Assembly (NCBI RefSeq): GCF_003333325.1
Contig: NZ_QOLC01000079.1
Coordinates: forward strand, 14,416-78,415
Direction of reading: 5' to 3'
DNA from: Candidatus Ulvibacter alkanivorans
GTDB lineage: Bacteria > Bacteroidota > Bacteroidia > Flavobacteriales > Flavobacteriaceae
DNA length: 64,000 nucleotides
Shown here: piece after piece, positions 1 to 64,000 of the stretch
Position numbering within the stretch: the first letter of the stretch is position 1
Layout of the letters: each line of letters opens with the position of its first letter
The notes under the pieces: generated by a model
What the model saw: the letters and a program-made list of their open reading frames with translations, nothing else
Told to the model about the DNA's origin: nothing
Database searches by the model: none
Translations under genes and position numbers: made by a program

Positions 1-458
1 TTGCATCTTTAAATGGTGACGGTGCCGATGACCTTGATGGTCGTACCAGTTTCCATGTTGGTGCAGTCGCTAACATTGGAATTACTGAACTTTTTGCAGT
101 ACAGCCTGAATTGATCTACTCTTCTCAAGGAGCTTCTTTTGATGATGTAGATATCAACTTAGACTACATTAACATTCCAATCATGGCAGACTTCACTATC
201 GCAGACGGTTTAAGCCTGCAAGGAGGGCCTCAAGTAGGAATAAACGTAAGTGGAAAAGTTAAGGATGATGACGATGAGGCAGATATCGACGACGTTGAAA
301 CACTTGATCTTGGAGTTGGAGCCGGTGCACAATACCGTTTACCAGACTTAGGCTTGTTCTTTCAAGCACGTTACGTAATTGGTTTCACCGATTTCGTTGA
401 AGATGCAGACGCTACTAACTCTGTTGTCAGCTTATCTGTTGGATGGTTCTTTAACTAA
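1..458 (+). CDS. outer-membrane beta-barrel protein, 3' part (5' end outside window)
   Basis: The reading frame is open from the left edge (first full codon at position 3), so the N-terminus and signal peptide are missing. The visible 152 residues alternate hydrophobic and polar segments, with GxQVG- and LGVGAGAQYRL-type strands and a C-terminal VGWFFN strand ending in an aromatic residue. This is typical of small porin-family barrels (PorT / OMP_b-brl) of Bacteroidota. Acidic stretches such as KDDDDEADIDD fit surface loops. It presumably sits in the outer membrane; no substrate can be inferred. A strong terminator follows at 482-508, so it ends its transcription unit. The family call is moderately sure and the function is unknown. 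Confidence 0.75.
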   Translation, partial: ASLNGDGADDLDGRTSFHVGAVANIGITELFAVQPELIYSSQGASFDDVDINLDYINIPIMADFTIADGLSLQGGPQVGINVSGKVKDDDDEADIDDVETLDLGVGAGAQYRLPDLGLFFQARYVIGFTDFVEDADATNSVVSLSVGWFFN

Positions 459-481
459 GAATAAATTTAAATACATTAAGA

Positions 482-508
482 CGGAAGCTTAACAGCTTCC
501 GTTTTTTT
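482..508 (+). terminator. rho-independent terminator
   Basis: A perfect 8-bp stem (CGGAAGCT / AGCTTCCG) with a TAAC loop is followed by seven T. It lies 24 bases after the stop of the barrel gene and 20 bases before aroQ. Confidence 0.85.
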
Positions 509-527
509 ATTTGATTATCTTTAAACT

Positions 528-947
528 ATTAAACTGATAATTATAAATGGGCCCAACCTAAACCTGTTGGGAAAGCGAGAAAATGACATCTATGGCGATG
601 AAACCTTTCAAGATTTCTTTTCAAAGCTTCAATTCAAATTTAAAACAATAGAACTTTCTCACTTCCAATCTAATATTGAAGGTGAATTAATAGACAAACT
701 GCAGGAAGTTGGGTATGAGTTCGACGGAATTATACTAAATGCCGCCGCCTATACCCATACCTCTGTTGGTATTGGCGATGCGGTAAAAGCAATCAACACC
801 CCGGTAGTAGAAGTTCATATTTCCAATACGTTCTCCCGAGAAGAGTTTAGGCATCAATCCTTTATTGCGCCCAACGCAAAAGGGATCATTCTTGGCTTTG
901 GATTACAAAGCTACGAATTGGCTGTCCAAAGTTTTATAAACGATTAA
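528..947 (+). CDS. aroQ: type II 3-dehydroquinate dehydratase, apparent ATT start
   Basis: Removes water from 3-dehydroquinate to give 3-dehydroshikimate in the shikimate pathway. The product shows the full family pattern: NGPNLNLLGKRE near the N-terminus, the catalytic Tyr in DIYG, NAAAYTHTS, the catalytic His in EVHISN, and REEFRHQS. From codon 528 the protein is 139 residues, the usual length for this dodecameric enzyme. In frame, the stop at 522-524 leaves only ACT ATT AAA CTG ahead of the first conserved strand, so there is no ATG, GTG or TTG. The first standard start is TTG 567, which would delete NGPNLNL and with it an active-site Asn. I therefore place the start at ATT 528 (CTG 534 is the alternative). 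A sequencing error in the start codon cannot be excluded. Confidence 0.85.
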   Translation: MKLIIINGPNLNLLGKRENDIYGDETFQDFFSKLQFKFKTIELSHFQSNIEGELIDKLQEVGYEFDGIILNAAAYTHTSVGIGDAVKAINTPVVEVHISNTFSREEFRHQSFIAPNAKGIILGFGLQSYELAVQSFIND

Positions 948-1001
948 TCGTAAGCCATACGATCTTTTATGCCGTTTACATCTTGGAAATAATTCATAAA
1001 A

Positions 1002-1033
1002 AAAAGTGGATCTGATAAATCAAATCCACTTTT
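1002..1033 (-). terminator. terminator of lpdA
   Basis: A 10-bp stem (AAAAGTGGAT / ATCCACTTTT) with a 12-base loop. Read on the minus strand it is followed by a T run, and it sits 22 bases past the lpdA stop. It may also serve aroQ on the plus strand. Confidence 0.8.
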
Positions 1034-1054
1034 CAACTTTTTAAGCAGTCGTTC

Positions 1055-2431
1055 TTACAGATGAATTACTTCACCGTAGGCATCGGCTGTAGCTTCCATC
1101 ACGGCCTCACTCATGGTAGGGTGTGGATGTACAGCTTTTAATACTTCATGTCCTGTGGTCTCTAATTTTCGACCAAGAACAGCTTCAGCAATCATATCGG
1201 TTACTCCGGCGCCAATCATATGGCAGCCAAGCCACTCACCATACTTAGCATCATAAATTACTTTTACAAATCCGTCTTTGGTTCCTGCGGCACTCGCTTT
1301 ACCGCTGGCTGAAAATGGAAATTTACCAACTTTCAATTCGTATCCGGCTTCTTTTGCCTGCTTTTCGGTCATCCCTACACTGGCAATTTCCGGTGTGGCG
1401 TAAGTACAGCCCGGTATGTTGCCATAATCTAATGCCTCTACGTGTTCTCCCGCGATCTTCTCTACGCAAATTATACCTTCGGCAGATGCTACATGTGCTA
1501 AAGCAGGACCCGGAACCACATCACCAATGGCATAATAACCGGGGATATTGGTTTGGTACCAATCGTTTACGATGATCTTGTCCTTATCGACAACGATTCC
1601 GACATCTTCTATGCCTATATTTTCTAAATTTGAGGTAATACCAACCGCAGAAAGCACGATATCTGCTTCTAGTGTTTCTTCTCCTTTTTTCGTTTTAACT
1701 GTCGCTTTAACGCCTTTTCCTGAAGTATCGAGTTTTTCTACGGAAGCGTTTGTCATCACTTTGATCCCTGCCTTTTTAAAGGAGCGTTCAAATTGCTTTG
1801 ACACTTCTTCATCTTCTAGCGGTACTAAGGTTGGAAGGTATTCTACGATGGTCACTTCGGTACCCATACTGTTATAGAAATGAGCAAATTCTACGCCTAT
1901 GGCACCACTTCCTACCACGATCATGCTTTTTGGTTGCTTATCGAGCGACATAGCTTCTCTATATCCAATCACTTTTTTACCGTCCTGCTTCAAATTAGGT
2001 AATTCTCTAGAACGCGCTCCGGTGGCAATAATTATATGATCGGCACTGTATTCTTTACCGTCTACTTCCACCTTCTTACCGGGTTTGAGCTTTCCGAAGC
2101 CATCAATAACATCGATCTTATTTTTCTTCATTAGGAATTGAACTCCTTTACTCATTCCATCTGCAACACCACGACTGCGCTCTATAACCTTTCCGAAGTC
2201 TTTATCAGCTTCCTTAACGGAAAGACCATAATCTTCGGCATGCTTTAAATAATCGAATACTTGAGCACTTTTAAGTAAGGCTTTTGTTGGGATACAACCC
2301 CAATTAAGACAGACACCACCTAGATTTTCCTTTTCTATAACTGCAGTTTTAAATCCTAATTGTGACGCTCTAATCGCGGTAACATACCCGCCCGGGCCAC
2401 TTCCTAACACTATAATATCGTATTTACTCAT
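1055..2431 (-). CDS. lpdA: dihydrolipoyl dehydrogenase (E3)
   Basis: FAD/NAD-dependent flavoprotein that reoxidises dihydrolipoyl groups of the pyruvate and 2-oxoglutarate dehydrogenase complexes and of the glycine cleavage system. It has 458 residues, normal for the family. Visible motifs are the FAD-binding GSGPGGY (10-16), the redox disulfide GGVCLNWGC (Cys41 and Cys46), a second nucleotide-binding GSGAIGVEF near 175, and the C-terminal HPHPTMSEA that supplies the catalytic His-Glu pair. The start ATG at 2431 gives the canonical MSKYDIIVLG. The gene has its own terminator and stands alone between aroQ and the msrB operon. The glycine cleavage T-protein gene, which could share E3, lies far away at 40.6 kb. 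Identification is secure. Confidence 0.96.
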   Translation of the reverse strand: MSKYDIIVLGSGPGGYVTAIRASQLGFKTAVIEKENLGGVCLNWGCIPTKALLKSAQVFDYLKHAEDYGLSVKEADKDFGKVIERSRGVADGMSKGVQFLMKKNKIDVIDGFGKLKPGKKVEVDGKEYSADHIIIATGARSRELPNLKQDGKKVIGYREAMSLDKQPKSMIVVGSGAIGVEFAHFYNSMGTEVTIVEYLPTLVPLEDEEVSKQFERSFKKAGIKVMTNASVEKLDTSGKGVKATVKTKKGEETLEADIVLSAVGITSNLENIGIEDVGIVVDKDKIIVNDWYQTNIPGYYAIGDVVPGPALAHVASAEGIICVEKIAGEHVEALDYGNIPGCTYATPEIASVGMTEKQAKEAGYELKVGKFPFSASGKASAAGTKDGFVKVIYDAKYGEWLGCHMIGAGVTDMIAEAVLGRKLETTGHEVLKAVHPHPTMSEAVMEATADAYGEVIHL

Positions 2432-2511
2432 ATTCTTGTTTTAAGTCACTAATTTGTGGACACGAAATTACAAAATGTCTGCGTAATGAAATAGAAAAGG
2501 CGTAAAAAACA

Positions 2512-2548
2512 AAATTCCGACATTCAGATTTGTTGAATGCCGGAATTT
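2512..2548 (-). terminator. terminator of the msrB operon
   Basis: A 14-bp stem with one mismatch (AATTCCGACATTCA against TGAATGCCGGAATT). On the minus strand it is followed by TTTTGTTTTTT, just after the stop of the distal msrB gene. Confidence 0.75.
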
Positions 2549-2567
2549 AATTTGATGGTATCCCTAT

Positions 2568-2969
2568 TTATTCGTTGTCAAAATCGACCGATAGTGAATT
2601 CACACAATAGCGTCGGCCGGTATTCGTAGGACCGTCGTTAAACACATGTCCTAAATGACTTCCACAATTTGAACACAAAATTTCGGTTCGAATCATGCCG
2701 TGTGTCGTATCCCGAACATATTCTATGGCACCTTCTATCGCGTCGTCAAAAGATGGCCAACCACAACTGCTTTCAAATTTACTGTCACTCTCAAATAGTG
2801 GGGTATTACACGCACCACATTTGTATGTTCCATCCTCAAAATGAAGGTTGTATTTACCGGTATGCGGCCGTTCCGTACCTTTCATTCGCAGTATACGATA
2901 GCGTTCATCACCCAATTCCTCACGCCACTCGGCTTCTGTTTTTTCTATGGGATATTTCTTTTTACTCAT
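2568..2969 (-). CDS. msrB: peptide-methionine (R)-S-oxide reductase, cytoplasmic copy
   Basis: Reduces the R form of methionine sulfoxide in oxidised proteins. The 133 residues form one complete MsrB domain: zinc ligands in CGAC (Cys51, Cys54) and CSNC (Cys99, Cys102), GHVFNDGP, and the catalytic Cys122 in RRYCVNS. It also has Cys69 in SSCGWPSF, the position used as resolving cysteine in many thioredoxin-recycled MsrB enzymes. There is no signal peptide, so it should act in the cytoplasm. Its start overlaps the end of the lipoprotein-type msrB by 8 bases, which indicates one transcript and coupled translation. Identification is secure. Confidence 0.95.
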   Translation of the reverse strand: MSKKKYPIEKTEAEWREELGDERYRILRMKGTERPHTGKYNLHFEDGTYKCGACNTPLFESDSKFESSCGWPSFDDAIEGAIEYVRDTTHGMIRTEILCSNCGSHLGHVFNDGPTNTGRRYCVNSLSVDFDNE

Positions 2970-3453
2970 TATTATTCGGGATAAAATCTAATGCGGCGCC
3001 ATTAACACAGTGACGTTTGCCGGTGGTTTCCGGCGGACCATCATCAAAGACATGTCCTAGGTGACCCCCACAGGTGGCACAATGTTCTTCGACCCGCGTG
3101 TAGCCAATTTTATTATCGGTAGAGTACGCCACATTACCTTCTATAGCACGATCAAAACTGGGCCAGCCGGTACCGCTATCAAATTTGTGTTCTCCTTCAA
3201 ATAGGGGAGTTTCACAAGCTGCACACACATAGGTGCCCGGTTCGTACTTTTTGTTTAGCTCACTTGAAAAGGGAGGTTCGGTACCTGCTTCTCTAAGAAT
3301 ATGAAATTCCTCTTCGGAAAGTTCTGCCCTCCATTCGGCTTCGGTCTTTTGAACTTTAAATGCGGTATCTTCCTTATCATCAGTGTTGTCCTGTGCGGGC
3401 GATTTACAACTGAATAAGGCCAATGCAAGCCCAAATAATATTAACTTTTTCAT
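2962..3453 (-). CDS. msrB: peptide-methionine (R)-S-oxide reductase, lipoprotein copy
   Basis: A second MsrB, 163 residues, with a lipoprotein signal (hydrophobic core, then LFSC with Cys16). It should therefore be anchored on the periplasmic side. After a short acidic linker comes a full MsrB domain: CAAC (Cys77, Cys80), HCATCGGH, GHVFDDGP and the catalytic Cys149 in KRHCVNG. The GWPSF segment reads SGTGWPSF, with Thr where the cytoplasmic copy has Cys, so the two enzymes probably differ in how the catalytic Cys is recycled. Gene order is lipoprotein (3476-3970), this gene, then cytoplasmic msrB, all on the minus strand with a 22-base gap and an 8-base overlap. Confidence 0.93.
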   Translation of the reverse strand: MKKLILFGLALALFSCKSPAQDNTDDKEDTAFKVQKTEAEWRAELSEEEFHILREAGTEPPFSSELNKKYEPGTYVCAACETPLFEGEHKFDSGTGWPSFDRAIEGNVAYSTDNKIGYTRVEEHCATCGGHLGHVFDDGPPETTGKRHCVNGAALDFIPNNNE

Positions 3454-3475
3454 CTTTTTTTAGTTGGTTAAAAAT

Positions 3476-3970
3476 TTATAAATGCAAATTGAATGTTTCG
3501 ATCGCTTCGTCCATTGTTAGATTTGCATCTGCAAATTCTGAAGGAACTACGACAATTCTAAAGACTTGGTCGTCGGTAAACTCAGTTCCTAACGCGACGG
3601 GATCGTAATCACCGTCGATAAGTACTTCAACATCAAAGAATGTGTGATTAAATACATATTGAATGATGTCACCATTTTGTAAAAAGAAGTTTTGAGGAAG
3701 TTGAGACCAGGCATCTGCTCCTGAACCATCGGGTGCTTGCACCGTTTTTTCAAGGCGGTATACCAAAATAGCATCCGATTCAAATACTTCAATATTACCA
3801 GGTATGGTGATCAATGTTTCGTATAAATTCGCGTTCGGATTAAAACTGAAGTCGGTCGTAACTTCAAAGGTTTGTCCTAGATAAAAGTTTTCTTCAATGA
3901 TGGTCTCATCGGTACAGGACGTAAATAAAAGCGTAGTTGCTACTGCGAAAAAAAGAAAGAATTGTTTCAT
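3476..3970 (-). CDS. small lipoprotein of unknown function
   Basis: 164 residues with a clear lipoprotein signal peptide ending in LFTSC (Cys19). The mature part is predicted beta-rich and acidic, with no enzyme motif I recognise. Similar small lipoproteins are common in Flavobacteriaceae and are usually annotated as hypothetical. It lies 22 bases upstream of the lipoprotein msrB in the same direction and is the first gene of the likely operon. A link to repair of oxidised envelope proteins is possible but rests only on position. The 214-base divergent region 3971-4184 should hold its promoter and that of the M48 protease. Confidence 0.7.
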   Translation of the reverse strand: MKQFFLFFAVATTLLFTSCTDETIIEENFYLGQTFEVTTDFSFNPNANLYETLITIPGNIEVFESDAILVYRLEKTVQAPDGSGADAWSQLPQNFFLQNGDIIQYVFNHTFFDVEVLIDGDYDPVALGTEFTDDQVFRIVVVPSEFADANLTMDEAIETFNLHL

Positions 3971-4184
3971 GATGTTATGTTTTTTCAGAATACAATCAAA
4001 AGCTATTCCATTATTTTCTAAGGATGCTATTTGTGTTTAAAATAACTAATGATTTATTGCAATCGTTTTAATTTTTGAATAGTTTAACTAAAATTGATAC
4101 TTCCCGAGGTCTTTTATATTTTTTTTATAACTCTATACTGTTTTATATCCTTATTTTAGAGGAGCAAAATATAAACACATAACC

Positions 4185-5006
4185 ATGAGATTTAAAAAGA
4201 CCCTTTCCATTATAGCAATGCTAGTATTTGCAATTGCCTGTACAACCACAAATCCGTTCACCGGAAAGCAAACGTTGGCTCTTGTTCCCAATTCGCAAAT
4301 TCTACCAATGGCATTTCAGCAATACAATCAATTTCTGTCTGAGAATAAAGTTGTTAGAGGAACTTCGGATGCACGTATGATTCAAAACGTAGGTCAGAAG
4401 ATCGCAGCGGCCTCCGAACGTTATTTAACTGCTAATGGATACCCGGGTTATTTAAACGACTATCGTTGGGAATATAACCTTATAGAAGACCCGGCGGTAA
4501 ATGCATGGGCTATGCCGGGAGGTAAGATTGTTTTCTATACCGGAATTATGCCAGTCACACAAAATGAAGCAGGTGTTGCCGCGGTCATGGGACATGAGGT
4601 TGCTCACGCGCTAGCAAATCACGGACAACAACGAATGAGCGCTGCCCAACTACAATCATTAGGCGCCGTAGCCGGAAATCTAGCCTTAGGAAACGATCCT
4701 AAAAATCAGCAAATTTTTAATACAGCGTATGGAATAGGAACTCAAGTTGGTGTATTACTGCCTTTTAGTAGAAAACACGAAACAGAAGCCGATCGCATTG
4801 GGTTAACACTTATGGCAATTGCAGGGTACGACCCCATAGTTGCTGCCAATCTATGGCAACGCATGAAACAGCAGGGAGGCGGATCACCACCAGAGTTTTT
4901 AAGTACACACCCATCAAGTGATACCCGAATTCGCAACATTCAAGCTTGGGCGCCCGAAGCGAAAGCAGAGGCACGTAAGTTTGGTGTAACAAATTTTAAG
5001 AAATAA
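4185..5006 (+). CDS. M48 family metallopeptidase, lipoprotein
   Basis: 273 residues. A lipoprotein signal peptide ends at FAIAC (Cys19), so the protein should be anchored at the outer or inner membrane facing the periplasm. The zinc-protease signature GHEVAHALANH is at 136-146 (HEVAH at 137-141), and the third ligand lies in HETEADRIGL downstream. This matches the M48B/LoiP-BepA type, periplasmic proteases that clear misfolded outer-membrane proteins. The C-terminal STHPSSDTRI motif is also typical of the family. The gene is followed by a compact terminator at 5037-5060 and appears to be a single-gene unit. The physiological substrate is unknown. Confidence 0.9.
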   Translation: MRFKKTLSIIAMLVFAIACTTTNPFTGKQTLALVPNSQILPMAFQQYNQFLSENKVVRGTSDARMIQNVGQKIAAASERYLTANGYPGYLNDYRWEYNLIEDPAVNAWAMPGGKIVFYTGIMPVTQNEAGVAAVMGHEVAHALANHGQQRMSAAQLQSLGAVAGNLALGNDPKNQQIFNTAYGIGTQVGVLLPFSRKHETEADRIGLTLMAIAGYDPIVAANLWQRMKQQGGGSPPEFLSTHPSSDTRIRNIQAWAPEAKAEARKFGVTNFKK

Positions 5007-5036
5007 GTAAAAGACAAGATATTTGTTTACTTTAGA

Positions 5037-5060
5037 ATCCCGCTTTTGGCGGGATTTTTT
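5037..5060 (+). terminator. terminator of the M48 protease gene
   Basis: A 7-bp GC-rich stem (ATCCCGC / GCGGGAT) with a TTTTG loop and a T run. It shows that the transporter downstream cannot start at the upstream ATG 5023, because that reading would run through the hairpin. Confidence 0.9.
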
Positions 5061-5079
5061 AATAACCAATTTAAAAAAC

Positions 5080-6399
5080 ATGGTCAACCTTCCTAAAGGC
5101 AGTAAGAAATTACTGCATGCTTGGGCTTTTTACGACTGGGCGAATTCGGTGTATAGTCTCGTTATTGCATCTGCAATATTCCCTATTTTCTACGGAGCAC
5201 TAACACTTACCAAAGAGAATGGAAAGATAATAGACGATACGGTTACTTTTCTGGGGATCGATTTTAACAACGACACCTTAATTAGCTATGTGACAGCTGC
5301 CGCTTTTTTGGTGGTTTCGATATTGAGTCCGTTGCTAAGCGGAATCGCGGATTACGTTGGAAACAAAAAAGTGTTTATGAAGTTCTTCTGTTACTTGGGA
5401 GCACTTTCGTGTATTGGTTTGTTTTGGTTTTCGATGGACCATTTGTGGTTTGGGCTCTTGTGCTACTTTTTAGCATTAATAGGATTTTGGGCCAGTCTTG
5501 TGTTTTACAATTCTTACCTACCAGATATTGCCTTTCCCGAACAACAAGACCGCATAAGTGCCAAGGGATATTCTCTAGGCTATATTGGTAGTGTGATATT
5601 ACTGCTGGTGTGTCTGGCAATGATCCTTATGCATGAAACTTTCGGTTTTGAAGACGAAGGGCTCCCCACGCGATTGTCTTTTGTCCTTACCGGCCTGTGG
5701 TGGATCGGGTTTAGTCAATATACCTATTATTACCTTCCGAAGGGAAATAAAAAAGCAACATTTACGAGAAACTTATTGTTCAATGGTTTTAAAGAACTAC
5801 GAACGATATGGCGAAGCTTAAAGGATAACATCCAATTAAAACGATATCTTCTCGCGTTCTTTGTCTACAGCATGGCTGTACAAACCATAATGTTGGTAGC
5901 CACGTATTTTGGAATCGAGGAATTAGAGTGGGGGGATACCGATGCTACCACCGGACTCATAGTAAGTATATTGCTTATTCAATTGGTTGCAGTGGTAGGA
6001 GCTATGCTAACGTCTCGTTCTTCTGCTCGCTTCGGAAATATTCCTACACTCATTGTACTAAACTTGATCTGGATCGGAATCTGCGTATACGCTTATACCA
6101 TCACGACACCCGTACAATTTTATGCGACCGCCTCGGTAGTAGGTTTGGTCATGGGAGGAATACAGTCATTATCAAGATCTACCTATTCAAAACTTATTCC
6201 CGAGAACGCTATAGACACAGCTTCCTACTTTAGTTTTTATGATGTTTCTGAAAAAATCGGGATCGTAATTGGGATGTTTAGTTACGGTTATGTCGCTCAA
6301 TTGACCGGAAGCATACGTTATGCTATTTTATTTTTTATTCTATTCTTTATCGTGGGCGTCATTTTGTTAGTAAGGGTCCCTCGAAATTCTATCAAATAG
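5080..6399 (+). CDS. UMF1-family MFS transporter
   Basis: About 439 residues with roughly twelve hydrophobic segments. The N-terminal AWAFYDWANS signature is typical of the UMF1/Atg22-like branch of the major facilitator superfamily. Loops carry short charged motifs such as YVGNKK after the second or third helix. It is an inner-membrane transporter whose substrate cannot be read from sequence; efflux of amino acids has been proposed for relatives. I chose ATG 5080 (MVNLPKGSKK) because the longer frame from 5023 would translate through the terminator of the preceding gene. The DUF6252 lipoprotein gene follows after 49 bases and may be cotranscribed. Confidence 0.85.
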   Translation: MVNLPKGSKKLLHAWAFYDWANSVYSLVIASAIFPIFYGALTLTKENGKIIDDTVTFLGIDFNNDTLISYVTAAAFLVVSILSPLLSGIADYVGNKKVFMKFFCYLGALSCIGLFWFSMDHLWFGLLCYFLALIGFWASLVFYNSYLPDIAFPEQQDRISAKGYSLGYIGSVILLLVCLAMILMHETFGFEDEGLPTRLSFVLTGLWWIGFSQYTYYYLPKGNKKATFTRNLLFNGFKELRTIWRSLKDNIQLKRYLLAFFVYSMAVQTIMLVATYFGIEELEWGDTDATTGLIVSILLIQLVAVVGAMLTSRSSARFGNIPTLIVLNLIWIGICVYAYTITTPVQFYATASVVGLVMGGIQSLSRSTYSKLIPENAIDTASYFSFYDVSEKIGIVIGMFSYGYVAQLTGSIRYAILFFILFFIVGVILLVRVPRNSIK

Positions 6400-6448
6400 A
6401 CAATTTTTACTTATGTTTGCGTTTAATACCAAAGAAAACTTACTACTT

Positions 6449-7849
6449 ATGAAACAATTGCGACGTTTAAGCTGGGTCCTACTAGCATTTTTGGCCGTCA
6501 TTACGACTTCATGCGATAACGAACCATTAGAAGGAGAATTTCAAACCGAACCGGATAACAATGCCGGTGAAGGACAATTTGTCGCCACCATAGAAGGAGA
6601 GTCATTTACCGCTAGTGCAGTTGAGGCGGTATTGTATGCAGACAATGTGTTCGCTATCGAAGCTGTGAACGAATCGAATGAATTTATTTCGATCGTTGTG
6701 GAAAATGCCGGTGAAGGAATGTTCGATCTATTAACAAATGGAAATAACTTAAATGGTGCTGCGTACGTAAATGCGAACGAATCACCTTTTCCGTATGTCA
6801 CTATAGGCGATTTTGGCGGTAGTGGATCGCTCGCCATATCAAGCTTAGACACAGAAGCGCTAGAAGTTTCAGGTACTTTCAACTTTGTTGGAGGACGTAT
6901 CGCCTTTGATCTTGAAGGTAATCCCGTATTGGATGAGAATGGTGATCCGGTGATCGATCTAATTAATATTACCGCAGGTGCTTTTAACAGTATTGCATTT
7001 ACTATTTCTGAAGAAAATGGTGGTGACGGTGGAACCGTAGGAAGTGATGGAGATTTCTTCGCCAATGTAGATGGCGTAGAATTTGTCGATACTTCGGTAC
7101 AAGTAACAAAGAACACGGTAGGAGGTATCTCCATGCTAAATATTATGGCAGTAAGCGATATAGGAGGAAGTATACGAATCGACATTCCGGAATATCAAGG
7201 GATTGGAACTTTCCCGTTACAACCAATTTCAGATGGTACCGAACTCATAGGAGTTTATAAGTCGGGACCTGGTGCCGATAATTTTAATTCAGATCCGGGT
7301 AGTATTACCATTACCAAGCTTGATCTAGAGTCAGGTTTGATCGAAGGCACATTCCAGTTTACGGCAGTCGATCCATTCGATCCTGCAGCAACTCCATTCG
7401 AGATCACAGATGGTACTTTTTCTGTTTCATTTGAAGGAAACGCAGAAGCCAGTGGTGTGACCAATACGTTTAATGCCGATGTTGACGGAGTGACTTTAGA
7501 CCCACAATTTATGAGTACCGATATATTGCCATTAGATGAATCTACCGTGCGTATAACCGGTCTTAATACCTCCACAGTTGGATCCTTGACTATTTTCTTC
7601 CCATCTGAGATCGAAGTAGGTATTTATGAATTCACCGAGACACAGGTTGAAGGTGCTCCTACAGCGACTTACTCGCCGGATGGCAGCGGAACAGTTTTTA
7701 GTTCGGTATCGGGTACACTAACGGTCACATTTTCAAATCCGGAAACCGGTGCTATTGACGGTACTTTTGAGTTTTCTGCTGAAGACAACTCCGGCCAGAA
7801 TAATACAGTTTACGAAATAACCAACGGAACCTTTTCCATAGTGTTATAA
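6449..7849 (+). CDS. DUF6252-type lipoprotein with three repeated domains
   Basis: 466 residues. The start at ATG 6449 gives a lipoprotein signal peptide ending in ITTSC (Cys22); the longer frame from 6413 would add twelve residues ahead of it. Three related segments follow, starting near GQFVATIEGESF, GDFFANVDGVEF and NTFNADVDGVTL. Each opens with an F-x-A-x-x-[DE]G motif and closes with a GTFxFxA strand. This is the pattern of DUF6252, a beta-sandwich family of cell-surface lipoproteins in Bacteroidota whose role is unknown. A bidirectional terminator at 7867-7893 separates it from the convergent head-GIN gene. Codon use looks like its neighbours. Confidence 0.8.
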   Translation: MKQLRRLSWVLLAFLAVITTSCDNEPLEGEFQTEPDNNAGEGQFVATIEGESFTASAVEAVLYADNVFAIEAVNESNEFISIVVENAGEGMFDLLTNGNNLNGAAYVNANESPFPYVTIGDFGGSGSLAISSLDTEALEVSGTFNFVGGRIAFDLEGNPVLDENGDPVIDLINITAGAFNSIAFTISEENGGDGGTVGSDGDFFANVDGVEFVDTSVQVTKNTVGGISMLNIMAVSDIGGSIRIDIPEYQGIGTFPLQPISDGTELIGVYKSGPGADNFNSDPGSITITKLDLESGLIEGTFQFTAVDPFDPAATPFEITDGTFSVSFEGNAEASGVTNTFNADVDGVTLDPQFMSTDILPLDESTVRITGLNTSTVGSLTIFFPSEIEVGIYEFTETQVEGAPTATYSPDGSGTVFSSVSGTLTVTFSNPETGAIDGTFEFSAEDNSGQNNTVYEITNGTFSIVL

Positions 7850-7866
7850 CATTGAATAGAATAATA

Positions 7867-7893
7867 AAAAAGCGGCCTAGAGCCGCTTTTTTT
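7867..7893. terminator. bidirectional terminator
   Basis: Stem AAAAGCGGC / GCCGCTTTT with A and T tracts on both sides, between the convergent DUF6252 and head-GIN genes. Confidence 0.85.
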
Positions 7894-7913
7894 ATTTAAT
7901 TAAATATATGTGT

Positions 7914-8645
7914 TTACATTGATTTAATGCTTCCTGACCCATATACCTTGGTATCACTCTTTGTCGGATTTCCGGCATAGCGAACATCTCCCGAGCCGCT
8001 AATACGTGCTTGGATACTTTGTTTTGTGGTGAATTTGGCAGAACCAGAACCCGTAATGTTTACTTCAGTATGTTGTGCTACGAGATTAGTACCTTCGAAG
8101 TCTCCGGAGCCGCTAATTTTAATACTTAGATCGTTAGTACTACCACTAAGCATCAAATCTCCAGATCCTGTTACTTTTACCTGTAAACTATTGCTTTCTA
8201 TTGGCAAGGTCAGATCTCCGGATCCTGTCACCCGAGTCTCAAAAGTGTCGCTCTTTACAGTATCTTTAGATACAAGGTCACCAGAACCTACTAAGGCGAC
8301 TGCGGAAAGGTCCTCAAATGGAATTGTAACAAGAATGTCATTATTGGAGGTAATACTAATGCCTTTCTTTAGCTTTACGGTAAGTTCATTCCCGTCGGTT
8401 TCGATCACGATGTATTCATGGAGGTTATCGTCTGCTATTACGGTTATGGATCCTTCCGCACCTCGTTCTAGTACAAAGTCCATCGGGCCAACAGCTTTAA
8501 CAATGTCATAAGTACCGGTTGCCACAGTTTTTGTAGTTACGGTTCCATTTCCTTTTACTTTTTTGTTCTTCCATTGTGCTAGGGTGGTTGGAGCCACAAA
8601 CAATACAATAAGCGCTGTACAAATAAATGTTTTACGAATTTTCAT
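7914..8645 (-). CDS. head-GIN domain protein (DUF2807), exported
   Basis: 243 residues. ATG 8645 gives a normal signal peptide (MKIRKTF, hydrophobic core, TTLAQ); a TTG two codons upstream is the only alternative. The mature protein is a DUF2807 'putative auto-transporter adhesin head GIN' domain. Short strands repeat with VTGSGDL, KISGSGDFEG and NITGSGSAKF turns, forming a predicted right-handed beta-helix. The repeated GSGD turns also make the DNA repetitive. It is the last gene of the ECF sigma operon, 15 bases after the DUF4097-like gene. It is probably surface- or periplasm-located; an adhesive role is only suggested by the family name. Confidence 0.88.
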   Translation of the reverse strand: MKIRKTFICTALIVLFVAPTTLAQWKNKKVKGNGTVTTKTVATGTYDIVKAVGPMDFVLERGAEGSITVIADDNLHEYIVIETDGNELTVKLKKGISITSNNDILVTIPFEDLSAVALVGSGDLVSKDTVKSDTFETRVTGSGDLTLPIESNSLQVKVTGSGDLMLSGSTNDLSIKISGSGDFEGTNLVAQHTEVNITGSGSAKFTTKQSIQARISGSGDVRYAGNPTKSDTKVYGSGSIKSM

Positions 8646-8660
8646 AATCAAAATTTTTGG

Positions 8661-9746
8661 TTACAATTTAGTCAGACTTACACTGCCATAACTCGAATTG
8701 ATGTTTAGATTGTTCCCGGAGTTACGAATGTTGTGATAGCCTTGATAATTTTTACTGGTGTATCCTTTATCACTGTTGGTTACCGTTACATCGTTTTCTC
8801 CTTTAAAGTTGGCAAAAGACAGTTTGATTATAAAATCGAAACTGTACCCTGCCTCATAACCCAATTTTACAGCCGTATAGTCGCTTTTTATTGTCACGTC
8901 ATTGGCAGTGCTCGCCACCTTATTTATAACAATAGAGCCATAATCGGTGTTCAAGTTTAGAGAACCGGTAACTGTTCCTATACGGTTGGGGATATAATCA
9001 CCTCTTCCCACTAAATTTCCAACCTTATCGATTGCTATTTTTCCGTAGTCATTATTATAATTTAGGTTGTTAACTTCACCAATTTTTGAATCGGTATAAT
9101 CGGCAGCAAGTTCTAGATCATCGATCTTCTCTAGGCTAAATCCACTATAATCGGCCTTAATCGTACCACTTTTCATATAAGCGATGGTGGAATTTTGTGT
9201 ATAGTCGAAGGATAGTAAATTATTATCAGCCAACAATTCACCGATAATGAGTTGACCATAATCACAATTAATCTTCGCATTTCCTTCTAGTCTATTAAGG
9301 TTGATTGCTCCATAATCGTTGTCAAGATCGACCGTATTGGTCACCGGGAGCTTAATGCGATAGTGAATACTCATGGAAACCGAATTCTTCTTACTGTTCC
9401 AAATCTTCCATGAATTCTTAGTGTCGTCGAAAATAGTTTTGGCGGTTACCAGCGAAGCGTTCGCTGTAAACTCAACAGTTATTTCATCAAGTTTTTGTTG
9501 CACTTTTTCTTCGTCGTCACCATTGGTAGTTATGGTGACTTCAATAACGGTTCGGTTTTCGTTCCATGTAACGATATCTATGTTTCCATACGAATTGTCG
9601 ACCCGTAAACCGGCATTGGCATTTACCTTGTATTCTTTATTGATTTTTTTCTCCTTGGTGTATTTGCCCTTCGGTTCACCATTATGGGCCAAAACAATTC
9701 CCGGCACAAAAAATAGGAGTAGCAGTGTTTTAGATAGTAATTTCAT
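8661..9746 (-). CDS. DUF4097-like exported beta-helix protein
   Basis: 361 residues with a signal peptide (MKLLSKTLLLLFFVPG, ending near LAHNG). The N-terminal part (RVDNSYGNIDIVTWNEN) and the many following D/N-Y-G or D-Y-[TS] turns (NDYGAI, CDYGQL, ADYSGF, ADYTDS, TDYGSI) show a repeating beta-strand ladder like DUF4097/DUF4098 adhesin-type domains. The repeats are related in design to the head-GIN protein encoded next. Its start overlaps the end of the anti-sigma-like gene by 17 bases, so translation is probably coupled. The location is envelope or surface; the function is unknown. The fold is inferred from the repeat pattern, not from a database match. Confidence 0.75.
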   Translation of the reverse strand: MKLLSKTLLLLFFVPGIVLAHNGEPKGKYTKEKKINKEYKVNANAGLRVDNSYGNIDIVTWNENRTVIEVTITTNGDDEEKVQQKLDEITVEFTANASLVTAKTIFDDTKNSWKIWNSKKNSVSMSIHYRIKLPVTNTVDLDNDYGAINLNRLEGNAKINCDYGQLIIGELLADNNLLSFDYTQNSTIAYMKSGTIKADYSGFSLEKIDDLELAADYTDSKIGEVNNLNYNNDYGKIAIDKVGNLVGRGDYIPNRIGTVTGSLNLNTDYGSIVINKVASTANDVTIKSDYTAVKLGYEAGYSFDFIIKLSFANFKGENDVTVTNSDKGYTSKNYQGYHNIRNSGNNLNINSSYGSVSLTKL

Positions 9747-10275
9747 CTCGATTTGTTTTAAGTGATTTAATTTCTTCCATAGTTTGAATTACGTGTTGTA
9801 ATAGTTCGATCCGGCTCTGGAAGTTAGAGATCATGGCATAGACAACGCGTTTGTCATTACCACTTTCTACCAGATCTAATTTTAGAGCATCATACTCTGT
9901 TTCAAGAATTGCAAGCTGTTCTAGTGCATCTTCAACCAATACTTTGGTGTCTTCTGCTTCCAAACTTTTTAAGGTTGCCAATTCTTCATTAATGGTTGTT
10001 ACAAAAAACGATTGGGTCTTTTCCATCTCGGGTGAAACACTTGCTAGGTCACCTTGTGCTGCTTCCGAAGTAAAGAAAGTAAACCCAAAGAACAACAATA
10101 CGGCTATCGATGCAGCAATTGAAAGTGGTTTCTTCCAAGCTATTTTTATGCTGCGAGCCTCTTGCGTTTGCTGTAACTTTTGCATAAAGCGATGTTCATG
10201 TCCGGAAGGTGTTTCATGTATATCGAAACAACCTTCTTGCTCTTTAAAGAATATGTCTAATTCGTCTTTCATCAT
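9730..10275 (-). CDS. probable anti-sigma factor, single-pass membrane protein
   Basis: 181 residues: a cytoplasmic N-terminus with the P-x-GHEHRFMQKL motif often seen at the start of such proteins in flavobacteria, one hydrophobic segment at about 51-68, and a mostly helical periplasmic part with coiled-coil-like heptads (EQLAILETEYDALKLDL). It lies 19 bases after an ECF sigma gene and overlaps the next exported-protein gene. This position and topology fit a membrane anti-sigma factor that holds the sigma factor until an envelope signal arrives. There is no recognisable zinc (ZAS) motif. The role is inferred from context and shape. Confidence 0.65.
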   Translation of the reverse strand: MMKDELDIFFKEQEGCFDIHETPSGHEHRFMQKLQQTQEARSIKIAWKKPLSIAASIAVLLFFGFTFFTSEAAQGDLASVSPEMEKTQSFFVTTINEELATLKSLEAEDTKVLVEDALEQLAILETEYDALKLDLVESGNDKRVVYAMISNFQSRIELLQHVIQTMEEIKSLKTNRDEITI

Positions 10276-10294
10276 TTTATTTTCTAAGCATCTT

Positions 10295-10846
10295 TTACGA
10301 TGCGATCGCTAATTTCTTTCGTAAACTCTCTTTTGCTCTGGAGATCATCGTGCGACAGTTCCCATAACTAATTTGTAGGATCTCACAGATCTCTTCGTAA
10401 TCAAATCCTTCAATATAATGCAGGGTTAAGATCTGCCGATAACTTTCTTGTAATTCATCCATTCGACTTAGCACAGCACTTGTGCGTAGATCGGAACACT
10501 CTGATAGGTCAACACCACTTATCTCCTCGGGCGATTCCTCTAGCAAAGTTTCATCGATGGCAACATAGCGCTGTGATTTCTTATAGATCGAAATGCTATT
10601 GTTCACTACAATTCGTTTTAGCCAAGCACCGAATGTTGCATCGCCTTTAAAGCTGTCGAGTTTGCTAAAAGCCGCGATAAATGATTCCTGCATAACGTCT
10701 TCAGCCTCGGCCGTATCTTTAACAATGCGATATGCCACATTGTACATAGCCTTTTGATACCGGTTGTATACCTCCAGTTGCGCCAGTCTATTTCCTTTTT
10801 TGCAAAGAACGAGTAATGGTTCGATTGTATGTTGGCCTAGTTCCAA
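10295..10846 (-). CDS. ECF-type RNA polymerase sigma factor
   Basis: 183 residues. Region 2 is clear (YNVAYRIVKDTAEAEDVMQESFIAAF), followed by a linker, then region 4 with a helix-turn-helix (YRQILTLHYIEGFDYEEICEIL, SYGNCRTMISRAKESLR). No ATG is in frame before the stop at 10889-10891, so TTG 10846 (MELGQHTIEP) is the best start. The gene leads a four-gene minus-strand unit: sigma, membrane anti-sigma-like protein, DUF4097-like and head-GIN exported proteins. The likely role is control of this envelope operon, including itself. A -7-like TATCTTTA lies a short way upstream on the minus strand but is not a full match. Confidence 0.92.
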   Translation of the reverse strand: MELGQHTIEPLLVLCKKGNRLAQLEVYNRYQKAMYNVAYRIVKDTAEAEDVMQESFIAAFSKLDSFKGDATFGAWLKRIVVNNSISIYKKSQRYVAIDETLLEESPEEISGVDLSECSDLRTSAVLSRMDELQESYRQILTLHYIEGFDYEEICEILQISYGNCRTMISRAKESLRKKLAIAS

Positions 10847-11085
10847 ACAGCTGTTGTTTAGTATAAAGATAGGGGAAGTCTCGAATTGTTACACCTAAGA
10901 CAAAATTTCTTTTGTATTGCTTCGGAAAGGGCTGTCATGGTAGTCCACAGTATCATCTTAATTATAAAGGAAGGCTGGCATAACAATTGAATGAATAGCG
11001 TGGATATACGACTGAAGCTTCCGTAAATCGTTGGCTTTCAGAAAATATTATAAAAAAATTAATAATCATAATGCATTGTGCACCG

Positions 11086-11093
11086 TACCTTTG
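11086..11093 (+). promoter_or_regulatory. -7 promoter element of lon
   Basis: TACCTTTG matches the Bacteroidota -7 consensus TAnnTTTG exactly, 25 bases before the lon ATG. No convincing -33 element is visible at 17-23 bases upstream. Confidence 0.5.
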
Positions 11094-11118
11094 GTGACAC
11101 AATGGCGTAAACTTATAT

Positions 11119-13569
11119 ATGGCACGATCAAAAATAACTTCAATAGACAGTTTGTCACTGCAGGAATTAAAGGAAGAAGCAGAATTAATTCCTTTAATGT
11201 CTGCCGAAGATGAGGATGAAATGGAACGCGAGGAACTTCCCGAAGTTCTACCTATTCTTCCACTTCGCAATACCGTCCTTTTCCCGGGTGTTGTAATCCC
11301 GATTACAGCCGGACGTGACAAATCGATCAAACTGATTAATGAAACTAACAAAGGAAATAAGACCATAGGCGTCGTTTCCCAAAAAGAAGAGGCCGAAGAA
11401 GAGCCTAATAGCAAAGACATCAATACCATTGGAACGGTTGCTAAGATCTTACGGGTTTTAAAAATGCCCGATGGGAACACAACCGTCATCATTCAAGGGA
11501 AAAAACGATTTGAAGTTGCAGAAGTGATCACCAACGATCCTTATATGACTGCAACAGTACGGGGCGTTTCCGAAGCGAGACCCGCCAAAGAGAATCAAGA
11601 GTTCAATACCATCATCGATTCGATAAAAGAACTGGCCTTAGAGATCATTAAGGACAGCCCCAATATTCCTTCGGAAGCAGCTTTTGCCATAAAGAACATT
11701 GAAAGTAATTCGTTTTTGGTGAATTTCGTTTCTTCCAACCTAAATATTTCTGTAGAAGAAAAACAGAAGCTTTTAGAGATCAACGACCTTAAGGACCGCG
11801 CTCTGGAAACATTGCGCTTTATGAATATTGAACGACAAAAATTGTCGCTGCGTAATGACATCCAATCTAAGGTTCAAAGCGATATTAACCAACAACAGCG
11901 TGAGTATTTTTTAAATCAGCAGTTAAAGACCATTCAAGAGGAATTGGGTGGTTCTTCTTCCGAAGAAGAGATCGAAGAAATGCGTGTTCGTTCTAAGAAG
12001 AAAAAGTGGAACGAGACAGTAGATAAGCACTTTAACAAAGAGTTATCTAAACTACAACGTATGAATCCGCAGGTCGCCGAGTACAGCATTCAGCGTAATT
12101 ACTTAGATCTGGTGTTAGAATTACCTTGGGGTGAATACAGCAAAGATAAGTTCGATCTAAAACGGGCAAGAAAAATATTAGATCGCGATCACTACGGCTT
12201 GGACGATGTAAAAAAACGCATCATCGAATATTTGGCCGTGTTAAAATTGCGAAACGATATGAAATCGCCAATTTTGTGTCTATACGGACCTCCGGGAGTG
12301 GGGAAGACCTCGCTGGGAAAATCGGTAGCCGAAGCACTTGGACGCGAATATGTGCGCATGTCGTTAGGTGGATTGCGCGATGAAGCCGAAATTCGGGGAC
12401 ATCGAAAAACCTATATTGGCGCCATGCCCGGACGAATTATTAAGAATTTAAAGAAAGCCGGAACGAGCAATCCTGTGTTCGTGTTGGACGAGATCGATAA
12501 ACTATCGGTGGGAAGTCAAGGCGACCCGTCTTCAGCAATGTTAGAGGTGCTGGATCCGGAACAGAATAGCGCTTTTTATGATAACTTCTTAGAATTAGGG
12601 TATGACCTTTCTAAGGTAATGTTCATAGCTACATCTAATAGTTTAAGTACCATCCAGCCTGCTCTAAAAGATCGAATGGAGATCATACGTGTTTCCGGAT
12701 ATACCATTGAAGAGAAGGTAGAGATCGCGAAACGCCATTTACTTCCGAAGCAATTAAAAGAACATGGACTCACCAAGGACGATCTAAAGATCGCCAAACC
12801 ACAATTAGAGAAGATCGTAGAAGGCTATACGCGAGAAAGTGGTGTTCGTAGCTTAGAAAAACAGATCGCAAAAATGGTGCGATATGCTGCGATGAAGATC
12901 GCAATGGAGGAGGAGTACACTAAAAAGGTGACCAACGACATTATTATTGAAGCCTTGGGTGCTCCAAAAATGGAACGCAACAAATATGAGAATAACGACG
13001 TAGCCGGAGTGGTAACCGGGCTCGCTTGGACACGTGTAGGCGGTGATATCTTATTTATCGAGTCTACTTTATCTAAGGGAAAAGGAAATCTTACGATGAC
13101 CGGTAACTTGGGTAAGGTCATGAAGGAATCGGCCACCATCGCATTAGAATACATAAAATCGAATGCCGATAAGTTAGGCATCGACGGCGATGTATTCGAA
13201 AAGTACAACATTCACATTCACGTTCCTGAAGGAGCGACACCTAAGGATGGACCTAGTGCAGGAATCACCATGCTAACCTCCTTGGTTTCTCTGTTCACCC
13301 AACGCAAGGTCAAGAAAAGCATTGCTATGACAGGGGAGATCACGCTGCGAGGGAAAGTACTTCCTGTAGGTGGGATCAAGGAAAAGATATTGGCGGCAAA
13401 AAGAGCTCGTATTAAAGAGATCTTGTTATGTGAAGACAACAAACGGGATATCGATGAGATCAAACCGGAATACCTACAAGGACTTAAGTTTCACTATGTA
13501 AAGGAGATGAGCGATGTGTTAGAATTGGCCTTGACCAAAGAAAAGGTGAAAAATCCGAAACAGTTATAG
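11119..13569 (+). CDS. lon: ATP-dependent protease Lon
   Basis: 816 residues, full length. An N-terminal substrate-binding domain ([17 protein letters not shown]) is followed by a coiled-coil middle region, then an AAA+ module with Walker A GPPGVGKT at 390-397 and Walker [11 protein letters not shown]. The C-terminal protease domain has the catalytic Ser713 in KDGPSAG and a Lys near 756 in GGIKEK, the Ser-Lys dyad. Lon degrades misfolded and regulatory proteins in the cytoplasm. The flavobacterial N-terminus carries an acidic stretch ([12 protein letters not shown]) before the conserved domain. It is a single-gene unit with its own -7 element and a stem-loop after the stop. Identification is secure. 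Confidence 0.97.
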
Positions 13570-13580
13570 AACACCAATAA

Positions 13581-13608
13581 AACCCCTTGCCTTATTTGGT
13601 AAGGGGTT
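13581..13608 (+). terminator. stem-loop after lon
   Basis: Stem AACCCCTT / AAGGGGTT shortly after the lon stop. The T run is weak (ACATCATTTA), so termination may be inefficient. Confidence 0.5.
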
Positions 13609-13696
13609 ACATCATTTATTGAAATCCTTTTTACTCTTCTGAAAATAAATTATACTTGCAGTCGTTTTAACTTTCAGGAAACGGTATGTATCGCCA

Positions 13697-14716
13697 ATGA
13701 ACCAAAAGTTTTTACTTTTAATAGCCTCACTTATAGCAACTTCTGCATTTGCGCAAATAGGAGGACGTTCAACTTACCAGTTTTTGAATTTAGTAAACAA
13801 CCCGCGTCAAGCAGCCTTAGGTGGTAAGATCGTTACAAACTACGACTACGATCCCATTCAAGGTCTATTTAATCCGGCAAGTATCAATCCCGCGATGGAT
13901 AACCAATTATCGGTTAATTATTCCAATTATTTAGGTGATGTAAACTACGGCACCGTTGCCTACGCTTATTTGTGGGACCGACGCACTCAGGTACTACATA
14001 CAGGAGTTACTTATATTAACTACGGAAAGTTCGACGGTTACGACGAACAAGGAAACGCTACCAACACTTTTAGTGGGGGCGAAGTGGCTCTCTCATTAGG
14101 ACATGCTCGAAACATAGCATTTACCAATTTTCACTTGGGAGCTAATGTGAAGTTCATATCTTCTAAACTAGAACAATACTCGTCATTTGGCGTAGCTTTA
14201 GACCTAGGGGTAATGTATGTGTATGAGGCTTGGGACCTACATGTCACAGCGGTAGGAAGAAATATAGGTACCCAGATCACACCTTATAACGAGATCTACG
14301 AACCCCTGCCTTTTGAACTTATTCTTGGAGTTTCTCAAACCTTAGAAAATATTCCTATTCGGTGGCATTTTACCTTAGAGAACATGCAACGATGGAAGTT
14401 GGCCTTCGCCAATCCCAATCGTGACGAGAATGATCTCGAAGGCAATACCACTAGTGAAAAGATCAACTTCTTCGATCATGCGTTTAGACATATGATCGTG
14501 GGGATCGAATTATTCCCGGAAAGCGGATTCAACATTAGGTTGGGGTATAATTTACGTAGAGCCGAAGAATTGCGTATCTTAGAGCAACGAGCTTTTGCCG
14601 GACTTAGCGCCGGATTTTCAATAAAGCTTAATAAATTACGACTTAGCTATTCGTACGCCCGATTTAGTTCGGCGGCGTCTTCAAGTTATTTCGGACTCAA
14701 CATAGACCTTCAGTAA
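13697..14716 (+). CDS. porQ: type IX secretion system protein PorQ
   Basis: 339 residues with a signal peptide (MNQKFLLLIASLIATSAFAQ), then the family opening GGRSTYQFLNL, NNPRQAALGG and FNPASINP. The rest is an outer-membrane beta-barrel pattern. In Porphyromonas and Flavobacterium PorQ works in the type IX secretion system; with PorZ it belongs to the surface attachment complex that anchors cargo on lipopolysaccharide. The stop TAA overlaps the ATG of cmk by one base (TAATG), and porQ-cmk is a conserved pair in the phylum. This gene is the main direct sign that the cell has a T9SS; no other por/gld gene is in the window. Confidence 0.92.
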   Translation: MNQKFLLLIASLIATSAFAQIGGRSTYQFLNLVNNPRQAALGGKIVTNYDYDPIQGLFNPASINPAMDNQLSVNYSNYLGDVNYGTVAYAYLWDRRTQVLHTGVTYINYGKFDGYDEQGNATNTFSGGEVALSLGHARNIAFTNFHLGANVKFISSKLEQYSSFGVALDLGVMYVYEAWDLHVTAVGRNIGTQITPYNEIYEPLPFELILGVSQTLENIPIRWHFTLENMQRWKLAFANPNRDENDLEGNTTSEKINFFDHAFRHMIVGIELFPESGFNIRLGYNLRRAEELRILEQRAFAGLSAGFSIKLNKLRLSYSYARFSSAASSSYFGLNIDLQ

Positions 14717-15411
14717 TGCATAAAATTACCATAGCTATAGACGGCTATTCATCTACCGGAAAAAGTACGATTGCCAAACAATTGGCAGACTGGTTGGATT
14801 ATGTCTATGTTGATACCGGAGCTATGTATCGGGCCGTAACCCTATATGCGATGGAAAACAGGTTTATTTCCGAAGCACATTTCGACAAACAAGCATTGAT
14901 ACAAGCGTTGCCAAACGTCTCCTTATCGTTCAAAAAGAACAGTGAGACGGGAAAAGCTGAGATCCATTTGAATGGCCGTAATGTAGAACCACTTATTCGC
15001 AGCTTGAAAGTTTCAGAATATGTGAGTCCGATAGCGACTGTTCCCGAAGTAAGAAAGAAATTGGTTGAGCAACAACAAGCTATGGGCGAGGGGCAAGGCG
15101 TGGTAATGGACGGCAGAGATATTGGTACCGTAGTCTTTCCGAAGGCAGCCTTAAAGATCTTTTTAAATGCATCTGCCGACGAACGCGCGAAACGTCGCTA
15201 TCGAGAATTGGTCGAGCGCGGAGAACTAGTCGCTTATACCGATGTCTTGGCCAATGTCATGGAACGCGACCACATTGACAGCACACGCAAAGATTCGCCA
15301 TTAAAAAAAGCCGAAGACGCCATCGAGATCGATAATAGCGAAATGAACCTGGAAGACCAATTTCATGTGATCCTACAGTTGGCAAAAGATCGTATCGCCG
15401 GTCGTGTTTAA
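14716..15411 (+). CDS. cmk: cytidylate kinase
   Basis: Phosphorylates CMP and dCMP with ATP in pyrimidine nucleotide recycling. 231 residues. The P-loop is GYSSTGKST at 10-18, followed by the substrate segment VDTGAMYRA, the GRDIGTVVFP motif and the ADERAKRR lid region. The start ATG shares a base with the porQ stop, so the two are probably cotranslated. There is no functional link between porQ and cmk beyond conserved order. The gene is followed by 325 bases with the rpsA promoter and leader. Identification is secure. Confidence 0.96.
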   Translation: MHKITIAIDGYSSTGKSTIAKQLADWLDYVYVDTGAMYRAVTLYAMENRFISEAHFDKQALIQALPNVSLSFKKNSETGKAEIHLNGRNVEPLIRSLKVSEYVSPIATVPEVRKKLVEQQQAMGEGQGVVMDGRDIGTVVFPKAALKIFLNASADERAKRRYRELVERGELVAYTDVLANVMERDHIDSTRKDSPLKKAEDAIEIDNSEMNLEDQFHVILQLAKDRIAGRV

Positions 15412-15553
15412 ATTGTACGCTAACAACTAGATTTCCACTAATATGCTTCACGTTTAACTTATTATTTCTAAGCTATTTACACAAACCTTAGAGCTAAAAT
15501 GTATAGATTTTCGCCGCCTTTGGCTTAAATATGGCATATCGATTCCAAAACAC

Positions 15554-15584
15554 TTTGAAAATCAAAAGATAACTTGTACTTTTG
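15554..15584 (+). promoter_or_regulatory. rpsA promoter
   Basis: TTTG (15554-15557), a 19-base spacer and TACTTTTG (15577-15584): a full match to the Bacteroidota primary-sigma consensus. It predicts a transcript start near 15592 and a leader of about 145 bases. Confidence 0.85.
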
Positions 15585-15591
15585 CAACCCT

Positions 15592-15736
15592 TTTAGCGAC
15601 AAGTAAGAATAAAAGGTATTTAAATAAAAATCAAATAAACCCTTCTGTGGGATGGTCGCACAAATTCTTACAAGAACACAGAATACAAATCCTTGGTCTT
15701 TGAAGCAGGTAACTGACGAAGATCAATTTTTAAAGA
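15592..15736 (+). promoter_or_regulatory. structured 5' leader of rpsA
   Basis: The leader can form competing helices. TTCTGTG (15643-15649) pairs perfectly with CACAGAA (15677-15683). The same TGTG can instead pair with CACA (15659-15662). GTAAGAAT (15603-15610) is fully complementary to ATTCTTAC (15664-15671), which lies inside the first loop, so a pseudoknot or a switch is possible. Such a leader could be the target for S1 autoregulation, but no known Rfam family is recognised. Confidence 0.5.
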
Positions 15737-17689
15737 ATGGCTGATAAAGCAAACAAAGAAAAAGCAGTAGAAAAAGCTGCTGAAGAAAAAGCAGACAAAT
15801 CGGTAGCGGTTAAAGACGCTAAAAAACCAACTCGTAAGAAGAAAACGGTTAAAGCCGAAGACATCGCAGAAGTAGCCGAAGAAAAAGTAGGCGCGACAAC
15901 CGAAGAAGCTGCACCGAAAGAAGTTTCTTTAAAGGAAAAAGATCCTAAGAAATTTCTTGAAGAATTCAACTGGCACAACTATCAAGAAGGGATCGATCCT
16001 ATCGACGATGGAAAACTGGAAGAATTCGAAAAATTAGTAGCAGAGAACTTCGTTGATACCCTAGATGATGAGGTGGTAGAAGGAGAAGTAGTACACATGA
16101 CCGATCGTGATGCGATTATCGACATCAACGCAAAGTCAGAAGGTGTGATCTCTTTAAACGAGTTCCGTTACAACCCAGACTTAAAAGTAGGGGACAAAGT
16201 GGAAGTATTGATCGATGTGCGTGAAGACAGCACAGGACAGTTGATCCTTTCACACCGTAAAGCAAGAACTATCATGGCTTGGGATCGTGTGAACAAAGCA
16301 CACGACGAAGGTACTATCGTGAACGGATACGTAAAATGTCGTACCAAAGGTGGTATGATCGTAGATGTATTTGGAATCGAAGCCTTCTTACCGGGATCAC
16401 AAATAGATGTGAAGCCAATTCGCGACTACGATGCATACGTTGGTAAAACAATGGAATTCAAAGTAGTGAAGATCAACCACGAATTCAAGAACGTAGTTGT
16501 GTCGCACAAAGCGCTTATTGAAGCAGACATCGAAGAACAGAAAAAAGAGATCATTGGTCAGTTAGAAAAAGGACAAGTATTAGAAGGTGTTGTGAAGAAC
16601 ATCACTTCGTACGGAGTCTTTGTTGACCTTGGTGGTGTAGACGGATTAGTACACATTACCGATCTTTCTTGGTCACGAATCAACCATCCAAATGAGATCG
16701 TTGAACTTGATCAAAAATTAAACGTGGTAATCCTTGATTTCGATGAGGACAAAACACGTATCCAACTAGGACTTAAACAATTGAACCCTCACCCATGGGA
16801 TGCCCTTGGTGATGAGTTGAAAGTAGGCGATAAAGTAAAAGGAAAAGTAGTTGTAATCGCAGATTACGGTGCATTTATCGAAGTTGCCGAAGGTGTTGAA
16901 GGTCTTATCCACGTGAGCGAAATGTCATGGTCTACGCATTTGCGTAGCGCTCAAGACTTCGTAAACGTTGGCGATGAGGTAGAAGCACAAATTCTAACCA
17001 TGGATCGCGAAGAGCGCAAAATGTCGCTTGGTATTAAGCAATTAACGCCGGACCCATGGACCGATATCACTAAGAAATATCCTGTAGGTTCTCGTCACGA
17101 AGGAATCGTACGTAACTTCACCAACTTCGGTGTGTTCGTAGAACTTGAAGAGGGGATCGACGGATTGATCTACATCAGTGACCTGTCTTGGACTAAGAAG
17201 ATCAAGCACCCTAGCGAATTCACCAACATTGGCGATACACTAGAAGTGGTTGTACTAGAATTGGATGTGGAAGGACGTAAGCTTAGCTTAGGTCACAAGC
17301 AGACCGAAGAGAATCCTTGGGACAAGTACGAAGGTGAGTTTGCAGTGGGTACTAAACACACAGCAACCATCGACGAGATCGTAGACAAAGGCGCAACGAT
17401 AGACTTTAACGAGGACATCACAGCGTTCGTACCTACACGTCACTTAGAGAAAGAAGACGGCTCTTTGTTGAAAAAAGGCGAAGAAGCAGAATTCCAGATC
17501 ATCGAATTCAATAAAGAATTCAAGAAAGTGGTTGCTTCTCACATGAGTATTCACAAAGAAGAAGAAGCTAAGATCGTTAAGCAAGCAGCTAAAAAGCAAG
17601 CAGCAGCGGCAGAAGAGTCTAAAACCACCTTAGGTGATGCAAACTCTAAGCTTCAAGAACTGAAAGACAAAATGGACGGTAAAAAGTAA
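15737..17689 (+). CDS. rpsA: 30S ribosomal protein S1
   Basis: 650 residues. A Lys/Ala/Glu-rich low-complexity N-terminal extension of about 75 residues, common in Bacteroidota S1, is followed by six S1 (OB-fold) repeats. The middle ones are most regular (NITSYGVFVDLGGVDGLVHITDLSW; VIADYGAFIEVAEGVEGLIHVSEMSW; FTNFGVFVELEEGIDGLIYISDLSW). A charged C-terminal tail is rich in Lys, Glu and Ala. S1 binds mRNA on the small subunit, which matters in Bacteroidota where Shine-Dalgarno pairing is little used. The gene has a strong promoter, a structured leader and its own terminator. It contains no copy of the CTTCGGAA octamer common elsewhere in the window. Confidence 0.97.
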   Translation: MADKANKEKAVEKAAEEKADKSVAVKDAKKPTRKKKTVKAEDIAEVAEEKVGATTEEAAPKEVSLKEKDPKKFLEEFNWHNYQEGIDPIDDGKLEEFEKLVAENFVDTLDDEVVEGEVVHMTDRDAIIDINAKSEGVISLNEFRYNPDLKVGDKVEVLIDVREDSTGQLILSHRKARTIMAWDRVNKAHDEGTIVNGYVKCRTKGGMIVDVFGIEAFLPGSQIDVKPIRDYDAYVGKTMEFKVVKINHEFKNVVVSHKALIEADIEEQKKEIIGQLEKGQVLEGVVKNITSYGVFVDLGGVDGLVHITDLSWSRINHPNEIVELDQKLNVVILDFDEDKTRIQLGLKQLNPHPWDALGDELKVGDKVKGKVVVIADYGAFIEVAEGVEGLIHVSEMSWSTHLRSAQDFVNVGDEVEAQILTMDREERKMSLGIKQLTPDPWTDITKKYPVGSRHEGIVRNFTNFGVFVELEEGIDGLIYISDLSWTKKIKHPSEFTNIGDTLEVVVLELDVEGRKLSLGHKQTEENPWDKYEGEFAVGTKHTATIDEIVDKGATIDFNEDITAFVPTRHLEKEDGSLLKKGEEAEFQIIEFNKEFKKVVASHMSIHKEEEAKIVKQAAKKQAAAAEESKTTLGDANSKLQELKDKMDGKK

Positions 17690-17711
17690 TCGCTTCATTT
17701 TCAATAAAGGC

Positions 17712-17742
17712 AAAGCCTCTCGAATTTCGGGAGGCTTTTTTT
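17712..17742 (+). terminator. terminator of rpsA
   Basis: Stem AAAGCCTC / GAGGCTTT with inner CGA/TCG pairing, then a T run. Confidence 0.85.
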
Positions 17743-17755
17743 ATAGGGCCTTTTT

Positions 17756-17826
17756 GGGCGTTCCCCCGCCTAAAGCGGGGTCAGGCCTTCGGCGGTACAC
17801 GATACCCTGCCTCAGTCCTTAACGCA
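17756..17826. repeat. GGGCGT-type palindromic intergenic element
   Basis: A GC-rich block starting GGGCGTTC, with hairpin CCCCGC-CTAAA-GCGGGG (17764-17780) followed by TCAGGCCTTCGGC. From memory, elements of this form (GGGCGT, inverted repeat, GTC-GG-CTTTC) are dispersed between genes in many Bacteroidota genomes. Only one copy is visible here. Confidence 0.55.
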
Positions 17827-17833
17827 GACCAAT

Positions 17834-18126
17834 GAGATGCTTCACTTCGCTGCGCTTCGTTCTGCATGACATTCCCCTTGTCATTTCGAGCATCCCCTTG
17901 TCATACCGAGCAACGCGAGGAATCTCTCAATATAAATGCTTCACTGCGTTCTGCATGACATTCACTTTGTCATTCCAAGCATCCCCTTGTCATTCCGAGC
18001 ATCCCCTTGTCATTCCGAGTGCAACGAGGAATCCCTCAAAAAGATGCTTCACTGCATTCTGCATGACATTCCCCTTGTCATTCCGAGCATCCCTTTGTCA
18101 TTCCGAGTGTAACGAGGAATCTCTCT
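17834..18126. repeat. three tandem copies of a roughly 100-bp intergenic repeat
   Basis: Copies begin near 17837, 17937 and 18044, each with ATGCTTCACT-GC-TTCTGCATGACATTC. Each then has one to three copies of a 20-base subunit of the form CCCCTTGTCATTCCGAGCAT and ends with GCAACGAGGAATC-CTC. Copies differ by point changes, so the array is not freshly made. It lies between the GGGCGT element and the pyrR promoter. The long open frame through it (17832-18215) is a by-product of the repeat and not a gene. Confidence 0.85.
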
Positions 18127-18151
18127 TCCAACCAAAGCAATTGTCGATCCA

Positions 18152-18184
18152 TTGTCAATTACTCATAAATTTATCTTACTTTTG
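18152..18184 (+). promoter_or_regulatory. pyrR promoter
   Basis: TTG (18152-18154), a 22-base spacer and an exact TACTTTTG (18177-18184). The predicted start near 18191 gives a leader of only about 20 bases, too short for a PyrR-binding attenuator before pyrR. Confidence 0.7.
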
Positions 18185-18211
18185 TACTCTGAATCGCATT
18201 CAGAATCTTCT

Positions 18212-18751
18212 ATGAGCCAAAAAGTGTTATTAAACGCAACCGAAGTAGACATCGCACTTCACCGTTTGGCTTGTCAATTAATTGAAAATCACGATACTTT
18301 TAGTAATACCGTCTTAGTGGGAATCCAACCCAGAGGGGTCTTTTTAGCCGAACGACTTAAATCGGTGCTGGAAAGCGAATACAAGATAAAAGACATTCAA
18401 TTAGGATATTTAGACATTACTTTCTATCGCGATGACTTCCGAAGAAGTGAAAAACCACTGGAAGCAAACAAAACGAACATCAACTTTATCGTAGAAGACA
18501 AAAAGGTGGTATTTATCGACGATGTGCTCTACACCGGACGAAGTATTCGCAGTGCACTCACAGCCATACAATCGTTTGGAAGACCTTTGGAGATCGAATT
18601 ACTAACCCTTATCGATAGACGATTTAGCCGTCATTTACCCATACAACCCGACTACCGTGGTCGTCAAGTAGATGCTATAAATAATGAAAAAGTAAAAGTG
18701 TGCTGGACAGAACAGGATGGAGAAGATGCTGTATATTTAGTGAGTACTTAA
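18212..18751 (+). CDS. pyrR: PyrR bifunctional regulator / uracil phosphoribosyltransferase
   Basis: 179 residues from ATG 18212 (MSQKVLLNATEV), the standard PyrR length. A longer frame from 18152 would start upstream of the -7 box and is rejected. The PRPP-binding motif VVFIDDVLYTGRS is clear, as are IQPRGVFLAERL and the LIDRRFSRHLPIQPDYRG loop. In Firmicutes PyrR binds pyr mRNA and controls attenuation; in other groups it may act only as an enzyme. pyrB follows after 67 bases, with no obvious terminator or antiterminator pair between. The function as uracil phosphoribosyltransferase is likely; the RNA-binding role here is not shown. Confidence 0.94.
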   Translation: MSQKVLLNATEVDIALHRLACQLIENHDTFSNTVLVGIQPRGVFLAERLKSVLESEYKIKDIQLGYLDITFYRDDFRRSEKPLEANKTNINFIVEDKKVVFIDDVLYTGRSIRSALTAIQSFGRPLEIELLTLIDRRFSRHLPIQPDYRGRQVDAINNEKVKVCWTEQDGEDAVYLVST

Positions 18752-18818
18752 GAGAGTTGAGGTACAACCTTTAGCATATAAAAGCTATAATGAAGAAGAT
18801 AAAAATCAATTGTAGATA

Positions 18819-19757
18819 ATGAGCGAATTAAGTGTAAATCACTTACTGGGAATCAAATACATTACCGAAGACGACATTCAGCTTATCTTCGAAACAGCCG
18901 ATCATTTTAAAGAGGTCATAAATCGACCCATAAAAAAGGTGCCTTCCTTACGTGATATTACCATCGCCAATCTATTTTTTGAGAACAGTACCAGAACCCG
19001 CCTTTCCTTCGAATTAGCAGAAAAGAGGCTATCGGCAGATGTCATCAACTTTTCAGCCGCTTCGTCTTCAGTAAAAAAAGGTGAAACACTAATCGATACC
19101 GTCAACAATATCCTTTCCATGAAAGTGGATATGGTGGTGATGCGGCATCCAAATCCGGGGGCAGGAGTGTTTCTTTCTAAACATGTAAATGCAAGTATTG
19201 TAAATGCAGGGGACGGCGCTCACGAGCATCCAACTCAAGCGTTGCTGGATTGTTATTCAATTCGAGAACGTCTGGGAGATGTAGCCGGTAAAAAGGTAGT
19301 GATCGTTGGTGATATCTTACATTCTCGAGTCGCATTGTCCAACATTTTTGCACTTCAAAAACTTGGAGCAACAGTTAAGGTATGTGGGCCTAAGACACTT
19401 ATACCCAAATATATAGAAAGTTTAGATGTTTTGTTCGAGCCTAACTTGCGAAACGCACTCGAATGGTGTGATGTAGCAAATATGTTACGCGTTCAGAACG
19501 AACGAATGGAAATAAGTTATTTTCCTACCACACGCGAATACACCCAACAATTTGGAGTGAATAAAGCGTTGCTAGATGCTCTCAACAAAGAAATTATTGT
19601 AATGCACCCGGGGCCAATAAACCGCGGTGTAGAAATTACAAGTGATGTAGCCGATAGCAAACAAGCTATTATTTTAGATCAAGTACAAAACGGAGTCGCA
19701 GTGCGTATGGCTGTGCTGTACCTACTGGCTTCAAAAATACAACACAATGAAGATTGA
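18819..19757 (+). CDS. pyrB: aspartate carbamoyltransferase catalytic subunit
   Basis: Joins carbamoyl phosphate and aspartate, the committed step of pyrimidine synthesis. 312 residues, full length. The carbamoyl-phosphate loop is ENSTRTRLSFE (Ser57-Arg61), the HPTQ motif is in HEHPTQALLD, and HPGPINRGVEI is near the C-terminus. The gene follows pyrR in one direction, and its end overlaps the next small gene by 11 bases. No pyrI regulatory subunit is present nearby. Identification is secure. Confidence 0.96.
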   Translation: MSELSVNHLLGIKYITEDDIQLIFETADHFKEVINRPIKKVPSLRDITIANLFFENSTRTRLSFELAEKRLSADVINFSAASSSVKKGETLIDTVNNILSMKVDMVVMRHPNPGAGVFLSKHVNASIVNAGDGAHEHPTQALLDCYSIRERLGDVAGKKVVIVGDILHSRVALSNIFALQKLGATVKVCGPKTLIPKYIESLDVLFEPNLRNALEWCDVANMLRVQNERMEISYFPTTREYTQQFGVNKALLDALNKEIIVMHPGPINRGVEITSDVADSKQAIILDQVQNGVAVRMAVLYLLASKIQHNED

Positions 19758-20082
19758 AAACCATGAGGATTATGTCGTTCTAGCCGATGAAAAAGATGAT
19801 GCGGCCGATTTCGCCTCGTTTCTAGAATACCAAATACCTAACAAGTTCAAAGGGCAGAACGTTGTTCTTAACTTATTAGATTACGACCAATTAGAGCTCC
19901 CTCAATTACTATTGTTTCTAAAAGTGTCTAATATTCATCGGAAGACCAAACACTCGTTCGTTATTGTGAACGATGCGATCAACCCCGATGATATCCCGTA
20001 CGAAATGATCGTGGTGCCTACCTTACAAGAAGCGGAAGACATCATTCAAATGGAAGCCATTGAAAGGGATTTAGGCTTTTAA
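19747..20082 (+). CDS. small conserved protein, possibly STAS/SpoIIAA-like
   Basis: 111 residues, no signal peptide or membrane segment. It has alternating strands and helices (DYVVLADEKDDAADFASFLEYQI, NVVLNLLDY, HSFVIVNDAI) and an acidic C-terminus. The size and order resemble a single STAS/SpoIIAA-like domain, but no specific motif settles it. The start overlaps pyrB by 11 bases, and rnz follows after 69 bases. This small gene next to rnz is, as far as I know, a usual arrangement in flavobacteria. Function unknown. Confidence 0.7.
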   Translation: MKIENHEDYVVLADEKDDAADFASFLEYQIPNKFKGQNVVLNLLDYDQLELPQLLLFLKVSNIHRKTKHSFVIVNDAINPDDIPYEMIVVPTLQEAEDIIQMEAIERDLGF

Positions 20083-20151
20083 AACCTGTAGGGTTGTTCA
20101 TAGAATAACTATCTTTAGTATTGAAATCTATTACAAGTCATTGCATTCGCT

Positions 20152-21057
20152 ATGAAACTCACCATTCTTGGTTGTCATTCTGCTACCCCGCGATATACTG
20201 CGCATCCTACAGCCCAAGTGTTGGAAATGAAAGGACATTTGTTCCTCATAGACTGCGGTGAAGGCACCCAAGTACAATTAAGACGTTATAAAGTAAAGTT
20301 TGCTCGCATCAAACATATTTTTATTTCTCACCTACACGGGGATCATTTCTTCGGGCTCGTGGGGCTTATTTCTACATTCAGGTTGCTAGGAAGAGAAGCG
20401 CCCTTGCATGTGTACGGGCCAAAAGGAATTAAAAAGGCTATTACGCTTCAATTAAAACTGGGTAAGAGCTGGACCAATTATGACCTCTACTTTCACGAGT
20501 TGGAAAGCAAAGAACCACAACTTATATTCGAAGACGAAAACGTTACTGTTACTACCATACCCTTAGATCATAGAGTCTATACCAACGGATTTCTTTTTAA
20601 AGAAAAATTAGGAGAGCGCACCCTTAATTTCGATGCCGCTCAAAAAGCAGGGATCGACAAAAGCTACTTCAACAAATTAAAACAAGGTTTCGATGTGGAA
20701 AATGAAAAGGGTGAACTGGTAGAAAATTCGACTGTGACCTTAGATCCGCCCCAGCCCAAATCCTATGCTTATTGTAGTGACACTGCCTATTATCCCCAGA
20801 TCGTACCTCAGATCTCTAAAGCAACCGTACTATATCACGAAGCTACATTTTTAGATTCGCACGCACATCTGGCCGAAAAAACAATGCACAGTACTTCAAA
20901 GGAAGCGGGTGCCATCGCTAAAAAAGCCAAAGTAGGGACACTTATCTTAGGGCATTATTCGGGGCGTTACGACAACACAAGCCTGTTTCAAGTAGAGGCG
21001 CAAGAATTATTCGAGAATACAGAGCTTGCAGCCGACGGAAAAACCTTCGTATTTTAA
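20152..21057 (+). CDS. rnz: ribonuclease Z
   Basis: Metallo-beta-lactamase-fold endonuclease that trims the 3' trailer of tRNA precursors. 301 residues, the short (bacterial) form. The zinc motif SHLHGDHFFGL is at 59-69 (His60, His62, Asp64, His65). LDHRVYTNGF follows, then the second metal part with YCSDTAY and LGHYSGRYD near the C-terminus. It is cytoplasmic. The gene stands between the small STAS-like gene and pdxH, with about 70 bases on each side and no obvious full promoter. Identification is secure. Confidence 0.95.
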   Translation: MKLTILGCHSATPRYTAHPTAQVLEMKGHLFLIDCGEGTQVQLRRYKVKFARIKHIFISHLHGDHFFGLVGLISTFRLLGREAPLHVYGPKGIKKAITLQLKLGKSWTNYDLYFHELESKEPQLIFEDENVTVTTIPLDHRVYTNGFLFKEKLGERTLNFDAAQKAGIDKSYFNKLKQGFDVENEKGELVENSTVTLDPPQPKSYAYCSDTAYYPQIVPQISKATVLYHEATFLDSHAHLAEKTMHSTSKEAGAIAKKAKVGTLILGHYSGRYDNTSLFQVEAQELFENTELAADGKTFVF

Positions 21058-21130
21058 TTTAAATTTAATAATCATTTAAGCTTAGGGCCTTTAAAAGCTT
21101 CGGTAAAACTCGTAAATTGCATAGCAAATT

Positions 21131-21781
21131 ATGCAAATGGCGAAAAATCTTCACGCGTATCGAAAATCGTATGAGAAAGGAGAACTTTCCGAAGAAACAA
21201 TAATGGCAAGTCCCATGGAGCAATTCCAGCTTTGGTTTATTGAAGCCGAAAAATCGGGTTTGATCGATGAAGTGAATGCCATGACCTTGTCGACCATAGG
21301 AGCCGACGGATATCCTCGTGGACGTGTGGTGCTATTGAAAGAATTTAATGCGGAAGGCTTTATTTTTTACACCAACTACAAAAGCGAGAAGGGTGTTTCA
21401 CTAGCCCACGATAATCACTGCTGTATTTCGTTCTTTTGGCCGCCGTTGGAGCGGCAGGTGATCATTAAAGGCAAGGCAGAAAAAGTTTCCGAAGAAAAAT
21501 CGATCGAATACTTTAAAAGTCGACCGCGAAAGAGTCAGTTAGGTGCATTCGTGTCCAACCAAAGTGCAACCGTTGCAAGTAGAGAAGTTCTGGAAGAACA
21601 ATTACAAGAATTGGAAAAGACCTACGAAGGACGTGATATTCCTAAACCGGAGACTTGGGGCGGCTATTTAATCACACCAACCGAATTTGAATTCTGGCAA
21701 GGTAGACGAAGCCGTTTACACGATCGCATTCAATATCGCCAGCATGATAGCAAATGGATTATTAACAGACTACAACCTTAG
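21131..21781 (+). CDS. pdxH: pyridoxamine 5'-phosphate oxidase
   Basis: FMN enzyme that oxidises pyridoxine or pyridoxamine phosphate to pyridoxal phosphate. 216 residues. The N-terminal helix (NLHAYRKSYEKGEL) is followed by FMN-binding RGRVVLLKEF, FFWPPLERQVIIKG, the SRPRKSQLGAFVSNQS loop, and the C-terminal EFWQGRRSRLHDR signature. ATG 21131 and ATG 21137 are both possible starts, two codons apart. The histidine phosphatase gene follows after three bases. Several PLP enzymes elsewhere in the window (thrC, the dialkylglycine decarboxylase homologue) depend on this cofactor, but there is no local link. Confidence 0.95.
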   Translation: MQMAKNLHAYRKSYEKGELSEETIMASPMEQFQLWFIEAEKSGLIDEVNAMTLSTIGADGYPRGRVVLLKEFNAEGFIFYTNYKSEKGVSLAHDNHCCISFFWPPLERQVIIKGKAEKVSEEKSIEYFKSRPRKSQLGAFVSNQSATVASREVLEEQLQELEKTYEGRDIPKPETWGGYLITPTEFEFWQGRRSRLHDRIQYRQHDSKWIINRLQP

Positions 21782-21784
21782 CGT

Positions 21785-22273
21785 ATGAAAACATTATATA
21801 TGGTTCGACACGCCAAGTCTTCTTGGAAACACGACGTGATCGATCACCAGCGCCCTTTAAAAGGACGTGGAAAAAGAGATGGTAAATTAGTATCGAATAC
21901 CCTTAAAAACCAAGTGCCACCACCGGAAAAGATCATTTCCAGTGATGCGACCAGAGCTTTGACCACTGCAAATTACTTTAAGGATGCATTCGAGATTGCT
22001 GACACCGACTTTACCACCGATCATAATTTATACGACTTTAGTGGGCAAAATGCCATGCATATTATAAAGAACCTGGATGATTCGCTTGGTCGCGTAATGA
22101 TCGTAGGGCACAACCATGCATTTACCTCTATTGCAAATATGTTGGGAAACAAGTATATTGACAATGTGCCTACCTGTGGATTTGTAATGATCGAATTCAA
22201 GGAGAATTCATGGAGCGAGATTACAACCGGTAAAACTGTAAAAACGCTTTTCCCCAGAGATCTAAAAGAATGA
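21785..22273 (+). CDS. SixA-like histidine phosphatase family protein
   Basis: 162 residues of the histidine phosphatase superfamily. The phosphorylated histidine lies in MVRHAKSSWKHD (Arg8-His9), and the second catalytic His is in VGHNHAFTSIAN. The short form with RHAKSSW resembles SixA, which dephosphorylates phosphohistidine in signalling proteins. Its last four bases (ATGA) are shared with the start of ppk1, so translation is coupled. The context suggests a part in phosphate or polyphosphate metabolism, but the substrate cannot be read from the sequence. Confidence 0.85.
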   Translation: MKTLYMVRHAKSSWKHDVIDHQRPLKGRGKRDGKLVSNTLKNQVPPPEKIISSDATRALTTANYFKDAFEIADTDFTTDHNLYDFSGQNAMHIIKNLDDSLGRVMIVGHNHAFTSIANMLGNKYIDNVPTCGFVMIEFKENSWSEITTGKTVKTLFPRDLKE

Positions 22274-24366
22274 CCGAAAAAACTTCAAATAAATTTGTAA
22301 CCCAAAACAGGTATCGAAATCGTGAATTAAGTTGGCTTCAGTTTAATGCACGTGTACTACAAGAAGCAGAAGACCCTTCTGTTCCTCTTTTGGAACGATT
22401 GCGCTTTCTCGGGATTTTCTCTAACAACCTAGACGAGTTCTTTAAGGTCCGTTATGCTACCGTTAAACGTATTGTAGAGGCCGGCAAGGGCGGAAGAAGC
22501 TTTTTAGGAGGTATTTCAGCAAAAGACCTTTTAGAAGAGATCACACAAACTGTGATCAAACAACAGGCTGCCAGTTTGAAAATTTTGAGTTCTATAGAAA
22601 AGGAACTCGAAAAAGAGAATATTTTTATGATCGATGAAACGCAAGTTTCAGAATCACAACACAAATTTATCGCCGATTATTTTCTTCGGAAGGTAAGTCC
22701 GGCCCTAGTTACCATCATGATCGGTGAACTAGAACAATTTCCCTCGCTTAAGGACAGCGGAGCCTATTTGGCGGTGCGCATGGTAATGTCTAAGGAAGAT
22801 GACACCTTCGAGACCAAAAATAATTACGCCTTGATCGAGATACCGAAAACGATCGATCGTTTTGTTGTGTTGCCAAGTGAAGGAGAAAAACAGTTTATCA
22901 TCATTCTAGATGACCTAATTCGGTATTGTTTGCACAATATTTTTAGCATCTTTAAATACGAGAAGATCTCTGCCCACATGATCAAGATCACACGTGATGC
23001 AGAATTGGATATTGATAGTGATCTTAGTAAGAGCTTTATAGATAAGATATCGAAAAGCGTAAAGAATAGAAGTACGGGAGATCCGGTACGTTTTGTGTAC
23101 GACAAACGAATTGATAAGAAGACCTTACAATTCCTGATGGATAAGATGGGGGTAGACACTACCGATAGTGTGATACCGGGAGGTCGTTACCACAACCGCC
23201 GCGACTATATGGATTTTCCAAGTTTAGGAAGAGAAGACTTGTTGTACGAACGTATCGAGCCTTTACCAATTCCAGGATTAAGTCTTGAAGGGAGTCTCTT
23301 CGGAAAGATCGCCGAAAAGGATTATCTGTTGTACACACCCTACCAAAAATTCTCTTATGTTGTAAAATTCTTGAGAGAAGCAGCCTTGGATCCGAATGTA
23401 AAATCGATAAAGATCACGATTTATCGCTTGGCACAAGTATCGCACATAGCGAGCTCACTTATAAATGCAGCGAAGAACGGAAAAGAAGTAACCGTGCAAA
23501 TAGAACTGCAAGCCCGATTTGATGAAGAAGCAAATATTCGCTACGCAGAACAAATGCAAAGTGAAGGCGTTAACCTAATCTTTGGTGTATCCGGATTGAA
23601 GGTACACTGTAAAGCCTGTTTGATCGAGCGTCTCGAGAACCAAAAAGTAAAGCGATATGCTTTTATTAGTACCGGTAACTTTAACGAGTCGACCGCACGT
23701 ATCTATACCGATTATACCTTGTTCACTTCCAATCAAAAGATATGTAAGGAGATCAATAAAGTATTCGATTTCTTTGAGGTAAACTACAAGATTAAAAAAT
23801 ACCGTCATTTAATTGTATCTCCACATTATACACGTAATGCGATCTACAATTTGATCGACAACGAAATAGAGAATCACAAAAACGGTCTATCAAGCGGAAT
23901 CAGACTCAAATTAAACAGTCTTTCCGATTTTAAGATGATCGACAAATTATACGAAGCGAGTAGGGCAGGAGTTAATATAAAATTGATTATTCGCGGGATT
24001 TGTTGTCTAATTCCGGGGGTGAAAGGAATGAGCGAAAATATACAAGCCATTAGCGTTGTAGATAAGTTTTTAGAGCATCCCAGAATGTTTATTTTTGAGA
24101 ACGGAGGCGATCGACGTATCTATATTTCTTCTGCCGATTTTATGGGTCGTAACCTCGATAATCGTGTAGAAATTAGTTGTCCTATCTATGATGAGGACAT
24201 AAAAGAAGAGCTCAACGACACTTTCGAGATCTGTTGGAAAGACAATGTGAAGGCAAGAGTGGTATCAGCCAAACAGAATAACGCCTATCGTCAACCCAAC
24301 GGTGATCCGAAGGTTCGATCGCAATTTGCCACTTACGAATATTATAAAGAAAAAATAAGTAATTAG
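22270..24366 (+). CDS. ppk1: polyphosphate kinase 1
   Basis: Makes polyphosphate from ATP. 698 residues, with all PPK1 parts: an N-terminal helical domain (NRELSWLQFNARVL), a head domain, and two phospholipase-D-like domains. The autophosphorylated His is His446 in KVHCKACLIE, and the second active-site His is His603 in FLEHPRMFIF. STGNFNESTARIYTDY and SSADFMGRNLDNRVE are also present. The start overlaps the histidine phosphatase gene by four bases and the end lies one base from ppx, so making and breaking of polyphosphate are under one transcript. It is cytoplasmic or at the inner membrane face. Identification is secure. Confidence 0.97.
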   Translation: MTEKTSNKFVTQNRYRNRELSWLQFNARVLQEAEDPSVPLLERLRFLGIFSNNLDEFFKVRYATVKRIVEAGKGGRSFLGGISAKDLLEEITQTVIKQQAASLKILSSIEKELEKENIFMIDETQVSESQHKFIADYFLRKVSPALVTIMIGELEQFPSLKDSGAYLAVRMVMSKEDDTFETKNNYALIEIPKTIDRFVVLPSEGEKQFIIILDDLIRYCLHNIFSIFKYEKISAHMIKITRDAELDIDSDLSKSFIDKISKSVKNRSTGDPVRFVYDKRIDKKTLQFLMDKMGVDTTDSVIPGGRYHNRRDYMDFPSLGREDLLYERIEPLPIPGLSLEGSLFGKIAEKDYLLYTPYQKFSYVVKFLREAALDPNVKSIKITIYRLAQVSHIASSLINAAKNGKEVTVQIELQARFDEEANIRYAEQMQSEGVNLIFGVSGLKVHCKACLIERLENQKVKRYAFISTGNFNESTARIYTDYTLFTSNQKICKEINKVFDFFEVNYKIKKYRHLIVSPHYTRNAIYNLIDNEIENHKNGLSSGIRLKLNSLSDFKMIDKLYEASRAGVNIKLIIRGICCLIPGVKGMSENIQAISVVDKFLEHPRMFIFENGGDRRIYISSADFMGRNLDNRVEISCPIYDEDIKEELNDTFEICWKDNVKARVVSAKQNNAYRQPNGDPKVRSQFATYEYYKEKISN

Positions 24367-24367
24367 T

Positions 24368-25279
24368 TTGTTGAACATAGAAAAATACGCTGCTGTAGAT
24401 ATTGGCTCTAATGCCATACGATTGTTGGTTGCCTCGGTGATAGAAGAACCGGGTAAGGACACCCTCTTCAAGAAGACATCTTTGGTGCGCGTTCCAATTC
24501 GTTTGGGTGCAGAGGTATTTATAGATGGCGCTATTTCCGAAGCAAGCATTATACGCATGATCGACGCTATGAAAGCATTCAAATTACTTATAAAGACGCA
24601 TCAAGTTGTGCGATTTCGAGCATGTGCAACCTCGGCTATGCGCGAATCCTCTAATGGAACGGAAGTCGCTAAACGAATTAAAGAGGAAACCGGACTTAGC
24701 ATTAACATCATAGATGGTAATGATGAAGCCGCTATAATCGCCTCAACAGACCTTACCTCACTTATTCAAAACGATAAGGTCTTCTTGTACGTAGATGTAG
24801 GAGGCGGGAGCACCGAATTCACCTTATATGCGCAAGGAAAGACTGTCGCCTCAAAATCGTTTAAGTTGGGCACAGTGCGTCTAATCAACGATATGGTAGA
24901 AGATACCATGTGGGAGCAAGTAGAAACTTGGATAAAGAAAGTCACGAAGCCCTATAGTAAAATCAATATGATAGGGTCGGGCGGTAACATTAACCATATT
25001 TATAAATCCAGTGGAAAGAAAGTAGGGAAACCGCTTAGTTATTTCTACTTAGCTAATTTCTACGAACTCATTAAATCACACAGCTACGAAGAACGTATTA
25101 CCGAAATGCAGATGAATCCGGACCGTGCCGATGTCATCATTCCTGCTACCAGGATCTATCTTTCGGCCATGAAATGGAGCGGATCGAAAAACGTGTATGT
25201 GCCAAAGATCGGACTCTCTGACGGAATTATAAAAAGCCTGTATAATGAAAAGCTAGCCAAGGCCATACAGGTAAATTAG
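24368..25279 (+). CDS. ppx: exopolyphosphatase / guanosine pentaphosphate phosphatase family
   Basis: About 303 residues of the Ppx/GppA family (sugar kinase/actin fold). Motifs are YAAVDIGSNAIRLLV at the start, RACATSAMRES, and VDVGGGSTEFTLY, plus GSGGNINHIYK near 200. It is the short form without the C-terminal HD-like domains of E. coli Ppx. The frame from the stop at 24356-24358 contains no ATG before the conserved region, so the start is TTG 24368 or TTG 24371. It follows ppk1 after one base and should return phosphate from polyphosphate, with pppGpp hydrolysis as an alternative activity. Confidence 0.92.
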   Translation: MLNIEKYAAVDIGSNAIRLLVASVIEEPGKDTLFKKTSLVRVPIRLGAEVFIDGAISEASIIRMIDAMKAFKLLIKTHQVVRFRACATSAMRESSNGTEVAKRIKEETGLSINIIDGNDEAAIIASTDLTSLIQNDKVFLYVDVGGGSTEFTLYAQGKTVASKSFKLGTVRLINDMVEDTMWEQVETWIKKVTKPYSKINMIGSGGNINHIYKSSGKKVGKPLSYFYLANFYELIKSHSYEERITEMQMNPDRADVIIPATRIYLSAMKWSGSKNVYVPKIGLSDGIIKSLYNEKLAKAIQVN

Positions 25280-25296
25280 CCTGCCAGAGAATAGAT

Positions 25297-25881
25297 TTAT
25301 CCGTGAATAGTTTCGTTAGTGCCAAGATCTTTCATCACTTCGGCTTCGTAGGCAAGGAGTTCGTTCCATTTAGCATCTACTTCGGCGCGTTCGCCATATT
25401 TTCTTGCAAAACCTAAGAACATAGTGTAATGATTGGCTTCACTTACCATTAATTTTCGATAGAATTCGGCCAATTCCTTGTCTTTTAATTGCTCGCTCAA
25501 CAAGCGAAAGCGTTCACAGCTTCTTGCTTCTATAAGTGCGGCATATAACAATCGATGAACTAATTGTGTCGTTCGACTGCCTCCCTTCGGAAAGAATTTG
25601 GTGATAGCGATCACATACTCGTCCTTACGGTCGCGGCCCATGGACCATCCTCGCTCAAGTATCTTGTCGTGTACCATCTTAAAGTGACTTATCTCTTCTT
25701 TTACCAAGGCGACCATTTCTTTTACGAGTTCGTCGTATTCGGGGAAAGAAACAATAAGCGAAATGGCCGTAGATGCAGCCTTTTGCTCACAATAGGCATG
25801 ATCGGTCAATATTTCCTCGATATTCTTTTCTACTATGTTTACCCATCTGGGATCAGTGGGAAGCTGTAATCCTAACATCAT
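25297..25881 (-). CDS. miaE: tRNA-(ms2io6A)-hydroxylase
   Basis: 194 residues of the MiaE ferritin-like diiron family. Carboxylate and His ligands are seen in DHAYCEQKAAS, VKEEISHFKMVH, ALIEARSCERF and VSEANHYTMF. The enzyme hydroxylates the isopentenyl group of ms2i6A37 in tRNAs that read U-starting codons, and needs oxygen, which fits an aerobic marine bacterium. It ends 17 bases from ppx (convergent) and starts 8 bases after dnaX on the same strand, so it is probably cotranscribed with dnaX. Start at either of two adjacent ATG codons. Confidence 0.92.
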   Translation of the reverse strand: MMLGLQLPTDPRWVNIVEKNIEEILTDHAYCEQKAASTAISLIVSFPEYDELVKEMVALVKEEISHFKMVHDKILERGWSMGRDRKDEYVIAITKFFPKGGSRTTQLVHRLLYAALIEARSCERFRLLSEQLKDKELAEFYRKLMVSEANHYTMFLGFARKYGERAEVDAKWNELLAYEAEVMKDLGTNETIHG

Positions 25882-25889
25882 TGTTGCTT

Positions 25890-27695
25890 TTAGATATCCA
25901 AATCGAATTCTTTGCGTAAATTATCCAATAAAGGATTTTTCTCTTTGAGCTTTTCGTACTTCTCACGAGGTGTATATGCATAGCGTTTTACAGCTGTTTC
26001 ATTAACCTCGATCGAAAGATCGATATCGTAGTTTTGAAGTTTTTCGCGTAAATAACCTAGCAATTCATATTTAGCGCGTTCTACTTCTAACTTGATGGTG
26101 CTATTTGGGAATTCTAAGTGAATTAGCGAACCGTCCAGTTTAGGCACGCCCATAGTAAGGTGCGAAAGCAGATTGTACTTACCATCATTCTCTACCTTAG
26201 CGGTGTATTCATTCCAGGCACTAATCATGGCTTCTTCGGAAAAGTCTTCGGAAGGCAAATTCTCTTGGTTCGGTTGTTTGGCTACTTGTTCTTTTTTAAG
26301 TTGCTGTTTCTTCTGAATGCTCTTTAACGATAAGGCCGATACCTTTTTCGCATTTCGCTCTGCTATTAATTGCGGGCGTTCGATCACACGATCCTTTTGA
26401 CCTGCATCTTTGTTCTCTTCTTCAATTGCTTCGGAAGCTGGAACAGGTTCAGTTTCAATCTCGTTATTAGTTGGAGTAGTAGGTGATGACGTTCGTGCGT
26501 TGGTCGCTTCTTCGGTACTTTCCGAAGTACTAGAACTTTCAGAACCAATAGCTTGTTCCGGACTGCTTTCAGCAACTACAGCCTCTCTCGTGAATTGGGA
26601 GGGAGGTATTACGTACCGTTTACTCTTTTTTTTTTCGCCCTTGGCAGTAAGTGAAGCCAATTGCAGTAAACAGAGTTCTACGAGTAAACGCTGGTTCCGA
26701 CTTGTTTTATATTTTAGATCACATTCATTGGCGATCGTGATGGCTTCTAATAAAAACGCCGTATCAGATTTTTGTGATTGCTCAAAATACATGGTCTTTA
26801 CTTGCTCACCTACTTCTAACAAGTCTATGGTCTCCTGATTCTTGCATACCAGTAAATCTCTAAAATGAGAGGCAAGTCCCATGATAAAATGATGGCCATC
26901 AAATCCTTTTGATAAGATCTCGTTATAAGCCACTAATACTTGCGGAATATTGTTGGCGAGCAGTAGCTCTGTGACCTTAAAATAGTAGGTATAATCGAGA
27001 ACGTTCAAATTCTCTGTGACCGCTTCTCTCGTTAGCGTTTTGCCCGAGAAACTAACAACGCGATCAAAGATAGACAGTGCGTCTCGCAACGCGCCATCGG
27101 CCTTTTGAGCGATTATATGCAAAGCGTCGTCTTCGGCATCTATACCCTCACTGGCGGCTACCTCGGCCAAATGACCTTTAATATCCTGTACGGTAATACG
27201 TCTAAAATCAAAGATCTGGCAGCGCGACAGGATAGTAGGGATGATCTTGTGTTTTTCGGTAGTTGCCAAAATAAAGATCGCGTGCTTCGGTGGTTCCTCT
27301 AAGGTTTTTAAGAATGCATTAAAAGCAGCCGATGATAGCATATGTACCTCGTCGATGATATACACCTTATATTGACCTACTTGTGGCGGTATACGCACTT
27401 GATCGATCAAATTACGAATATCGTCTACCGAATTGTTGGAAGCAGCATCTAACTCGAAGATATTAAAAGCGAAATCCTCATCTTCCTTTTCGGTTCCATC
27501 TTGGTTAATCTTTTTGGCCAAAATTCGAGCGCAGGTTGTTTTCCCAACACCACGAGGACCGGTAAACAAGAGCGCTTGTGCCAAATGATCGTTCTCAATG
27601 GCGTTGTCTAAGGTATTGGTAATAGCCTGTTGGCCTACAACGTCTTTGAATTGAGTAGGTCTGTACTTTCGTGCCGATACAATGAAGTGCTCCAT
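25890..27695 (-). CDS. dnaX: DNA polymerase III subunit gamma/tau
   Basis: 601 residues (tau length). The AAA+ clamp-loader ATPase has Walker A GPRGVGKT at 46-53, Walker B VYIIDEVHML, and the SRCQIFDFRR sensor region. Domain III ends near 350, and a long Ser/Thr/Glu-rich linker leads to a C-terminal tau domain. The four zinc cysteines found after Walker A in E. coli DnaX are absent; the segment reads INQDGTEKEDEDFAFNIFELDAASNN, which I recall as usual for flavobacteria. Right after domain III the gene contains an A10-G run (codons 354-357, 26625-26635) described separately, which may yield a shorter gamma form. A -7 element TATATTTG lies just upstream. Confidence 0.96.
   Translation of the reverse strand: MEHFIVSARKYRPTQFKDVVGQQAITNTLDNAIENDHLAQALLFTGPRGVGKTTCARILAKKINQDGTEKEDEDFAFNIFELDAASNNSVDDIRNLIDQVRIPPQVGQYKVYIIDEVHMLSSAAFNAFLKTLEEPPKHAIFILATTEKHKIIPTILSRCQIFDFRRITVQDIKGHLAEVAASEGIDAEDDALHIIAQKADGALRDALSIFDRVVSFSGKTLTREAVTENLNVLDYTYYFKVTELLLANNIPQVLVAYNEILSKGFDGHHFIMGLASHFRDLLVCKNQETIDLLEVGEQVKTMYFEQSQKSDTAFLLEAITIANECDLKYKTSRNQRLLVELCLLQLASLTAKGEKKKSKRYVIPPSQFTREAVVAESSPEQAIGSESSSTSESTEEATNARTSSPTTPTNNEIETEPVPASEAIEEENKDAGQKDRVIERPQLIAERNAKKVSALSLKSIQKKQQLKKEQVAKQPNQENLPSEDFSEEAMISAWNEYTAKVENDGKYNLLSHLTMGVPKLDGSLIHLEFPNSTIKLEVERAKYELLGYLREKLQNYDIDLSIEVNETAVKRYAYTPREKYEKLKEKNPLLDNLRKEFDLDI
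26620..26636 (-). other. dnaX: candidate frameshift or slippage site in dnaX
   Basis: The mRNA reads GAA AAA AAA AAG AGT AAA in frame, giving a run of ten A then G that includes the in-frame slippery heptamer A-AAA-AAG. A -1 shift gives GAG TAA (Glu, stop at 26622-26620). A +1 shift gives AGA GTA AAC GGT ACG TAA. Both truncate the protein at about 358-362 residues. A weak hairpin (GGTA-CGTAA-TACC) begins seven bases downstream, and a longer one (CCTCCCTC with GAGAGAGG, one mismatch) begins 18 bases downstream. Confidence 0.6.
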
Positions 27696-27705
27696 AGAAT
27701 TGAAA

Positions 27706-27713
27706 CAAATATA
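27706..27713 (-). promoter_or_regulatory. -7 promoter element of dnaX
   Basis: On the minus strand TATATTTG is an exact TAnnTTTG match ten bases before the dnaX ATG. The expected start would fall at or very near the start codon, giving a very short leader. No clear -33 element. Confidence 0.45.
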
Positions 27714-27781
27714 AAGATGTCCTATTTGTTATTAAAAAAACGCAGACTGAAATTTATGTTATTTATTAACATTGTTTCGGA

Positions 27782-27814
27782 TTGCTAAAATCTCAATGTA
27801 ATGCAGTACTTTTG
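27782..27814 (+). promoter_or_regulatory. rnpB promoter
   Basis: TTG (27782-27784), a 22-base spacer and an exact TACTTTTG (27807-27814), ending five bases before the RNase P RNA P1 helix. Confidence 0.75.
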
Positions 27815-27818
27815 CAAC

Positions 27819-28127
27819 CGCAGGCCGTCTTATCGCGTTTTGTAAATGCAAAACGAGGAAAGTCCGGACACCATAGGGAAGCATAGCGGCTAACAGCCGT
27901 CATCCGTCTTATACGGAGCGGACAAGTGCAACAGAAAGAATGTACAGGTAATGCTGTAGTGAAATCAGGTAAACTCTATGCGGTGAAATGCCACGTAAAC
28001 TTGTGTTCGAGGGTTCCCGCCCGATGCAAGAGGGTAGGCAGATAGAGCGTATTGGTAACAATGCGTCCAGATAAATGATAAGAAACTGTGTTACACAGTT
28101 ACAGAATCCGGCTTATAGGCCTGCTTT
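27819..28127 (+). ncRNA. rnpB: RNase P RNA (class A)
   Basis: About 305 bases. The conserved core is complete: GAGGAAAGTCCGGACACC (CR-I) after the P1-P3 region, ACAGAAA with TACAGGTAATGCTGTAGTG, GTGAAATGCCACGTAAAC, GAGGGTTCCCGCCCGATG, and the 3' core AGATAAATGATAAGAA with ACAGAATCCGGCTTATAG. P1 is closed by GCAGGCC (27820-27826) pairing with GGCCTGC (28118-28124), followed by a T-rich stretch that can act as terminator. The RNA is the catalytic subunit that matures tRNA 5' ends; rnz, the 3' enzyme, is 7 kb away. Its 3' end overlaps the stop of the convergent gene 28113-28514 by about 12-15 bases. Confidence 0.95.
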
Positions 28128-28514
28128 TTCTTTATAATCTTCAATTTGTTCAATAATCCATTGTTGACACTCCTCCTTGGTATAAAACGCTTCGGCAGGA
28201 CGCTTGTAGAAAGAACGCTCGAACAACGCATTATTAAACGATCGTTCGGTGTGGCACCACATAGCGACTGCTACTAATCTCGGACTCAAATTTGTTTGTA
28301 GAAAACAGGTCGGATTTACAGTATAGTCATATTTTCTATTCGAAATATAACCAAATAGGCGTTCAGGATAATGTTCCTTAAAGACCTTATCATAGACTTT
28401 TAAATGGTCTCTGTCGAAAACCACTCCTTCTTTGATCGAAGCAATTGCGTACAATTCATGCAATTCGAGATGAACAAAGTCCAATTCGATTGTTTTAGGA
28501 AAGTTGGTAGACAT
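28113..28514 (-). CDS. small conserved protein (STAS/SpoIIAA-like, paralogue of 49773-50147)
   Basis: 133 residues, no signal peptide. The segment ERLFGYISNRKYDYTVNP and the rest of the chain align by eye with the protein at 49773-50147 (QPFAYITNRVHSYAVDP), including the later K[RK]P-E-F stretch and C-terminal helix. Both look like the single-domain SpoIIAA/STAS-type proteins common in flavobacteria. Its last codons (Ala-Gly-Leu-stop) are encoded on the complement of the RNase P RNA P1 strand, so its 3' end is constrained by rnpB. It lies 11 bases after rsmD and probably belongs to that operon. Function unknown. Confidence 0.75.
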   Translation of the reverse strand: MSTNFPKTIELDFVHLELHELYAIASIKEGVVFDRDHLKVYDKVFKEHYPERLFGYISNRKYDYTVNPTCFLQTNLSPRLVAVAMWCHTERSFNNALFERSFYKRPAEAFYTKEECQQWIIEQIEDYKEKAGL

Positions 28515-28525
28515 GCGTGAGGTTT

Positions 28526-29059
28526 CTATTCAAAAAAGCTAAAAACAGAACTGCCATATTTTCGAGCTTCTTGAAAACGAGGTATTAGCGAAAGATCTGT
28601 TTGCTTAGCATGTTCAATAATAAGAATTCCGTCCGGGGCTAACAAATTATTTTGAAAGATATTTCCTGTTAATTCTGTGAGTCGCTCAGTATCAAATTCA
28701 TATGGCGGATCAGCAAAGATAATGTCACTGGCCGCATGCGATGTACCAACATATTTGAATACATCTGCTTTAACGGTCTCTATAGGAAACTGAAACTCTT
28801 CTGCGACCTTATTAATATATTTTACACATTCATAATGCGCATCTACAGCGCGAATAGTGGGAACACCGCGAGAAGCAAACTCAAAACTTATATTTCCGGT
28901 ACCGGCAAATAGGTCTAAGACACTCAGTTGAGTTAGCTCGTACTGATTTCGTAAAATATTGAACAGCGCTTCTTTGGCAAAATCGGTGGTGGGGCGAACC
29001 GGCAATGATTTAGGTGCTGTTAGACGTCTGCCTTTATGAGTTCCTGAAATAATGCGCAT
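28526..29059 (-). CDS. rsmD: 16S rRNA (guanine(966)-N2)-methyltransferase
   Basis: Methylates G966 of 16S rRNA on the small subunit. 177 residues. It opens with MRIISGTHKGRRLTAP and PTTDFAKEALFNIL, followed by the SAM-binding LDLFAGTGNISFEFASRG. The catalytic DPPY is in IIFADPPYEFD, where many relatives also have DPPY. The start codon shares one base with the stop of the DUF3822 gene (TAATG), so translation is coupled. Part of a minus-strand unit 30601 to 28113. Identification is secure. Confidence 0.94.
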   Translation of the reverse strand: MRIISGTHKGRRLTAPKSLPVRPTTDFAKEALFNILRNQYELTQLSVLDLFAGTGNISFEFASRGVPTIRAVDAHYECVKYINKVAEEFQFPIETVKADVFKYVGTSHAASDIIFADPPYEFDTERLTELTGNIFQNNLLAPDGILIIEHAKQTDLSLIPRFQEARKYGSSVFSFFE

Positions 29060-29883
29060 TAGGGTGTGTTCTTAACTAAAAAATGGTTGTGAGGTTGGTC
29101 TTCTTCGGAAACAGTATCAATAGCGGTAGTGATCGATGCAAAACGAACATTGCGAATGTATTTATATACGATCGAATAAATGTCATCTTTTTCTGAAACA
29201 GCTCCGCATAGTACAACGTCTACCGTATCTGGGTTTAATTTTAGTTGTTCCAAGGTAAATAATACGTAGTAGATAAAATCTTCGGGAGTTTTAAACGGAT
29301 AGGTATTACAAAGCTGCAATGCATCCGATTTCATTACAACACAGTCTAATTGATCCTGCTGCACATGTAAATACACCTTTGTTGTTTCGCTGTGTTTCTC
29401 GGCATCCAAAAAAGTTTTTAGCAAAATACTCACACTGTGGTAATAGGAAAAGCTTCCGAAGCGATCAAAAAAATAATTATTAATATTTACAAAGGGCACA
29501 TAAACGACCTCGATGCCGTAGGTTGTGAGTGAATCGGTAGTAATAAAATCGTTTGCCAACAACTTGGTGTTGAACTTTAAATACTCACTGGACTTTGACT
29601 CGTCGTAGAGGGTGCTTGGCACCAAAGTGTAGGTATTGGTAGCGTAGATAACAACAACTTCCTCAAACGTATCTGATTGTAATTCGGGCCGGGTTAGCGC
29701 CGTATCGATCTCGTGCAATAACTCTTCCGGAGTATAATTGCGGTCAAAATTCTTTTCAGAAAAAAATAACGACGTTTTTGAATCACGATCTGTTACTAAA
29801 AAAGAAAGTCCGGTCAATGAAACTTGAACGGACAGTCTTTTATGTAAGCTTGTTGAATTATTGTTGTAGTCCCGGTGTGTCAT
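29059..29883 (-). CDS. DUF3822 family protein
   Basis: 274 residues from ATG 29883 (MTHRDYNNNSTSLHKRLSVQ); a longer frame to 29949 would run further into the upstream gene and is less likely. The opening HKRLSVQVSLTGLSFLV and the actin-like layout (YPFKTPEDFIYYVLFTLEQL, VVLCGAV) fit DUF3822, a Bacteroidota-specific family with a possible ASKHA-type fold. It is always seen next to rsmD in the flavobacterial genomes I recall. Here it overlaps rsmD by one base and the membrane protein gene by 26 bases. The function is unknown. Confidence 0.85.
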   Translation of the reverse strand: MTHRDYNNNSTSLHKRLSVQVSLTGLSFLVTDRDSKTSLFFSEKNFDRNYTPEELLHEIDTALTRPELQSDTFEEVVVIYATNTYTLVPSTLYDESKSSEYLKFNTKLLANDFITTDSLTTYGIEVVYVPFVNINNYFFDRFGSFSYYHSVSILLKTFLDAEKHSETTKVYLHVQQDQLDCVVMKSDALQLCNTYPFKTPEDFIYYVLFTLEQLKLNPDTVDVVLCGAVSEKDDIYSIVYKYIRNVRFASITTAIDTVSEEDQPHNHFLVKNTP

Positions 29884-30601
29884 ATATTTTTGGCCAATTT
29901 CCAGAGGTATTGATCTCGTCCATAGACCCAACTTTAATGAATGGACCATTCACCCCATCTACAGAAACTACCTGCTTCTCTTGAACGATTAGGTCTTTGT
30001 CCATTCCTTGAAGCACTACGTCCTTAGAAACTTTAGCTTCGAATACAGAATATTCAGTATCGTTTTTCACGATCGTACCCGCTTGCAGATCGAATTTCTG
30101 ATCGGTATCCGGTACGTTCATCATGGTTTTATAACGGTCGGTTCCTCCGTAAAGTGAATCCTTAACCGCTCTAAACCCTAAGGTGTCTACGACTACGGTT
30201 TCAATAAAATATCCTTCATCAATACCATAGGCTCTGTTCTTTTCTACATCGGCATAGCTACTGTCTCTTCGTGCCGTAATTGCGAATTTAGCCGTATCTA
30301 CGAATCGAACTAAACTATCGAAGCTACCGGTGAACTTACCATTTAACGATTGGTAGGCCAACTCTGCAGCCTGAATATCTTTTAATTTTTCAATCACTTT
30401 AGCGTAACGCGCTTCCTTCTTTTTATTAAACTCTACCGGCCCAATGAGTGAATCGTATAATTGGTAGCCTAAGAAGATTATTACAATCCACAATAGCAAA
30501 GAAACTACAGGGTTTAATTTTCGGGGAACGAATTTTTTAATTAAAAATACGGCAAGAATAACTAAAGCAATAGCTAGTACTATGTAAACGATTGTAATCA
30601 T
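29858..30601 (-). CDS. conserved membrane protein of unknown function
   Basis: 247 residues. Two N-terminal hydrophobic helices (about 3-21 and 32-48) surround a short basic loop (KKFVPRKLNP), followed by a long soluble part. A helical EKLKDIQAAELAYQSLNGKFTGSFDSLVRFV stretch resembles the body of type IV pilin-like proteins, and a beta-rich end follows. The protein is probably anchored in the inner membrane with the soluble part outside the cytoplasm. It is the first gene of the unit with DUF3822 and rsmD. Its 3' end overlaps DUF3822 by 26 bases. I know it only as a conserved flavobacterial hypothetical. Confidence 0.75.
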   Translation of the reverse strand: MITIVYIVLAIALVILAVFLIKKFVPRKLNPVVSLLLWIVIIFLGYQLYDSLIGPVEFNKKKEARYAKVIEKLKDIQAAELAYQSLNGKFTGSFDSLVRFVDTAKFAITARRDSSYADVEKNRAYGIDEGYFIETVVVDTLGFRAVKDSLYGGTDRYKTMMNVPDTDQKFDLQAGTIVKNDTEYSVFEAKVSKDVVLQGMDKDLIVQEKQVVSVDGVNGPFIKVGSMDEINTSGNWPKIYDTPGLQQ

Positions 30602-30725
30602 AATTATTTAATGAAGGTTACATTAGATTATTAGGTCTATCGCAAATCTACAATTTTTTTTTGTTCGTAAAAGTATATTCCGAAAAAATCATAGCTATAT
30701 TTAAACCCTGAATTTGTATAATTTC

Positions 30726-32153
30726 ATGGACGTTTCTCATTTTTACAGCCTTTTAAAAACCGACTTTTCACATACAACTACTGCAAAACAGGATATTGCG
30801 TTGCAAATGCTGGCAAAGTTCGTGCTTAGTAAAGAAAAAGATGAGGTGTTCTTGTTAAAAGGTTTTGCCGGTACAGGAAAAACGACCATAATTGGTACTT
30901 TGGTTAAGAACCTTTGGAAAGCGAAACAATCTTCAGTCTTATTGGCGCCTACCGGACGTGCTGCAAAAGTGATTAGTAATTATTCGAAACAAGAGGCATT
31001 TACCATTCATAAAAAGATCTATTATCCCAAAAGTGAGAAAGGAGGCGGTGTTTCTTTCACCTTGCAAAACAACAAACACCGCAATACCATATTCATTGTT
31101 GATGAAGCCTCTATGATCCCAGATATTAACCAGGATTCAAAATTATTTGAAAATGGTTCTTTACTCGATGATCTTATGCAATACGTGTATTCGGGCTATA
31201 ACTGTAAATTATTGCTTATAGGCGATACCGCGCAGCTACCACCGGTGAAATTGGATGTAAGTCCGGCATTAGACCAGAGAACCTTAGAGAACCATTATAA
31301 CAAAGTAATACATACCGTTGAATTAGACGAGGTAGTACGACAGCAGAAAGACAGTGGGATCTTATCCAATGCCACCAAACTAAGGGAACATCTGGAAGAT
31401 GGATTCTACGAGGATTTTAAACTACAGGAAGCACCTTTTTCCGAAGTAATTAGACCTTTAGATGGACAAGAACTCATGGATGCTATAAATGACAGTTACC
31501 ATGAGTTGGGAAACGAGGATTCGGTGATCATTGTTCGATCTAACAAACGAGCAAATTTATACAATCAAAACATTCGTAAACGCATTCTATTTCAGGAAGA
31601 AGAGCTGTCGGCCGGCGATCATTTAATGGTTGTAAAGAACAATTATTTTTGGGTAAAGGCTGAAAGCGAAGCTGGGTTTATTGCCAATGGTGATATTGTG
31701 GAAGTATTAGATATCTTTGCTTTTAAAGAATTATACGGTTTTCGTTTTGCTGAAGTCAATGTTCAAATGGTAGATTATCCAAAAATGAAACCATTTGAAA
31801 CGGTTTTGTTGCTCGACACACTTACTTCGGAAACATCTTCACTTTCGTACGAGCAATCAAATTCGCTGTATCAAGAAGTTCAAAAGGATTATGCAAACAT
31901 TAAATCGAATTACAAACGCTTCCTTTCTGTCAAGAACAACAAATACTTTAACGCCTTACAAGTTAAGTTCTCTTATGCGATTACATGTCATAAATCGCAA
32001 GGAGGGCAGTGGCACACCGTATTTGTTGAACAGCCTTACTTACCCAACGGCATAGACAAAGAATATCTACGTTGGTTATACACAGCAATTACACGAGCTA
32101 GAGAAAAATTATATTTGATCGGATTTAAAGACGGCTTTTTTGTAGATTCGTAA
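30726..32153 (+). CDS. RecD-like SF1B DNA helicase
   Basis: About 475 residues from ATG 30726 (a TTG four codons upstream is the other choice). Walker A is GFAGTGKTT at 46-54, the Walker B / motif II is IFIVDEASMI, motif III is LLLIGDTAQLPPV, and the C-terminal UvrD-like part has SYAITCHKSQGGQW and LYTAITRAREKLYLIG. The layout is that of short RecD2/Pif1-like 5'-to-3' helicases of Bacteroidota, without RecB and RecC partners nearby. It probably acts in replication or repair. DUF4126 follows after two bases and may share its transcript. Confidence 0.88.
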   Translation: MDVSHFYSLLKTDFSHTTTAKQDIALQMLAKFVLSKEKDEVFLLKGFAGTGKTTIIGTLVKNLWKAKQSSVLLAPTGRAAKVISNYSKQEAFTIHKKIYYPKSEKGGGVSFTLQNNKHRNTIFIVDEASMIPDINQDSKLFENGSLLDDLMQYVYSGYNCKLLLIGDTAQLPPVKLDVSPALDQRTLENHYNKVIHTVELDEVVRQQKDSGILSNATKLREHLEDGFYEDFKLQEAPFSEVIRPLDGQELMDAINDSYHELGNEDSVIIVRSNKRANLYNQNIRKRILFQEEELSAGDHLMVVKNNYFWVKAESEAGFIANGDIVEVLDIFAFKELYGFRFAEVNVQMVDYPKMKPFETVLLLDTLTSETSSLSYEQSNSLYQEVQKDYANIKSNYKRFLSVKNNKYFNALQVKFSYAITCHKSQGGQWHTVFVEQPYLPNGIDKEYLRWLYTAITRAREKLYLIGFKDGFFVDS

Positions 32154-32155
32154 GT

Positions 32156-32734
32156 ATGGATTACATGAGTTTTGGAATAGGGATCTTTTTGGGCGTAGGT
32201 CTTGCTGCAGCCGTTGGATTTCGCGTGTTCTTACCATTGCTTATCCTTAGTCTTGGTAGTTATTTCGACTACATCCCTATAAACGAGAGTTGGGAGTGGA
32301 TAGGGAGTTTAACGGCCGTAATAACCTTGGCCATAGCTACGTTGGTCGAAGTATTTGGTTATTATATTCCCTGGGTAGATAACATATTAGATACCATAGC
32401 GATACCTTTGGCGACCCTTGCGGGAACACTGGTCATGGTTGCAGTAGTTAGTGACCTGGACCCGGTAATTTCTTGGGCGCTGGCCATTATTGCCGGTGGA
32501 GGAACCGCAGCAGCGATTAAAGGAAGTTCGGCTGCCGTACGACTCGGATCTTCTACCACAACTGCAGGTCTTGGAAATCCGGTAATCGCCACTGTTGAGA
32601 CCGGAGCAGCTACGTTAATGTCTTTAGTTTCAGTACTTATACCTGTGGTAGCATTTATACTAGTATTGTTCATTTTCTTCGGAATCATCAGATTTTATAA
32701 AAAGCTTCGGAAAAAACAACGTCCAAGCGTATAA
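32156..32734 (+). CDS. DUF4126 membrane protein
   Basis: 192 residues with about five hydrophobic helices. The opening [26 protein letters not shown], the central [22 protein letters not shown] and the basic C-terminus ([12 protein letters not shown]) fit the DUF4126 family, found in many bacteria and of unknown role. It is an inner-membrane protein. It sits two bases after the helicase gene and 43 before the kdsB-kdnB fusion. The glycine- and alanine-rich centre resembles a small channel or transporter, but that is only an impression. Confidence 0.85.
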
Positions 32735-32777
32735 TCTTCTTATTTTTGAGCATCATTTCAGTAAAAACAATACTATT

Positions 32778-34607
32778 TTGAGAATAATAGCAATGATTCC
32801 GGCGCGATATGGCGCTTCAAGATTTCCGGGAAAGTTAATGCAAGACCTGGGAGGGAAACCCGTGATCGTTCGTACTTACGAAGCCGCTAAGGACACTGAT
32901 CTGTTTGAAGAGGTTTACGTAGTAACCGATAGTGAAGTAATTTACAATGAGATCGAATTACACGGCGGGAAGGCTATAATGAGCACTAAAGAGCACGATT
33001 CGGGAAGTGATCGAATTGCGGAAGCGGTCCAGGATATGGATGTGGACATTGTTGTAAATGTGCAGGGAGACGAGCCCTTTACCAGTAAAGAAGGGTTGGC
33101 GCAGGTACTTTACTTGTTTAAAGGGAAGGACGCTGAAAAGATCGACCTTGCTTCGCTAATGACCGAAATAAATGATTGGAAAGAAATAAGTGATCCAAAT
33201 TGCGTCAAGGTGATAGTCGATAAAGATAACTACGCTCAATACTTTTCGCGCTCCCCAATACCGTATCCTCGCGATAAGAATGCTTCGGTACAATATTACA
33301 AGCACAAAGGAATCTATGCCTTTAGAAAGCAGGCATTGCTCGATTTCTATAAATTACCTATGCGCTCACTAGAGGCTGCGGAGAAAATAGAATGCATTCG
33401 ATATTTAGAATATGGAAAAAATATAAAAATGGCGATTTCGAACACACAAGGGATTGAGATCGATACTCCCGAAGATCTTGTACGAGCTAATAAAGCATTT
33501 AAAGAAGAAAAGAAAGATACTGTCAATAATAAATACAGAAACTTTCCAATGGTGCCTAAGGTGGTATTTGGAAAAGGAAGTTTCGATCAATTGTCTACTA
33601 TTCTTGCACCGCAACGTAAAGACAAAGCTCCTTTTATCTTCTTGGTAGATGATGTGTTTAAAGACAATACCGAGTTTATTGACCGAATTACACTGCGATT
33701 TAATGATAAATTGGTGTTCGTCTCTGCCGATGAAGAGCCTAAAACCATACAAGTGGATGAGATCGTAAATGAAATTAAAAATGAATTCACTTATAGCCCG
33801 TCAGGGATAATTGGAATAGGAGGAGGGACCATACTCGATCTGGCCAAAGCAGTTTCTATTATGTTGACGAATAAAGGAAGTGCTGCCGACTATCAAGGTT
33901 GGGATTTGGTACGGTCGAAAGCTGTGTATCACGTTGGAATTCCTACAATATCCGGAACCGGTGCCGAAGTTTCAAGAACGACAGTTCTAACAGGTCCAAT
34001 CAAAAAATTAGGAATTAATAGCGATTTCACACCTTTCGATCAAGTGGTGTTAGACCCAGATTTAACCATAGGAGTTCCAAAAAATCAGTGGTTCTATACA
34101 GGAATGGATTGTTTTATTCATTGTGTGGAGTCGTTGAACGGTACATTCTTGAATGCATTTAGTGAGAGTTATGGAGAAAAAGCCTATGATCTTTGTAAGG
34201 AGATCTTTTTAGATGATGCGCTCACAGAGGACGAAGCGAGGGGAAAGTTGATGATGGCATCGTGGCACGGGGGAATGAGTATTGCGTATTCTCAAGTGGG
34301 TGTAGCCCATGCAATGAGTTACGGGTTATCGTATGTTTTAGGGACCAAACACGGAATTGGGAATTGTATCGTATTTGATCACTTAGAAGATTTTTATCCG
34401 AAGGATGTAGCTCTTTTCAAAGAAATGGTGAAGAAGCATAATATTGAGATCCCAAAAGGCTTGTGCAAGGACCTTTCCGAAGAACAATTCAATACTATGA
34501 TCGATATAGCCCTCAGTCTCGTACCATTATGGGAAAATGCCTTAGGTGAGAATTGGGAATCTATCATGACACGGGAACGACTGCGTGCGATGTATGAAAA
34601 AATGTAA
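32778..34607 (+). CDS. kdsB: KdsB-KdnB fusion: CMP-Kdo synthetase plus iron-dependent alcohol dehydrogenase
   Basis: 609 residues in one frame. Residues 1 to about 243 are a complete CMP-Kdo synthetase ([37 protein letters not shown]). Residues about 250-609 are an iron-containing alcohol dehydrogenase of the KdnB type ([10 protein letters not shown]; nucleotide-binding [11 protein letters not shown] near 348; metal ligands Asp444, His448, His511, His525). In Shewanella, KdnB oxidises Kdo at C8 so that KdnA can add an amino group, and KdsB then makes CMP-Kdo8N for lipopolysaccharide. Fusion would place oxidation and activation on one chain. The start is TTG 32778. No kdnA aminotransferase is in the window. 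Confidence 0.9.
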
Positions 34608-34621
34608 GTCAATATTCAATA

Positions 34622-35158
34622 ATGGGTATCACCAAATTTATATTCAACAAGATACTCGGCTGGAAGATTTCGGGGCGTTTTGATCCTGACGTAAAGAAAG
34701 CTGTGGTGATCGTAGTACCCCATACAAGTTGGCATGACTTCTACATAGGTGTATTCTCTAGACGGATATTGAAGACCGATATTAATTTCGTTGCAAAAAA
34801 AGAACTGTTTGCATGGCCATTCGGTTGGTATTTCAAGTGGATGGGGGGAGCAGCACTCGATCGCACTCCCGGTCAAAATAAAGTAGAGGCCATTGCTGAA
34901 ATATTTGCCAAAAAAGATGAATTTAGACTAGCACTGGCACCCGAGGGAACACGAAAAAAGGTAGATACATGGAAAACAGGCTATTATTATATCGCTCAAA
35001 ACGCAAATGTTCCTATAATTCCGGTATCCTTTGATTATAGTACCAAAACTGTAACAATAGGTAATCCATTTTACCCTACTGGAGCCATCGAAGCAGATAC
35101 AGTGAAATTACGCGCGTTTTTTCAAGGGGTAGTGGGTAAGGTCTCAAATTTTTCATAG
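34622..35158 (+). CDS. PlsC-type lysophospholipid acyltransferase family protein
   Basis: 178 residues of the glycerolipid acyltransferase family. The catalytic H-x4-D motif is HTSWHD at 34-39, and the APEGTR motif follows near 107. It is short compared with PlsC and lacks a clear N-terminal membrane helix, a form common in Bacteroidota and possibly used for acylation of lipids or lipid A precursors. It is 14 bases after the kdsB-kdnB fusion, so a role in envelope lipid or lipopolysaccharide synthesis is plausible. The exact acyl acceptor is unknown. Confidence 0.85.
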   Translation: MGITKFIFNKILGWKISGRFDPDVKKAVVIVVPHTSWHDFYIGVFSRRILKTDINFVAKKELFAWPFGWYFKWMGGAALDRTPGQNKVEAIAEIFAKKDEFRLALAPEGTRKKVDTWKTGYYYIAQNANVPIIPVSFDYSTKTVTIGNPFYPTGAIEADTVKLRAFFQGVVGKVSNFS

Positions 35159-35305
35159 GTATTTTACCTGTAAGATTTAATAGATACCCAAAAGTGTTAG
35201 AGTCCTTGTAAACCCTTGTTAAACTAGCGTTCATTAAGGTTTTATTATTTTTCAATTTGCTTTCTTCTTGCTATCTATGTAGCTTAAACTATAACACCTA
35301 ATTTT

Positions 35306-36340
35306 ATGAAATTATATAATTCAATACTACTTTTGTTTGTAGCTGTTTTTGTACTAGCTTCATGTGAAACAGACGATAATGGGAATGGCACCGATGACCA
35401 AAGTCAAAATATCATCTTAGCCAATCTATTTGTAACAAGTAATACGAATCCTGAGATCACTGCATTTGATTTTGCAGCCAGCGGGGCGATCGCAAGCCGA
35501 TCATTACTTACCGCCTCTGCAGACACTGAAGGTGTTTTCTACGATTCAGATATGGATGAACTAACTGCAGTATCAAGAACGCAATTAGCCCTAAATAACT
35601 ATATGAACATCGAAGACGCGTTAGATGGAGAAACCCTTAATCTAGCATTTTCTAGCAACGTTGTCTTGGAAAGTCCGCGTGACCTTGCCGTAAATGGAGA
35701 TATTTATGTGGTGTCTGATAATGCCGATGTCGATGGTGATACGAATACAGACGATGGACGATTTTATATCTTTGAAAAAGATGGAAATAGCTTTACTCTG
35801 CGAAACACGGTAACAGTAGAGTTTGCTGTTTGGGGAATCGAATTCATTGGAAACGATCTTTTTGCGGTTGTGGATAAGACTTCCGACCTTGCCGTATTTA
35901 CTAATTTTGCTGTGACCAACACTACCGATGCTACTGTGGCTCCGTCAAAAAGAGTTACAATTGGCGGTATAACAAGAACACATGGAATCGCATTCGATGA
36001 AGGCGCCTTGATCTTAACCGATATTGGTGACGCAGGATCTGATACCGATGGTGGTTTTCAAGTAATTAGTAATTTTCAAGCAGCTTTTGATGCTTTGAAT
36101 GATGGTGATACCTTAGCGGCAAATCAGCAAATTAGAGTATCGGGTAACTTTACCACACTAGGAAATCCGGTATCTGCAGAATATGACCGTTCTACACAAA
36201 CTATCTTCATTGCCGAACGTGCTAATGGTGGTGGTAAATTATTGATCTTCGACGATATTGAAGCAGGTGGAAACCTTGCACCAAACCTATCGATCGAGAT
36301 CGATGGAGCGTCCTCTTTATATTACGAAAGTTACGATTAA
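35306..36340 (+). CDS. lipoprotein of unknown function, copy 1
   Basis: 344 residues with a lipoprotein signal ending at VLASC (Cys20) and an acidic linker (ETDDNGNGTDDQ). The mature part is beta-rich, with strands such as ESPRDLAVNGDIYVVSDNADVDGDT and FAVWGIEFIGNDLFAVVDKTSDLAVFTNF, which suggests a small beta-propeller. Acidic DxDGDTNTDDG loops could bind calcium. The next gene encodes a protein of exactly the same length with the signal Cys at the same position. Each gene has its own upstream region and terminator. It is probably exported to the cell surface. No enzyme motif is seen. Confidence 0.75.
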   Translation: MKLYNSILLLFVAVFVLASCETDDNGNGTDDQSQNIILANLFVTSNTNPEITAFDFAASGAIASRSLLTASADTEGVFYDSDMDELTAVSRTQLALNNYMNIEDALDGETLNLAFSSNVVLESPRDLAVNGDIYVVSDNADVDGDTNTDDGRFYIFEKDGNSFTLRNTVTVEFAVWGIEFIGNDLFAVVDKTSDLAVFTNFAVTNTTDATVAPSKRVTIGGITRTHGIAFDEGALILTDIGDAGSDTDGGFQVISNFQAAFDALNDGDTLAANQQIRVSGNFTTLGNPVSAEYDRSTQTIFIAERANGGGKLLIFDDIEAGGNLAPNLSIEIDGASSLYYESYD

Positions 36341-36363
36341 TTAGAAGCATAAATAGAAAACAC

Positions 36364-36388
36364 AAAGCCCCGATTTGGGGCTTTTTTT
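36364..36388 (+). terminator. terminator of lipoprotein copy 1
   Basis: Stem AAAGCCCC / GGGGCTTT, then a T run. Confidence 0.9.
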
Positions 36389-36585
36389 ATTGAAAATCCT
36401 CAGAAAATATCACCATTTATTTTCACAAAGTATTGGCTTAATGTTGTGTTAAGGGTTAGCGCCGTCACGTTTTGTAAAGCGCTGATAACGAAGCTATGTC
36501 AGTTAAAATTGGGTTAAGGTTTTCTCTTATTCTTGTAACCCTTCAATTTTCTTGTTACCTAAGCGCTAAACAAAAACCTAATAGT

Positions 36586-37620
36586 ATGAAAAAGTTTAAA
36601 TTTTTAACAGTATTGTGTGCAATTGCACTTTTCTCCGTCGCTTGTAGTGACGATGATAATGACACCGATGGCGGACCTACCGCTAATTTCGAATCACAAG
36701 TATATGCTTCTAACAACTCCAATGGAAACATTGAGCGTTACGATAGAAGTGAATCTGGTGAAGTTACTTCAGCAACCTTGGTCACACTATCATTAGATGC
36801 TGAGGGTATTTACTATGATGCAGCCACCGATCAAGTAACGCAAGCATCAAGAACGCTATTTCAGTTAAACACGTATAGCGATATCGCTTTGGCAAACGAT
36901 GGAGCTAATGTAGAACTGGAGCTTTCTAGTAGCGCCGATCTGGAAAGTCCACGTGACATTGCTGTGAGTGCAAATGGTGATTTATATGTAGTGTCAGACA
37001 ACGCAGATGTCGATGGTAACACATCAACCGACGACGGAAGATTATATGTTTACACTCGAAACGGAAACAGTTTTGCATTGCGAAATACCATAACAGTAGA
37101 TTTTGCGGTTTGGGGCATCGAGTTTGTAGGTAACGATCTTTTCGTAGTAGTAGATAAAACATCAGATATTGCTGTGTTTACAAATTTCGAAGCAACGTAC
37201 ACTGCAGATGCTACCGAAACACCTAATAAGCGAATTACCATAGAAGGTATTACTCGTACGCATGGAATCGCTTTCGATGGTGGTACAATGATCTTGACCG
37301 ATATTGGGGATGCCAGCTCAGATACCGATGGAGGTTTTCATATCATTACTAACTTCCAATCGAAGTTTGATGCAGTGAACGACGGTGGCACCATGGCCGT
37401 ACAAGACAATCAAGTACGTGTGGCAGGTTCAGCAACATTTCTAGGGAACCCTGTATCGGCAGACTATGACGCCGAGGCAAATGAAGTATTTATAGCCGAA
37501 AGAGCTAACGGTGGAGGAAGAATCTTGTCTTTTACCAATGTCGAGACCGGTGGAAATATTGGTCCGAATATGAATGCTACCCTTTCGGGAGCCTCTTCGG
37601 TTTATTTTTACAAACAGTAG
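36586..37620 (+). CDS. lipoprotein of unknown function, copy 2
   Basis: 344 residues from ATG 36586, chosen because it gives a lipoprotein signal (FSVAC, Cys20) at the same place as copy 1; the frame from 36496 would add a second hydrophobic stretch. The body matches copy 1 closely over the centre (DNADVDGNTSTDDGR, FAVWGIEFVGNDLFVVVDKTSD, ITRTHGIAFD, DGGFHIITNFQ, IAERANGGG) and less at the N-terminus. This is a tandem duplication that has since diverged. Upstream, both genes share a TTAAGGTTTT block followed by a T-rich stretch ending in TTCTTG, so the promoter region was probably duplicated too. Confidence 0.78.
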   Translation: MKKFKFLTVLCAIALFSVACSDDDNDTDGGPTANFESQVYASNNSNGNIERYDRSESGEVTSATLVTLSLDAEGIYYDAATDQVTQASRTLFQLNTYSDIALANDGANVELELSSSADLESPRDIAVSANGDLYVVSDNADVDGNTSTDDGRLYVYTRNGNSFALRNTITVDFAVWGIEFVGNDLFVVVDKTSDIAVFTNFEATYTADATETPNKRITIEGITRTHGIAFDGGTMILTDIGDASSDTDGGFHIITNFQSKFDAVNDGGTMAVQDNQVRVAGSATFLGNPVSADYDAEANEVFIAERANGGGRILSFTNVETGGNIGPNMNATLSGASSVYFYKQ

Positions 37621-37640
37621 TTGTTTGATCTATAAAAGGA

Positions 37641-37666
37641 AAATGCCCCAGATGGGGCATTTTTTT
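37641..37666. terminator. bidirectional terminator
   Basis: Stem ATGCCCC / GGGGCAT with A and T tracts, between lipoprotein copy 2 and the convergent yebC gene. Confidence 0.9.
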
Positions 37667-37683
37667 ATGAAGATATGTTACTT

Positions 37684-38406
37684 CTATGCTTCGGAAACTT
37701 CCTCCATTGTATGATACACATTCTGCACATCATCGTCCTCTTCAATTTTTTCTAGTAACTTTTCGACATCTGCTGCTTGTTCTTCTGTAAGTTGTTTGGT
37801 TACTTGTGGAATGCGCTCAAAATCTGAAGATAAGATCTCAATATTGTTACTTTCTAAATACGACTGTATCGCTCCAAAACTTTCAAATGGAGCATAGATC
37901 ATAACACCATCTTCATCTTCAAAGATCTCTTCCACTCCAAAATCAATGAGTTCAAGTTCCAATTCTTCTAGATCGAGATCTTCACCACTCACTCTAAAGT
38001 TGCACGTATGATCGAACATAAATACAACCGACCCTGAAGTACCTAAATTACCGTCGCACTTGTTAAAATACGATCTAATGTTAGCCACAGTTCGGGTATT
38101 ATTGTCAGTTGCAGTTTCAATTAAGACTGCAATACCATGTGGGGCATAGCCTTCAAATAATACTTCTTTATAATCCCCTTGATTCTTATCACTCGCACGT
38201 TTAATGGCGCGTTCAATGTTATCTTTGGGCATATTTACGGCTTTGGCGTTTTGTATTACCACCCGTAATCTGGAATTCGTATCGGGATCGGGACCGCCTT
38301 CTTTTACGGCCATCACTATATCTTTTCCAATACGTGTAAACGCTTTAGACATCGCCGCCCAGCGTTTCATTTTGCGTGCTTTTCTAAATTCAAAAGCTCT
38401 TCCCAT
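37684..38406 (-). CDS. YebC/PmpR family regulator
   Basis: 240 residues, full YebC length. It opens with MGRAFEFRKARKMKRWAAMSKAFTRIGKDI, where the family usually has GHSKW-like residues, then KEGGPDPDTNSRLR and MPKDNIERAIKR. YebC proteins were described as DNA-binding regulators; some members are now known to help ribosomes translate proline runs. Which role applies here cannot be told from sequence. It is the last gene of the minus-strand series that begins with thrA, 49 bases after phhB, and ends at a bidirectional terminator. Confidence 0.92.
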   Translation of the reverse strand: MGRAFEFRKARKMKRWAAMSKAFTRIGKDIVMAVKEGGPDPDTNSRLRVVIQNAKAVNMPKDNIERAIKRASDKNQGDYKEVLFEGYAPHGIAVLIETATDNNTRTVANIRSYFNKCDGNLGTSGSVVFMFDHTCNFRVSGEDLDLEELELELIDFGVEEIFEDEDGVMIYAPFESFGAIQSYLESNNIEILSSDFERIPQVTKQLTEEQAADVEKLLEKIEEDDDVQNVYHTMEEVSEA

Positions 38407-38455
38407 AGGTATTCAATTTAGCTACAAAAATAAAAAAATATGGTTCTCGGCAAAC

Positions 38456-38737
38456 TTAACTTACCAAACTATCCACGATCTCTGCCAATTTAAAATCCTT
38501 GTCGGTCACTCCACCGGCATCATGTGTAGATAAAGAGATATGTAAGGTGTTATAGACATTCGACCAGTCCGGGTGATGTTCCATCGCTTCCGCTTCAAAA
38601 GCGATGCGTGTCATAATTGAAAAGGCATCTTTAAAGTTTTGAAACTCTAACGAAGTATGGATTGCATTTTCGTAATATTCCCAGCCTTCAAATTCTTTTA
38701 GCTTCTCATGTATCTCATTTTCAGATAAAGCGTTCAT
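38456..38737 (-). CDS. phhB: 4a-hydroxytetrahydrobiopterin dehydratase
   Basis: 93 residues, the full size of pterin-4a-carbinolamine dehydratase. The active-site motif EHHPDW is at 53-58, followed by NTLHISLSTHDAGG. The enzyme recycles the pterin cofactor of aromatic amino acid hydroxylases; no phhA is in the window. It lies between an SDR gene and yebC in one direction with gaps of about 45-50 bases. Identification is secure; the partner hydroxylase must be elsewhere if this is its role. Confidence 0.93.
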   Translation of the reverse strand: MNALSENEIHEKLKEFEGWEYYENAIHTSLEFQNFKDAFSIMTRIAFEAEAMEHHPDWSNVYNTLHISLSTHDAGGVTDKDFKLAEIVDSLVS

Positions 38738-38782
38738 AAGGTATTTTTTTTGGTTGTCCTGTTAAGGTCAACATGGTTCGTA

Positions 38783-39643
38783 TTAATTTTTAAAGGTACT
38801 TATTTCTTCCTTTAATGTGCAATCTTCTATCACCTCTGCTACAGAAATTCGATAGGGTTGTGGCAATTTGTTTTGCTTCGGAAGAATTGCCAAATAATTA
38901 TCATCGTTACTGCGATAGGCGTTTTTAAAAATAGGCGTATGGTCTCCTAGCTTTGCCGTGATTTCCTTAAAAAAATCTTCATGATGTACCATATCGTCAC
39001 TACTTAAATGAAAGATCCCCGATAAGTCTTGATTGATGATATAATGTAATTGCTGGGCGATCTTGTCGACCGTAGTCACAGAGATAATTAAATTTGGGTA
39101 TACTTCAAACGAGGCCTTATGTTTTATCGCTTGCTGTAATTGAATAATGCGTGGTGAGGTAACTCCTAGCACCATAGGCAATCGTAGGATCGCATATTTT
39201 TCCGAAGGGATTTCAACAAACATCTTTTCAACAGAAAGCTTGAATTTGCCATATTCACTTTCAGCAATGGGTAGGTCCTTCTCGAAAGAAGGGAATCGAA
39301 ACCGCCCGTCGAATACATTCACCGAAGACAAAAAAAGTAGTTTACACATCTCATTTGTCATAACATACGCCAACGCCGTTTCATGTGCCTTTAACTGTGC
39401 TTGAAAATCACCGCGAAGTGCCGAAATAATATAGTTGGGACGTACATCTTCTAAGATCGAATATAGGTCATCATTGGTCACATCATACTGGTAGAACACT
39501 TGATTGTCCTTAAAATCGGTATTCTGACAGTAGGTACCGTAAACGTCGAAATAGGAGAGGAGCTCTTTGTAAAGCACATTGCCGATAAATCCGCTAGCAC
39601 CAAGAATTAGGATGGTATTTTTATTCGATTCTTTTTTTCGCAT
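38783..39643 (-). CDS. NAD(P)-dependent sugar-nucleotide reductase/epimerase-like SDR
   Basis: 286 residues of the extended short-chain dehydrogenase family. The Rossmann motif GASGFIG is at 15-21, FLSSVNVFDGR follows, and the catalytic Tyr-Lys pair lies in SEYGKFK near 131-135. The layout (short, VVHHEDFF-type end) resembles RmlD-like dTDP-4-dehydrorhamnose reductases. The substrate is not clear. It is 26 bases after glsA in the same direction and looks like a passenger in the thr series, not part of a sugar cluster. Confidence 0.78.
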   Translation of the reverse strand: MRKKESNKNTILILGASGFIGNVLYKELLSYFDVYGTYCQNTDFKDNQVFYQYDVTNDDLYSILEDVRPNYIISALRGDFQAQLKAHETALAYVMTNEMCKLLFLSSVNVFDGRFRFPSFEKDLPIAESEYGKFKLSVEKMFVEIPSEKYAILRLPMVLGVTSPRIIQLQQAIKHKASFEVYPNLIISVTTVDKIAQQLHYIINQDLSGIFHLSSDDMVHHEDFFKEITAKLGDHTPIFKNAYRSNDDNYLAILPKQNKLPQPYRISVAEVIEDCTLKEEISTFKN

Positions 39644-39669
39644 AAATTCGATTCAGTACACTGAAGCGT

Positions 39670-40584
39670 TTAAAATATAGATAATTTTGTTTTGGTGGTA
39701 AATTTTTCCAAGGCCATCATCCCCAAATAACTATTACCTTTATCATTAAGCCCAGGGGACCAGCATGTGATCGTGAACTCGTTAGGCAGTAGTGCTACAA
39801 TTCCACCACCAACACCACTTTTTCCGGGAAGACCAACTTCAAAAGCAAACTCACCGGCTTCGTCATAGAATCCACATGTAAGCATAATCCCGTTAATACG
39901 CTTCACTTGGTTTAACGTAAGATGTGCGGTATTTCGCATACACTTACCGCGATTTGCAAATAAAAAGAACGCATTGGTTAATTGTTGACAGTCCATTTCA
40001 ATAGAACACTGGTGGAAGTAAAAATCTAATACCTCGTCTACATCGTTCTCTAGATTGTCGAACGACTTCAATAAATTCGCAGCAGCATAGTTATTATACC
40101 CAGTCTCTTTTTCTGAAGCTGCCACATCGAGATTAAAATCTATGGTCTGATCGTTCGTAAGGTTTCGTACATACGCTAAGAAATCTGCCTTCGGATTTTC
40201 TAATTCTGAAACCAAAATATCTGCGATCACGATTGCACCACTATTGATCAACGGATTTCTGGGTATTCCGTTTTCCAGTTCCAATAACGAAAGGTGGTTG
40301 AACGGGTTTCCGGAGGGTTCTACATCTACGCGATCCCATATCTTATTTCCTACCAGCGAAAATGCTTTTGCCAACGAGAGCACTTTCGATATACTCTGAA
40401 TGGAAAATGGAGTATCCCAATCGCCTACGTAAAAATCGTCACCCTGAATATTGTTTAAATAAATCCCGAAGTTATCGCTGTCTACATTTGCCAATTCAGG
40501 AATATAGGAGGCTACAGCACCTTTATCGGTGGTGTTTTGTAATTCTGCATAAATCTCGTCTAAGACGGCTTGAAAATCTACCAT
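39670..40584 (-). CDS. glsA: glutaminase
   Basis: Hydrolyses glutamine to glutamate and ammonia. 304 residues. It has the serine beta-lactamase-like active site S-x-x-K in FSIQSISK (Ser64, Lys67), GNPFNHLSLLELENGIPRNPLINSGAI, the catalytic Tyr in the ETGYNNYAAA region, and GLPGKSGVGGGI near the C-terminus. The start lies two bases after the gcvT stop, so translation is probably coupled. It is cytoplasmic. Identification is secure. Confidence 0.95.
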   Translation of the reverse strand: MVDFQAVLDEIYAELQNTTDKGAVASYIPELANVDSDNFGIYLNNIQGDDFYVGDWDTPFSIQSISKVLSLAKAFSLVGNKIWDRVDVEPSGNPFNHLSLLELENGIPRNPLINSGAIVIADILVSELENPKADFLAYVRNLTNDQTIDFNLDVAASEKETGYNNYAAANLLKSFDNLENDVDEVLDFYFHQCSIEMDCQQLTNAFFLFANRGKCMRNTAHLTLNQVKRINGIMLTCGFYDEAGEFAFEVGLPGKSGVGGGIVALLPNEFTITCWSPGLNDKGNSYLGMMALEKFTTKTKLSIF

Positions 40585-40586
40585 AC

Positions 40587-41669
40587 TTAACCTTTATAAA
40601 ATGGTAATTTCACTACGGTAGCAGCTACGATATTCTTTCTAATTTTTATATGGATCTCACTTCCGGGTTTACTGAGTTCAGTCGGTACATATCCCAAGCC
40701 AATTCCTTTGTTAAGGGAAGGTGACATGGTACCACTAGTAACAAGGCCTATCTGCTTGCCTTCGGTGTCGACGATCTCATACCCTTGTCTTGGAATGCCT
40801 CGCTCATTTAATTCAAAACCAATAAGTCTTCTGGAAACGCCTTCTTCTTTTTGTTTTTTTAAATTTTCAGCATTGATAAAATCTTTGGTGAATTTGGTGA
40901 TCCAACCCAGTCCGGCTTCAATAGGAGAGGTGTTGTCGTTAATATCGTTGCCGTATAGACAATAACCCATTTCAAGACGAAGTGTATCTCTTGCCGCCAA
41001 GCCAATAGGCTTAATCCCGTATTCTTTACCGGCTTCCATCACTTTTTCCCACACTTGTTTCACTTCGCTATTCTTACAATAGATCTCGAAACCACCACTT
41101 CCGGTATATCCTGTGGCACTTATTATTACATAAGGGATTCCCGCAAAATCTGATACCTTAAAGGTGTAGAATTTTATATCACTCAGATCTTCGGAAGTTA
41201 ACGATTGCATTGCTTCTACGGCATTAGGACCTTGTATGGCCAATAGCGAGTATTCTTCTGAAAGATTTCTAATCTCAGCTTTCATCGTATTGTGAAGGTT
41301 GATCCAATTCCAATCCTTCTCGATATTGGAGGCATTTACTACCAACAACCACTTTTCAGCTTCTAAGCGATACACGATTAAATCGTCTACGATACCACCT
41401 TCGTCGTTCGGCAAACAACTGTATTGCGCTTGTCCGTCTTCTAGTTTCGAAGCATCATTACTACATACCTTCTGAATTAAGGATAAGGCATTCGGTCCTG
41501 TAATTAGAAATTCTCCCATATGGGAAACGTCAAAGACACCAACCGATTTTCGAACGGTTTCGTGCTCGGCGTTCACGCCTTCATAGGAAACAGGCATATT
41601 ATATCCCGCAAAAGGGACCATCTTGGCGCCCAATGCTTCGTGTGTCTCTGAGAGTGCAGTATTCTTCAT
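40587..41669 (-). CDS. gcvT: aminomethyltransferase (glycine cleavage T protein)
   Basis: T protein of the glycine cleavage system: it releases ammonia from the aminomethyl-lipoyl H protein and passes the one-carbon unit to tetrahydrofolate. 360 residues, full length. [20 protein letters not shown] at the start, [23 protein letters not shown], and the C-terminal [21 protein letters not shown] are typical. gcvH and gcvP are not in the window. It lies 45 bases after thrC, in line with the threonine operon; glycine can arise from threonine, which gives a loose metabolic link. No glycine riboswitch fits in the 45-base gap. Confidence 0.95.
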
Positions 41670-41714
41670 AATTTATACGATTCGATTAATGAATGCAAAT
41701 GTATAAATTACCTA

Positions 41715-43016
41715 CTAGGAATGCAGCATAAACGCTTTGAATTCGCTGTAATTTTTAATAGCGACCGACTTCTTTTTCTTCTGAATTAATTCTTCGATAG
41801 CGTTTGGGATTGTAACTTTTTTATCTATAACTGCTTCAACCGTATCTAAAAACTTAATTGGGTGCGCAGTTTCTAAGAAGATTCCTTGCGCATTGGGATG
41901 CGCGCTTAGGTATTTCTGAAGCCCTAAATAGCCCACCGCACCATGCGGATCGGCGAGATAATTAAACCTTTCGTACAGTTCTTCAATGGCCGCACGGGTC
42001 TCTGTATCTGAAAATGAATAGGAGGTAAGCATTTGGGATAGCTTTCCGAAGTCATTTTCAAAGAGCTTCTGTATACGTACAAAATTACTCGGATCGCCAA
42101 CATCCATCGCATTGCTAATAGTCGCTATCGATTGTTGGGGTGCATAAGACCCCGTCTTCAAATAATCCGGGACCACGGCGTTGCTATTCACCGAAGCGAC
42201 AAAATGAGTTACCGGCATCCCTAATTTATAAGCCACCATTCCAGCACAGATGTTTCCGAAGTTACCACTGGGAACCGAGAACACAGGAGGATTGCTTCGT
42301 TCTTTAAGCTGTTGCAAAGCAAACAGATAATAAAAAGATTGTGGCAGCCAACGCGCTACATTAATAGAGTTAGCAGAAGTGAGCGTTCTCTTTGTCGTGA
42401 TCTCCGGATCGACAAACGCATTTTTTACCATATTCTGGCAGTTGTCAAAAGTACCGTCTACCTCTAGAGCAGTAATGTTTTTCCCAAGCGTCGTTAGCTG
42501 TTTTTCTTGAATTTCACTAACCTTACCGCTGGGGTACAAAATTACCACGGTAACACCTTCTACACCCAAAAATCCGTTGGCAACGGCACCACCGGTATCA
42601 CCACTGGTAGCTACCAATACTGTAATTTCTTTCTTCTTCGAATCAAGTGCTGCAAAATAACCCAGACATCGCGCCATAAAACGTGCTCCAACATCTTTAA
42701 AAGCTAAAGTTGGCCCGTGGTACAACTCTAAACTGGATATGCGATCTGTTAACGGAATTAATGGAAATTCGAAGTCGAGTGTCTCATTAATGATATTTTC
42801 TAATGTTTCCTGCGGAATACTTGAGCCCACGAAAGGCTGAATTAATTGAAATGCAATTTCATTTTTGCTAAGCGTAGTGAGTTCGTTAAAGAATCCAGTA
42901 GGTAGGGGATTGATAGATTCCGGAAAATAAAGTCCCTTGTCGGGGGCGATACCATTAATCACAGCTTCCTTAAAACTAACAGGAGGCGCATTGCCTTCTA
43001 AACTATAGTAATTCAT
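41715..43016 (-). CDS. thrC: threonine synthase
   Basis: PLP enzyme that turns O-phosphohomoserine into threonine. 433 residues, full length for the E. coli-like class. NYYSLEGNAPPVSFKEAV is at the start, the PLP Lys lies in LAFKDVGARF near 110, and VATSGDTGGAVANGF and SGNFGNICAG follow. Its ATG overlaps the thrB stop (ATGA), so the three thr genes form one tightly coupled operon in the order thrA-thrB-thrC. Identification is secure. Confidence 0.97.
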   Translation of the reverse strand: MNYYSLEGNAPPVSFKEAVINGIAPDKGLYFPESINPLPTGFFNELTTLSKNEIAFQLIQPFVGSSIPQETLENIINETLDFEFPLIPLTDRISSLELYHGPTLAFKDVGARFMARCLGYFAALDSKKKEITVLVATSGDTGGAVANGFLGVEGVTVVILYPSGKVSEIQEKQLTTLGKNITALEVDGTFDNCQNMVKNAFVDPEITTKRTLTSANSINVARWLPQSFYYLFALQQLKERSNPPVFSVPSGNFGNICAGMVAYKLGMPVTHFVASVNSNAVVPDYLKTGSYAPQQSIATISNAMDVGDPSNFVRIQKLFENDFGKLSQMLTSYSFSDTETRAAIEELYERFNYLADPHGAVGYLGLQKYLSAHPNAQGIFLETAHPIKFLDTVEAVIDKKVTIPNAIEELIQKKKKSVAIKNYSEFKAFMLHS

Positions 43017-43939
43017 ACCGATATTATTTTTGCCCCTTCGGCGTTAATGGGTGATGCAAAACTGTCGATTTCAACATTTTGTCTACTATATAGTTCGACC
43101 AATTGGGTTCGTAGTTTCTCTGCCGTGTTTTTACCTTCGGAAAGTGCAAACATCGATGGCCCGGACCCACTTATACCAAATCCTAAAGCACCTTGTTCTA
43201 GAGCCGTCGTTTTTGCTGCATCAAAGTACGGCAATAATTGCTTTCTATGCGGTTCTATTAACACGTCTTTTAAACTGCTAGCTATTAATTGAAAATTCTG
43301 AGAATAAAAACCTGCTACCAAGCCCGCCAGATTTCCTGCTTGGACTATGGCGTCTTTGAGTCGAACCTGCTTCGGAAGAATTTCGCGTGCTGCTTTTGTA
43401 TTGATCTCAATATGTGGGTGTACTACAGTAACATACAGTTGAGGTGGAACAGGTAATTCGATAACTTCAAAAGGATGGTAGCCTGGTATTAGCGTAATTC
43501 CGCCAAAAAGGGCAGGAGCCACATTATCGGCATGTTCATTTCCACTAGCCAAGGCTTCGCCTTTCATTCCGAAGAAAGCTAACTGCTGAGTACTGAGTGG
43601 CTCGGCCAAAAATTGATTGATCCCGTAGACCATAGCTGCCGCACTGGCAGCACTACCTCCAATCCCACTACCTATAGGGATGCCTTTTACAATATCGATC
43701 TCAAACCCGAAATCGGCTTTTAGATAATCTAACATTGCGATTCCGGCAACTCCGGCTACATTTTTAGTAGCCTCCATGGGTAATTCGGCACCTTCGATCT
43801 TTGTAATTGTGATTCCTCGCTTTTTAACCTTGCGCAACGTAATGGTATCGCCGGGTCCATCGATCGCCAATCCCAATACATCGAATCCGCAGTTTAAATT
43901 TGCGACGGTTGCAGGCGCATATACTGTGATCTCTTTCAT
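43013..43939 (-). CDS. thrB: homoserine kinase
   Basis: Phosphorylates homoserine. 308 residues from ATG 43939 (MKEITVYAPATVANLNCGFDVLG); the longer frame to 44011 would run deep into thrA and lacks family residues. This is a GHMP kinase with the ATP-binding GIPIGSGIGGSAASAAA and the C-terminal GFGISGSGPSMFAL. Its ATG is one base after the thrA stop (TAGTATG), and its stop overlaps the thrC start by four bases. Identification is secure. Confidence 0.96.
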   Translation of the reverse strand: MKEITVYAPATVANLNCGFDVLGLAIDGPGDTITLRKVKKRGITITKIEGAELPMEATKNVAGVAGIAMLDYLKADFGFEIDIVKGIPIGSGIGGSAASAAAMVYGINQFLAEPLSTQQLAFFGMKGEALASGNEHADNVAPALFGGITLIPGYHPFEVIELPVPPQLYVTVVHPHIEINTKAAREILPKQVRLKDAIVQAGNLAGLVAGFYSQNFQLIASSLKDVLIEPHRKQLLPYFDAAKTTALEQGALGFGISGSGPSMFALSEGKNTAEKLRTQLVELYSRQNVEIDSFASPINAEGAKIISV

Positions 43940-43940
43940 A

Positions 43941-46382
43941 CTAGTAAGTTCGCATTCGTATAATATCTGAGAACAATCCAGAAGCGGTAACTTCACCACC
44001 GGCACCGGCACCTTTAATGATCAATGGTTGCTCGGGATAACGTTTGGTATAGAACAAGATAATATTGTCTTTGCCTTCAAGGTTATAAAACGGATGCCCA
44101 ACAGGGATCTCTTCGAGACCAACACTGGGTTTTTCATTGTTCAGTTTTGCAACGTATTTCAATTGCGCATTATTTTTAGTTGCCTTTTTGATCAATTCCT
44201 GAAAGTGAGTGTCGTCTTCTTTTAGTGTCTTATAAAAATGATCTACCGAAGTACTTTCCAAGTTCCGTTTTGTAAGAAACGGAATATTTGTTACGTCTTC
44301 TAATTCTAAGGCCAATCCACTTTCTCTGGCTAAAATCAGTATTTTTCTAGCCACGTCAATACCACTAAGATCGATCCTTGGGTCGGGCTCGGTATAGCCT
44401 TCAGCTTGAGCTTGTTCTACCACATCATGAAAGGAGTCTCCTTCGCTAAAATTATTGAATACAAAATTCAAACTCCCAGAAAGTACCGCTTCTATAGAGA
44501 TGATCTCATCTCCCGACGCCATTAAATTTGCCAAGGTGTCTAATATTGGTAAACCCGCACCTACATTGGTCTCAAATAAAAAGGGAGCGTTATAATTTGT
44601 TGCCATGGTCTTTAGTTGGGTGTAATTATCATAGGTTGAAGAACACGCGAGCTTGTTACAAGCTACTACGGCAATACTCCGAACTAAAAAATCTGAATAA
44701 GTTGCGGCCACCGACTCGCTTGCCGTTACATCTACGAACACACTATTTCGTTTGTTTAAATTGATCGCTTTTTGGTTAAAAGACTCCATGTTGGCTTTTT
44801 CTCCTTCGGAAAGTAAGCTGCGCCAGTCTTTTAGTCGGATCCCGTCTGAATCGAAATACATGGTGCGAGAATTAGTGATCCCAATTACACGTACATTCAA
44901 GTTGAGCGTGTCCTTGAGATACTGTTGTTGTTGCGTGATTTGATCCATAAGTTTACCGCCCACATTACCAACACCGGCAATGTACAAATTGAGCTGTTTG
45001 CGTTGATCTTCAAAAAATCGTTCGTGTAGTACGTTTAGTGCTTTTTTAACATCACTAGTTGCAATTACCGCAGAAATATTCTTTTCACTAGCCCCTTGGG
45101 CAATAGCTCTTATATTTATATTGTTTTTTCCAAGCTTACTGAACATTTTCCCACTAATCCCTTGATGATTCTTCATTTTATCACCTACCAATGCTATGAT
45201 CGACAAACCGGTTTCAACAAGTAGGGGATTCATTTTACCAAGCTGCCGTTCATTTTCGAACTCCAAATCGATCCCTTGTTGTGCTCGTCCAGCTTCATTC
45301 TCTAAGATCCCTACGCAAATGGTGTGCTCACTGGATGCCTGAGTGATCAAGATCACATTGATCGATTGTCTAGAAAGGGTTTCGAACAAACGTTTGGAAA
45401 TTCCTGGTATTCCAACTATACCGGTACCTTCTAAAGTGAGCAACGCAATATTCTTTATGTTGCTTAGTCCTTTTGTCGGGACCCCATTACCACTTGTTTG
45501 ATCTGTGATCTTAGTTCCTTCTGCTTCAGCATCAAAAGTGTTTTTGATCACAATCGGAATCTGTTTTTGCATCACAGGCACAATAGTAGGAGGGTACAGT
45601 ACCTTCGCCCCAAAGTGAGAAAGTTCCATGGCCTCTTTGTAGCTAATTTGTTGGATGGGACGCGCGTGCTTTACCAATTTCGGATTCGCCGTGTACATAC
45701 CACTCACATCGGTCCAAATTTGCAATTCTTCTGCTTCGATGGCTGCCGCGATGATGGCAGCAGAGAAATCTGATCCTCCTCTTCCCAATGTGGAAATTTC
45801 TCCATGCTCGTTTGCAGCAATAAAACCCGGAAGCACAGTAACTCGATGCTGGTTCATATCAAAAAAATGCTGTATGTTCACGTTTGTCTTATCGTAATTA
45901 ACACCGTTTCGAAGGCCATCATTAACCGTTATAATCAACTCTGGTGTGTATTTCCAAGTCGTATCAAGATCGTGTAGTTTTAGCGCTTCAGCTAGGATAT
46001 GAGACGAAAGCAACTCTCCATACGAGACCAATCTATCACTGGTGTTGGGTGATAATTCATTGATAAAAAAGATGCCTTTCAGTAACAACTCTAAAGAATT
46101 TAAATACTGATATAAGGTTTTTAGCGCTTCGGAATCGATAATTCCTAATTGGGTGGCAACGGTTAAATGCCTATCCTTTATTGATGTAAAAGTGGTTGCA
46201 TACTCCGCTTTTTTTAAACGAGCTTGCTCGCCGGCATCCAAAAGCATATCTGTGATACCAGCCATGGCCGAAACGACTAAAGTAACTGCTGTGTTAGAAG
46301 CTTCAGTTTTTACAATTTCGATAACTTTTTTAATGGTAGCTGTTTTCTCGACCGAGGTTCCACCAAATTTCAATACACGCAT
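43941..46382 (-). CDS. thrA: bifunctional aspartate kinase / homoserine dehydrogenase
   Basis: First and third steps from aspartate towards threonine on one chain. 813 residues. The aspartate kinase part opens with VLKFGGTSVEK and has TLGRGGSDFSAA; two ACT-type regulatory segments follow (about 310-460, including NINVILITQASSEHTICV). The homoserine dehydrogenase part has the NAD-binding GVGNVGGKLMDQI, VVACNKLACSS, and NFVFNNFSEGDSFHDVV. The ACT region suggests feedback by threonine. The gene is preceded by a short Thr-rich leader ORF at 46452-46556. Identification is secure. Confidence 0.97.
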   Translation of the reverse strand: MRVLKFGGTSVEKTATIKKVIEIVKTEASNTAVTLVVSAMAGITDMLLDAGEQARLKKAEYATTFTSIKDRHLTVATQLGIIDSEALKTLYQYLNSLELLLKGIFFINELSPNTSDRLVSYGELLSSHILAEALKLHDLDTTWKYTPELIITVNDGLRNGVNYDKTNVNIQHFFDMNQHRVTVLPGFIAANEHGEISTLGRGGSDFSAAIIAAAIEAEELQIWTDVSGMYTANPKLVKHARPIQQISYKEAMELSHFGAKVLYPPTIVPVMQKQIPIVIKNTFDAEAEGTKITDQTSGNGVPTKGLSNIKNIALLTLEGTGIVGIPGISKRLFETLSRQSINVILITQASSEHTICVGILENEAGRAQQGIDLEFENERQLGKMNPLLVETGLSIIALVGDKMKNHQGISGKMFSKLGKNNINIRAIAQGASEKNISAVIATSDVKKALNVLHERFFEDQRKQLNLYIAGVGNVGGKLMDQITQQQQYLKDTLNLNVRVIGITNSRTMYFDSDGIRLKDWRSLLSEGEKANMESFNQKAINLNKRNSVFVDVTASESVAATYSDFLVRSIAVVACNKLACSSTYDNYTQLKTMATNYNAPFLFETNVGAGLPILDTLANLMASGDEIISIEAVLSGSLNFVFNNFSEGDSFHDVVEQAQAEGYTEPDPRIDLSGIDVARKILILARESGLALELEDVTNIPFLTKRNLESTSVDHFYKTLKEDDTHFQELIKKATKNNAQLKYVAKLNNEKPSVGLEEIPVGHPFYNLEGKDNIILFYTKRYPEQPLIIKGAGAGGEVTASGLFSDIIRMRTY

Positions 46383-46451
46383 AGGATTAATTTTTAAGTC
46401 GGTAACTTACTTTAGATTCTTCTTCAGTAAAGAAAAAATAACGGATGGATA

Positions 46452-46556
46452 TTATGAAAATAAAGACCCCAAAGGGGTTGAAAACGTTGTAAGGGAAGTG
46501 CTCACCAACTGAAAATTGGAAAGTTGTAAAACGTTATGGAATTGGTTAGTTTTCAT
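46452..46556 (-). CDS. candidate threonine-rich leader peptide of the thr operon
   Basis: A 34-codon ORF (ATG 46556 to TAA) ends 69 bases before thrA. Its second half reads VSTSLTTFSTP, with Thr at 20, 23, 24 and 27 of 34, plus one at 3. A hairpin (ACCCC-TTT-GGGGT, 46466-46477) lies over codons 27-31 and is followed on the minus strand by CTTTATTTT. This resembles amino-acid-responsive leader peptides such as that of thrABC in enterobacteria. Unlike those, the hairpin lies inside the ORF and not after it, so the mechanism, if real, would differ. There is no Ile enrichment. Too short for standard gene finders. Confidence 0.55.
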   Translation of the reverse strand: MKTNQFHNVLQLSNFQLVSTSLTTFSTPLGSLFS

Positions 46557-46569
46557 GCCTGTCTTACCG

Positions 46570-46599
46570 TAAATGTATTATTTTTACACAAATGGACAA
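46570..46599 (-). promoter_or_regulatory. putative promoter of the thr leader and thrABC
   Basis: On the minus strand TTG (46599-46597), a 19-base spacer and TACATTTA (46577-46570), one mismatch from TAnnTTTG, lie 14 bases before the leader ATG. It overlaps the region upstream of the divergent nnr gene. Confidence 0.55.
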
Positions 46600-46618
46600 T
46601 AGAAATTTACAGAATTAA

Positions 46619-48160
46619 ATGAAAATATTTTCAGCAAAGCAACTTCACGAAGCCGATAAGCAGACCACCGAAAAACATAATATCACTTCTTTGGACCTCA
46701 TGGAACGTGCAGGTAGTCAAATATTTAATTGGCTCCACCAACGAATGCAAGGCGCTCAAGTGCCCATTCATATTTTTTGTGGTATAGGAAATAATGGGGG
46801 TGACGGACTTGTGGTAGGGCGCCTCTTGATCGAGCATGGATATAATGTACATATATATGTTGCCAATTTTACCGATAAGCGATCGAAGTGTTTTTTAATT
46901 AATTACGACCGAGTAAAAGAGGTTACCAAGAATTGGCCTATTTTAATGACTTCGGAAAGGGATTTCCCTAAGATCAACGCCGAAGATATTGTGATCGATG
47001 CGCTCTTCGGAATTGGATTAAATCGGCCACCGGAAGGTTGGGTAAAGGAATTGATTCAGCACCTCAATAATAATAAAGCATTTACCTTAAGTATTGATAT
47101 CCCAAGTGGTTTATACGCCAACAAAGCGCTCGAAGATGCTGAAGCGGTTGTAAAAGCAAATCATACGCTAACATTTCAAGCGCCTAAACTAGCCTTCTTT
47201 TTACCTGAATCGGGGCGATTTGTTCCTTACTTTGAAGCTTTGGATATTGGATTGGATCCGGAATATTTGTACGAAACCAAGCCCTTGGCACAACTCATCG
47301 CCAAACCGGAAGCACAACAATTCTATAAATCCCGCGATAAGTTCGATCACAAAGGCACCTTTGGTCATGCGCTCATTATAGGAGGCAGTCATGGTAAGAT
47401 TGGTGCGGCTGTTCTCGCTACAAAAGCGGCTTTTAGAATGGGGGCCGGACTTGTTACAACCTTTGTTCCTACATGCGGATATACGATTCTTCAAGCAACG
47501 GTGCCGGAAGCCATGACATTGACCGACACCCACGACGATAGAATCACTACCATAAGTTATGAGATCGAACCCGATGCCATTGGAATAGGGATGGGTATTG
47601 GTACTCACAAGGATACGATCGCAGCACTCAAAAAGTTCTTTTCTGAAGTAAAAACTCCATTACTCTTAGATGCCGACGCGTTAAATTGTATAGCAAAAGA
47701 CGATGAGCTGTTAAAAACGCTTCCGAAGCAAAGCATTTTAACCCCACATCCCGGTGAACTAGAACGATTGATTGGAACATGGACCGACGATTACGATAAG
47801 TTAGAAAAGACTAAATCGTTTGCAAAAAAACACGAACTGGTGATAGTGATCAAAGGTGCCCATACCACAATTATTTTTGAAGACAGCATGTATATTAATA
47901 CGACCGGCAATCCGGGAATGGCCACTGCAGGCAGTGGAGACACGCTTTCCGGTATTATCACCGGACTCTTAGCACAAGGGTATGATCCGCTATTGGCATC
48001 GGTATTTGGAGTTTATCTACATGGAAGTGCCGGTATGATCGCTTCACAAGAAATGGGATTTGAGGCCGTTATGGCCAGTGATTTGATCGATAATCTAGGA
48101 AATGCTTATCTAGCCTTATTCTCGCAAGATGCCCCTGCAACTGATGCTAAGAACAAGTAG
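46619..48160 (+). CDS. nnr: bifunctional NAD(P)H-hydrate epimerase / ADP-dependent dehydratase
   Basis: Repairs hydrated NADH and NADPH. 513 residues. The N-terminal epimerase domain (1 to about 215) has GIGNNGGDGLVVGRLL and DIPSGLYAN. The C-terminal ribokinase-like dehydratase domain has DHKGTFGHALIIGGSHGKIGAA, LTPHPGE and the GMATAGSGDTLSGIITG nucleotide site. The two-domain fusion is normal in bacteria. It is divergent from the thr operon, with 62 bases between its ATG and the leader-peptide ATG. hutH follows after 82 bases with its own -7 box. Identification is secure. Confidence 0.95.
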   Translation: MKIFSAKQLHEADKQTTEKHNITSLDLMERAGSQIFNWLHQRMQGAQVPIHIFCGIGNNGGDGLVVGRLLIEHGYNVHIYVANFTDKRSKCFLINYDRVKEVTKNWPILMTSERDFPKINAEDIVIDALFGIGLNRPPEGWVKELIQHLNNNKAFTLSIDIPSGLYANKALEDAEAVVKANHTLTFQAPKLAFFLPESGRFVPYFEALDIGLDPEYLYETKPLAQLIAKPEAQQFYKSRDKFDHKGTFGHALIIGGSHGKIGAAVLATKAAFRMGAGLVTTFVPTCGYTILQATVPEAMTLTDTHDDRITTISYEIEPDAIGIGMGIGTHKDTIAALKKFFSEVKTPLLLDADALNCIAKDDELLKTLPKQSILTPHPGELERLIGTWTDDYDKLEKTKSFAKKHELVIVIKGAHTTIIFEDSMYINTTGNPGMATAGSGDTLSGIITGLLAQGYDPLLASVFGVYLHGSAGMIASQEMGFEAVMASDLIDNLGNAYLALFSQDAPATDAKNK

Positions 48161-48214
48161 GAGGAAAACCGCTACAATGAAAACACTTTTATGCGTAAAC
48201 CTCAAAGGAAATTG

Positions 48215-48222
48215 TACTTTTG
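48215..48222 (+). promoter_or_regulatory. -7 promoter element of hutH
   Basis: TACTTTTG, an exact TAnnTTTG match 20 bases before the hutH ATG; no clear -33 element. Confidence 0.55.
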
Positions 48223-48242
48223 TGCCACAAATAACCTAAACC

Positions 48243-49754
48243 ATGCAGGAGATTCATTATATAAGTAGCGAAATATTAGACTTAGCTACCATAAGCGAAA
48301 TTACCCGTTCGCAGAAGAAATTAGAACTTTCGGAAGAAGCCATACTCAATATCAAAAAATCACATGCGTATCTTTCGAACAAGATAAAAGATAATGATAC
48401 ACCTATCTATGGTATCAACACAGGTTTTGGATCCTTATGTAATGTGAAGATCTCTTCGGAGAACTTATCGAAACTTCAAGAAAATCTGGTCATGTCTCAT
48501 GCATGTGGTACGGGAGATTATGTACCAAAACCAATCGTTAAACTGATGCTGTTGCTTAAGATTCAATCGTTGGGGTATGGGTATAGTGGTGTGCAATTAG
48601 AAACGGTCGAACGACTTATCGATTTTTACAACCATGATATTCTTCCAGTCGTGTACACACAAGGTAGTCTAGGTGCTTCAGGTGATCTTGCTCCTTTAGC
48701 GCATTTATCGTTACCCCTAATAGGAAAAGGATTGGTTCATGTTGATGGCGCGATCGAAGCTTCCGAAGCCATCTTAAAAAAACACAACTGGGAACCAATT
48801 ACACTAAAAGCGAAAGAAGGACTCGCTTTGCTAAACGGAACTCAATTCATGAGTGCCTACGGAGTGCATTGCCTTTTAAAATGTCATAAATTATCGTATT
48901 TGGCCGACGTGATAAGTTCTGTATCCATCGATGCGTTCAATTGTAATATGAGTCCGTACAATGCCTTGGTTCATTTGGTACGTCCCCATAGAGGGCAAGT
49001 AAAAACAGCAGAACGTATTTTGGAACTTCTGGAAGGAAGCGAGATTGGAGCCGATGAAAATAAAATGGTACAAGATCCGTATTCATTTAGATGTATCCCA
49101 CAGGTACATGGAGCGACAAAGGATACGATACTTTTTACCACAAAGACATTTAAGACAGAGATCAATTCGGTTACCGATAACCCGAATATCTTTGTAAAGG
49201 AAGACCAGATTATCTCCGGAGGAAATTTTCATGGACAACCATTGGCGTTAGCACTCGATTTTTTGGGGATCGCAATGGCAGAGTTAGGTAATATTTCCGA
49301 ACGACGAACTTACCAACTTGTTTCCGGACTTCGAGGGTTACCGGATTTCTTGGTCAATAATCCCGGCTTGAATAGTGGTTTTATGATCCCCCAATATACT
49401 GCGGCTAGTATCGTGAGTCAGAACAAACAATTAGCGACACCGGCATCTGTCGACTCTATTGTCTCTTCGAATGGGCAAGAAGACCATGTGAGTATGGGTG
49501 CCAATGCAGCCACCAAATGTTTGCGAATCGTAGATAATTTGGAAACGATTCTAGCGATCGAATTAATGAACGCATCTCAAGCCTTGGCTTTTAGAGCGCC
49601 TAAGAAGTCGTCGCCATTTATAGAGGCATTCTTAATAGGGTTAAGAGAAGCTGTGCCTTTCGTTAAAGATGACCGCTTATTGGCAGACGATATTCAAGGA
49701 TCGTTAGCCTATATTCAGAATATGGAAATTGACAGTGAGTTGATCTTTCAGTAG
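48243..49754 (+). CDS. hutH: histidine ammonia-lyase
   Basis: Converts histidine to urocanate and ammonia. 503 residues, full length. The Ala-Ser-Gly triad that forms the MIO cofactor is at 145-147 in GSLGASGDLAPL; INTGFGSLCNV, FHGQPLALALD and the QEDHVSMG motif are all present. No hutU, hutI or hutG gene is adjacent, so the rest of the histidine pathway must be elsewhere or missing. The family also includes phenylalanine and tyrosine ammonia-lyases. The His-type selectivity residues look right, but substrate is the least certain point. Convergent with the next small gene (18-base gap). Confidence 0.9.
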   Translation: MQEIHYISSEILDLATISEITRSQKKLELSEEAILNIKKSHAYLSNKIKDNDTPIYGINTGFGSLCNVKISSENLSKLQENLVMSHACGTGDYVPKPIVKLMLLLKIQSLGYGYSGVQLETVERLIDFYNHDILPVVYTQGSLGASGDLAPLAHLSLPLIGKGLVHVDGAIEASEAILKKHNWEPITLKAKEGLALLNGTQFMSAYGVHCLLKCHKLSYLADVISSVSIDAFNCNMSPYNALVHLVRPHRGQVKTAERILELLEGSEIGADENKMVQDPYSFRCIPQVHGATKDTILFTTKTFKTEINSVTDNPNIFVKEDQIISGGNFHGQPLALALDFLGIAMAELGNISERRTYQLVSGLRGLPDFLVNNPGLNSGFMIPQYTAASIVSQNKQLATPASVDSIVSSNGQEDHVSMGANAATKCLRIVDNLETILAIELMNASQALAFRAPKKSSPFIEAFLIGLREAVPFVKDDRLLADDIQGSLAYIQNMEIDSELIFQ

Positions 49755-49772
49755 AAGGGATGCTTATGCGAT

Positions 49773-50147
49773 TTATTGGCTGGCAATAATATCTTGTGCC
49801 CAAGATATGGCTTCATCCATATCGGTAAACGTCTCTAAGGGTTTTTTAAGAAAGATCTTTTCTACTTCTACATTTGTAATGTTTACAGGCTTTTTAGAGA
49901 CTACGGCAAATGCTACTAAGTTCTCGATCTTCGAAGTTTCAAGATAAACACGAGGATCTACTGCATACGAATGTACTCGATTTGTTATATATGCGAACGG
50001 CTGATTTGGAAAGTAGGTTTCAGCAATGCGTTCAAGTTCTTTATTGTACTCTGGCTTTACAGTCACTCCTTCTTTCATGGTCATGATTACATAATTGTTG
50101 TGAACTTCAACAGTTCCAAAGTCAAATCGGATCGTAGTAATAATCAT
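49773..50147 (-). CDS. small conserved protein (STAS/SpoIIAA-like, paralogue of 28113-28514)
   Basis: 124 residues, no signal or membrane segment. The segment QPFAYITNRVHSYAVDPRVYLET matches the pattern of the product of 28113-28514 (LFGYISNRKYDYTVNPTCFLQT), and the C-terminal [KR]P-x-E-x-F plus helix also match. Both therefore belong to one flavobacterial family with a likely SpoIIAA/STAS-type fold. The gene is alone on the minus strand between hutH and the DksA-like gene. Function unknown; a regulatory or ligand-binding role is only a guess. Confidence 0.72.
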   Translation of the reverse strand: MIITTIRFDFGTVEVHNNYVIMTMKEGVTVKPEYNKELERIAETYFPNQPFAYITNRVHSYAVDPRVYLETSKIENLVAFAVVSKKPVNITNVEVEKIFLKKPLETFTDMDEAISWAQDIIASQ

Positions 50148-50188
50148 AAGTAATGGATTGCAAGCTTAAGATACAAAATATTTTGAAT

Positions 50189-50515
50189 TTAAACTGCGCA
50201 GTTTACGCAGGTCACTGTATGCGGAAGTAATAATATTCGGCCAAGTGGTATGGGTTTACTGCAACGCCGACAACAGCCAAAATCGAGATCGTCTACCTTA
50301 GACAACGCTACTTTTAGATTGTTTAATTTCAATGTTGCCTTTTGTAATGCAGCATCATTGATGCTTTTATTGTTGATCGCGTCCATTCGGGAAACCCTTC
50401 CGATAGCATTTTCCGGAGCAATTGGTTTTGTAAGTTCTCGCAATTCTATAATTTGTTTTTCGGTGGTGGTCAATTCTTCTTTGATCCGTTTTATTATTTC
50501 TTTTTTGTCGAGCAT
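50189..50515 (-). CDS. TraR/DksA C4-type zinc-finger protein
   Basis: 108 residues: an N-terminal coiled-coil helix (KKEIIKRIKEELTTTEKQIIELREL), a central RVSRMDAI segment as in DksA-type proteins, and a C-terminal C4 zinc finger with Cys pairs in GCCRRCSKPIP and TCVNCAV. DksA/TraR proteins bind the secondary channel of RNA polymerase and work with ppGpp. This one is shorter than DksA, and the coiled-coil tip lacks a clear DxxDxA motif (DAIN only), so whether it acts on transcription is open. It lies upstream of neither a clear operon nor a partner. Confidence 0.8.
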   Translation of the reverse strand: MLDKKEIIKRIKEELTTTEKQIIELRELTKPIAPENAIGRVSRMDAINNKSINDAALQKATLKLNNLKVALSKVDDLDFGCCRRCSKPIPLGRILLLPHTVTCVNCAV

Positions 50516-50691
50516 AGTAGCGTTTTTCTAAAAGCTGTATGTTGTGGTTACTTCGGAAAGTTTTGAATTTAAAAGTAACCAAAGTTCTAGTGATATGACC
50601 TTGGTTAACACTTTGAACATTTGATAATGGTAACTAAGTGACTAACGCTTAAGGCTATGATACAACAAAAATCGCAAGTGTGCCTAAATAA

Positions 50692-50719
50692 AAAAAGCCT
50701 ACGATTCCGTAGGCTTTTT
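50692..50719 (-). terminator. terminator overlapping the clpC stop codon
   Basis: A 12-bp perfect stem (AAAAAGCCTACG / CGTAGGCTTTTT) with an ATTC loop. The 5' arm on the minus strand encodes the last Lys-Pro-Thr codons of clpC, and the stop TAG lies in the 3' arm. A T run follows on the minus strand. Confidence 0.85.
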
Positions 50720-53251
50720 CTGTTTTTTGATCTTTATAGTGAGTTCTTCTTTTTTCTCATCGAAATCCATCGTAATCCCGTCGCCTTCTTGCAACTTGGA
50801 ATTAATGATCTCTTCGGCCAATGCATCCTCAATATACTTTTGGATCGCACGCTTAAGCGGTCTTGCTCCATATTGTTTATCGAATCCTTTATCGGCAATA
50901 TAGTCTTTCGCTTTTTCGGTAAGCGTAAGATTATAGCCAAGGTCTTGAATTCGAGCAAATAACTTATCTAATTCGATATCGATGATCTTGTGAATGTCCT
51001 CTCGTTCTAATGCATTAAAGACCATTACATCATCGACACGATTCAAGAACTCGGGAGCAAAGGCTTTCTTTAAAGCGTTTTCTATAACGCTCTTTGCGTT
51101 GGCCTCCACCTGACTTTCTCTTGCAGAAGTTCCAAATCCGACGCCTTGTCCGAAATCTTTTAATTTACGCGCTCCAATATTGGAGGTCATGATAATGATC
51201 GTATTTCTAAAATCGATCTTACGTCCCAAACTATCAGTCAAGTACCCATCATCAAGAACTTGAAGAAGCATATTAAACACATCGGGATGTGCTTTTTCGA
51301 TCTCATCAAGCAATACAACGGCGTAAGGCTTACGTCTTATTTTTTCTGTAAGTTGTCCACCTTCCTCATAACCTACATATCCCGGAGGCGCTCCTACCAA
51401 TCTTGAAATCGCAAATTTTTCCATGTACTCGCTCATATCGATACGAATCAATGCATTTTCAGAATCGAATAATTCGCGTGCCAACACCTTTGCCAACTGA
51501 GTCTTACCAACACCTGTCTGACCGAGGAAGATAAATGAACCAATTGGTTTGTTTGGATCTTTTAGTCCGGCTCTGTTTCTTTGGATTGCTTTTACGACTT
51601 TCGCTACTGCTTCATCTTGTCCAATTACTTTTCCTTTGATCCGAGTAGGTAATTCGGCCAACTTATTACTTTCAGTTTGTGCTATTCGGTTTACCGGTAC
51701 TCCGGTCATCATAGAAACAACTTCGGCCACATTTTCCTCATCAACCGTCTCACGATGTAGTTTAGAGTCGTTTTCCCATGCCTCTTGTTCGGTGGCGAGT
51801 TCTTTTTCTAAGGTCTTCTCGTCGTCTCGTAATTTAGCGGCTTCTTCGTATTTCTGTTTTTTAACGACAGAATTTTTTAATTCACGAACCTCTTCTAATT
51901 TAGCTTCGATTGTAAGGATCTTTTCCGGCACATTTATGTTGGTAATATGCACACGAGATCCCGCTTCATCTAAAGCATCGATCGCTTTGTCTGGAAGAAA
52001 ACGTTCGGTCATATATCGATTGGTCAAGGTTACACAAGCTTCCAAGGCGTCATCGGTATAGGTAACATTATGATGCGACTCATATTTATCTTTTACATTT
52101 TGAAGTATTTCGATGGTTTCTTCTACGGTTGTAGGTTCCACTAATACTTTCTGAAAACGTCTTTCAAGAGCACCGTCTTTTTCTATATACTGTCTATATT
52201 CGTCCAAGGTTGTGGCTCCTATACATTGAATTTCACCACGTGCCAATGCAGGCTTGAACATGTTAGAGGCATCTAGAGAGCCTGTAGCACCTCCGGCACC
52301 CACTATGGTGTGGATCTCATCGATAAACAAGATTATGTCATCGTTCTTCTCCAGCTCGTTCATCACGGCCTTCATCCGTTCTTCAAATTGACCTCGATAT
52401 TTTGTTCCGGCCACAAGGCTTGCAAGATCAAGAGTAACTACACGTTTGTCGTATAAGATTCTTGACACTTTGCGTTGTGTGATTCGTAAGGCTAATCCTT
52501 CAGCAATCGCAGATTTACCAACACCTGGTTCACCAATTAGTAACGGATTGTTCTTTTTTCGTCTACTTAGAATTTGCGAAACTCGTTGAATTTCACTTTC
52601 ACGACCTACAACAGGGTCTAGCTTGCCTTCTTCTGCCAATGCAGTTAGATCTCTTCCGAAGTTATCTAAAACAGGTGTCTTAGACTTTTTATTGGTCTTT
52701 GCAGATGATCCTGAGAACAAGTTCTCTTTGTTTCCTTCATCTGCAGTAGCATCATCATCACCGGGAAAAGATTCGGCGCTTGGGCTGTCTATATAATCGT
52801 CATCGTTTGCTATCATAAGTTTAAATTGATCTTTAACACCGTCGTAGTCTACTTTCATCTTGTTCAACAATTTAGTAGTAGGGTCATTCTCATTTCTGAG
52901 AATACACAGCAACAGGTGTGCAGTATTGATTGACGAACTTTGAAATAGTTTCGCTTCCAAAAAGGTCGTCTTTAGTGCACGTTCTGCTTGACGCGTTAAA
53001 TGTAGGTTCTTTTTATCATTTGTGCTTACACCGGCACCTGGATTCGCAGGACTTAAAATCTCTACTTTACGGCGCAAATGGTTTAGATCGATATCTAAAG
53101 CATTTAAAATGGTCACCGCTTTTCCATTGCCATCACGAAGTAGCCCTAGCATTAAATGCTCGGTACCAATAAAATCGTGACCTAGCCGCAGTGCCTCTTC
53201 TTTGCTGTAAGCAATTACATCTTTTACTCTTGGGGAAAAATTATCATCCAT
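50699..53251 (-). CDS. clpC: ATP-dependent Clp protease ATP-binding subunit ClpC
   Basis: 850 residues. Two Clp N repeats (about 1-145) are followed by AAA+ module 1 with Walker A GEPGVGKS, a middle domain with a UVR-like KYEEAAKLRDDEK coiled coil, and AAA+ module 2 with Walker A GQTGVGKT and GYEEGGQLTE. The presence of the UVR-like segment and size fit ClpC and not ClpA or ClpB. It unfolds substrates for ClpP in the cytoplasm. A basic, Lys-rich tail (KKQKKPTES) is encoded inside the terminator stem. Divergent from gyrA with 258 bases between. Identification is secure; mcsB-like partners are not seen. Confidence 0.96.
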   Translation of the reverse strand: MDDNFSPRVKDVIAYSKEEALRLGHDFIGTEHLMLGLLRDGNGKAVTILNALDIDLNHLRRKVEILSPANPGAGVSTNDKKNLHLTRQAERALKTTFLEAKLFQSSSINTAHLLLCILRNENDPTTKLLNKMKVDYDGVKDQFKLMIANDDDYIDSPSAESFPGDDDATADEGNKENLFSGSSAKTNKKSKTPVLDNFGRDLTALAEEGKLDPVVGRESEIQRVSQILSRRKKNNPLLIGEPGVGKSAIAEGLALRITQRKVSRILYDKRVVTLDLASLVAGTKYRGQFEERMKAVMNELEKNDDIILFIDEIHTIVGAGGATGSLDASNMFKPALARGEIQCIGATTLDEYRQYIEKDGALERRFQKVLVEPTTVEETIEILQNVKDKYESHHNVTYTDDALEACVTLTNRYMTERFLPDKAIDALDEAGSRVHITNINVPEKILTIEAKLEEVRELKNSVVKKQKYEEAAKLRDDEKTLEKELATEQEAWENDSKLHRETVDEENVAEVVSMMTGVPVNRIAQTESNKLAELPTRIKGKVIGQDEAVAKVVKAIQRNRAGLKDPNKPIGSFIFLGQTGVGKTQLAKVLARELFDSENALIRIDMSEYMEKFAISRLVGAPPGYVGYEEGGQLTEKIRRKPYAVVLLDEIEKAHPDVFNMLLQVLDDGYLTDSLGRKIDFRNTIIIMTSNIGARKLKDFGQGVGFGTSARESQVEANAKSVIENALKKAFAPEFLNRVDDVMVFNALEREDIHKIIDIELDKLFARIQDLGYNLTLTEKAKDYIADKGFDKQYGARPLKRAIQKYIEDALAEEIINSKLQEGDGITMDFDEKKEELTIKIKKQKKPTES

Positions 53252-53270
53252 ACGTTACATTCCTTTCTTC

Positions 53271-53303
53271 TAAAAATACTAAAATTACCTCAATAAGGAC
53301 AAA
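53271..53303 (-). promoter_or_regulatory. clpC promoter
   Basis: On the minus strand TTTG (53303-53300), a 21-base spacer and TATTTTTA (53278-53271), one mismatch from the -7 consensus, lie 20 bases before the clpC ATG. Confidence 0.55.
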
Positions 53304-53509
53304 AACTGTACCCCATTTAAAGGAATTAAAGTAAAAGGACGAAAAAAGGATTGAAAATCAAAGTGAAAAGCCTGATAGTTATTAACGAATTCACCCTAAA
53401 TATTTGTTAATAAAATCGTGAATAATCCAACCGCCAATACCGGCTTAAACCCTCAAAATAGTGTATCTTGCTTCATTAGATTAACAACACTAATTAAAGA
53501 ATTTATTTT

Positions 53510-56038
53510 ATGGCTGAAGGTGAAAAATTGATCCCTATCAACATTGAAGATGAAATGAAATCGGCATACATCGATTATTCGATGTCCGTCATTGTGTCAC
53601 GTGCCTTACCCGATGTTCGTGACGGTATGAAGCCAGTACACAGACGTGTTCTTTTTGGTATGCATGAGTTGGGTATTCGCGCAACCGGTGCACATAAAAA
53701 ATCGGCGAGAATCGTTGGTGAAGTGTTAGGTAAGTATCACCCACACGGTGACACCTCTGTATATGATGCAATGGTGCGTATGGCACAAGAATGGAGTTTG
53801 AGATATATGTTGGTAGATGGGCAAGGAAACTTTGGTTCGATAGATGGTGATAGTCCGGCAGCAATGCGTTATACAGAAGCTCGTATGCAGCGTATTTCAG
53901 AAGATATGCTGGCCGATATCGATAAAGAAACTGTAGACCACCAACTTAACTTCGACGATACTTTAAAAGAACCTACCGTACTTCCTACACGAGTTCCCGG
54001 TCTATTGATCAACGGAGCGTCTGGTATTGCAGTAGGTATGGCAACCAATATGCCCCCTCATAACTTAACTGAAGTCATAGATGGTACCATTGCGTATATC
54101 GATAATCACGAGATCGAGATCGACGAATTGATGCAGCACATTAAAGCACCTGATTTCCCTACAGGTGGTGTCATCTACGGGTACGATGGAGTGCGTGATG
54201 CATTTCATACAGGTCGTGGAAGAGTAGTGATGCGCGCTAAGGCTCGGTTCGAAGAAGTAAATGGTCGAGAGTGTATCATTGTTTCTGAAATCCCGTATCA
54301 GGTGAACAAAGCCGATATGATCAAAAAAACAGCCGATCTCATTAACGAGAAGAAGATCGAAGGAATTTCAAACATTCGTGATGAGTCTGATAGAAAAGGA
54401 ATGCGTATCGTTTATATTTTAAAGCGTGATGCCATTCCAAATATCGTATTAAACACCTTATTTAAATATACAGCACTTCAATCGAGCTTTAGTGTCAACA
54501 ATATTGCCTTGGTAAAAGGGCGTCCACAAATGCTCAATTTAAAGGACCTGATCCATTATTTTGTGGAGCACCGTCATGAAGTGGTAGTACGTCGTACCGA
54601 GTATTTACTTCGGAAGGCAAAAGAACGCGCACACATTCTTGAAGGACTTATAATTGCTTCAGATAATATCGACGAAGTAATCCGACTTATCCGTGCATCT
54701 TCGAATGCCGATGAAGCCCGAGAAACCTTAATGAAGACCTTCGAGCTTTCAGAAATACAAGCAAAGGCGATCGTCGAAATGCGTTTGCGTCAATTAACAG
54801 GTCTTGAACAAGACAAACTGCGTACAGAGTATGAAGAGTTGATGAAAACCATAGCCGATTATGAGGACATTCTTGCTAAAAAAGAACGCAGAATGGATAT
54901 CATAAAGGAGGAACTAGCCGAAATTAAAAGCAAATACGGGGATGAGCGTCGCTCTACGATCGAATACGCCGGTGGAGATGTGAGCATTACCGATCTTATT
55001 CCAGATGAGAAAGTGGTAATTACCATTTCGCATGCTGGTTATATAAAACGCACTTCTTTAACCGAATACAAAACACAGAATAGAGGTGGCGTAGGTCAAA
55101 AAGCCAGTGCCACACGAAATGAGGACTTCCTGGAACATTTGTTCGTAGGAACAAATCATCAATATATGTTGTTCTTTACTCAAAAAGGAAAATGTTTCTG
55201 GATGCGTGTTTTTGAAATTCCGGAAGGAAGCAAAACCTCGAAAGGGCGTGCGATACAAAACCTGATCAATATTGAGCCCGATGATAACGTCAAAGCCTTT
55301 ATATGTACACAGGACTTGAAGGACGAGGACTATATAAATAATCACTTTGTGATCATGGCCACTAAAAAAGGTCAGGTTAAGAAAACACCGCTTGAGCAAT
55401 ATTCTAGACCACGAACCAACGGAATAAATGCAATAACGATCAAGGAAGATGATATGTTGTTGGAAGCTAAGTTGACTACCGGTGACAGCCAAGTCATGTT
55501 GGCAGTTCGTTCCGGAAAAGCAATTCGTTTTGAAGAAGAGAAGACCCGACCTATGGGAAGAAATGCTTCAGGGGTTAGAGGTATAAAATTAGACGATAAG
55601 CATGATGAAGTGATTGGTATGATCGCTATCAATAATGACGAATCTGACATTTTAGTAGTTTCCGAAGGAGGCTACGGAAAACGTTCAAGTATAGAAGATT
55701 ACCGTATAACAAATCGTGGAGGAAAAGGAGTAAAAACCATTAATGTTACCGAAAAAACCGGTAAATTAGTAGCAATCAAGAATGTAACCGACGATGATGA
55801 TCTAATGATCATTAATAAATCGGGAATCGCGATTCGAATGGCGGTAGACGACCTTCGCGTTATGGGGCGCGCAACACAAGGGGTGCGTCTTATTAAGGTA
55901 AGAGAAGATGATGCTATCGCTGCTGTTGCTAAAGTGAAACGCGACGAGGACGATGTAGATGAAAATGGCGAAGACACAGATAATGGCACCACTCTTGATA
56001 ATGAGGAGACACAAACTGAAAACAACGATAAAAATTAA
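53510..56038 (+). CDS. gyrA: DNA gyrase subunit A
   Basis: 842 residues. It has the breakage-reunion domain with [33 protein letters not shown], the quinolone region [15 protein letters not shown], and the catalytic Tyr121 in [10 protein letters not shown]. The C-terminal domain has six blade-like repeats with a GyrA-box-like [10 protein letters not shown], which separates it from ParC. An acidic tail ([12 protein letters not shown]) closes it. Position 82 (E. coli Ser83) is Thr, which I recall as the normal residue in flavobacteria, so it is no sign of resistance. The TPR gene follows after 12 bases. Identification is secure. Confidence 0.96.
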
Positions 56039-56050
56039 AACCCACAAAAA

Positions 56051-57310
56051 ATGAAAAAACAAATATTGGTAATAGGGGTAATGTTAATCTCTATTCTTGC
56101 ATTTGGCCAAAAAAAAGAAATTAAAAAAGCTCAAAAAGCAGTTAAATCAGGCGATTATAATGAGGCAATTAGCTTTTTGAATTCAGCAGAAGGCATGCTT
56201 GGAAGTGCCGATGCGGATATGAAGGCCGATTTTTATGCAACCAAAGCCAATGCTTACATTGGATTAGCTAACAATGATTTTGAAAAGATGAAGATGGCAG
56301 CAGATGCTATCGATAAAGCGATCGAAATAGATCCCGGTATGGCAGAAGACCTAAGCCAAAGCGTTGTCGATCTTAGAAGACTGCTTATTAATAGTGCGGT
56401 TAAAGATCAAAACGCAAAGAACTTTAAGGTAGCGGCCGATAAACTGTATACAAGCTATCGTATTAGCCCTGCAGATACTTCCGATCTTTACTTTGCCGCA
56501 GGATATGCTGTAAATGCCGAGGACCTTGATAAAGCGCTAGACTATTACAACAAGCTTTATGATATGGGATACCAAGGTGCTTCGATTGAATATGTTGCTA
56601 CAGAGAAGAAGACCGGAAAAGTAGAAGTATTCGACTCTAAAGTACAACGCGACATCTTAATTAAAAGTGGAGAATACATTAAGCCGGAAGACAGAACCGC
56701 CGATTCCAAACGAGCAGATGTGCTTAGAAACCTCACATTGATTTACATCGAAAAAGGGGATGAAGAGAAAGCTGTAAAGCTTATGAAAGAAGCCAGAGCT
56801 GAAAGTCCGAACGATGTATCGCTATTGCGGGCAGAGGCCGATATGGCCTACAATATGGGAGATCTTCCAAAATACAATAAACTTATGAATGAGATCGTAG
56901 CTACCGATCCTGATAATCCTGAGATCTATTACAACTTAGGAGTTGGTAGTTCAGAAATTGGAAACAACGAAAAAGCGATCGAGTATTATAAAAAAGCAAT
57001 CGATCTAAAACCGGACTACGCTGCCGCAATCATCAACATTGGTGTACTAAAATTGAACAAAGAAAAAGCGATCGTAGAGGAGATGAACAGTCTCGGAACT
57101 TCCAGAGCAGATAATGAGCGATACGACGAATTAAAGGAAGAAAGAAACGAAATGTATGAGGACGTTGTGACTTATTTTGAAAGAGCCTTAGCGCTTCAGC
57201 CGGATAACATCGGACTTATGAATACGCTTGCTACCATCTACACCCAACTTGGTGAAGATGAAAAATATAAAGCGATGAAGGCTAAAATTGCCGCTAAAGA
57301 AGGGCAATAG
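56051..57310 (+). CDS. exported tetratricopeptide repeat protein
   Basis: 419 residues with a signal peptide (MKKQILVIGVMLISILAFGQ) and about six to eight TPR-like helix pairs (KKAQKAVKSGDYNEAISFL; GYAVNAEDLDKALDYYNKLY; YYNLGVGSSEIGNNEKAIEYYKKAIDLKPDYAAA; TLATIYTQLGEDEKYKAM). It should sit in the periplasm or at the outer membrane and bind partner proteins. It starts 12 bases after gyrA and shares its transcript; this pairing is one I associate with flavobacterial genomes, although a functional link to gyrase is unlikely. Partners unknown. Confidence 0.85.
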   Translation: MKKQILVIGVMLISILAFGQKKEIKKAQKAVKSGDYNEAISFLNSAEGMLGSADADMKADFYATKANAYIGLANNDFEKMKMAADAIDKAIEIDPGMAEDLSQSVVDLRRLLINSAVKDQNAKNFKVAADKLYTSYRISPADTSDLYFAAGYAVNAEDLDKALDYYNKLYDMGYQGASIEYVATEKKTGKVEVFDSKVQRDILIKSGEYIKPEDRTADSKRADVLRNLTLIYIEKGDEEKAVKLMKEARAESPNDVSLLRAEADMAYNMGDLPKYNKLMNEIVATDPDNPEIYYNLGVGSSEIGNNEKAIEYYKKAIDLKPDYAAAIINIGVLKLNKEKAIVEEMNSLGTSRADNERYDELKEERNEMYEDVVTYFERALALQPDNIGLMNTLATIYTQLGEDEKYKAMKAKIAAKEGQ

Positions 57311-57331
57311 CTATAACCTTATCATAATTGT

Positions 57332-57366
57332 AAAAAAAAGCGGTCAATGATGACCGCTTTTTTTTA
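57332..57366. terminator. bidirectional terminator
   Basis: A 15-bp stem (AAAAAAAAGCGGTCA with TGACCGCTTTTTTTT) and ATGA loop between the convergent TPR and NlpC/P60 genes. Confidence 0.92.
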
Positions 57367-58113
57367 TACAATTCTTTTAATAACGCGAAGTTTGTGGGTG
57401 TGTGTGCGCTTTTCGTAATTAAAGATCCCGGTATGGTCTATCCGGTCTATGCGTACCTTACCGTGTGCATGAATTATATAATGATCTTTCATAATGATAC
57501 CCACATGGGTGATGGCACCTTCGGCATTATCGAAGAAGGCTAGATCACCAGGCTCGCTTTCCTCTATAAAGCTCAATGCCTCTCCTTGCGTCGCTTGTTG
57601 GCTGGCATCACGTTTAAGTCGATGTCCGTTCAATTTATACACCATTTGGGTAAAGCCACTGCAATCGATTCCAAAAGGCGTTTTTCCTCCCCATAAGTAA
57701 GGCGCATTTAGATAGAGTAGTGCGGTTTCTACTAAGTGTTTCTTCGGAAACTTCTTACTTACCATTTTTCCGTCGAAAGAATGCTTCAAATAGTTGCTAG
57801 CATTCAGCGTGCTACCCATGCATATAGATAATAATTGCCCTTCTTCCGAAGCGACAAAATCGACCAAATCGGAAGATAAACGCGGAGTTTGCTTTCTAAG
57901 ATCTGTAAAGATCTCTTCAGAAATAAATACAAATTGCTTAGTGTCTATCCAACCCTCATACCCATCAAAATCTAAACGAATACGGCTCCATTTCTTTCGG
58001 TGTTCTAACACCTTAAATTGTTCGCCATACAAAACCTGCGTTACCATTTCACTGGTATCAGCGGCTTCAGCACGCAATGGAACAATGCTTAAATGACAAA
58101 TGCCGTATTTCAT
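57364..58113 (-). CDS. C40 (NlpC/P60) peptidase with SH3-like domain
   Basis: 249 residues. A bacterial SH3-like domain at the N-terminus (SIVPLRAEAADTSEMVTQVLYGEQFKVLE, YEGWID) is followed by an NlpC/P60 cysteine peptidase: catalytic Cys151 in FGIDCSGF, His203 in ITHVGI, and His215 in YIIHAHG. No signal peptide is visible, so, as with YkfC-type enzymes, it may cut recycled muropeptides (gamma-D-glutamyl bonds) in the cytoplasm. The thiolase gene lies 27 bases upstream on the same strand. The stop lies in the terminator stem. Enzyme class is sure; substrate is inferred. Confidence 0.9.
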   Translation of the reverse strand: MKYGICHLSIVPLRAEAADTSEMVTQVLYGEQFKVLEHRKKWSRIRLDFDGYEGWIDTKQFVFISEEIFTDLRKQTPRLSSDLVDFVASEEGQLLSICMGSTLNASNYLKHSFDGKMVSKKFPKKHLVETALLYLNAPYLWGGKTPFGIDCSGFTQMVYKLNGHRLKRDASQQATQGEALSFIEESEPGDLAFFDNAEGAITHVGIIMKDHYIIHAHGKVRIDRIDHTGIFNYEKRTHTHKLRVIKRIV

Positions 58114-58140
58114 TGATGAGGGATCGCTGGGTTTAGAGGT

Positions 58141-59319
58141 CTAATTTCGTTCGATCACCATAGCCGATGCACCTCCACCGCCATTACAAATAGCCGCAGC
58201 TCCTATTTTACCGTTGTTTTGTTTAAGCACATTTAGAAGTGTGATTAAAATGCGAACACCGCTACAACCTAATGGGTGACCTAATGAAACGGCTCCGCCA
58301 TTAATATTAACTTTTTCGGCATCAAGTCCTAGAATCTTGATATTTGCCAATCCGACAACCGCGAATGCTTCGTTGAATTCAAAATAATCGACATCCTCCT
58401 TGGTAATGCCTGCTTTGTCTAAAGCCTTTGGCAATGCCTTTGAAGGAGCTGTGGTAAACCATTTTGGTTCGGTTGCTGCATCTGCGTAGCTCTTAATGGT
58501 TGCTAAAGGTGTAAGTCCTAATTCGTTTGCTTTTTCCTCGCTCATCAAGATCATCGCGCCGGCCCCATCGTTAATGGTAGAGGCGTTGGCAGCGGTAACT
58601 GTTCCGTCTTTGCTAAATGCGGGACGCAGCGATGGTATTTTATCCATCTTCACATTCTTATATTCTTCGTCTTCGGAAACTATTACAGGTTCACCGCGAC
58701 GCTGTGGTACCGATACAGGCACTACTTCGTCCTTAAACTTCCCGTTTGACCATGCTTTGGCCGAACGATTATAGGATTCGATCGCAAAAGCATCTTGATC
58801 TTCACGAGAAAAATTATGTTCGGTCGCACAAAGGTCGGCACATACCCCCATGGCATTGTGATCATAAGCATCTACCAATCCGTCTTTTTGCATTCCATCG
58901 ATCAAAGTAGCTGGACCAAATTTTTGTCCGTTTCGCATATGAACGTAATGTGGAATATTACTCATGCTTTCCATACCTCCTGCAACGACCACATCGGCAT
59001 CGCCTAATGCGATAGCTTGGGCTGCGTGCATTACTGCCTTCATTCCTGAAGCACACACTTTATTAACCGTGGTACACGGAACTGTTTCCGGGATACCTGC
59101 GCTTAAAGCCGCTTGCCTAGCCGGTGCTTGACCAACCCCTGCCTGTACAACATTACCCATAAAAACTTCTTGAACTTTTGAAGGGTCTAAATTGATCTTA
59201 TCTAAGGCACCTTTAATGGCTGCCGATCCAAGTTGTACGGCTGTTAAAGAGGAAAGACTTCCCATAAAACTACCTATTGGGGTTCTGGTTGCTGAAACAA
59301 TTACGACTTTTTTACTCAT
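58141..59319 (-). CDS. acetyl-CoA C-acyltransferase (thiolase)
   Basis: 392 residues, full thiolase length. The acyl-accepting Cys89 is in NKVCASGMKA, FEFNEAFAVV precedes the His of GHPLGCSGVRI, and the second Cys lies in CNGGGGASA. The gene may make acetoacetyl-CoA or act in the last step of beta-oxidation; the strong similarity to acetyl-CoA acetyltransferases (AtoB type) favours the former. No other fatty-acid gene is near. It reads towards the NlpC/P60 gene (27-base gap). Identification of the family is secure. Confidence 0.93.
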   Translation of the reverse strand: MSKKVVIVSATRTPIGSFMGSLSSLTAVQLGSAAIKGALDKINLDPSKVQEVFMGNVVQAGVGQAPARQAALSAGIPETVPCTTVNKVCASGMKAVMHAAQAIALGDADVVVAGGMESMSNIPHYVHMRNGQKFGPATLIDGMQKDGLVDAYDHNAMGVCADLCATEHNFSREDQDAFAIESYNRSAKAWSNGKFKDEVVPVSVPQRRGEPVIVSEDEEYKNVKMDKIPSLRPAFSKDGTVTAANASTINDGAGAMILMSEEKANELGLTPLATIKSYADAATEPKWFTTAPSKALPKALDKAGITKEDVDYFEFNEAFAVVGLANIKILGLDAEKVNINGGAVSLGHPLGCSGVRILITLLNVLKQNNGKIGAAAICNGGGGASAMVIERN

Positions 59320-59437
59320 TATGATATGGAATTTTTAGATTCTAAATTTGGATAACGTTTCAGAATAAAATAGTACTGAAACAAGGTTGCAAATTTACAC
59401 ATTATAAACTGAAAAATCAATCTTTAGCATTGCTAGC

Positions 59438-59470
59438 TTTGGGATTAGTTCCCCTATATTTATACCTTTA
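59438..59470 (+). promoter_or_regulatory. promoter of the PgpH-type gene
   Basis: TTTG (59438-59441), a 21-base spacer and TACCTTTA (59463-59470), one mismatch from the -7 consensus, 16 bases before the ATG. Confidence 0.6.
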
Positions 59471-59486
59471 CGCAACGAATTGATAT

Positions 59487-61532
59487 ATGAACAACTTATT
59501 ATCTCTCTTCTCCAAGAATCAATCGCTTATATACAAGACGTTTTTGTTTGTAGGGGCTACGCTGTTAATTATTTATTTGTTGCCCAAAGGCGGACAGTTC
59601 AAGTATAACTTCCAAAAGGGGAAGCCTTGGCAATATGAGAATTTGTATGCTCCGTTTAGCTTTACCATAAAGAAAGAGAAAGAGACGCTTGAAAAAGAGC
59701 GGGAGGCGATACGTGCTACCAACATACCTTATTTTGAGTATGATGCCGAAATAGCCGAAACAAGTAAGGAAGCGTTTTCAGATCGATTTGAATCTGTTTA
59801 TGAAGACACGCTTTACGATATTTCAAAATTTCGATTAAAACAAATTGGAACACAGATCCTTAACGACATCTACAAATACGGTGTAACCGAAGAAGTGCAC
59901 GCCTACGAACAAGACAAGCTTATCTATTTAAAGAACGACAACAAGATAGAAGAGATAAGCTACTCCCAGCTTTTTAAAAAGGAGGATCTACCCTCCAAGA
60001 TTGAACGAGAAGCGATCCGGGCCAATGCAGATAACACCATCACATTTTTACGTCAATTACTCTCACAAACCGTTAAAAGCAATGTGAGCATGAATGTCAA
60101 GCTCACCGAGGCTACCTTAGAATCGGAGTTGAATGCGATCAACCCAAATCGAGGCATAATCGAAAAGGGTGGGCGAATCATTGCAAAAGGAGAAGTAGTA
60201 GAAGGCGACACTTATCAAATTCTCAATTCGCTTAAGGCCGAGTTTCAATCGCAAGTATGGAGCAAGTCTAATTATACCTGGTTGCTCGTAGGATATTCTA
60301 TCTTAGTTTCTTTGGTCTTCTTGATGTTGTTCTTGTTTCTGAAGAAATATCGAACTTCCATTTATAACAACAATACCAAAGTAACCTTTATCTTTTTTAA
60401 CGTTATCCTAATGGTTTTTTTAACGACCATAGTCGTTAAGCTAGACGCCGCTTATGTTTACGTTGTTCCCTTGTGTATTTTACCGCTGGTACTCAAGGCT
60501 TTTTTTGATCCTAGGCTTGGGTTGTTCGTGCATGTATTAACGCTTTTGCTTTTGGGATTTGTGGTGCCCAACAGTTTCGAATATCTGTTTTTACAGATCA
60601 TCGCCGGAGTTGTGACCATACTAACTATTTCAGAATTATATAAACGAGCCAATCTGTTTATCTCGGTAGCGCAAATTACAATGATCTATATTATTGGGTA
60701 TTTCGCTTTCTTTATTATCCAAGAAGGGAATATCGAATTAATTCAATGGGCCACTTTTGGATATTTTATTCTGAATGGCCTCGCGACATTGTTTGCACAT
60801 CCGTTGATCTATTTATATGAAAAACTCTTCGGAATGGTTTCCGACGTCTCACTACTGGAGTTAAGCGACACCAATTCTAAATTACTAAAAGAGCTTTCTA
60901 ACAAAGCCCCAGGAACATTCCACCATTCGCTTAATGTCGCCAATCTTGCTGAAGCAGCTGCCAACGAAATAGGCGCCAATGCCATGTTGATTCGTGTTGG
61001 TGCTTTATATCACGATATTGGTAAAATGAACAATCCAACGATGTTCACCGAAAATCAAGTGAATTCTATCAACACTCACAATGAGTTAGAGCCTAAAGAA
61101 AGTGCCGCCATTATTATTGATCATGTTATAAAAGGCATCGAAATTGCCCGAAAAAACAAGCTTCCCGATCGAGTAATCGATTTTATTCGTACACACCATG
61201 GAACCAGTTTGGTGTATTATTTCTATAAAAAAGAAAAGGAATTGAACGGTAGCGCAAACCCCGAAGATTTTATGTATCCCGGACCCATTCCTTTTTCTAG
61301 GGAAACGGCTATTTTAATGATGGCCGATAGTGTTGAAGCGGCAAGCAAAAGCTTAAAAGAGCCGAGTTCCTCGAAAATCGACACTTTCGTAGAAAAGATC
61401 ATTAACTCGCAAATGGAGCAAGGACAATTTCTCAACGCTAATATTACCTTTAAAGAGATTCAGCTTATTAAAAAGGTCTTAAAGAAAAAATTGAACAACA
61501 TATACCATCTACGAGTAGAATATCCGGAATAA
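59487..61532 (+). CDS. pgpH: 7TM-HD phosphohydrolase, PgpH-type c-di-AMP phosphodiesterase
   Basis: 681 residues. One N-terminal membrane helix is followed by an extracytoplasmic helical domain of about 230 residues (7TMR-HDED), seven membrane helices (about 268-455), and a cytoplasmic HD domain: TFHHSLNVANLAEAAA, LYHDIGKM (the HD pair), and FIRTHHGTSLVYYFY, with MMADSVEAASK near the end. This is the PgpH layout; these enzymes hydrolyse the second messenger c-di-AMP to pApA and respond to outside signals. No cyclase gene is in the window. It ends six bases from the convergent aminotransferase-like gene. Confidence 0.92.
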   Translation: MNNLLSLFSKNQSLIYKTFLFVGATLLIIYLLPKGGQFKYNFQKGKPWQYENLYAPFSFTIKKEKETLEKEREAIRATNIPYFEYDAEIAETSKEAFSDRFESVYEDTLYDISKFRLKQIGTQILNDIYKYGVTEEVHAYEQDKLIYLKNDNKIEEISYSQLFKKEDLPSKIEREAIRANADNTITFLRQLLSQTVKSNVSMNVKLTEATLESELNAINPNRGIIEKGGRIIAKGEVVEGDTYQILNSLKAEFQSQVWSKSNYTWLLVGYSILVSLVFLMLFLFLKKYRTSIYNNNTKVTFIFFNVILMVFLTTIVVKLDAAYVYVVPLCILPLVLKAFFDPRLGLFVHVLTLLLLGFVVPNSFEYLFLQIIAGVVTILTISELYKRANLFISVAQITMIYIIGYFAFFIIQEGNIELIQWATFGYFILNGLATLFAHPLIYLYEKLFGMVSDVSLLELSDTNSKLLKELSNKAPGTFHHSLNVANLAEAAANEIGANAMLIRVGALYHDIGKMNNPTMFTENQVNSINTHNELEPKESAAIIIDHVIKGIEIARKNKLPDRVIDFIRTHHGTSLVYYFYKKEKELNGSANPEDFMYPGPIPFSRETAILMMADSVEAASKSLKEPSSSKIDTFVEKIINSQMEQGQFLNANITFKEIQLIKKVLKKKLNNIYHLRVEYPE

Positions 61533-61538
61533 GCGACC

Positions 61539-62846
61539 TTACTTGTCGTTGAGTACCGCTTTAATGGCCGAATCCAGTATCTCGATCCCTAGGTCTATTT
61601 CTTCTTTAGTAATAGACAGCGGCGGTGCAATACGAAAAACCCCACCAAACCCTTGTACGCGAACTATGTTCATACTTAGTCCTAATTCAAGACATTTAGC
61701 CGAAATTTTATTTCCCAAGACGACATCCATTTCACGGGTTTCCCGATCTTTCACGATCTCTAATCCCAATAACAATCCTTTTCCTCGAACGTCACCAATG
61801 CATTCGTAGGTTTCTTTGAGATCTAATAATCCCGTTTTTAAGTAGTTGCCCATTTCAGTTGCACGCTCAGCCATTTTTTGCTCGTGTAGAATCTCCAACA
61901 TAAGTATACCAAAGGTGGCACAGAATGGATCCGAAACATGAGAGGTCACATAAATAAACCCGTTCTCATAACATTTTTGTTCGATCTCCGGACTCGTAAT
62001 GGTTGCTGCTAGTGGGAGTCCGCCACCCAAGGTCTTCGACAAGGTTAAGAAATCGGGAGTTACATCAAATGCTTCAAAAGCGAATGTATGTCCCAACCGC
62101 CCAAGCGCAGTTTGTGCCTCATCAAAAATAAGAAGCAATCCTCTTTCATCGCACAGTTCCTTTAATCGCTTTACATACGATTTAGTCAAAGGAATGATCC
62201 CTGCCGCACTCAATACAGGTTCTGCGATCATTGCGGCATAAGCGCCTACAGTTTGTTGATCTACCATTTCCATTCCAACCTCCAAGCAGGTATTATCGCA
62301 ACGACCTTTACAATGCTGAATTGGGCATCGATATTCATAAGGTGCAGGTAACATTAAACTTCCTGCCATAGTAGGGCCATACCCTTTCCTTGTTTTTGAA
62401 TAGGTTGGCGATTGAGCTCCGGCTGTCATGCCGTGCCAAGAACCGGCAAATCCAACGATTTCAAAACCGGAAGTCGCTAATTTTGCCATTCGAAGCGCTA
62501 CTTCATTAGACTCAGATCCGGTATTTACAAACATACATTTGGATAATGATTCTGGTAGTTCCTGTGCAAGTTTTTCTGCTAATTCGAGTACCGGAGGCGA
62601 GAGGATAGAACTTAATAGATGGATTGCCTTATCTCCCGATTGTGTCAGTGCTGCTACGATCTTAGGATGATTGTGACCAAACACCGAGCACATCTGTCCC
62701 GAGGTAAAATCTAAAATGGCTTTACCTTGTTGATTATAGATATAACTCCCCGAGGCCTTTTCGGCAATAAATGGCGAAAATTCCCCACAGTAACGAATCA
62801 GTAATGAATCGATTTCCTTCTTTGCTGTGTCTTTTAAATCCTGCAT
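61539..62846 (-). CDS. 2,2-dialkylglycine decarboxylase homologue (class III PLP enzyme)
   Basis: 435 residues of the class III aminotransferase fold, with strong likeness to the Burkholderia 2,2-dialkylglycine decarboxylase: LDFTSGQM (Gln51), NTGSESNEVALRMAK, VGFAGSWHGMT (Trp137), FDEAQT, PLP Lys271 in LSKTLGGGLPLA, TSHVSDP, RGKGLLLGLEIVKDR, and VFRIAPPL with the substrate Arg. The phosphate Thr of the reference enzyme is Ser302 here. An insert carries four cysteines (Cys174, 179, 183, 187) that could bind metal. Such enzymes decarboxylate 2-aminoisobutyrate and transaminate to pyruvate. An AraC-type regulator lies 50 bases upstream on the same strand. The family is sure; the substrate is inferred. 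Confidence 0.85.
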   Translation of the reverse strand: MQDLKDTAKKEIDSLLIRYCGEFSPFIAEKASGSYIYNQQGKAILDFTSGQMCSVFGHNHPKIVAALTQSGDKAIHLLSSILSPPVLELAEKLAQELPESLSKCMFVNTGSESNEVALRMAKLATSGFEIVGFAGSWHGMTAGAQSPTYSKTRKGYGPTMAGSLMLPAPYEYRCPIQHCKGRCDNTCLEVGMEMVDQQTVGAYAAMIAEPVLSAAGIIPLTKSYVKRLKELCDERGLLLIFDEAQTALGRLGHTFAFEAFDVTPDFLTLSKTLGGGLPLAATITSPEIEQKCYENGFIYVTSHVSDPFCATFGILMLEILHEQKMAERATEMGNYLKTGLLDLKETYECIGDVRGKGLLLGLEIVKDRETREMDVVLGNKISAKCLELGLSMNIVRVQGFGGVFRIAPPLSITKEEIDLGIEILDSAIKAVLNDK

Positions 62847-62896
62847 GTTGTTTTTTATGCAAGATGAAGCAATTAATTTCTAAAAAATTGTAAAAT

Positions 62897-63640
62897 CTAA
62901 TCATTGTGAACGAGTTCCGCGTATTGCTTCGGAATCATACCTACATGCGTTTTAAAATATTTATTGAAGTGGCTTTGGTCGTAAAAGCCGGTTTCGTACG
63001 CGACATCGGTAAATGAAGCTACGATCTCTTCTTTTATAAGTTCTTTAGCCTTTTCAATTCGAAGATTCAACAAATACCGAATAGGAGAGATCCCTACATG
63101 CGACAAAAACTGCCTGTTAAAATGGCTGCTGCTCATATGCACCACATCACTTAACTCTTCCAAATGAATGGTCCGACTATAATTTGAATTTAAAAACTCA
63201 AGGGACCTAATTAGTTTATCTGAAGTGTCACCAATCGCAGTCTGATCTTGTTGTATGTAGTTTTTAAAAATTTTCGGAATAACAGGTGCCTCATTAGTTT
63301 TGGTAGAATGTTCTCTAATAGCATCGAACCATGAAATAAACGCTTTCTTCACTAGTGGGTTCCCTTGTTGTATGTGCAAAAATGCATCCGATCGTTTATG
63401 AATAAGGGCGTAAGAGCGTGGCACTCGAATTACCTTGTAATAAAAAGAATGTTCAACTACGGTCTGATGCGCCATAAAGGGAGGTATTACAACCAATTGG
63501 TCGGGATGTAAGCGAATCTCACCATTCTTAAATTGCAACAAAGCGGTTCCACCCAATATATATGAGAAAGTATATAGATTAGGATGTAAATGTTCGGGAA
63601 AATAATGTGGTCTAGTATATCGTATGGTCTCACATTCCAT
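62897..63640 (-). CDS. AraC family transcriptional regulator
   Basis: 247 residues. The N-terminal cupin-like ligand domain (TRPHYFPEHLHPNLYTFSYILGG; QLVVIPPFMAHQTVV) is followed by two C-terminal helix-turn-helix motifs (IHLEELSDVVHMSSSHFNRQFLSHVG and FTDVAYETGFYDQSHFNKYFKTHVG). The second is the strongly conserved AraC signature. It is encoded directly upstream of the dialkylglycine decarboxylase homologue in the same direction and probably regulates it in response to an amino acid. The promoter should lie in 63641-63780, where no clear -7 match stands out. Ligand unknown. Confidence 0.9.
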   Translation of the reverse strand: MECETIRYTRPHYFPEHLHPNLYTFSYILGGTALLQFKNGEIRLHPDQLVVIPPFMAHQTVVEHSFYYKVIRVPRSYALIHKRSDAFLHIQQGNPLVKKAFISWFDAIREHSTKTNEAPVIPKIFKNYIQQDQTAIGDTSDKLIRSLEFLNSNYSRTIHLEELSDVVHMSSSHFNRQFLSHVGISPIRYLLNLRIEKAKELIKEEIVASFTDVAYETGFYDQSHFNKYFKTHVGMIPKQYAELVHND

Positions 63641-63776
63641 ATCATGCCGTTTTGTTATGGAAAATTACTAAAAAGAAACTGAACCAACGTTTTGTCGGGA
63701 ATGATTTCCGAAGCAAGAGAAATTAAGCTTTTTAAACGATACTAGGGAATCCTGTAATTTTTCCGCGTTGAAAATA

Positions 63777-63828
63777 AAAACCCCCTACTTAAAAATTCAA
63801 ACGAGCTTGATTTTCCGTAGGGGGTTTT
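63777..63828. terminator. terminator, probably of the former tRNA-Arg gene
   Basis: Stem CCCCCTAC (63781-63788) / GTAGGGGG (63817-63824), flanked by AAAA/TTTT and with inner pairing AAAATTCAA / TTGATTTT. On the minus strand a T-rich run follows. It lies directly downstream of the tRNA-Arg 3' fragment, on the host side of the junction. Confidence 0.75.
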
Positions 63829-63838
63829 TATTTATTCG

Positions 63839-63882
63839 TGATCGCACCAGGATTCGAACCTGGGACCGCCTGCTTAGAAGGC
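63839..63882 (-). tRNA. tRNA-Arg(TCT), 3' fragment only (likely att site)
   Basis: On the minus strand the order is anticodon loop CTTCTAA (anticodon TCT), 3' anticodon stem GCAGG, variable loop CGGTC, T arm CCAGG-TTCGAAT-CCTGG, 3' acceptor strand TGCGATC and discriminator A. The 5' anticodon-stem strand should be CCTGC but reads TCAGC, and no D arm or 5' acceptor (GATCGCA) follows to the right. The tRNA is thus cut inside the anticodon stem. 3' tRNA pieces like this are left where an integrase-driven element has inserted, with the core repeated at the far end. Confidence 0.8.
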
Positions 63883-64000
63883 TGAAAAATGAGCTCTCAA
63901 ACTAATTACAAAAAATACAAATACACTGTAAATCAGTTTTTTAATAAAATTTTATATCAAATGCTACCATTTGCCATCAAGGAAAAGTGTGCGTAAAGTG
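63883..64000. mobile_element. putative left edge of an integrated element
   Basis: 118 bases of AT-rich DNA with no gene, directly adjoining the broken tRNA. It contains the short repeat ATGCTACCATTTGCCATC, with ATTTG and TGC words that might be integrase arm sites. No integrase gene is visible because the window ends. The assignment depends on the tRNA fragment. Confidence 0.5.

What the first reader, a model, noticed from the sequence alone, without database searches (positions are those of the whole stretch)
2092..63714. Strongly over-represented octamer CTTCGGAA / TTCCGAAG
At least 56 copies in 64 kb, about one per 1.1 kb, against roughly two expected from base composition (about 40 % GC, my own estimate). 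Copies are split evenly between strands (29:27). Within genes the word occurs in all three frames (Ser-Glu, Leu-Pro-Lys, Phe-Gly, Leu-Arg-Lys, including the otherwise rare CGG codon), so codon or dipeptide bias does not explain it. The core TTCSGAA is an odd palindrome. Even strand use argues against a polar Chi- or KOPS-like signal and is more like a DNA uptake word; a binding site for a chromosome protein or a methylation site are alternatives. Highly expressed or surface genes (rpsA, GIN/DUF4097, the lipoprotein pair) lack it. I know of no described uptake signal in flavobacteria.
Basis: partly seen in the sequence, partly recalled or inferred. Interest (0 to 1): 0.8.

Follow-up and report, generated by a model that had tools for sequence, protein, structure and literature searches.

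The report
Clade-wide DNA word, likely uptake signal
An eight-letter DNA word is repeated about once per kilobase on both strands of this marine flavobacterium's DNA, tends to be kept at the same places in related genera regardless of what the genes encode, and may be a tag by which these bacteria recognise their own kind's DNA, although that function is untested.

Summary
CTTCGGAA occurs 56 times in 64 kb (29:27; 2.65 expected) and is the window's most over-represented octamer, 12-fold above a synonymous-codon shuffle and raised in all six frames: a DNA-level signal. It is not local. Named Aequorivita, Ulvibacter, Cochleicola and Aureitalea genomes hold 503-1539 copies; an unnamed relative holds 2187; most other relatives are at or below a control word. 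Orthologous genes keep it in place within word-rich genomes (138 of 317 comparisons, 69 expected), but rarely share it with word-poor ones (3 of 651). It shows no replication polarity and no RNA hairpin, and is not a true palindrome (CTTCGGAAA 32, CTTCCGAAA 1). Dokdonia, nested beside the clade, lacks it and carries another iterated word. Best reading: an uptake-signal-like self-recognition word for a pilus-free competence system like that of Riemerella. ComEC and DUF5689 proteins occur in all word-rich genomes tested, a pilus-type ATPase in 1 of 24. Uptake is inferred, not shown. A HIP1-like repair or methylation word, a recombination signal, or a chromosome-protein site remain open.

The parts
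2092..2099 (-). word copy
2191..2198 (-). word copy
3312..3319 (+). word copy
5735..5742 (-). word copy; kept in 2 of 3 word-rich relatives compared
6030..6037 (+). word copy
10063..10070 (-). word copy
10920..10927 (+). word copy outside the main ORFs
11568..11575 (-). word copy (lon-like gene)
11669..11676 (+). word copy (lon-like gene); kept in 6 of 8 word-rich relatives compared
11958..11965 (-). word copy (lon-like gene)
12743..12750 (-). word copy (lon-like gene); kept in 7 of 9 word-rich relatives compared
14868..14875 (-). word copy
15137..15144 (-). word copy; kept in 0 of 1 word-rich relative compared
18437..18444 (-). word copy; kept in 4 of 9 word-rich relatives compared
21187..21194 (-). 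word copy
21487..21494 (-). word copy; kept in 0 of 1 word-rich relative compared
22684..22691 (+). word copy
23298..23305 (+). word copy
24535..24542 (-). word copy
25585..25592 (+). word copy; kept in 0 of 3 word-rich relatives compared
26234..26241 (+). word copy
26246..26253 (+). word copy
26429..26436 (+). word copy
26520..26527 (-). word copy
29103..29110 (+). word copy
29454..29461 (-). word copy
31439..31446 (-). word copy
31825..31832 (+). word copy
32677..32684 (+). word copy
32705..32712 (+). word copy
34475..34482 (-). word copy
37689..37696 (+). word copy
38876..38883 (+). word copy
39200..39207 (-). word copy
41189..41196 (+). word copy
42044..42051 (-). word copy
42254..42261 (-). 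word copy
43135..43142 (+). word copy
43370..43377 (+). word copy
43567..43574 (-). word copy
44804..44811 (+). word copy
46127..46134 (+). word copy
46950..46957 (+). word copy
47005..47012 (+). word copy
47721..47728 (-). word copy
48761..48768 (-). word copy
50551..50558 (+). word copy outside the main ORFs
52654..52661 (-). word copy
54608..54615 (+). word copy (gyrA-like gene); kept in 1 of 8 word-rich relatives compared
55660..55667 (-). word copy (gyrA-like gene); kept in 0 of 1 word-rich relative compared
57742..57749 (+). word copy
57844..57851 (-). word copy
58671..58678 (+). word copy
60827..60834 (+). word copy
62927..62934 (+). word copy
63706..63713 (-). word copy outside the main ORFs, near the window's end

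Best explanation
CTTCGGAAR is a lineage-wide DNA word of the Aequorivita/Ulvibacter/Cochleicola/Aureitalea clade of Flavobacteriaceae, kept by a process that reads double-stranded DNA (shown: enriched in all frames, kept at orthologous places more than expected, concentrated in this clade; aligned relatives differ from it by substitutions). The process is most likely sequence-biased DNA uptake during natural transformation (inferred). A surface receptor, perhaps part of the pilus-free competence apparatus described in Riemerella, would bind fragments carrying the word in either orientation. ComEC would bring them in and the usual DprA/RecA route would recombine them, so alleles with the word would spread and accumulate, as uptake sequences are thought to do in Neisseria and Haemophilus. 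Tolerance at positions 3, 5 and 7 and relative strictness at 1, 2, 4, 6 and 8 fit graded binding by a protein (inferred).
For: Density in the window is 0.88 per kb, on both strands, in genes and between genes. All six frames are enriched in the window and in 318-400 kb samples of four relatives: 50 against 4.2, 167 against 21.5, 146 against 18.7, 79 against 15.7 and 111 against 21.6; also 38 against 7.2 in Aureitalea and 17 against 3.8 in pooled Salinimicrobium, Gramella and Christiangramia loci. Whole genomes: 31 of 122 relatives of G003 (control count at least 50; 26 of 148 dropped for low counts) have at least 3 times the reversed-word control, up to 2187 against 322; the median of the other 91 is 0.62. 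Within word-rich genomes the word is kept in 138 of 317 directed comparisons (128 sites, 69 expected; other anagrams pooled 5526 of 26421); with word-poor ones in 3 of 651, 113 expected. No polarity. Dokdonia, sister to this clade with one enriched row at its base, lacks the word and carries another, like a change of dialect. ComEC is in 35 of 35 genomes, 24 of them word-rich. DUF5689, a domain of an essential Riemerella competence protein (PMC8459023, sections 19-20 read), is in 31 of 31 enriched and 72 of 91 other genomes and in 8 of 8 further word-rich ones. R. columbina prefers its own DNA (PMC7965970, section 16).
Against: My searches turned up no report of competence or uptake in this clade (listing only). 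ComEC and DUF5689 are nearly family-wide, so they do not track the word; in G110 the DUF5689 match is weak and in a longer frame. A type IV pilus/T2SS ATPase is above cut-off in only 3 of 35 genomes, 1 of 24 word-rich, so a Neisseria- or Haemophilus-type receptor is unlikely and the supposed receptor is unidentified. Density between genes is lower than in genes in all four relatives, whereas I recall uptake words being common in spacers. One-off neighbours at strict positions are mostly not enriched; I recall that near-matches are common around known uptake words. Near-absence in word-poor relatives is not special to this word: it ranks 392nd of 555 anagrams there. Enrichment runs from 1.6 to 5.8 times control among the 28 genomes listed first as relatives of G003, cause unknown. 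The label 'enriched' needs 6 changes on the RpsA tree (24 of 500 shuffles as low), so the history is not one clean gain. No inverted pairs of copies were seen: the three closest window pairs (12, 28 and 55 bases) are same-strand.
Confidence: 0.42

Rival explanations
1. HIP1-like word: a DNA methyltransferase or mismatch-repair process in this clade converts near-matches to CTTCGGAA or protects it, so the word accumulates without being a recognition signal for uptake.
For: HIP1 in cyanobacteria is iterated genome-wide and is replaced by alternate HIPs in some strains with matching methyltransferases (PMC4390886, abstract and passages read), as Dokdonia seems to have replaced this word. Non-enrichment or mild depletion of neighbours at several strict positions would suit conversion of near-matches.
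Against: HIPs are palindromes; this word is asymmetric (CTTCGGAAA 32, CTTCCGAAA 1). Tolerance at three internal positions does not look like a methyltransferase site. I did not search for a methyltransferase that tracks the word.
Confidence: 0.2
2. Recombination or repair signal (Chi-like) read by an AddAB/RecBCD-type enzyme.
For: Frequent, coding and non-coding, lineage-specific and kept in place, all of which a Chi word could show.
Against: 42 of 85 copies on the leading-type strand in samples of the complete relative G033; the 75 % that I recall for E. coli Chi is rejected (p = 3.5e-7). Approximate dyad flanks are not expected of a word read on one strand. The skew arcs in G033 come from 20 samples of 20 kb and are rough. 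AddAB/RecBCD genes were not searched.
Confidence: 0.15
3. Binding site of an abundant chromosome-organising protein, present some 400-2200 times per genome.
For: Graded positional tolerance and a partial dyad (roughly TTnCTTCSGAAGnAA) suit a protein dimer; no origin-terminus trend over 20 samples of G033 (Spearman p 0.33).
Against: Segregation signals that I recall from other bacteria are far fewer or polarised; loss in the nested Dokdonia lineage would need the protein to be lost or re-targeted.
Confidence: 0.13
4. By-product of codon, dipeptide or RNA constraints (for example C(UUCG)G hairpins).
For: CTTCGG is the classic tetraloop core (recalled).
Against: All six frames exceed synonymous shuffles, and sense and antisense copies are similar in number (21 and 29 in the window's genes); no pairing between positions 0 and 7 around CTTCGG in any of five sets.
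Confidence: 0.02

Closest known systems
DNA uptake sequences of Neisseriaceae (DUS) and uptake signal sequences of Pasteurellaceae (USS)
   Same: Short word at high density (0.2-0.9 per kb in the five sets), on both strands, in genes and spacers, asymmetric, without replication polarity in my tests, and with related lineages using another word (DUS dialects, PMC3630211, passages read; other DUS/USS traits recalled).
   Different: Uptake is unshown here; a type IV pilus-type ATPase is not found above cut-off in 32 of 35 genomes; no inverted terminator pairs were seen in the window, which that paper reports in high numbers for DUS.
HIP1 and alternate HIPs of cyanobacteria
   Same: Very high, genome-wide, lineage-bound iteration; replacement by another word in some lineages (PMC4390886, abstract and passages).
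   Different: HIPs are palindromes, generally with matching methyltransferases; this word is asymmetric and no methyltransferase has been linked to it.
Chi sites
   Same: Over-represented octamer-size word, lineage-specific.
   Different: No strand polarity (42 of 85); no test of recombination.
KOPS / AIMS (architecture-imparting octamers; listing of PMC5993296 seen, traits recalled)
   Same: Octamers spread over the chromosome.
   Different: Those are marked by strand polarity and a rise towards the terminus; neither was found here.

Membership tests
DUS/USS uptake words | Word strongly over-represented genome-wide on both strands, independent of reading frame | tested here: met
DUS/USS uptake words | Preferential uptake or transformation by DNA with the word | not testable with these tools
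   needs an assay
DUS/USS uptake words | Competence machinery with type IV pilus/pseudopilus receptor | tested here: not met
   PF00437 above cut-off in only 3 of 35 genomes (G005, G017, G029; 1 of 24 word-rich), though ComEC is in 35 of 35. Only the ATPase family was searched, no pilin family
DUS/USS uptake words | Different words (dialects) in related lineages, following phylogeny | tested here: inconclusive
   Word concentrated in one half of the tree but with 6 changes of label; in Dokdonia a long palindrome that may be another kind of element
HIP1-type iterated palindromes | Palindrome | tested here: not met
   CTTCGGAAA 32 against CTTCCGAAA 1 in the window; 85 against 16, 70 against 15 and 52 against 19 in three relatives
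HIP1-type iterated palindromes | Cognate orphan methyltransferase in the genomes | not tested
   no modification data; no methyltransferase search made
Chi | Orientation bias towards the leading strand (as recalled for E. coli) | tested here: not met
   42 of 85
Chi | Attenuates RecBCD/AddAB and stimulates recombination | not testable with these tools
   biochemistry needed
KOPS/AIMS | Strand skew by replichore and gradient to the terminus (recalled) | tested here: not met

The most novel reading that the evidence does not exclude
Marine Flavobacteriaceae have self-recognition DNA uptake words read by a pilus-free, outer-membrane receptor system, and lineages switch words: CTTCGGAAR in the Aequorivita/Ulvibacter/Aureitalea clade, a TTACGCTTTCGCGAAAGCGTAA-like word in Dokdonia. 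To my knowledge these would be the first uptake dialects in Bacteroidota and a second, independent machinery for sequence-biased uptake.
Probability: 0.33. Interest if true: 0.9.

Novelty: new variant of a known kind. Interest (0 to 1): 0.74.

Why it matters
As I recall, uptake biased by a short unmodified word is established only in two proteobacterial families, both with pilus-based uptake. Riemerella transforms without a recognised pilus and prefers its own DNA, on a basis that is unknown (PMC7965970 section 16, PMC8459023 sections 19-20 and passages). A clade-wide, DNA-level word with a clear consensus gives a direct, cheap test: does DNA with the word transform a clade member better? If yes, it opens the receptor question; if no, it is a HIP1-like unsolved word in a second phylum, with cultured species.

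Tried and rejected
Strand polarity seemed strong in the hit listings (long runs of +), but fetched sequence showed no such runs: G003:C1 400 kb has 49 + and 70 - in random order, so I take the runs for a listing cap. The RNA tetraloop idea: no pairing between the flanks. A symmetric dyad YTTC-N-GAAR as the whole explanation: spacer-1 dyads are enriched 2.4-6-fold in the five main sets (window, G067, G016, G033, G003), but the centre is strongly oriented. Two forms of DUF5689 (stronger and weaker profile scores) were compared with word density by eye only; no clear split, dropped. Strong words in other rpsA loci: those of L035, L062 (CCGTTGCA), L046, L008 and most of L027 are tandem or regularly spaced repeats; AAGGCGAA in L055, AGGAGTTG in L075 and CATCTTCA in L033 are dispersed but almost all on one sense of the genes and mostly in one or two frames. 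Codon-shuffled scans of pooled Winogradskyella, Aquimarina and Maribacter-type loci and of G017, G064, G105 and G093 gave weaker candidates, such as GCTTAGAA 26 against 5.3 and AGGCTTAT 22 against 5.4, not followed up.

Limits of the counts. The whole-genome control is the reversed word, which is not codon-neutral. In one search comparisons within the clade are directed, so a kept pair counts twice; by ratio the word ranks 41st of 567 anagrams there (some anagrams rest on few sites), and 392nd of 555 against word-poor relatives. The word-poor set included L032 and L041 (ratio about 2) and L053 and L080 (no whole-genome count); the word-rich set included G002 and G004 (ratio about 2). In one search the 'other' set held every locus outside my word-rich list, some with ratios of 1.5-2.7, and only 9 and 6 distinct window sites were compared. 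The RpsA tree used 56 of the 80 loci plus the window; 24 were left out beforehand for brevity. Searches looked at part of each genome only.
Full report
What is there. The window holds 56 exact CTTCGGAA words, 29:27 by strand, against a mean of 2.65 and a maximum of 7 in 100 dinucleotide shuffles. By an order-2 Markov model it is the most over-represented octamer (56 against 4.5), and the next three overlap it. Position 9 is A 32, G 18, T 6, C 0, and T is favoured at positions -1 and -2, so the fuller form is about TTnCTTCGGAAR. It is only a partial palindrome: CTTCGGAAA 32 against CTTCCGAAA 1 in the window, and 85:16, 70:15 and 52:19 in G067, G016 and G003.

It is a DNA-level signal. Shuffling synonymous codons within each gene leaves 4.2 words in the window's genes against 50 observed (largest of 100 shuffles 8). 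Samples of four relatives gave 167 against 21.5 (G067, 318 kb), 146 against 18.7 (G016, 400 kb), 79 against 15.7 (G033, 400 kb) and 111 against 21.6 (G003, 400 kb). Each of the six frame and strand classes is above expectation in every set, some on few copies. Density in the window is about the same in genes (0.87 per kb) and between them (0.93); between genes it is lower in all four relatives (0.41 against 0.60, 0.39 against 0.43, 0.10 against 0.23, 0.17 against 0.31).

Shape of the motif. After masking exact copies, variants at positions 3, 5 and 7 are mostly enriched (typically 1.5- to 6.6-fold; C at position 5 mostly is not), while changes at positions 1, 2, 4, 6 and 8 mostly are not, and several in the window are below expectation on small counts. 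Exceptions at the strict positions reach 2.5-fold (T at position 6 in G033 and G003) and 1.8-fold (T at position 4 in G003). In G016 the A-centred form CTTCAGAA is almost as abundant as the G-centred one. This looks like the tolerance of a DNA-binding protein rather than an all-or-none enzyme site (inference). There is no complementarity between positions 0 and 7, so the C(UUCG)G RNA hairpin is not the reason.

No polarity. Strands are 29:27 in the window and 60:47, 73:96 and 49:70 in contiguous 159-400 kb stretches of relatives, and strand runs are random. Spacing is close to Poisson, slightly even in the window (CV 0.85) and slightly clustered in G016 and G003 (KS p about 0.03). In 20 samples of the complete 3.52-Mb G033, 42 of 85 copies are on the leading-type strand, with no significant trend along the replichore. 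Genome-wide strand parity (13832:13752 in the 31 enriched genomes) is not by itself evidence, as two replichores would cancel.

Where it occurs. No genome is held for the window. The window's RpsA falls in a well-supported set of 17 rows with Aequorivita, Ulvibacter-labelled MAGs, Cochleicola and Aureitalea. Against the reversed word as control, 31 of 122 relatives with enough counts are at least 3-fold enriched, 13 are at 1.5-3, and the median of the 91 not enriched is 0.62. Examples are Aequorivita soesokkakensis 1037:178, Aureitalea L0-47 1539:193, Cochleicola gelatinilyticus 1495:187 and the unnamed G067 2187:322. The named Aequorivita, Ulvibacter, Cochleicola and Aureitalea genomes hold 503-1539 copies. 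Salinimicrobium and Gramella sp. AN32 are about 3-fold. Winogradskyella, Aquimarina and Maribacter are near or below 1; some others, such as Salegentibacter, are at 1.5-2.1. On the tree all 14 rows with ratio at least 3 lie in one half of 32 rows, a split with modest support (88/74). The enriched label needs 6 changes among the labelled rows, against a shuffled mean of 8.8 (24 of 500 shuffles as low), so it is clustered but not one clean gain.

The places are kept. Comparing orthologous genes where the peptide is unchanged, the window's word was kept in 20 of 43 comparisons with word-rich relatives (9 sites, 7.3 expected) and in 2 of 135 with all other loci (6 sites, 18.4 expected). Across the window and 18 word-rich genomes it was kept in 138 of 317 directed comparisons over 128 sites (69 expected). 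With 41 other loci it was kept in 3 of 651 (36 sites, 113 expected). Anagrams of the word, pooled, were kept in 5526 of 26421 (0.21) within the clade; the real word (0.44) ranks 41st of 567 by ratio, anagrams with few sites scattering widely. Against word-poor relatives its loss is not exceptional: it ranks 392nd of 555. So the telling result is retention inside the clade, not absence outside it.

A replacement in Dokdonia. The Dokdonia rows, sister to the 17-row clade with one enriched Ulvibacter-labelled row at their base, have the word at 0.24-0.31 of control. Instead TTTCGCGAAA occurs 481-1195 times per genome against 9-23 for its control in 18 of 18 genomes listed first as relatives of G031, and 595:8 in G065. 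That all 18 are Dokdonia is inferred from the order of listing; three are named so. The element is longer (about TTACGCTTTCGCGAAAGCGTAA), and 53 of 94 copies in 300 kb are not wholly inside ORFs, though only 15 % of that sequence is intergenic, so it may be of another kind. The replacement resembles DUS dialects (PMC3630211) and alternate HIPs (PMC4390886), without deciding between them.

Machinery. Competence in this order is known in Riemerella, where no pilus homologue was detected. Genes essential there include ComEC, DprA, ComF, RecA, a DUF5689/DUF5017 protein with an outer-membrane neighbour, a helix-hairpin-helix protein and a DUF1343 protein (PMC8459023, sections 19-20 and passages). 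Equal amounts of R. columbina DNA compete with its transformation while equal amounts of R. anatipestifer or E. coli DNA do not (tenfold excess does); a raw k-mer search for its signal listed only A/T-rich words (PMC7965970, section 16). Here ComEC is in 35 of 35 genomes. DUF5689 is in 111 of 148 relatives at E 0.001 (109 over the cut-off), in all 31 enriched ones (weakly in G110), and in 26 of 26 further genomes, 8 word-rich and 18 of the Dokdonia set. In G007 the protein also shows a DUF5017 match below its cut-off. Pilus-type ATPases pass the cut-off in 3 of 35 genomes, 1 of 24 word-rich. DprA, ComF, the helix-hairpin-helix protein and pilins were not searched. These genes are too widespread to track the word, so they show only that a pilus-free uptake route is plausible.

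Judgement. Shown: a real, DNA-level word, concentrated in one clade, kept in place there, unpolarised. Inferred: that a protein reads it, and that the process is uptake. I put uptake at 0.42, a HIP1-like repair or methylation word at 0.2, a recombination signal at 0.15 and a chromosome protein site at 0.13. It works like an uptake word on most sequence tests (lower density in spacers and few near-matches speak against), but I do not file it as a DUS/USS, because the pilus-type machinery that goes with those was tested by its ATPase and is mostly missing.

Literature. No paper in the library holds the word as a separate term (whole-word search of CC-licensed PMC only). The listings of searches showed no flavobacterial uptake word. 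For PMC7965970 and PMC8459023 I read passages and named sections; for PMC4390886 the abstract and passages; for PMC3630211 and PMC2843746 passages.

Noticed in passing
L189-L203 (G188), L039, L056, L063, G065: Dokdonia-type genomes carry about 480-1200 copies of a palindrome around TTTCGCGAAA (control 9-23; 595:8 in G065), consensus near TTACGCTTTCGCGAAAGCGTAA, in genes and strongly in spacers. The listing of a search for the word showed no paper on it in Dokdonia.
   Followed up: partly
window 17849-18125: Short array of about 88-base near-repeats between the rpsA-like gene and the ORF at 18152 (a 127-aa ORF is listed over it), with TTCTGCATGACATTCCCCTTGTCATTCCGAG-type sequence; several of its 11-12-mers top the window's long-word list.
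   Followed up: no
window and G067: A second, weaker word GAGTCCGR is enriched in both (window AGTCCGG 16 against 4.0; G067 CGGACTC 86 against 16.6 by codon shuffle).
   Followed up: no
window: GATC-containing words (GAGATC, GATCGA) are also above the codon null in the window and GAGATCA in G012.
   Followed up: no
G016 (L129-L148): CTTCAGAA, often with a preceding G (GCTTCAGAAA), is nearly as abundant as CTTCGGAA, as if the word drifts within the clade.
   Followed up: partly
pooled Winogradskyella loci; G017: Other lineages show weaker candidate words by codon shuffle: GCTTAGAA 26 against 5.3 and AGGCTTAT 22 against 5.4.
   Followed up: no
window 35306-37620: Two neighbouring ORFs share a 76-base stretch (76 % identical) that reads DNADVDGDTNTDDG by eye and have no Pfam match; neither holds the word.
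   Followed up: no
G017, G005, G029: The only three of 35 genomes with a pilus/T2SS ATPase match over the cut-off; the word is depleted in G017 and G029 but enriched in G005. In G029 the ComEC match is split over two open frames.
   Followed up: no
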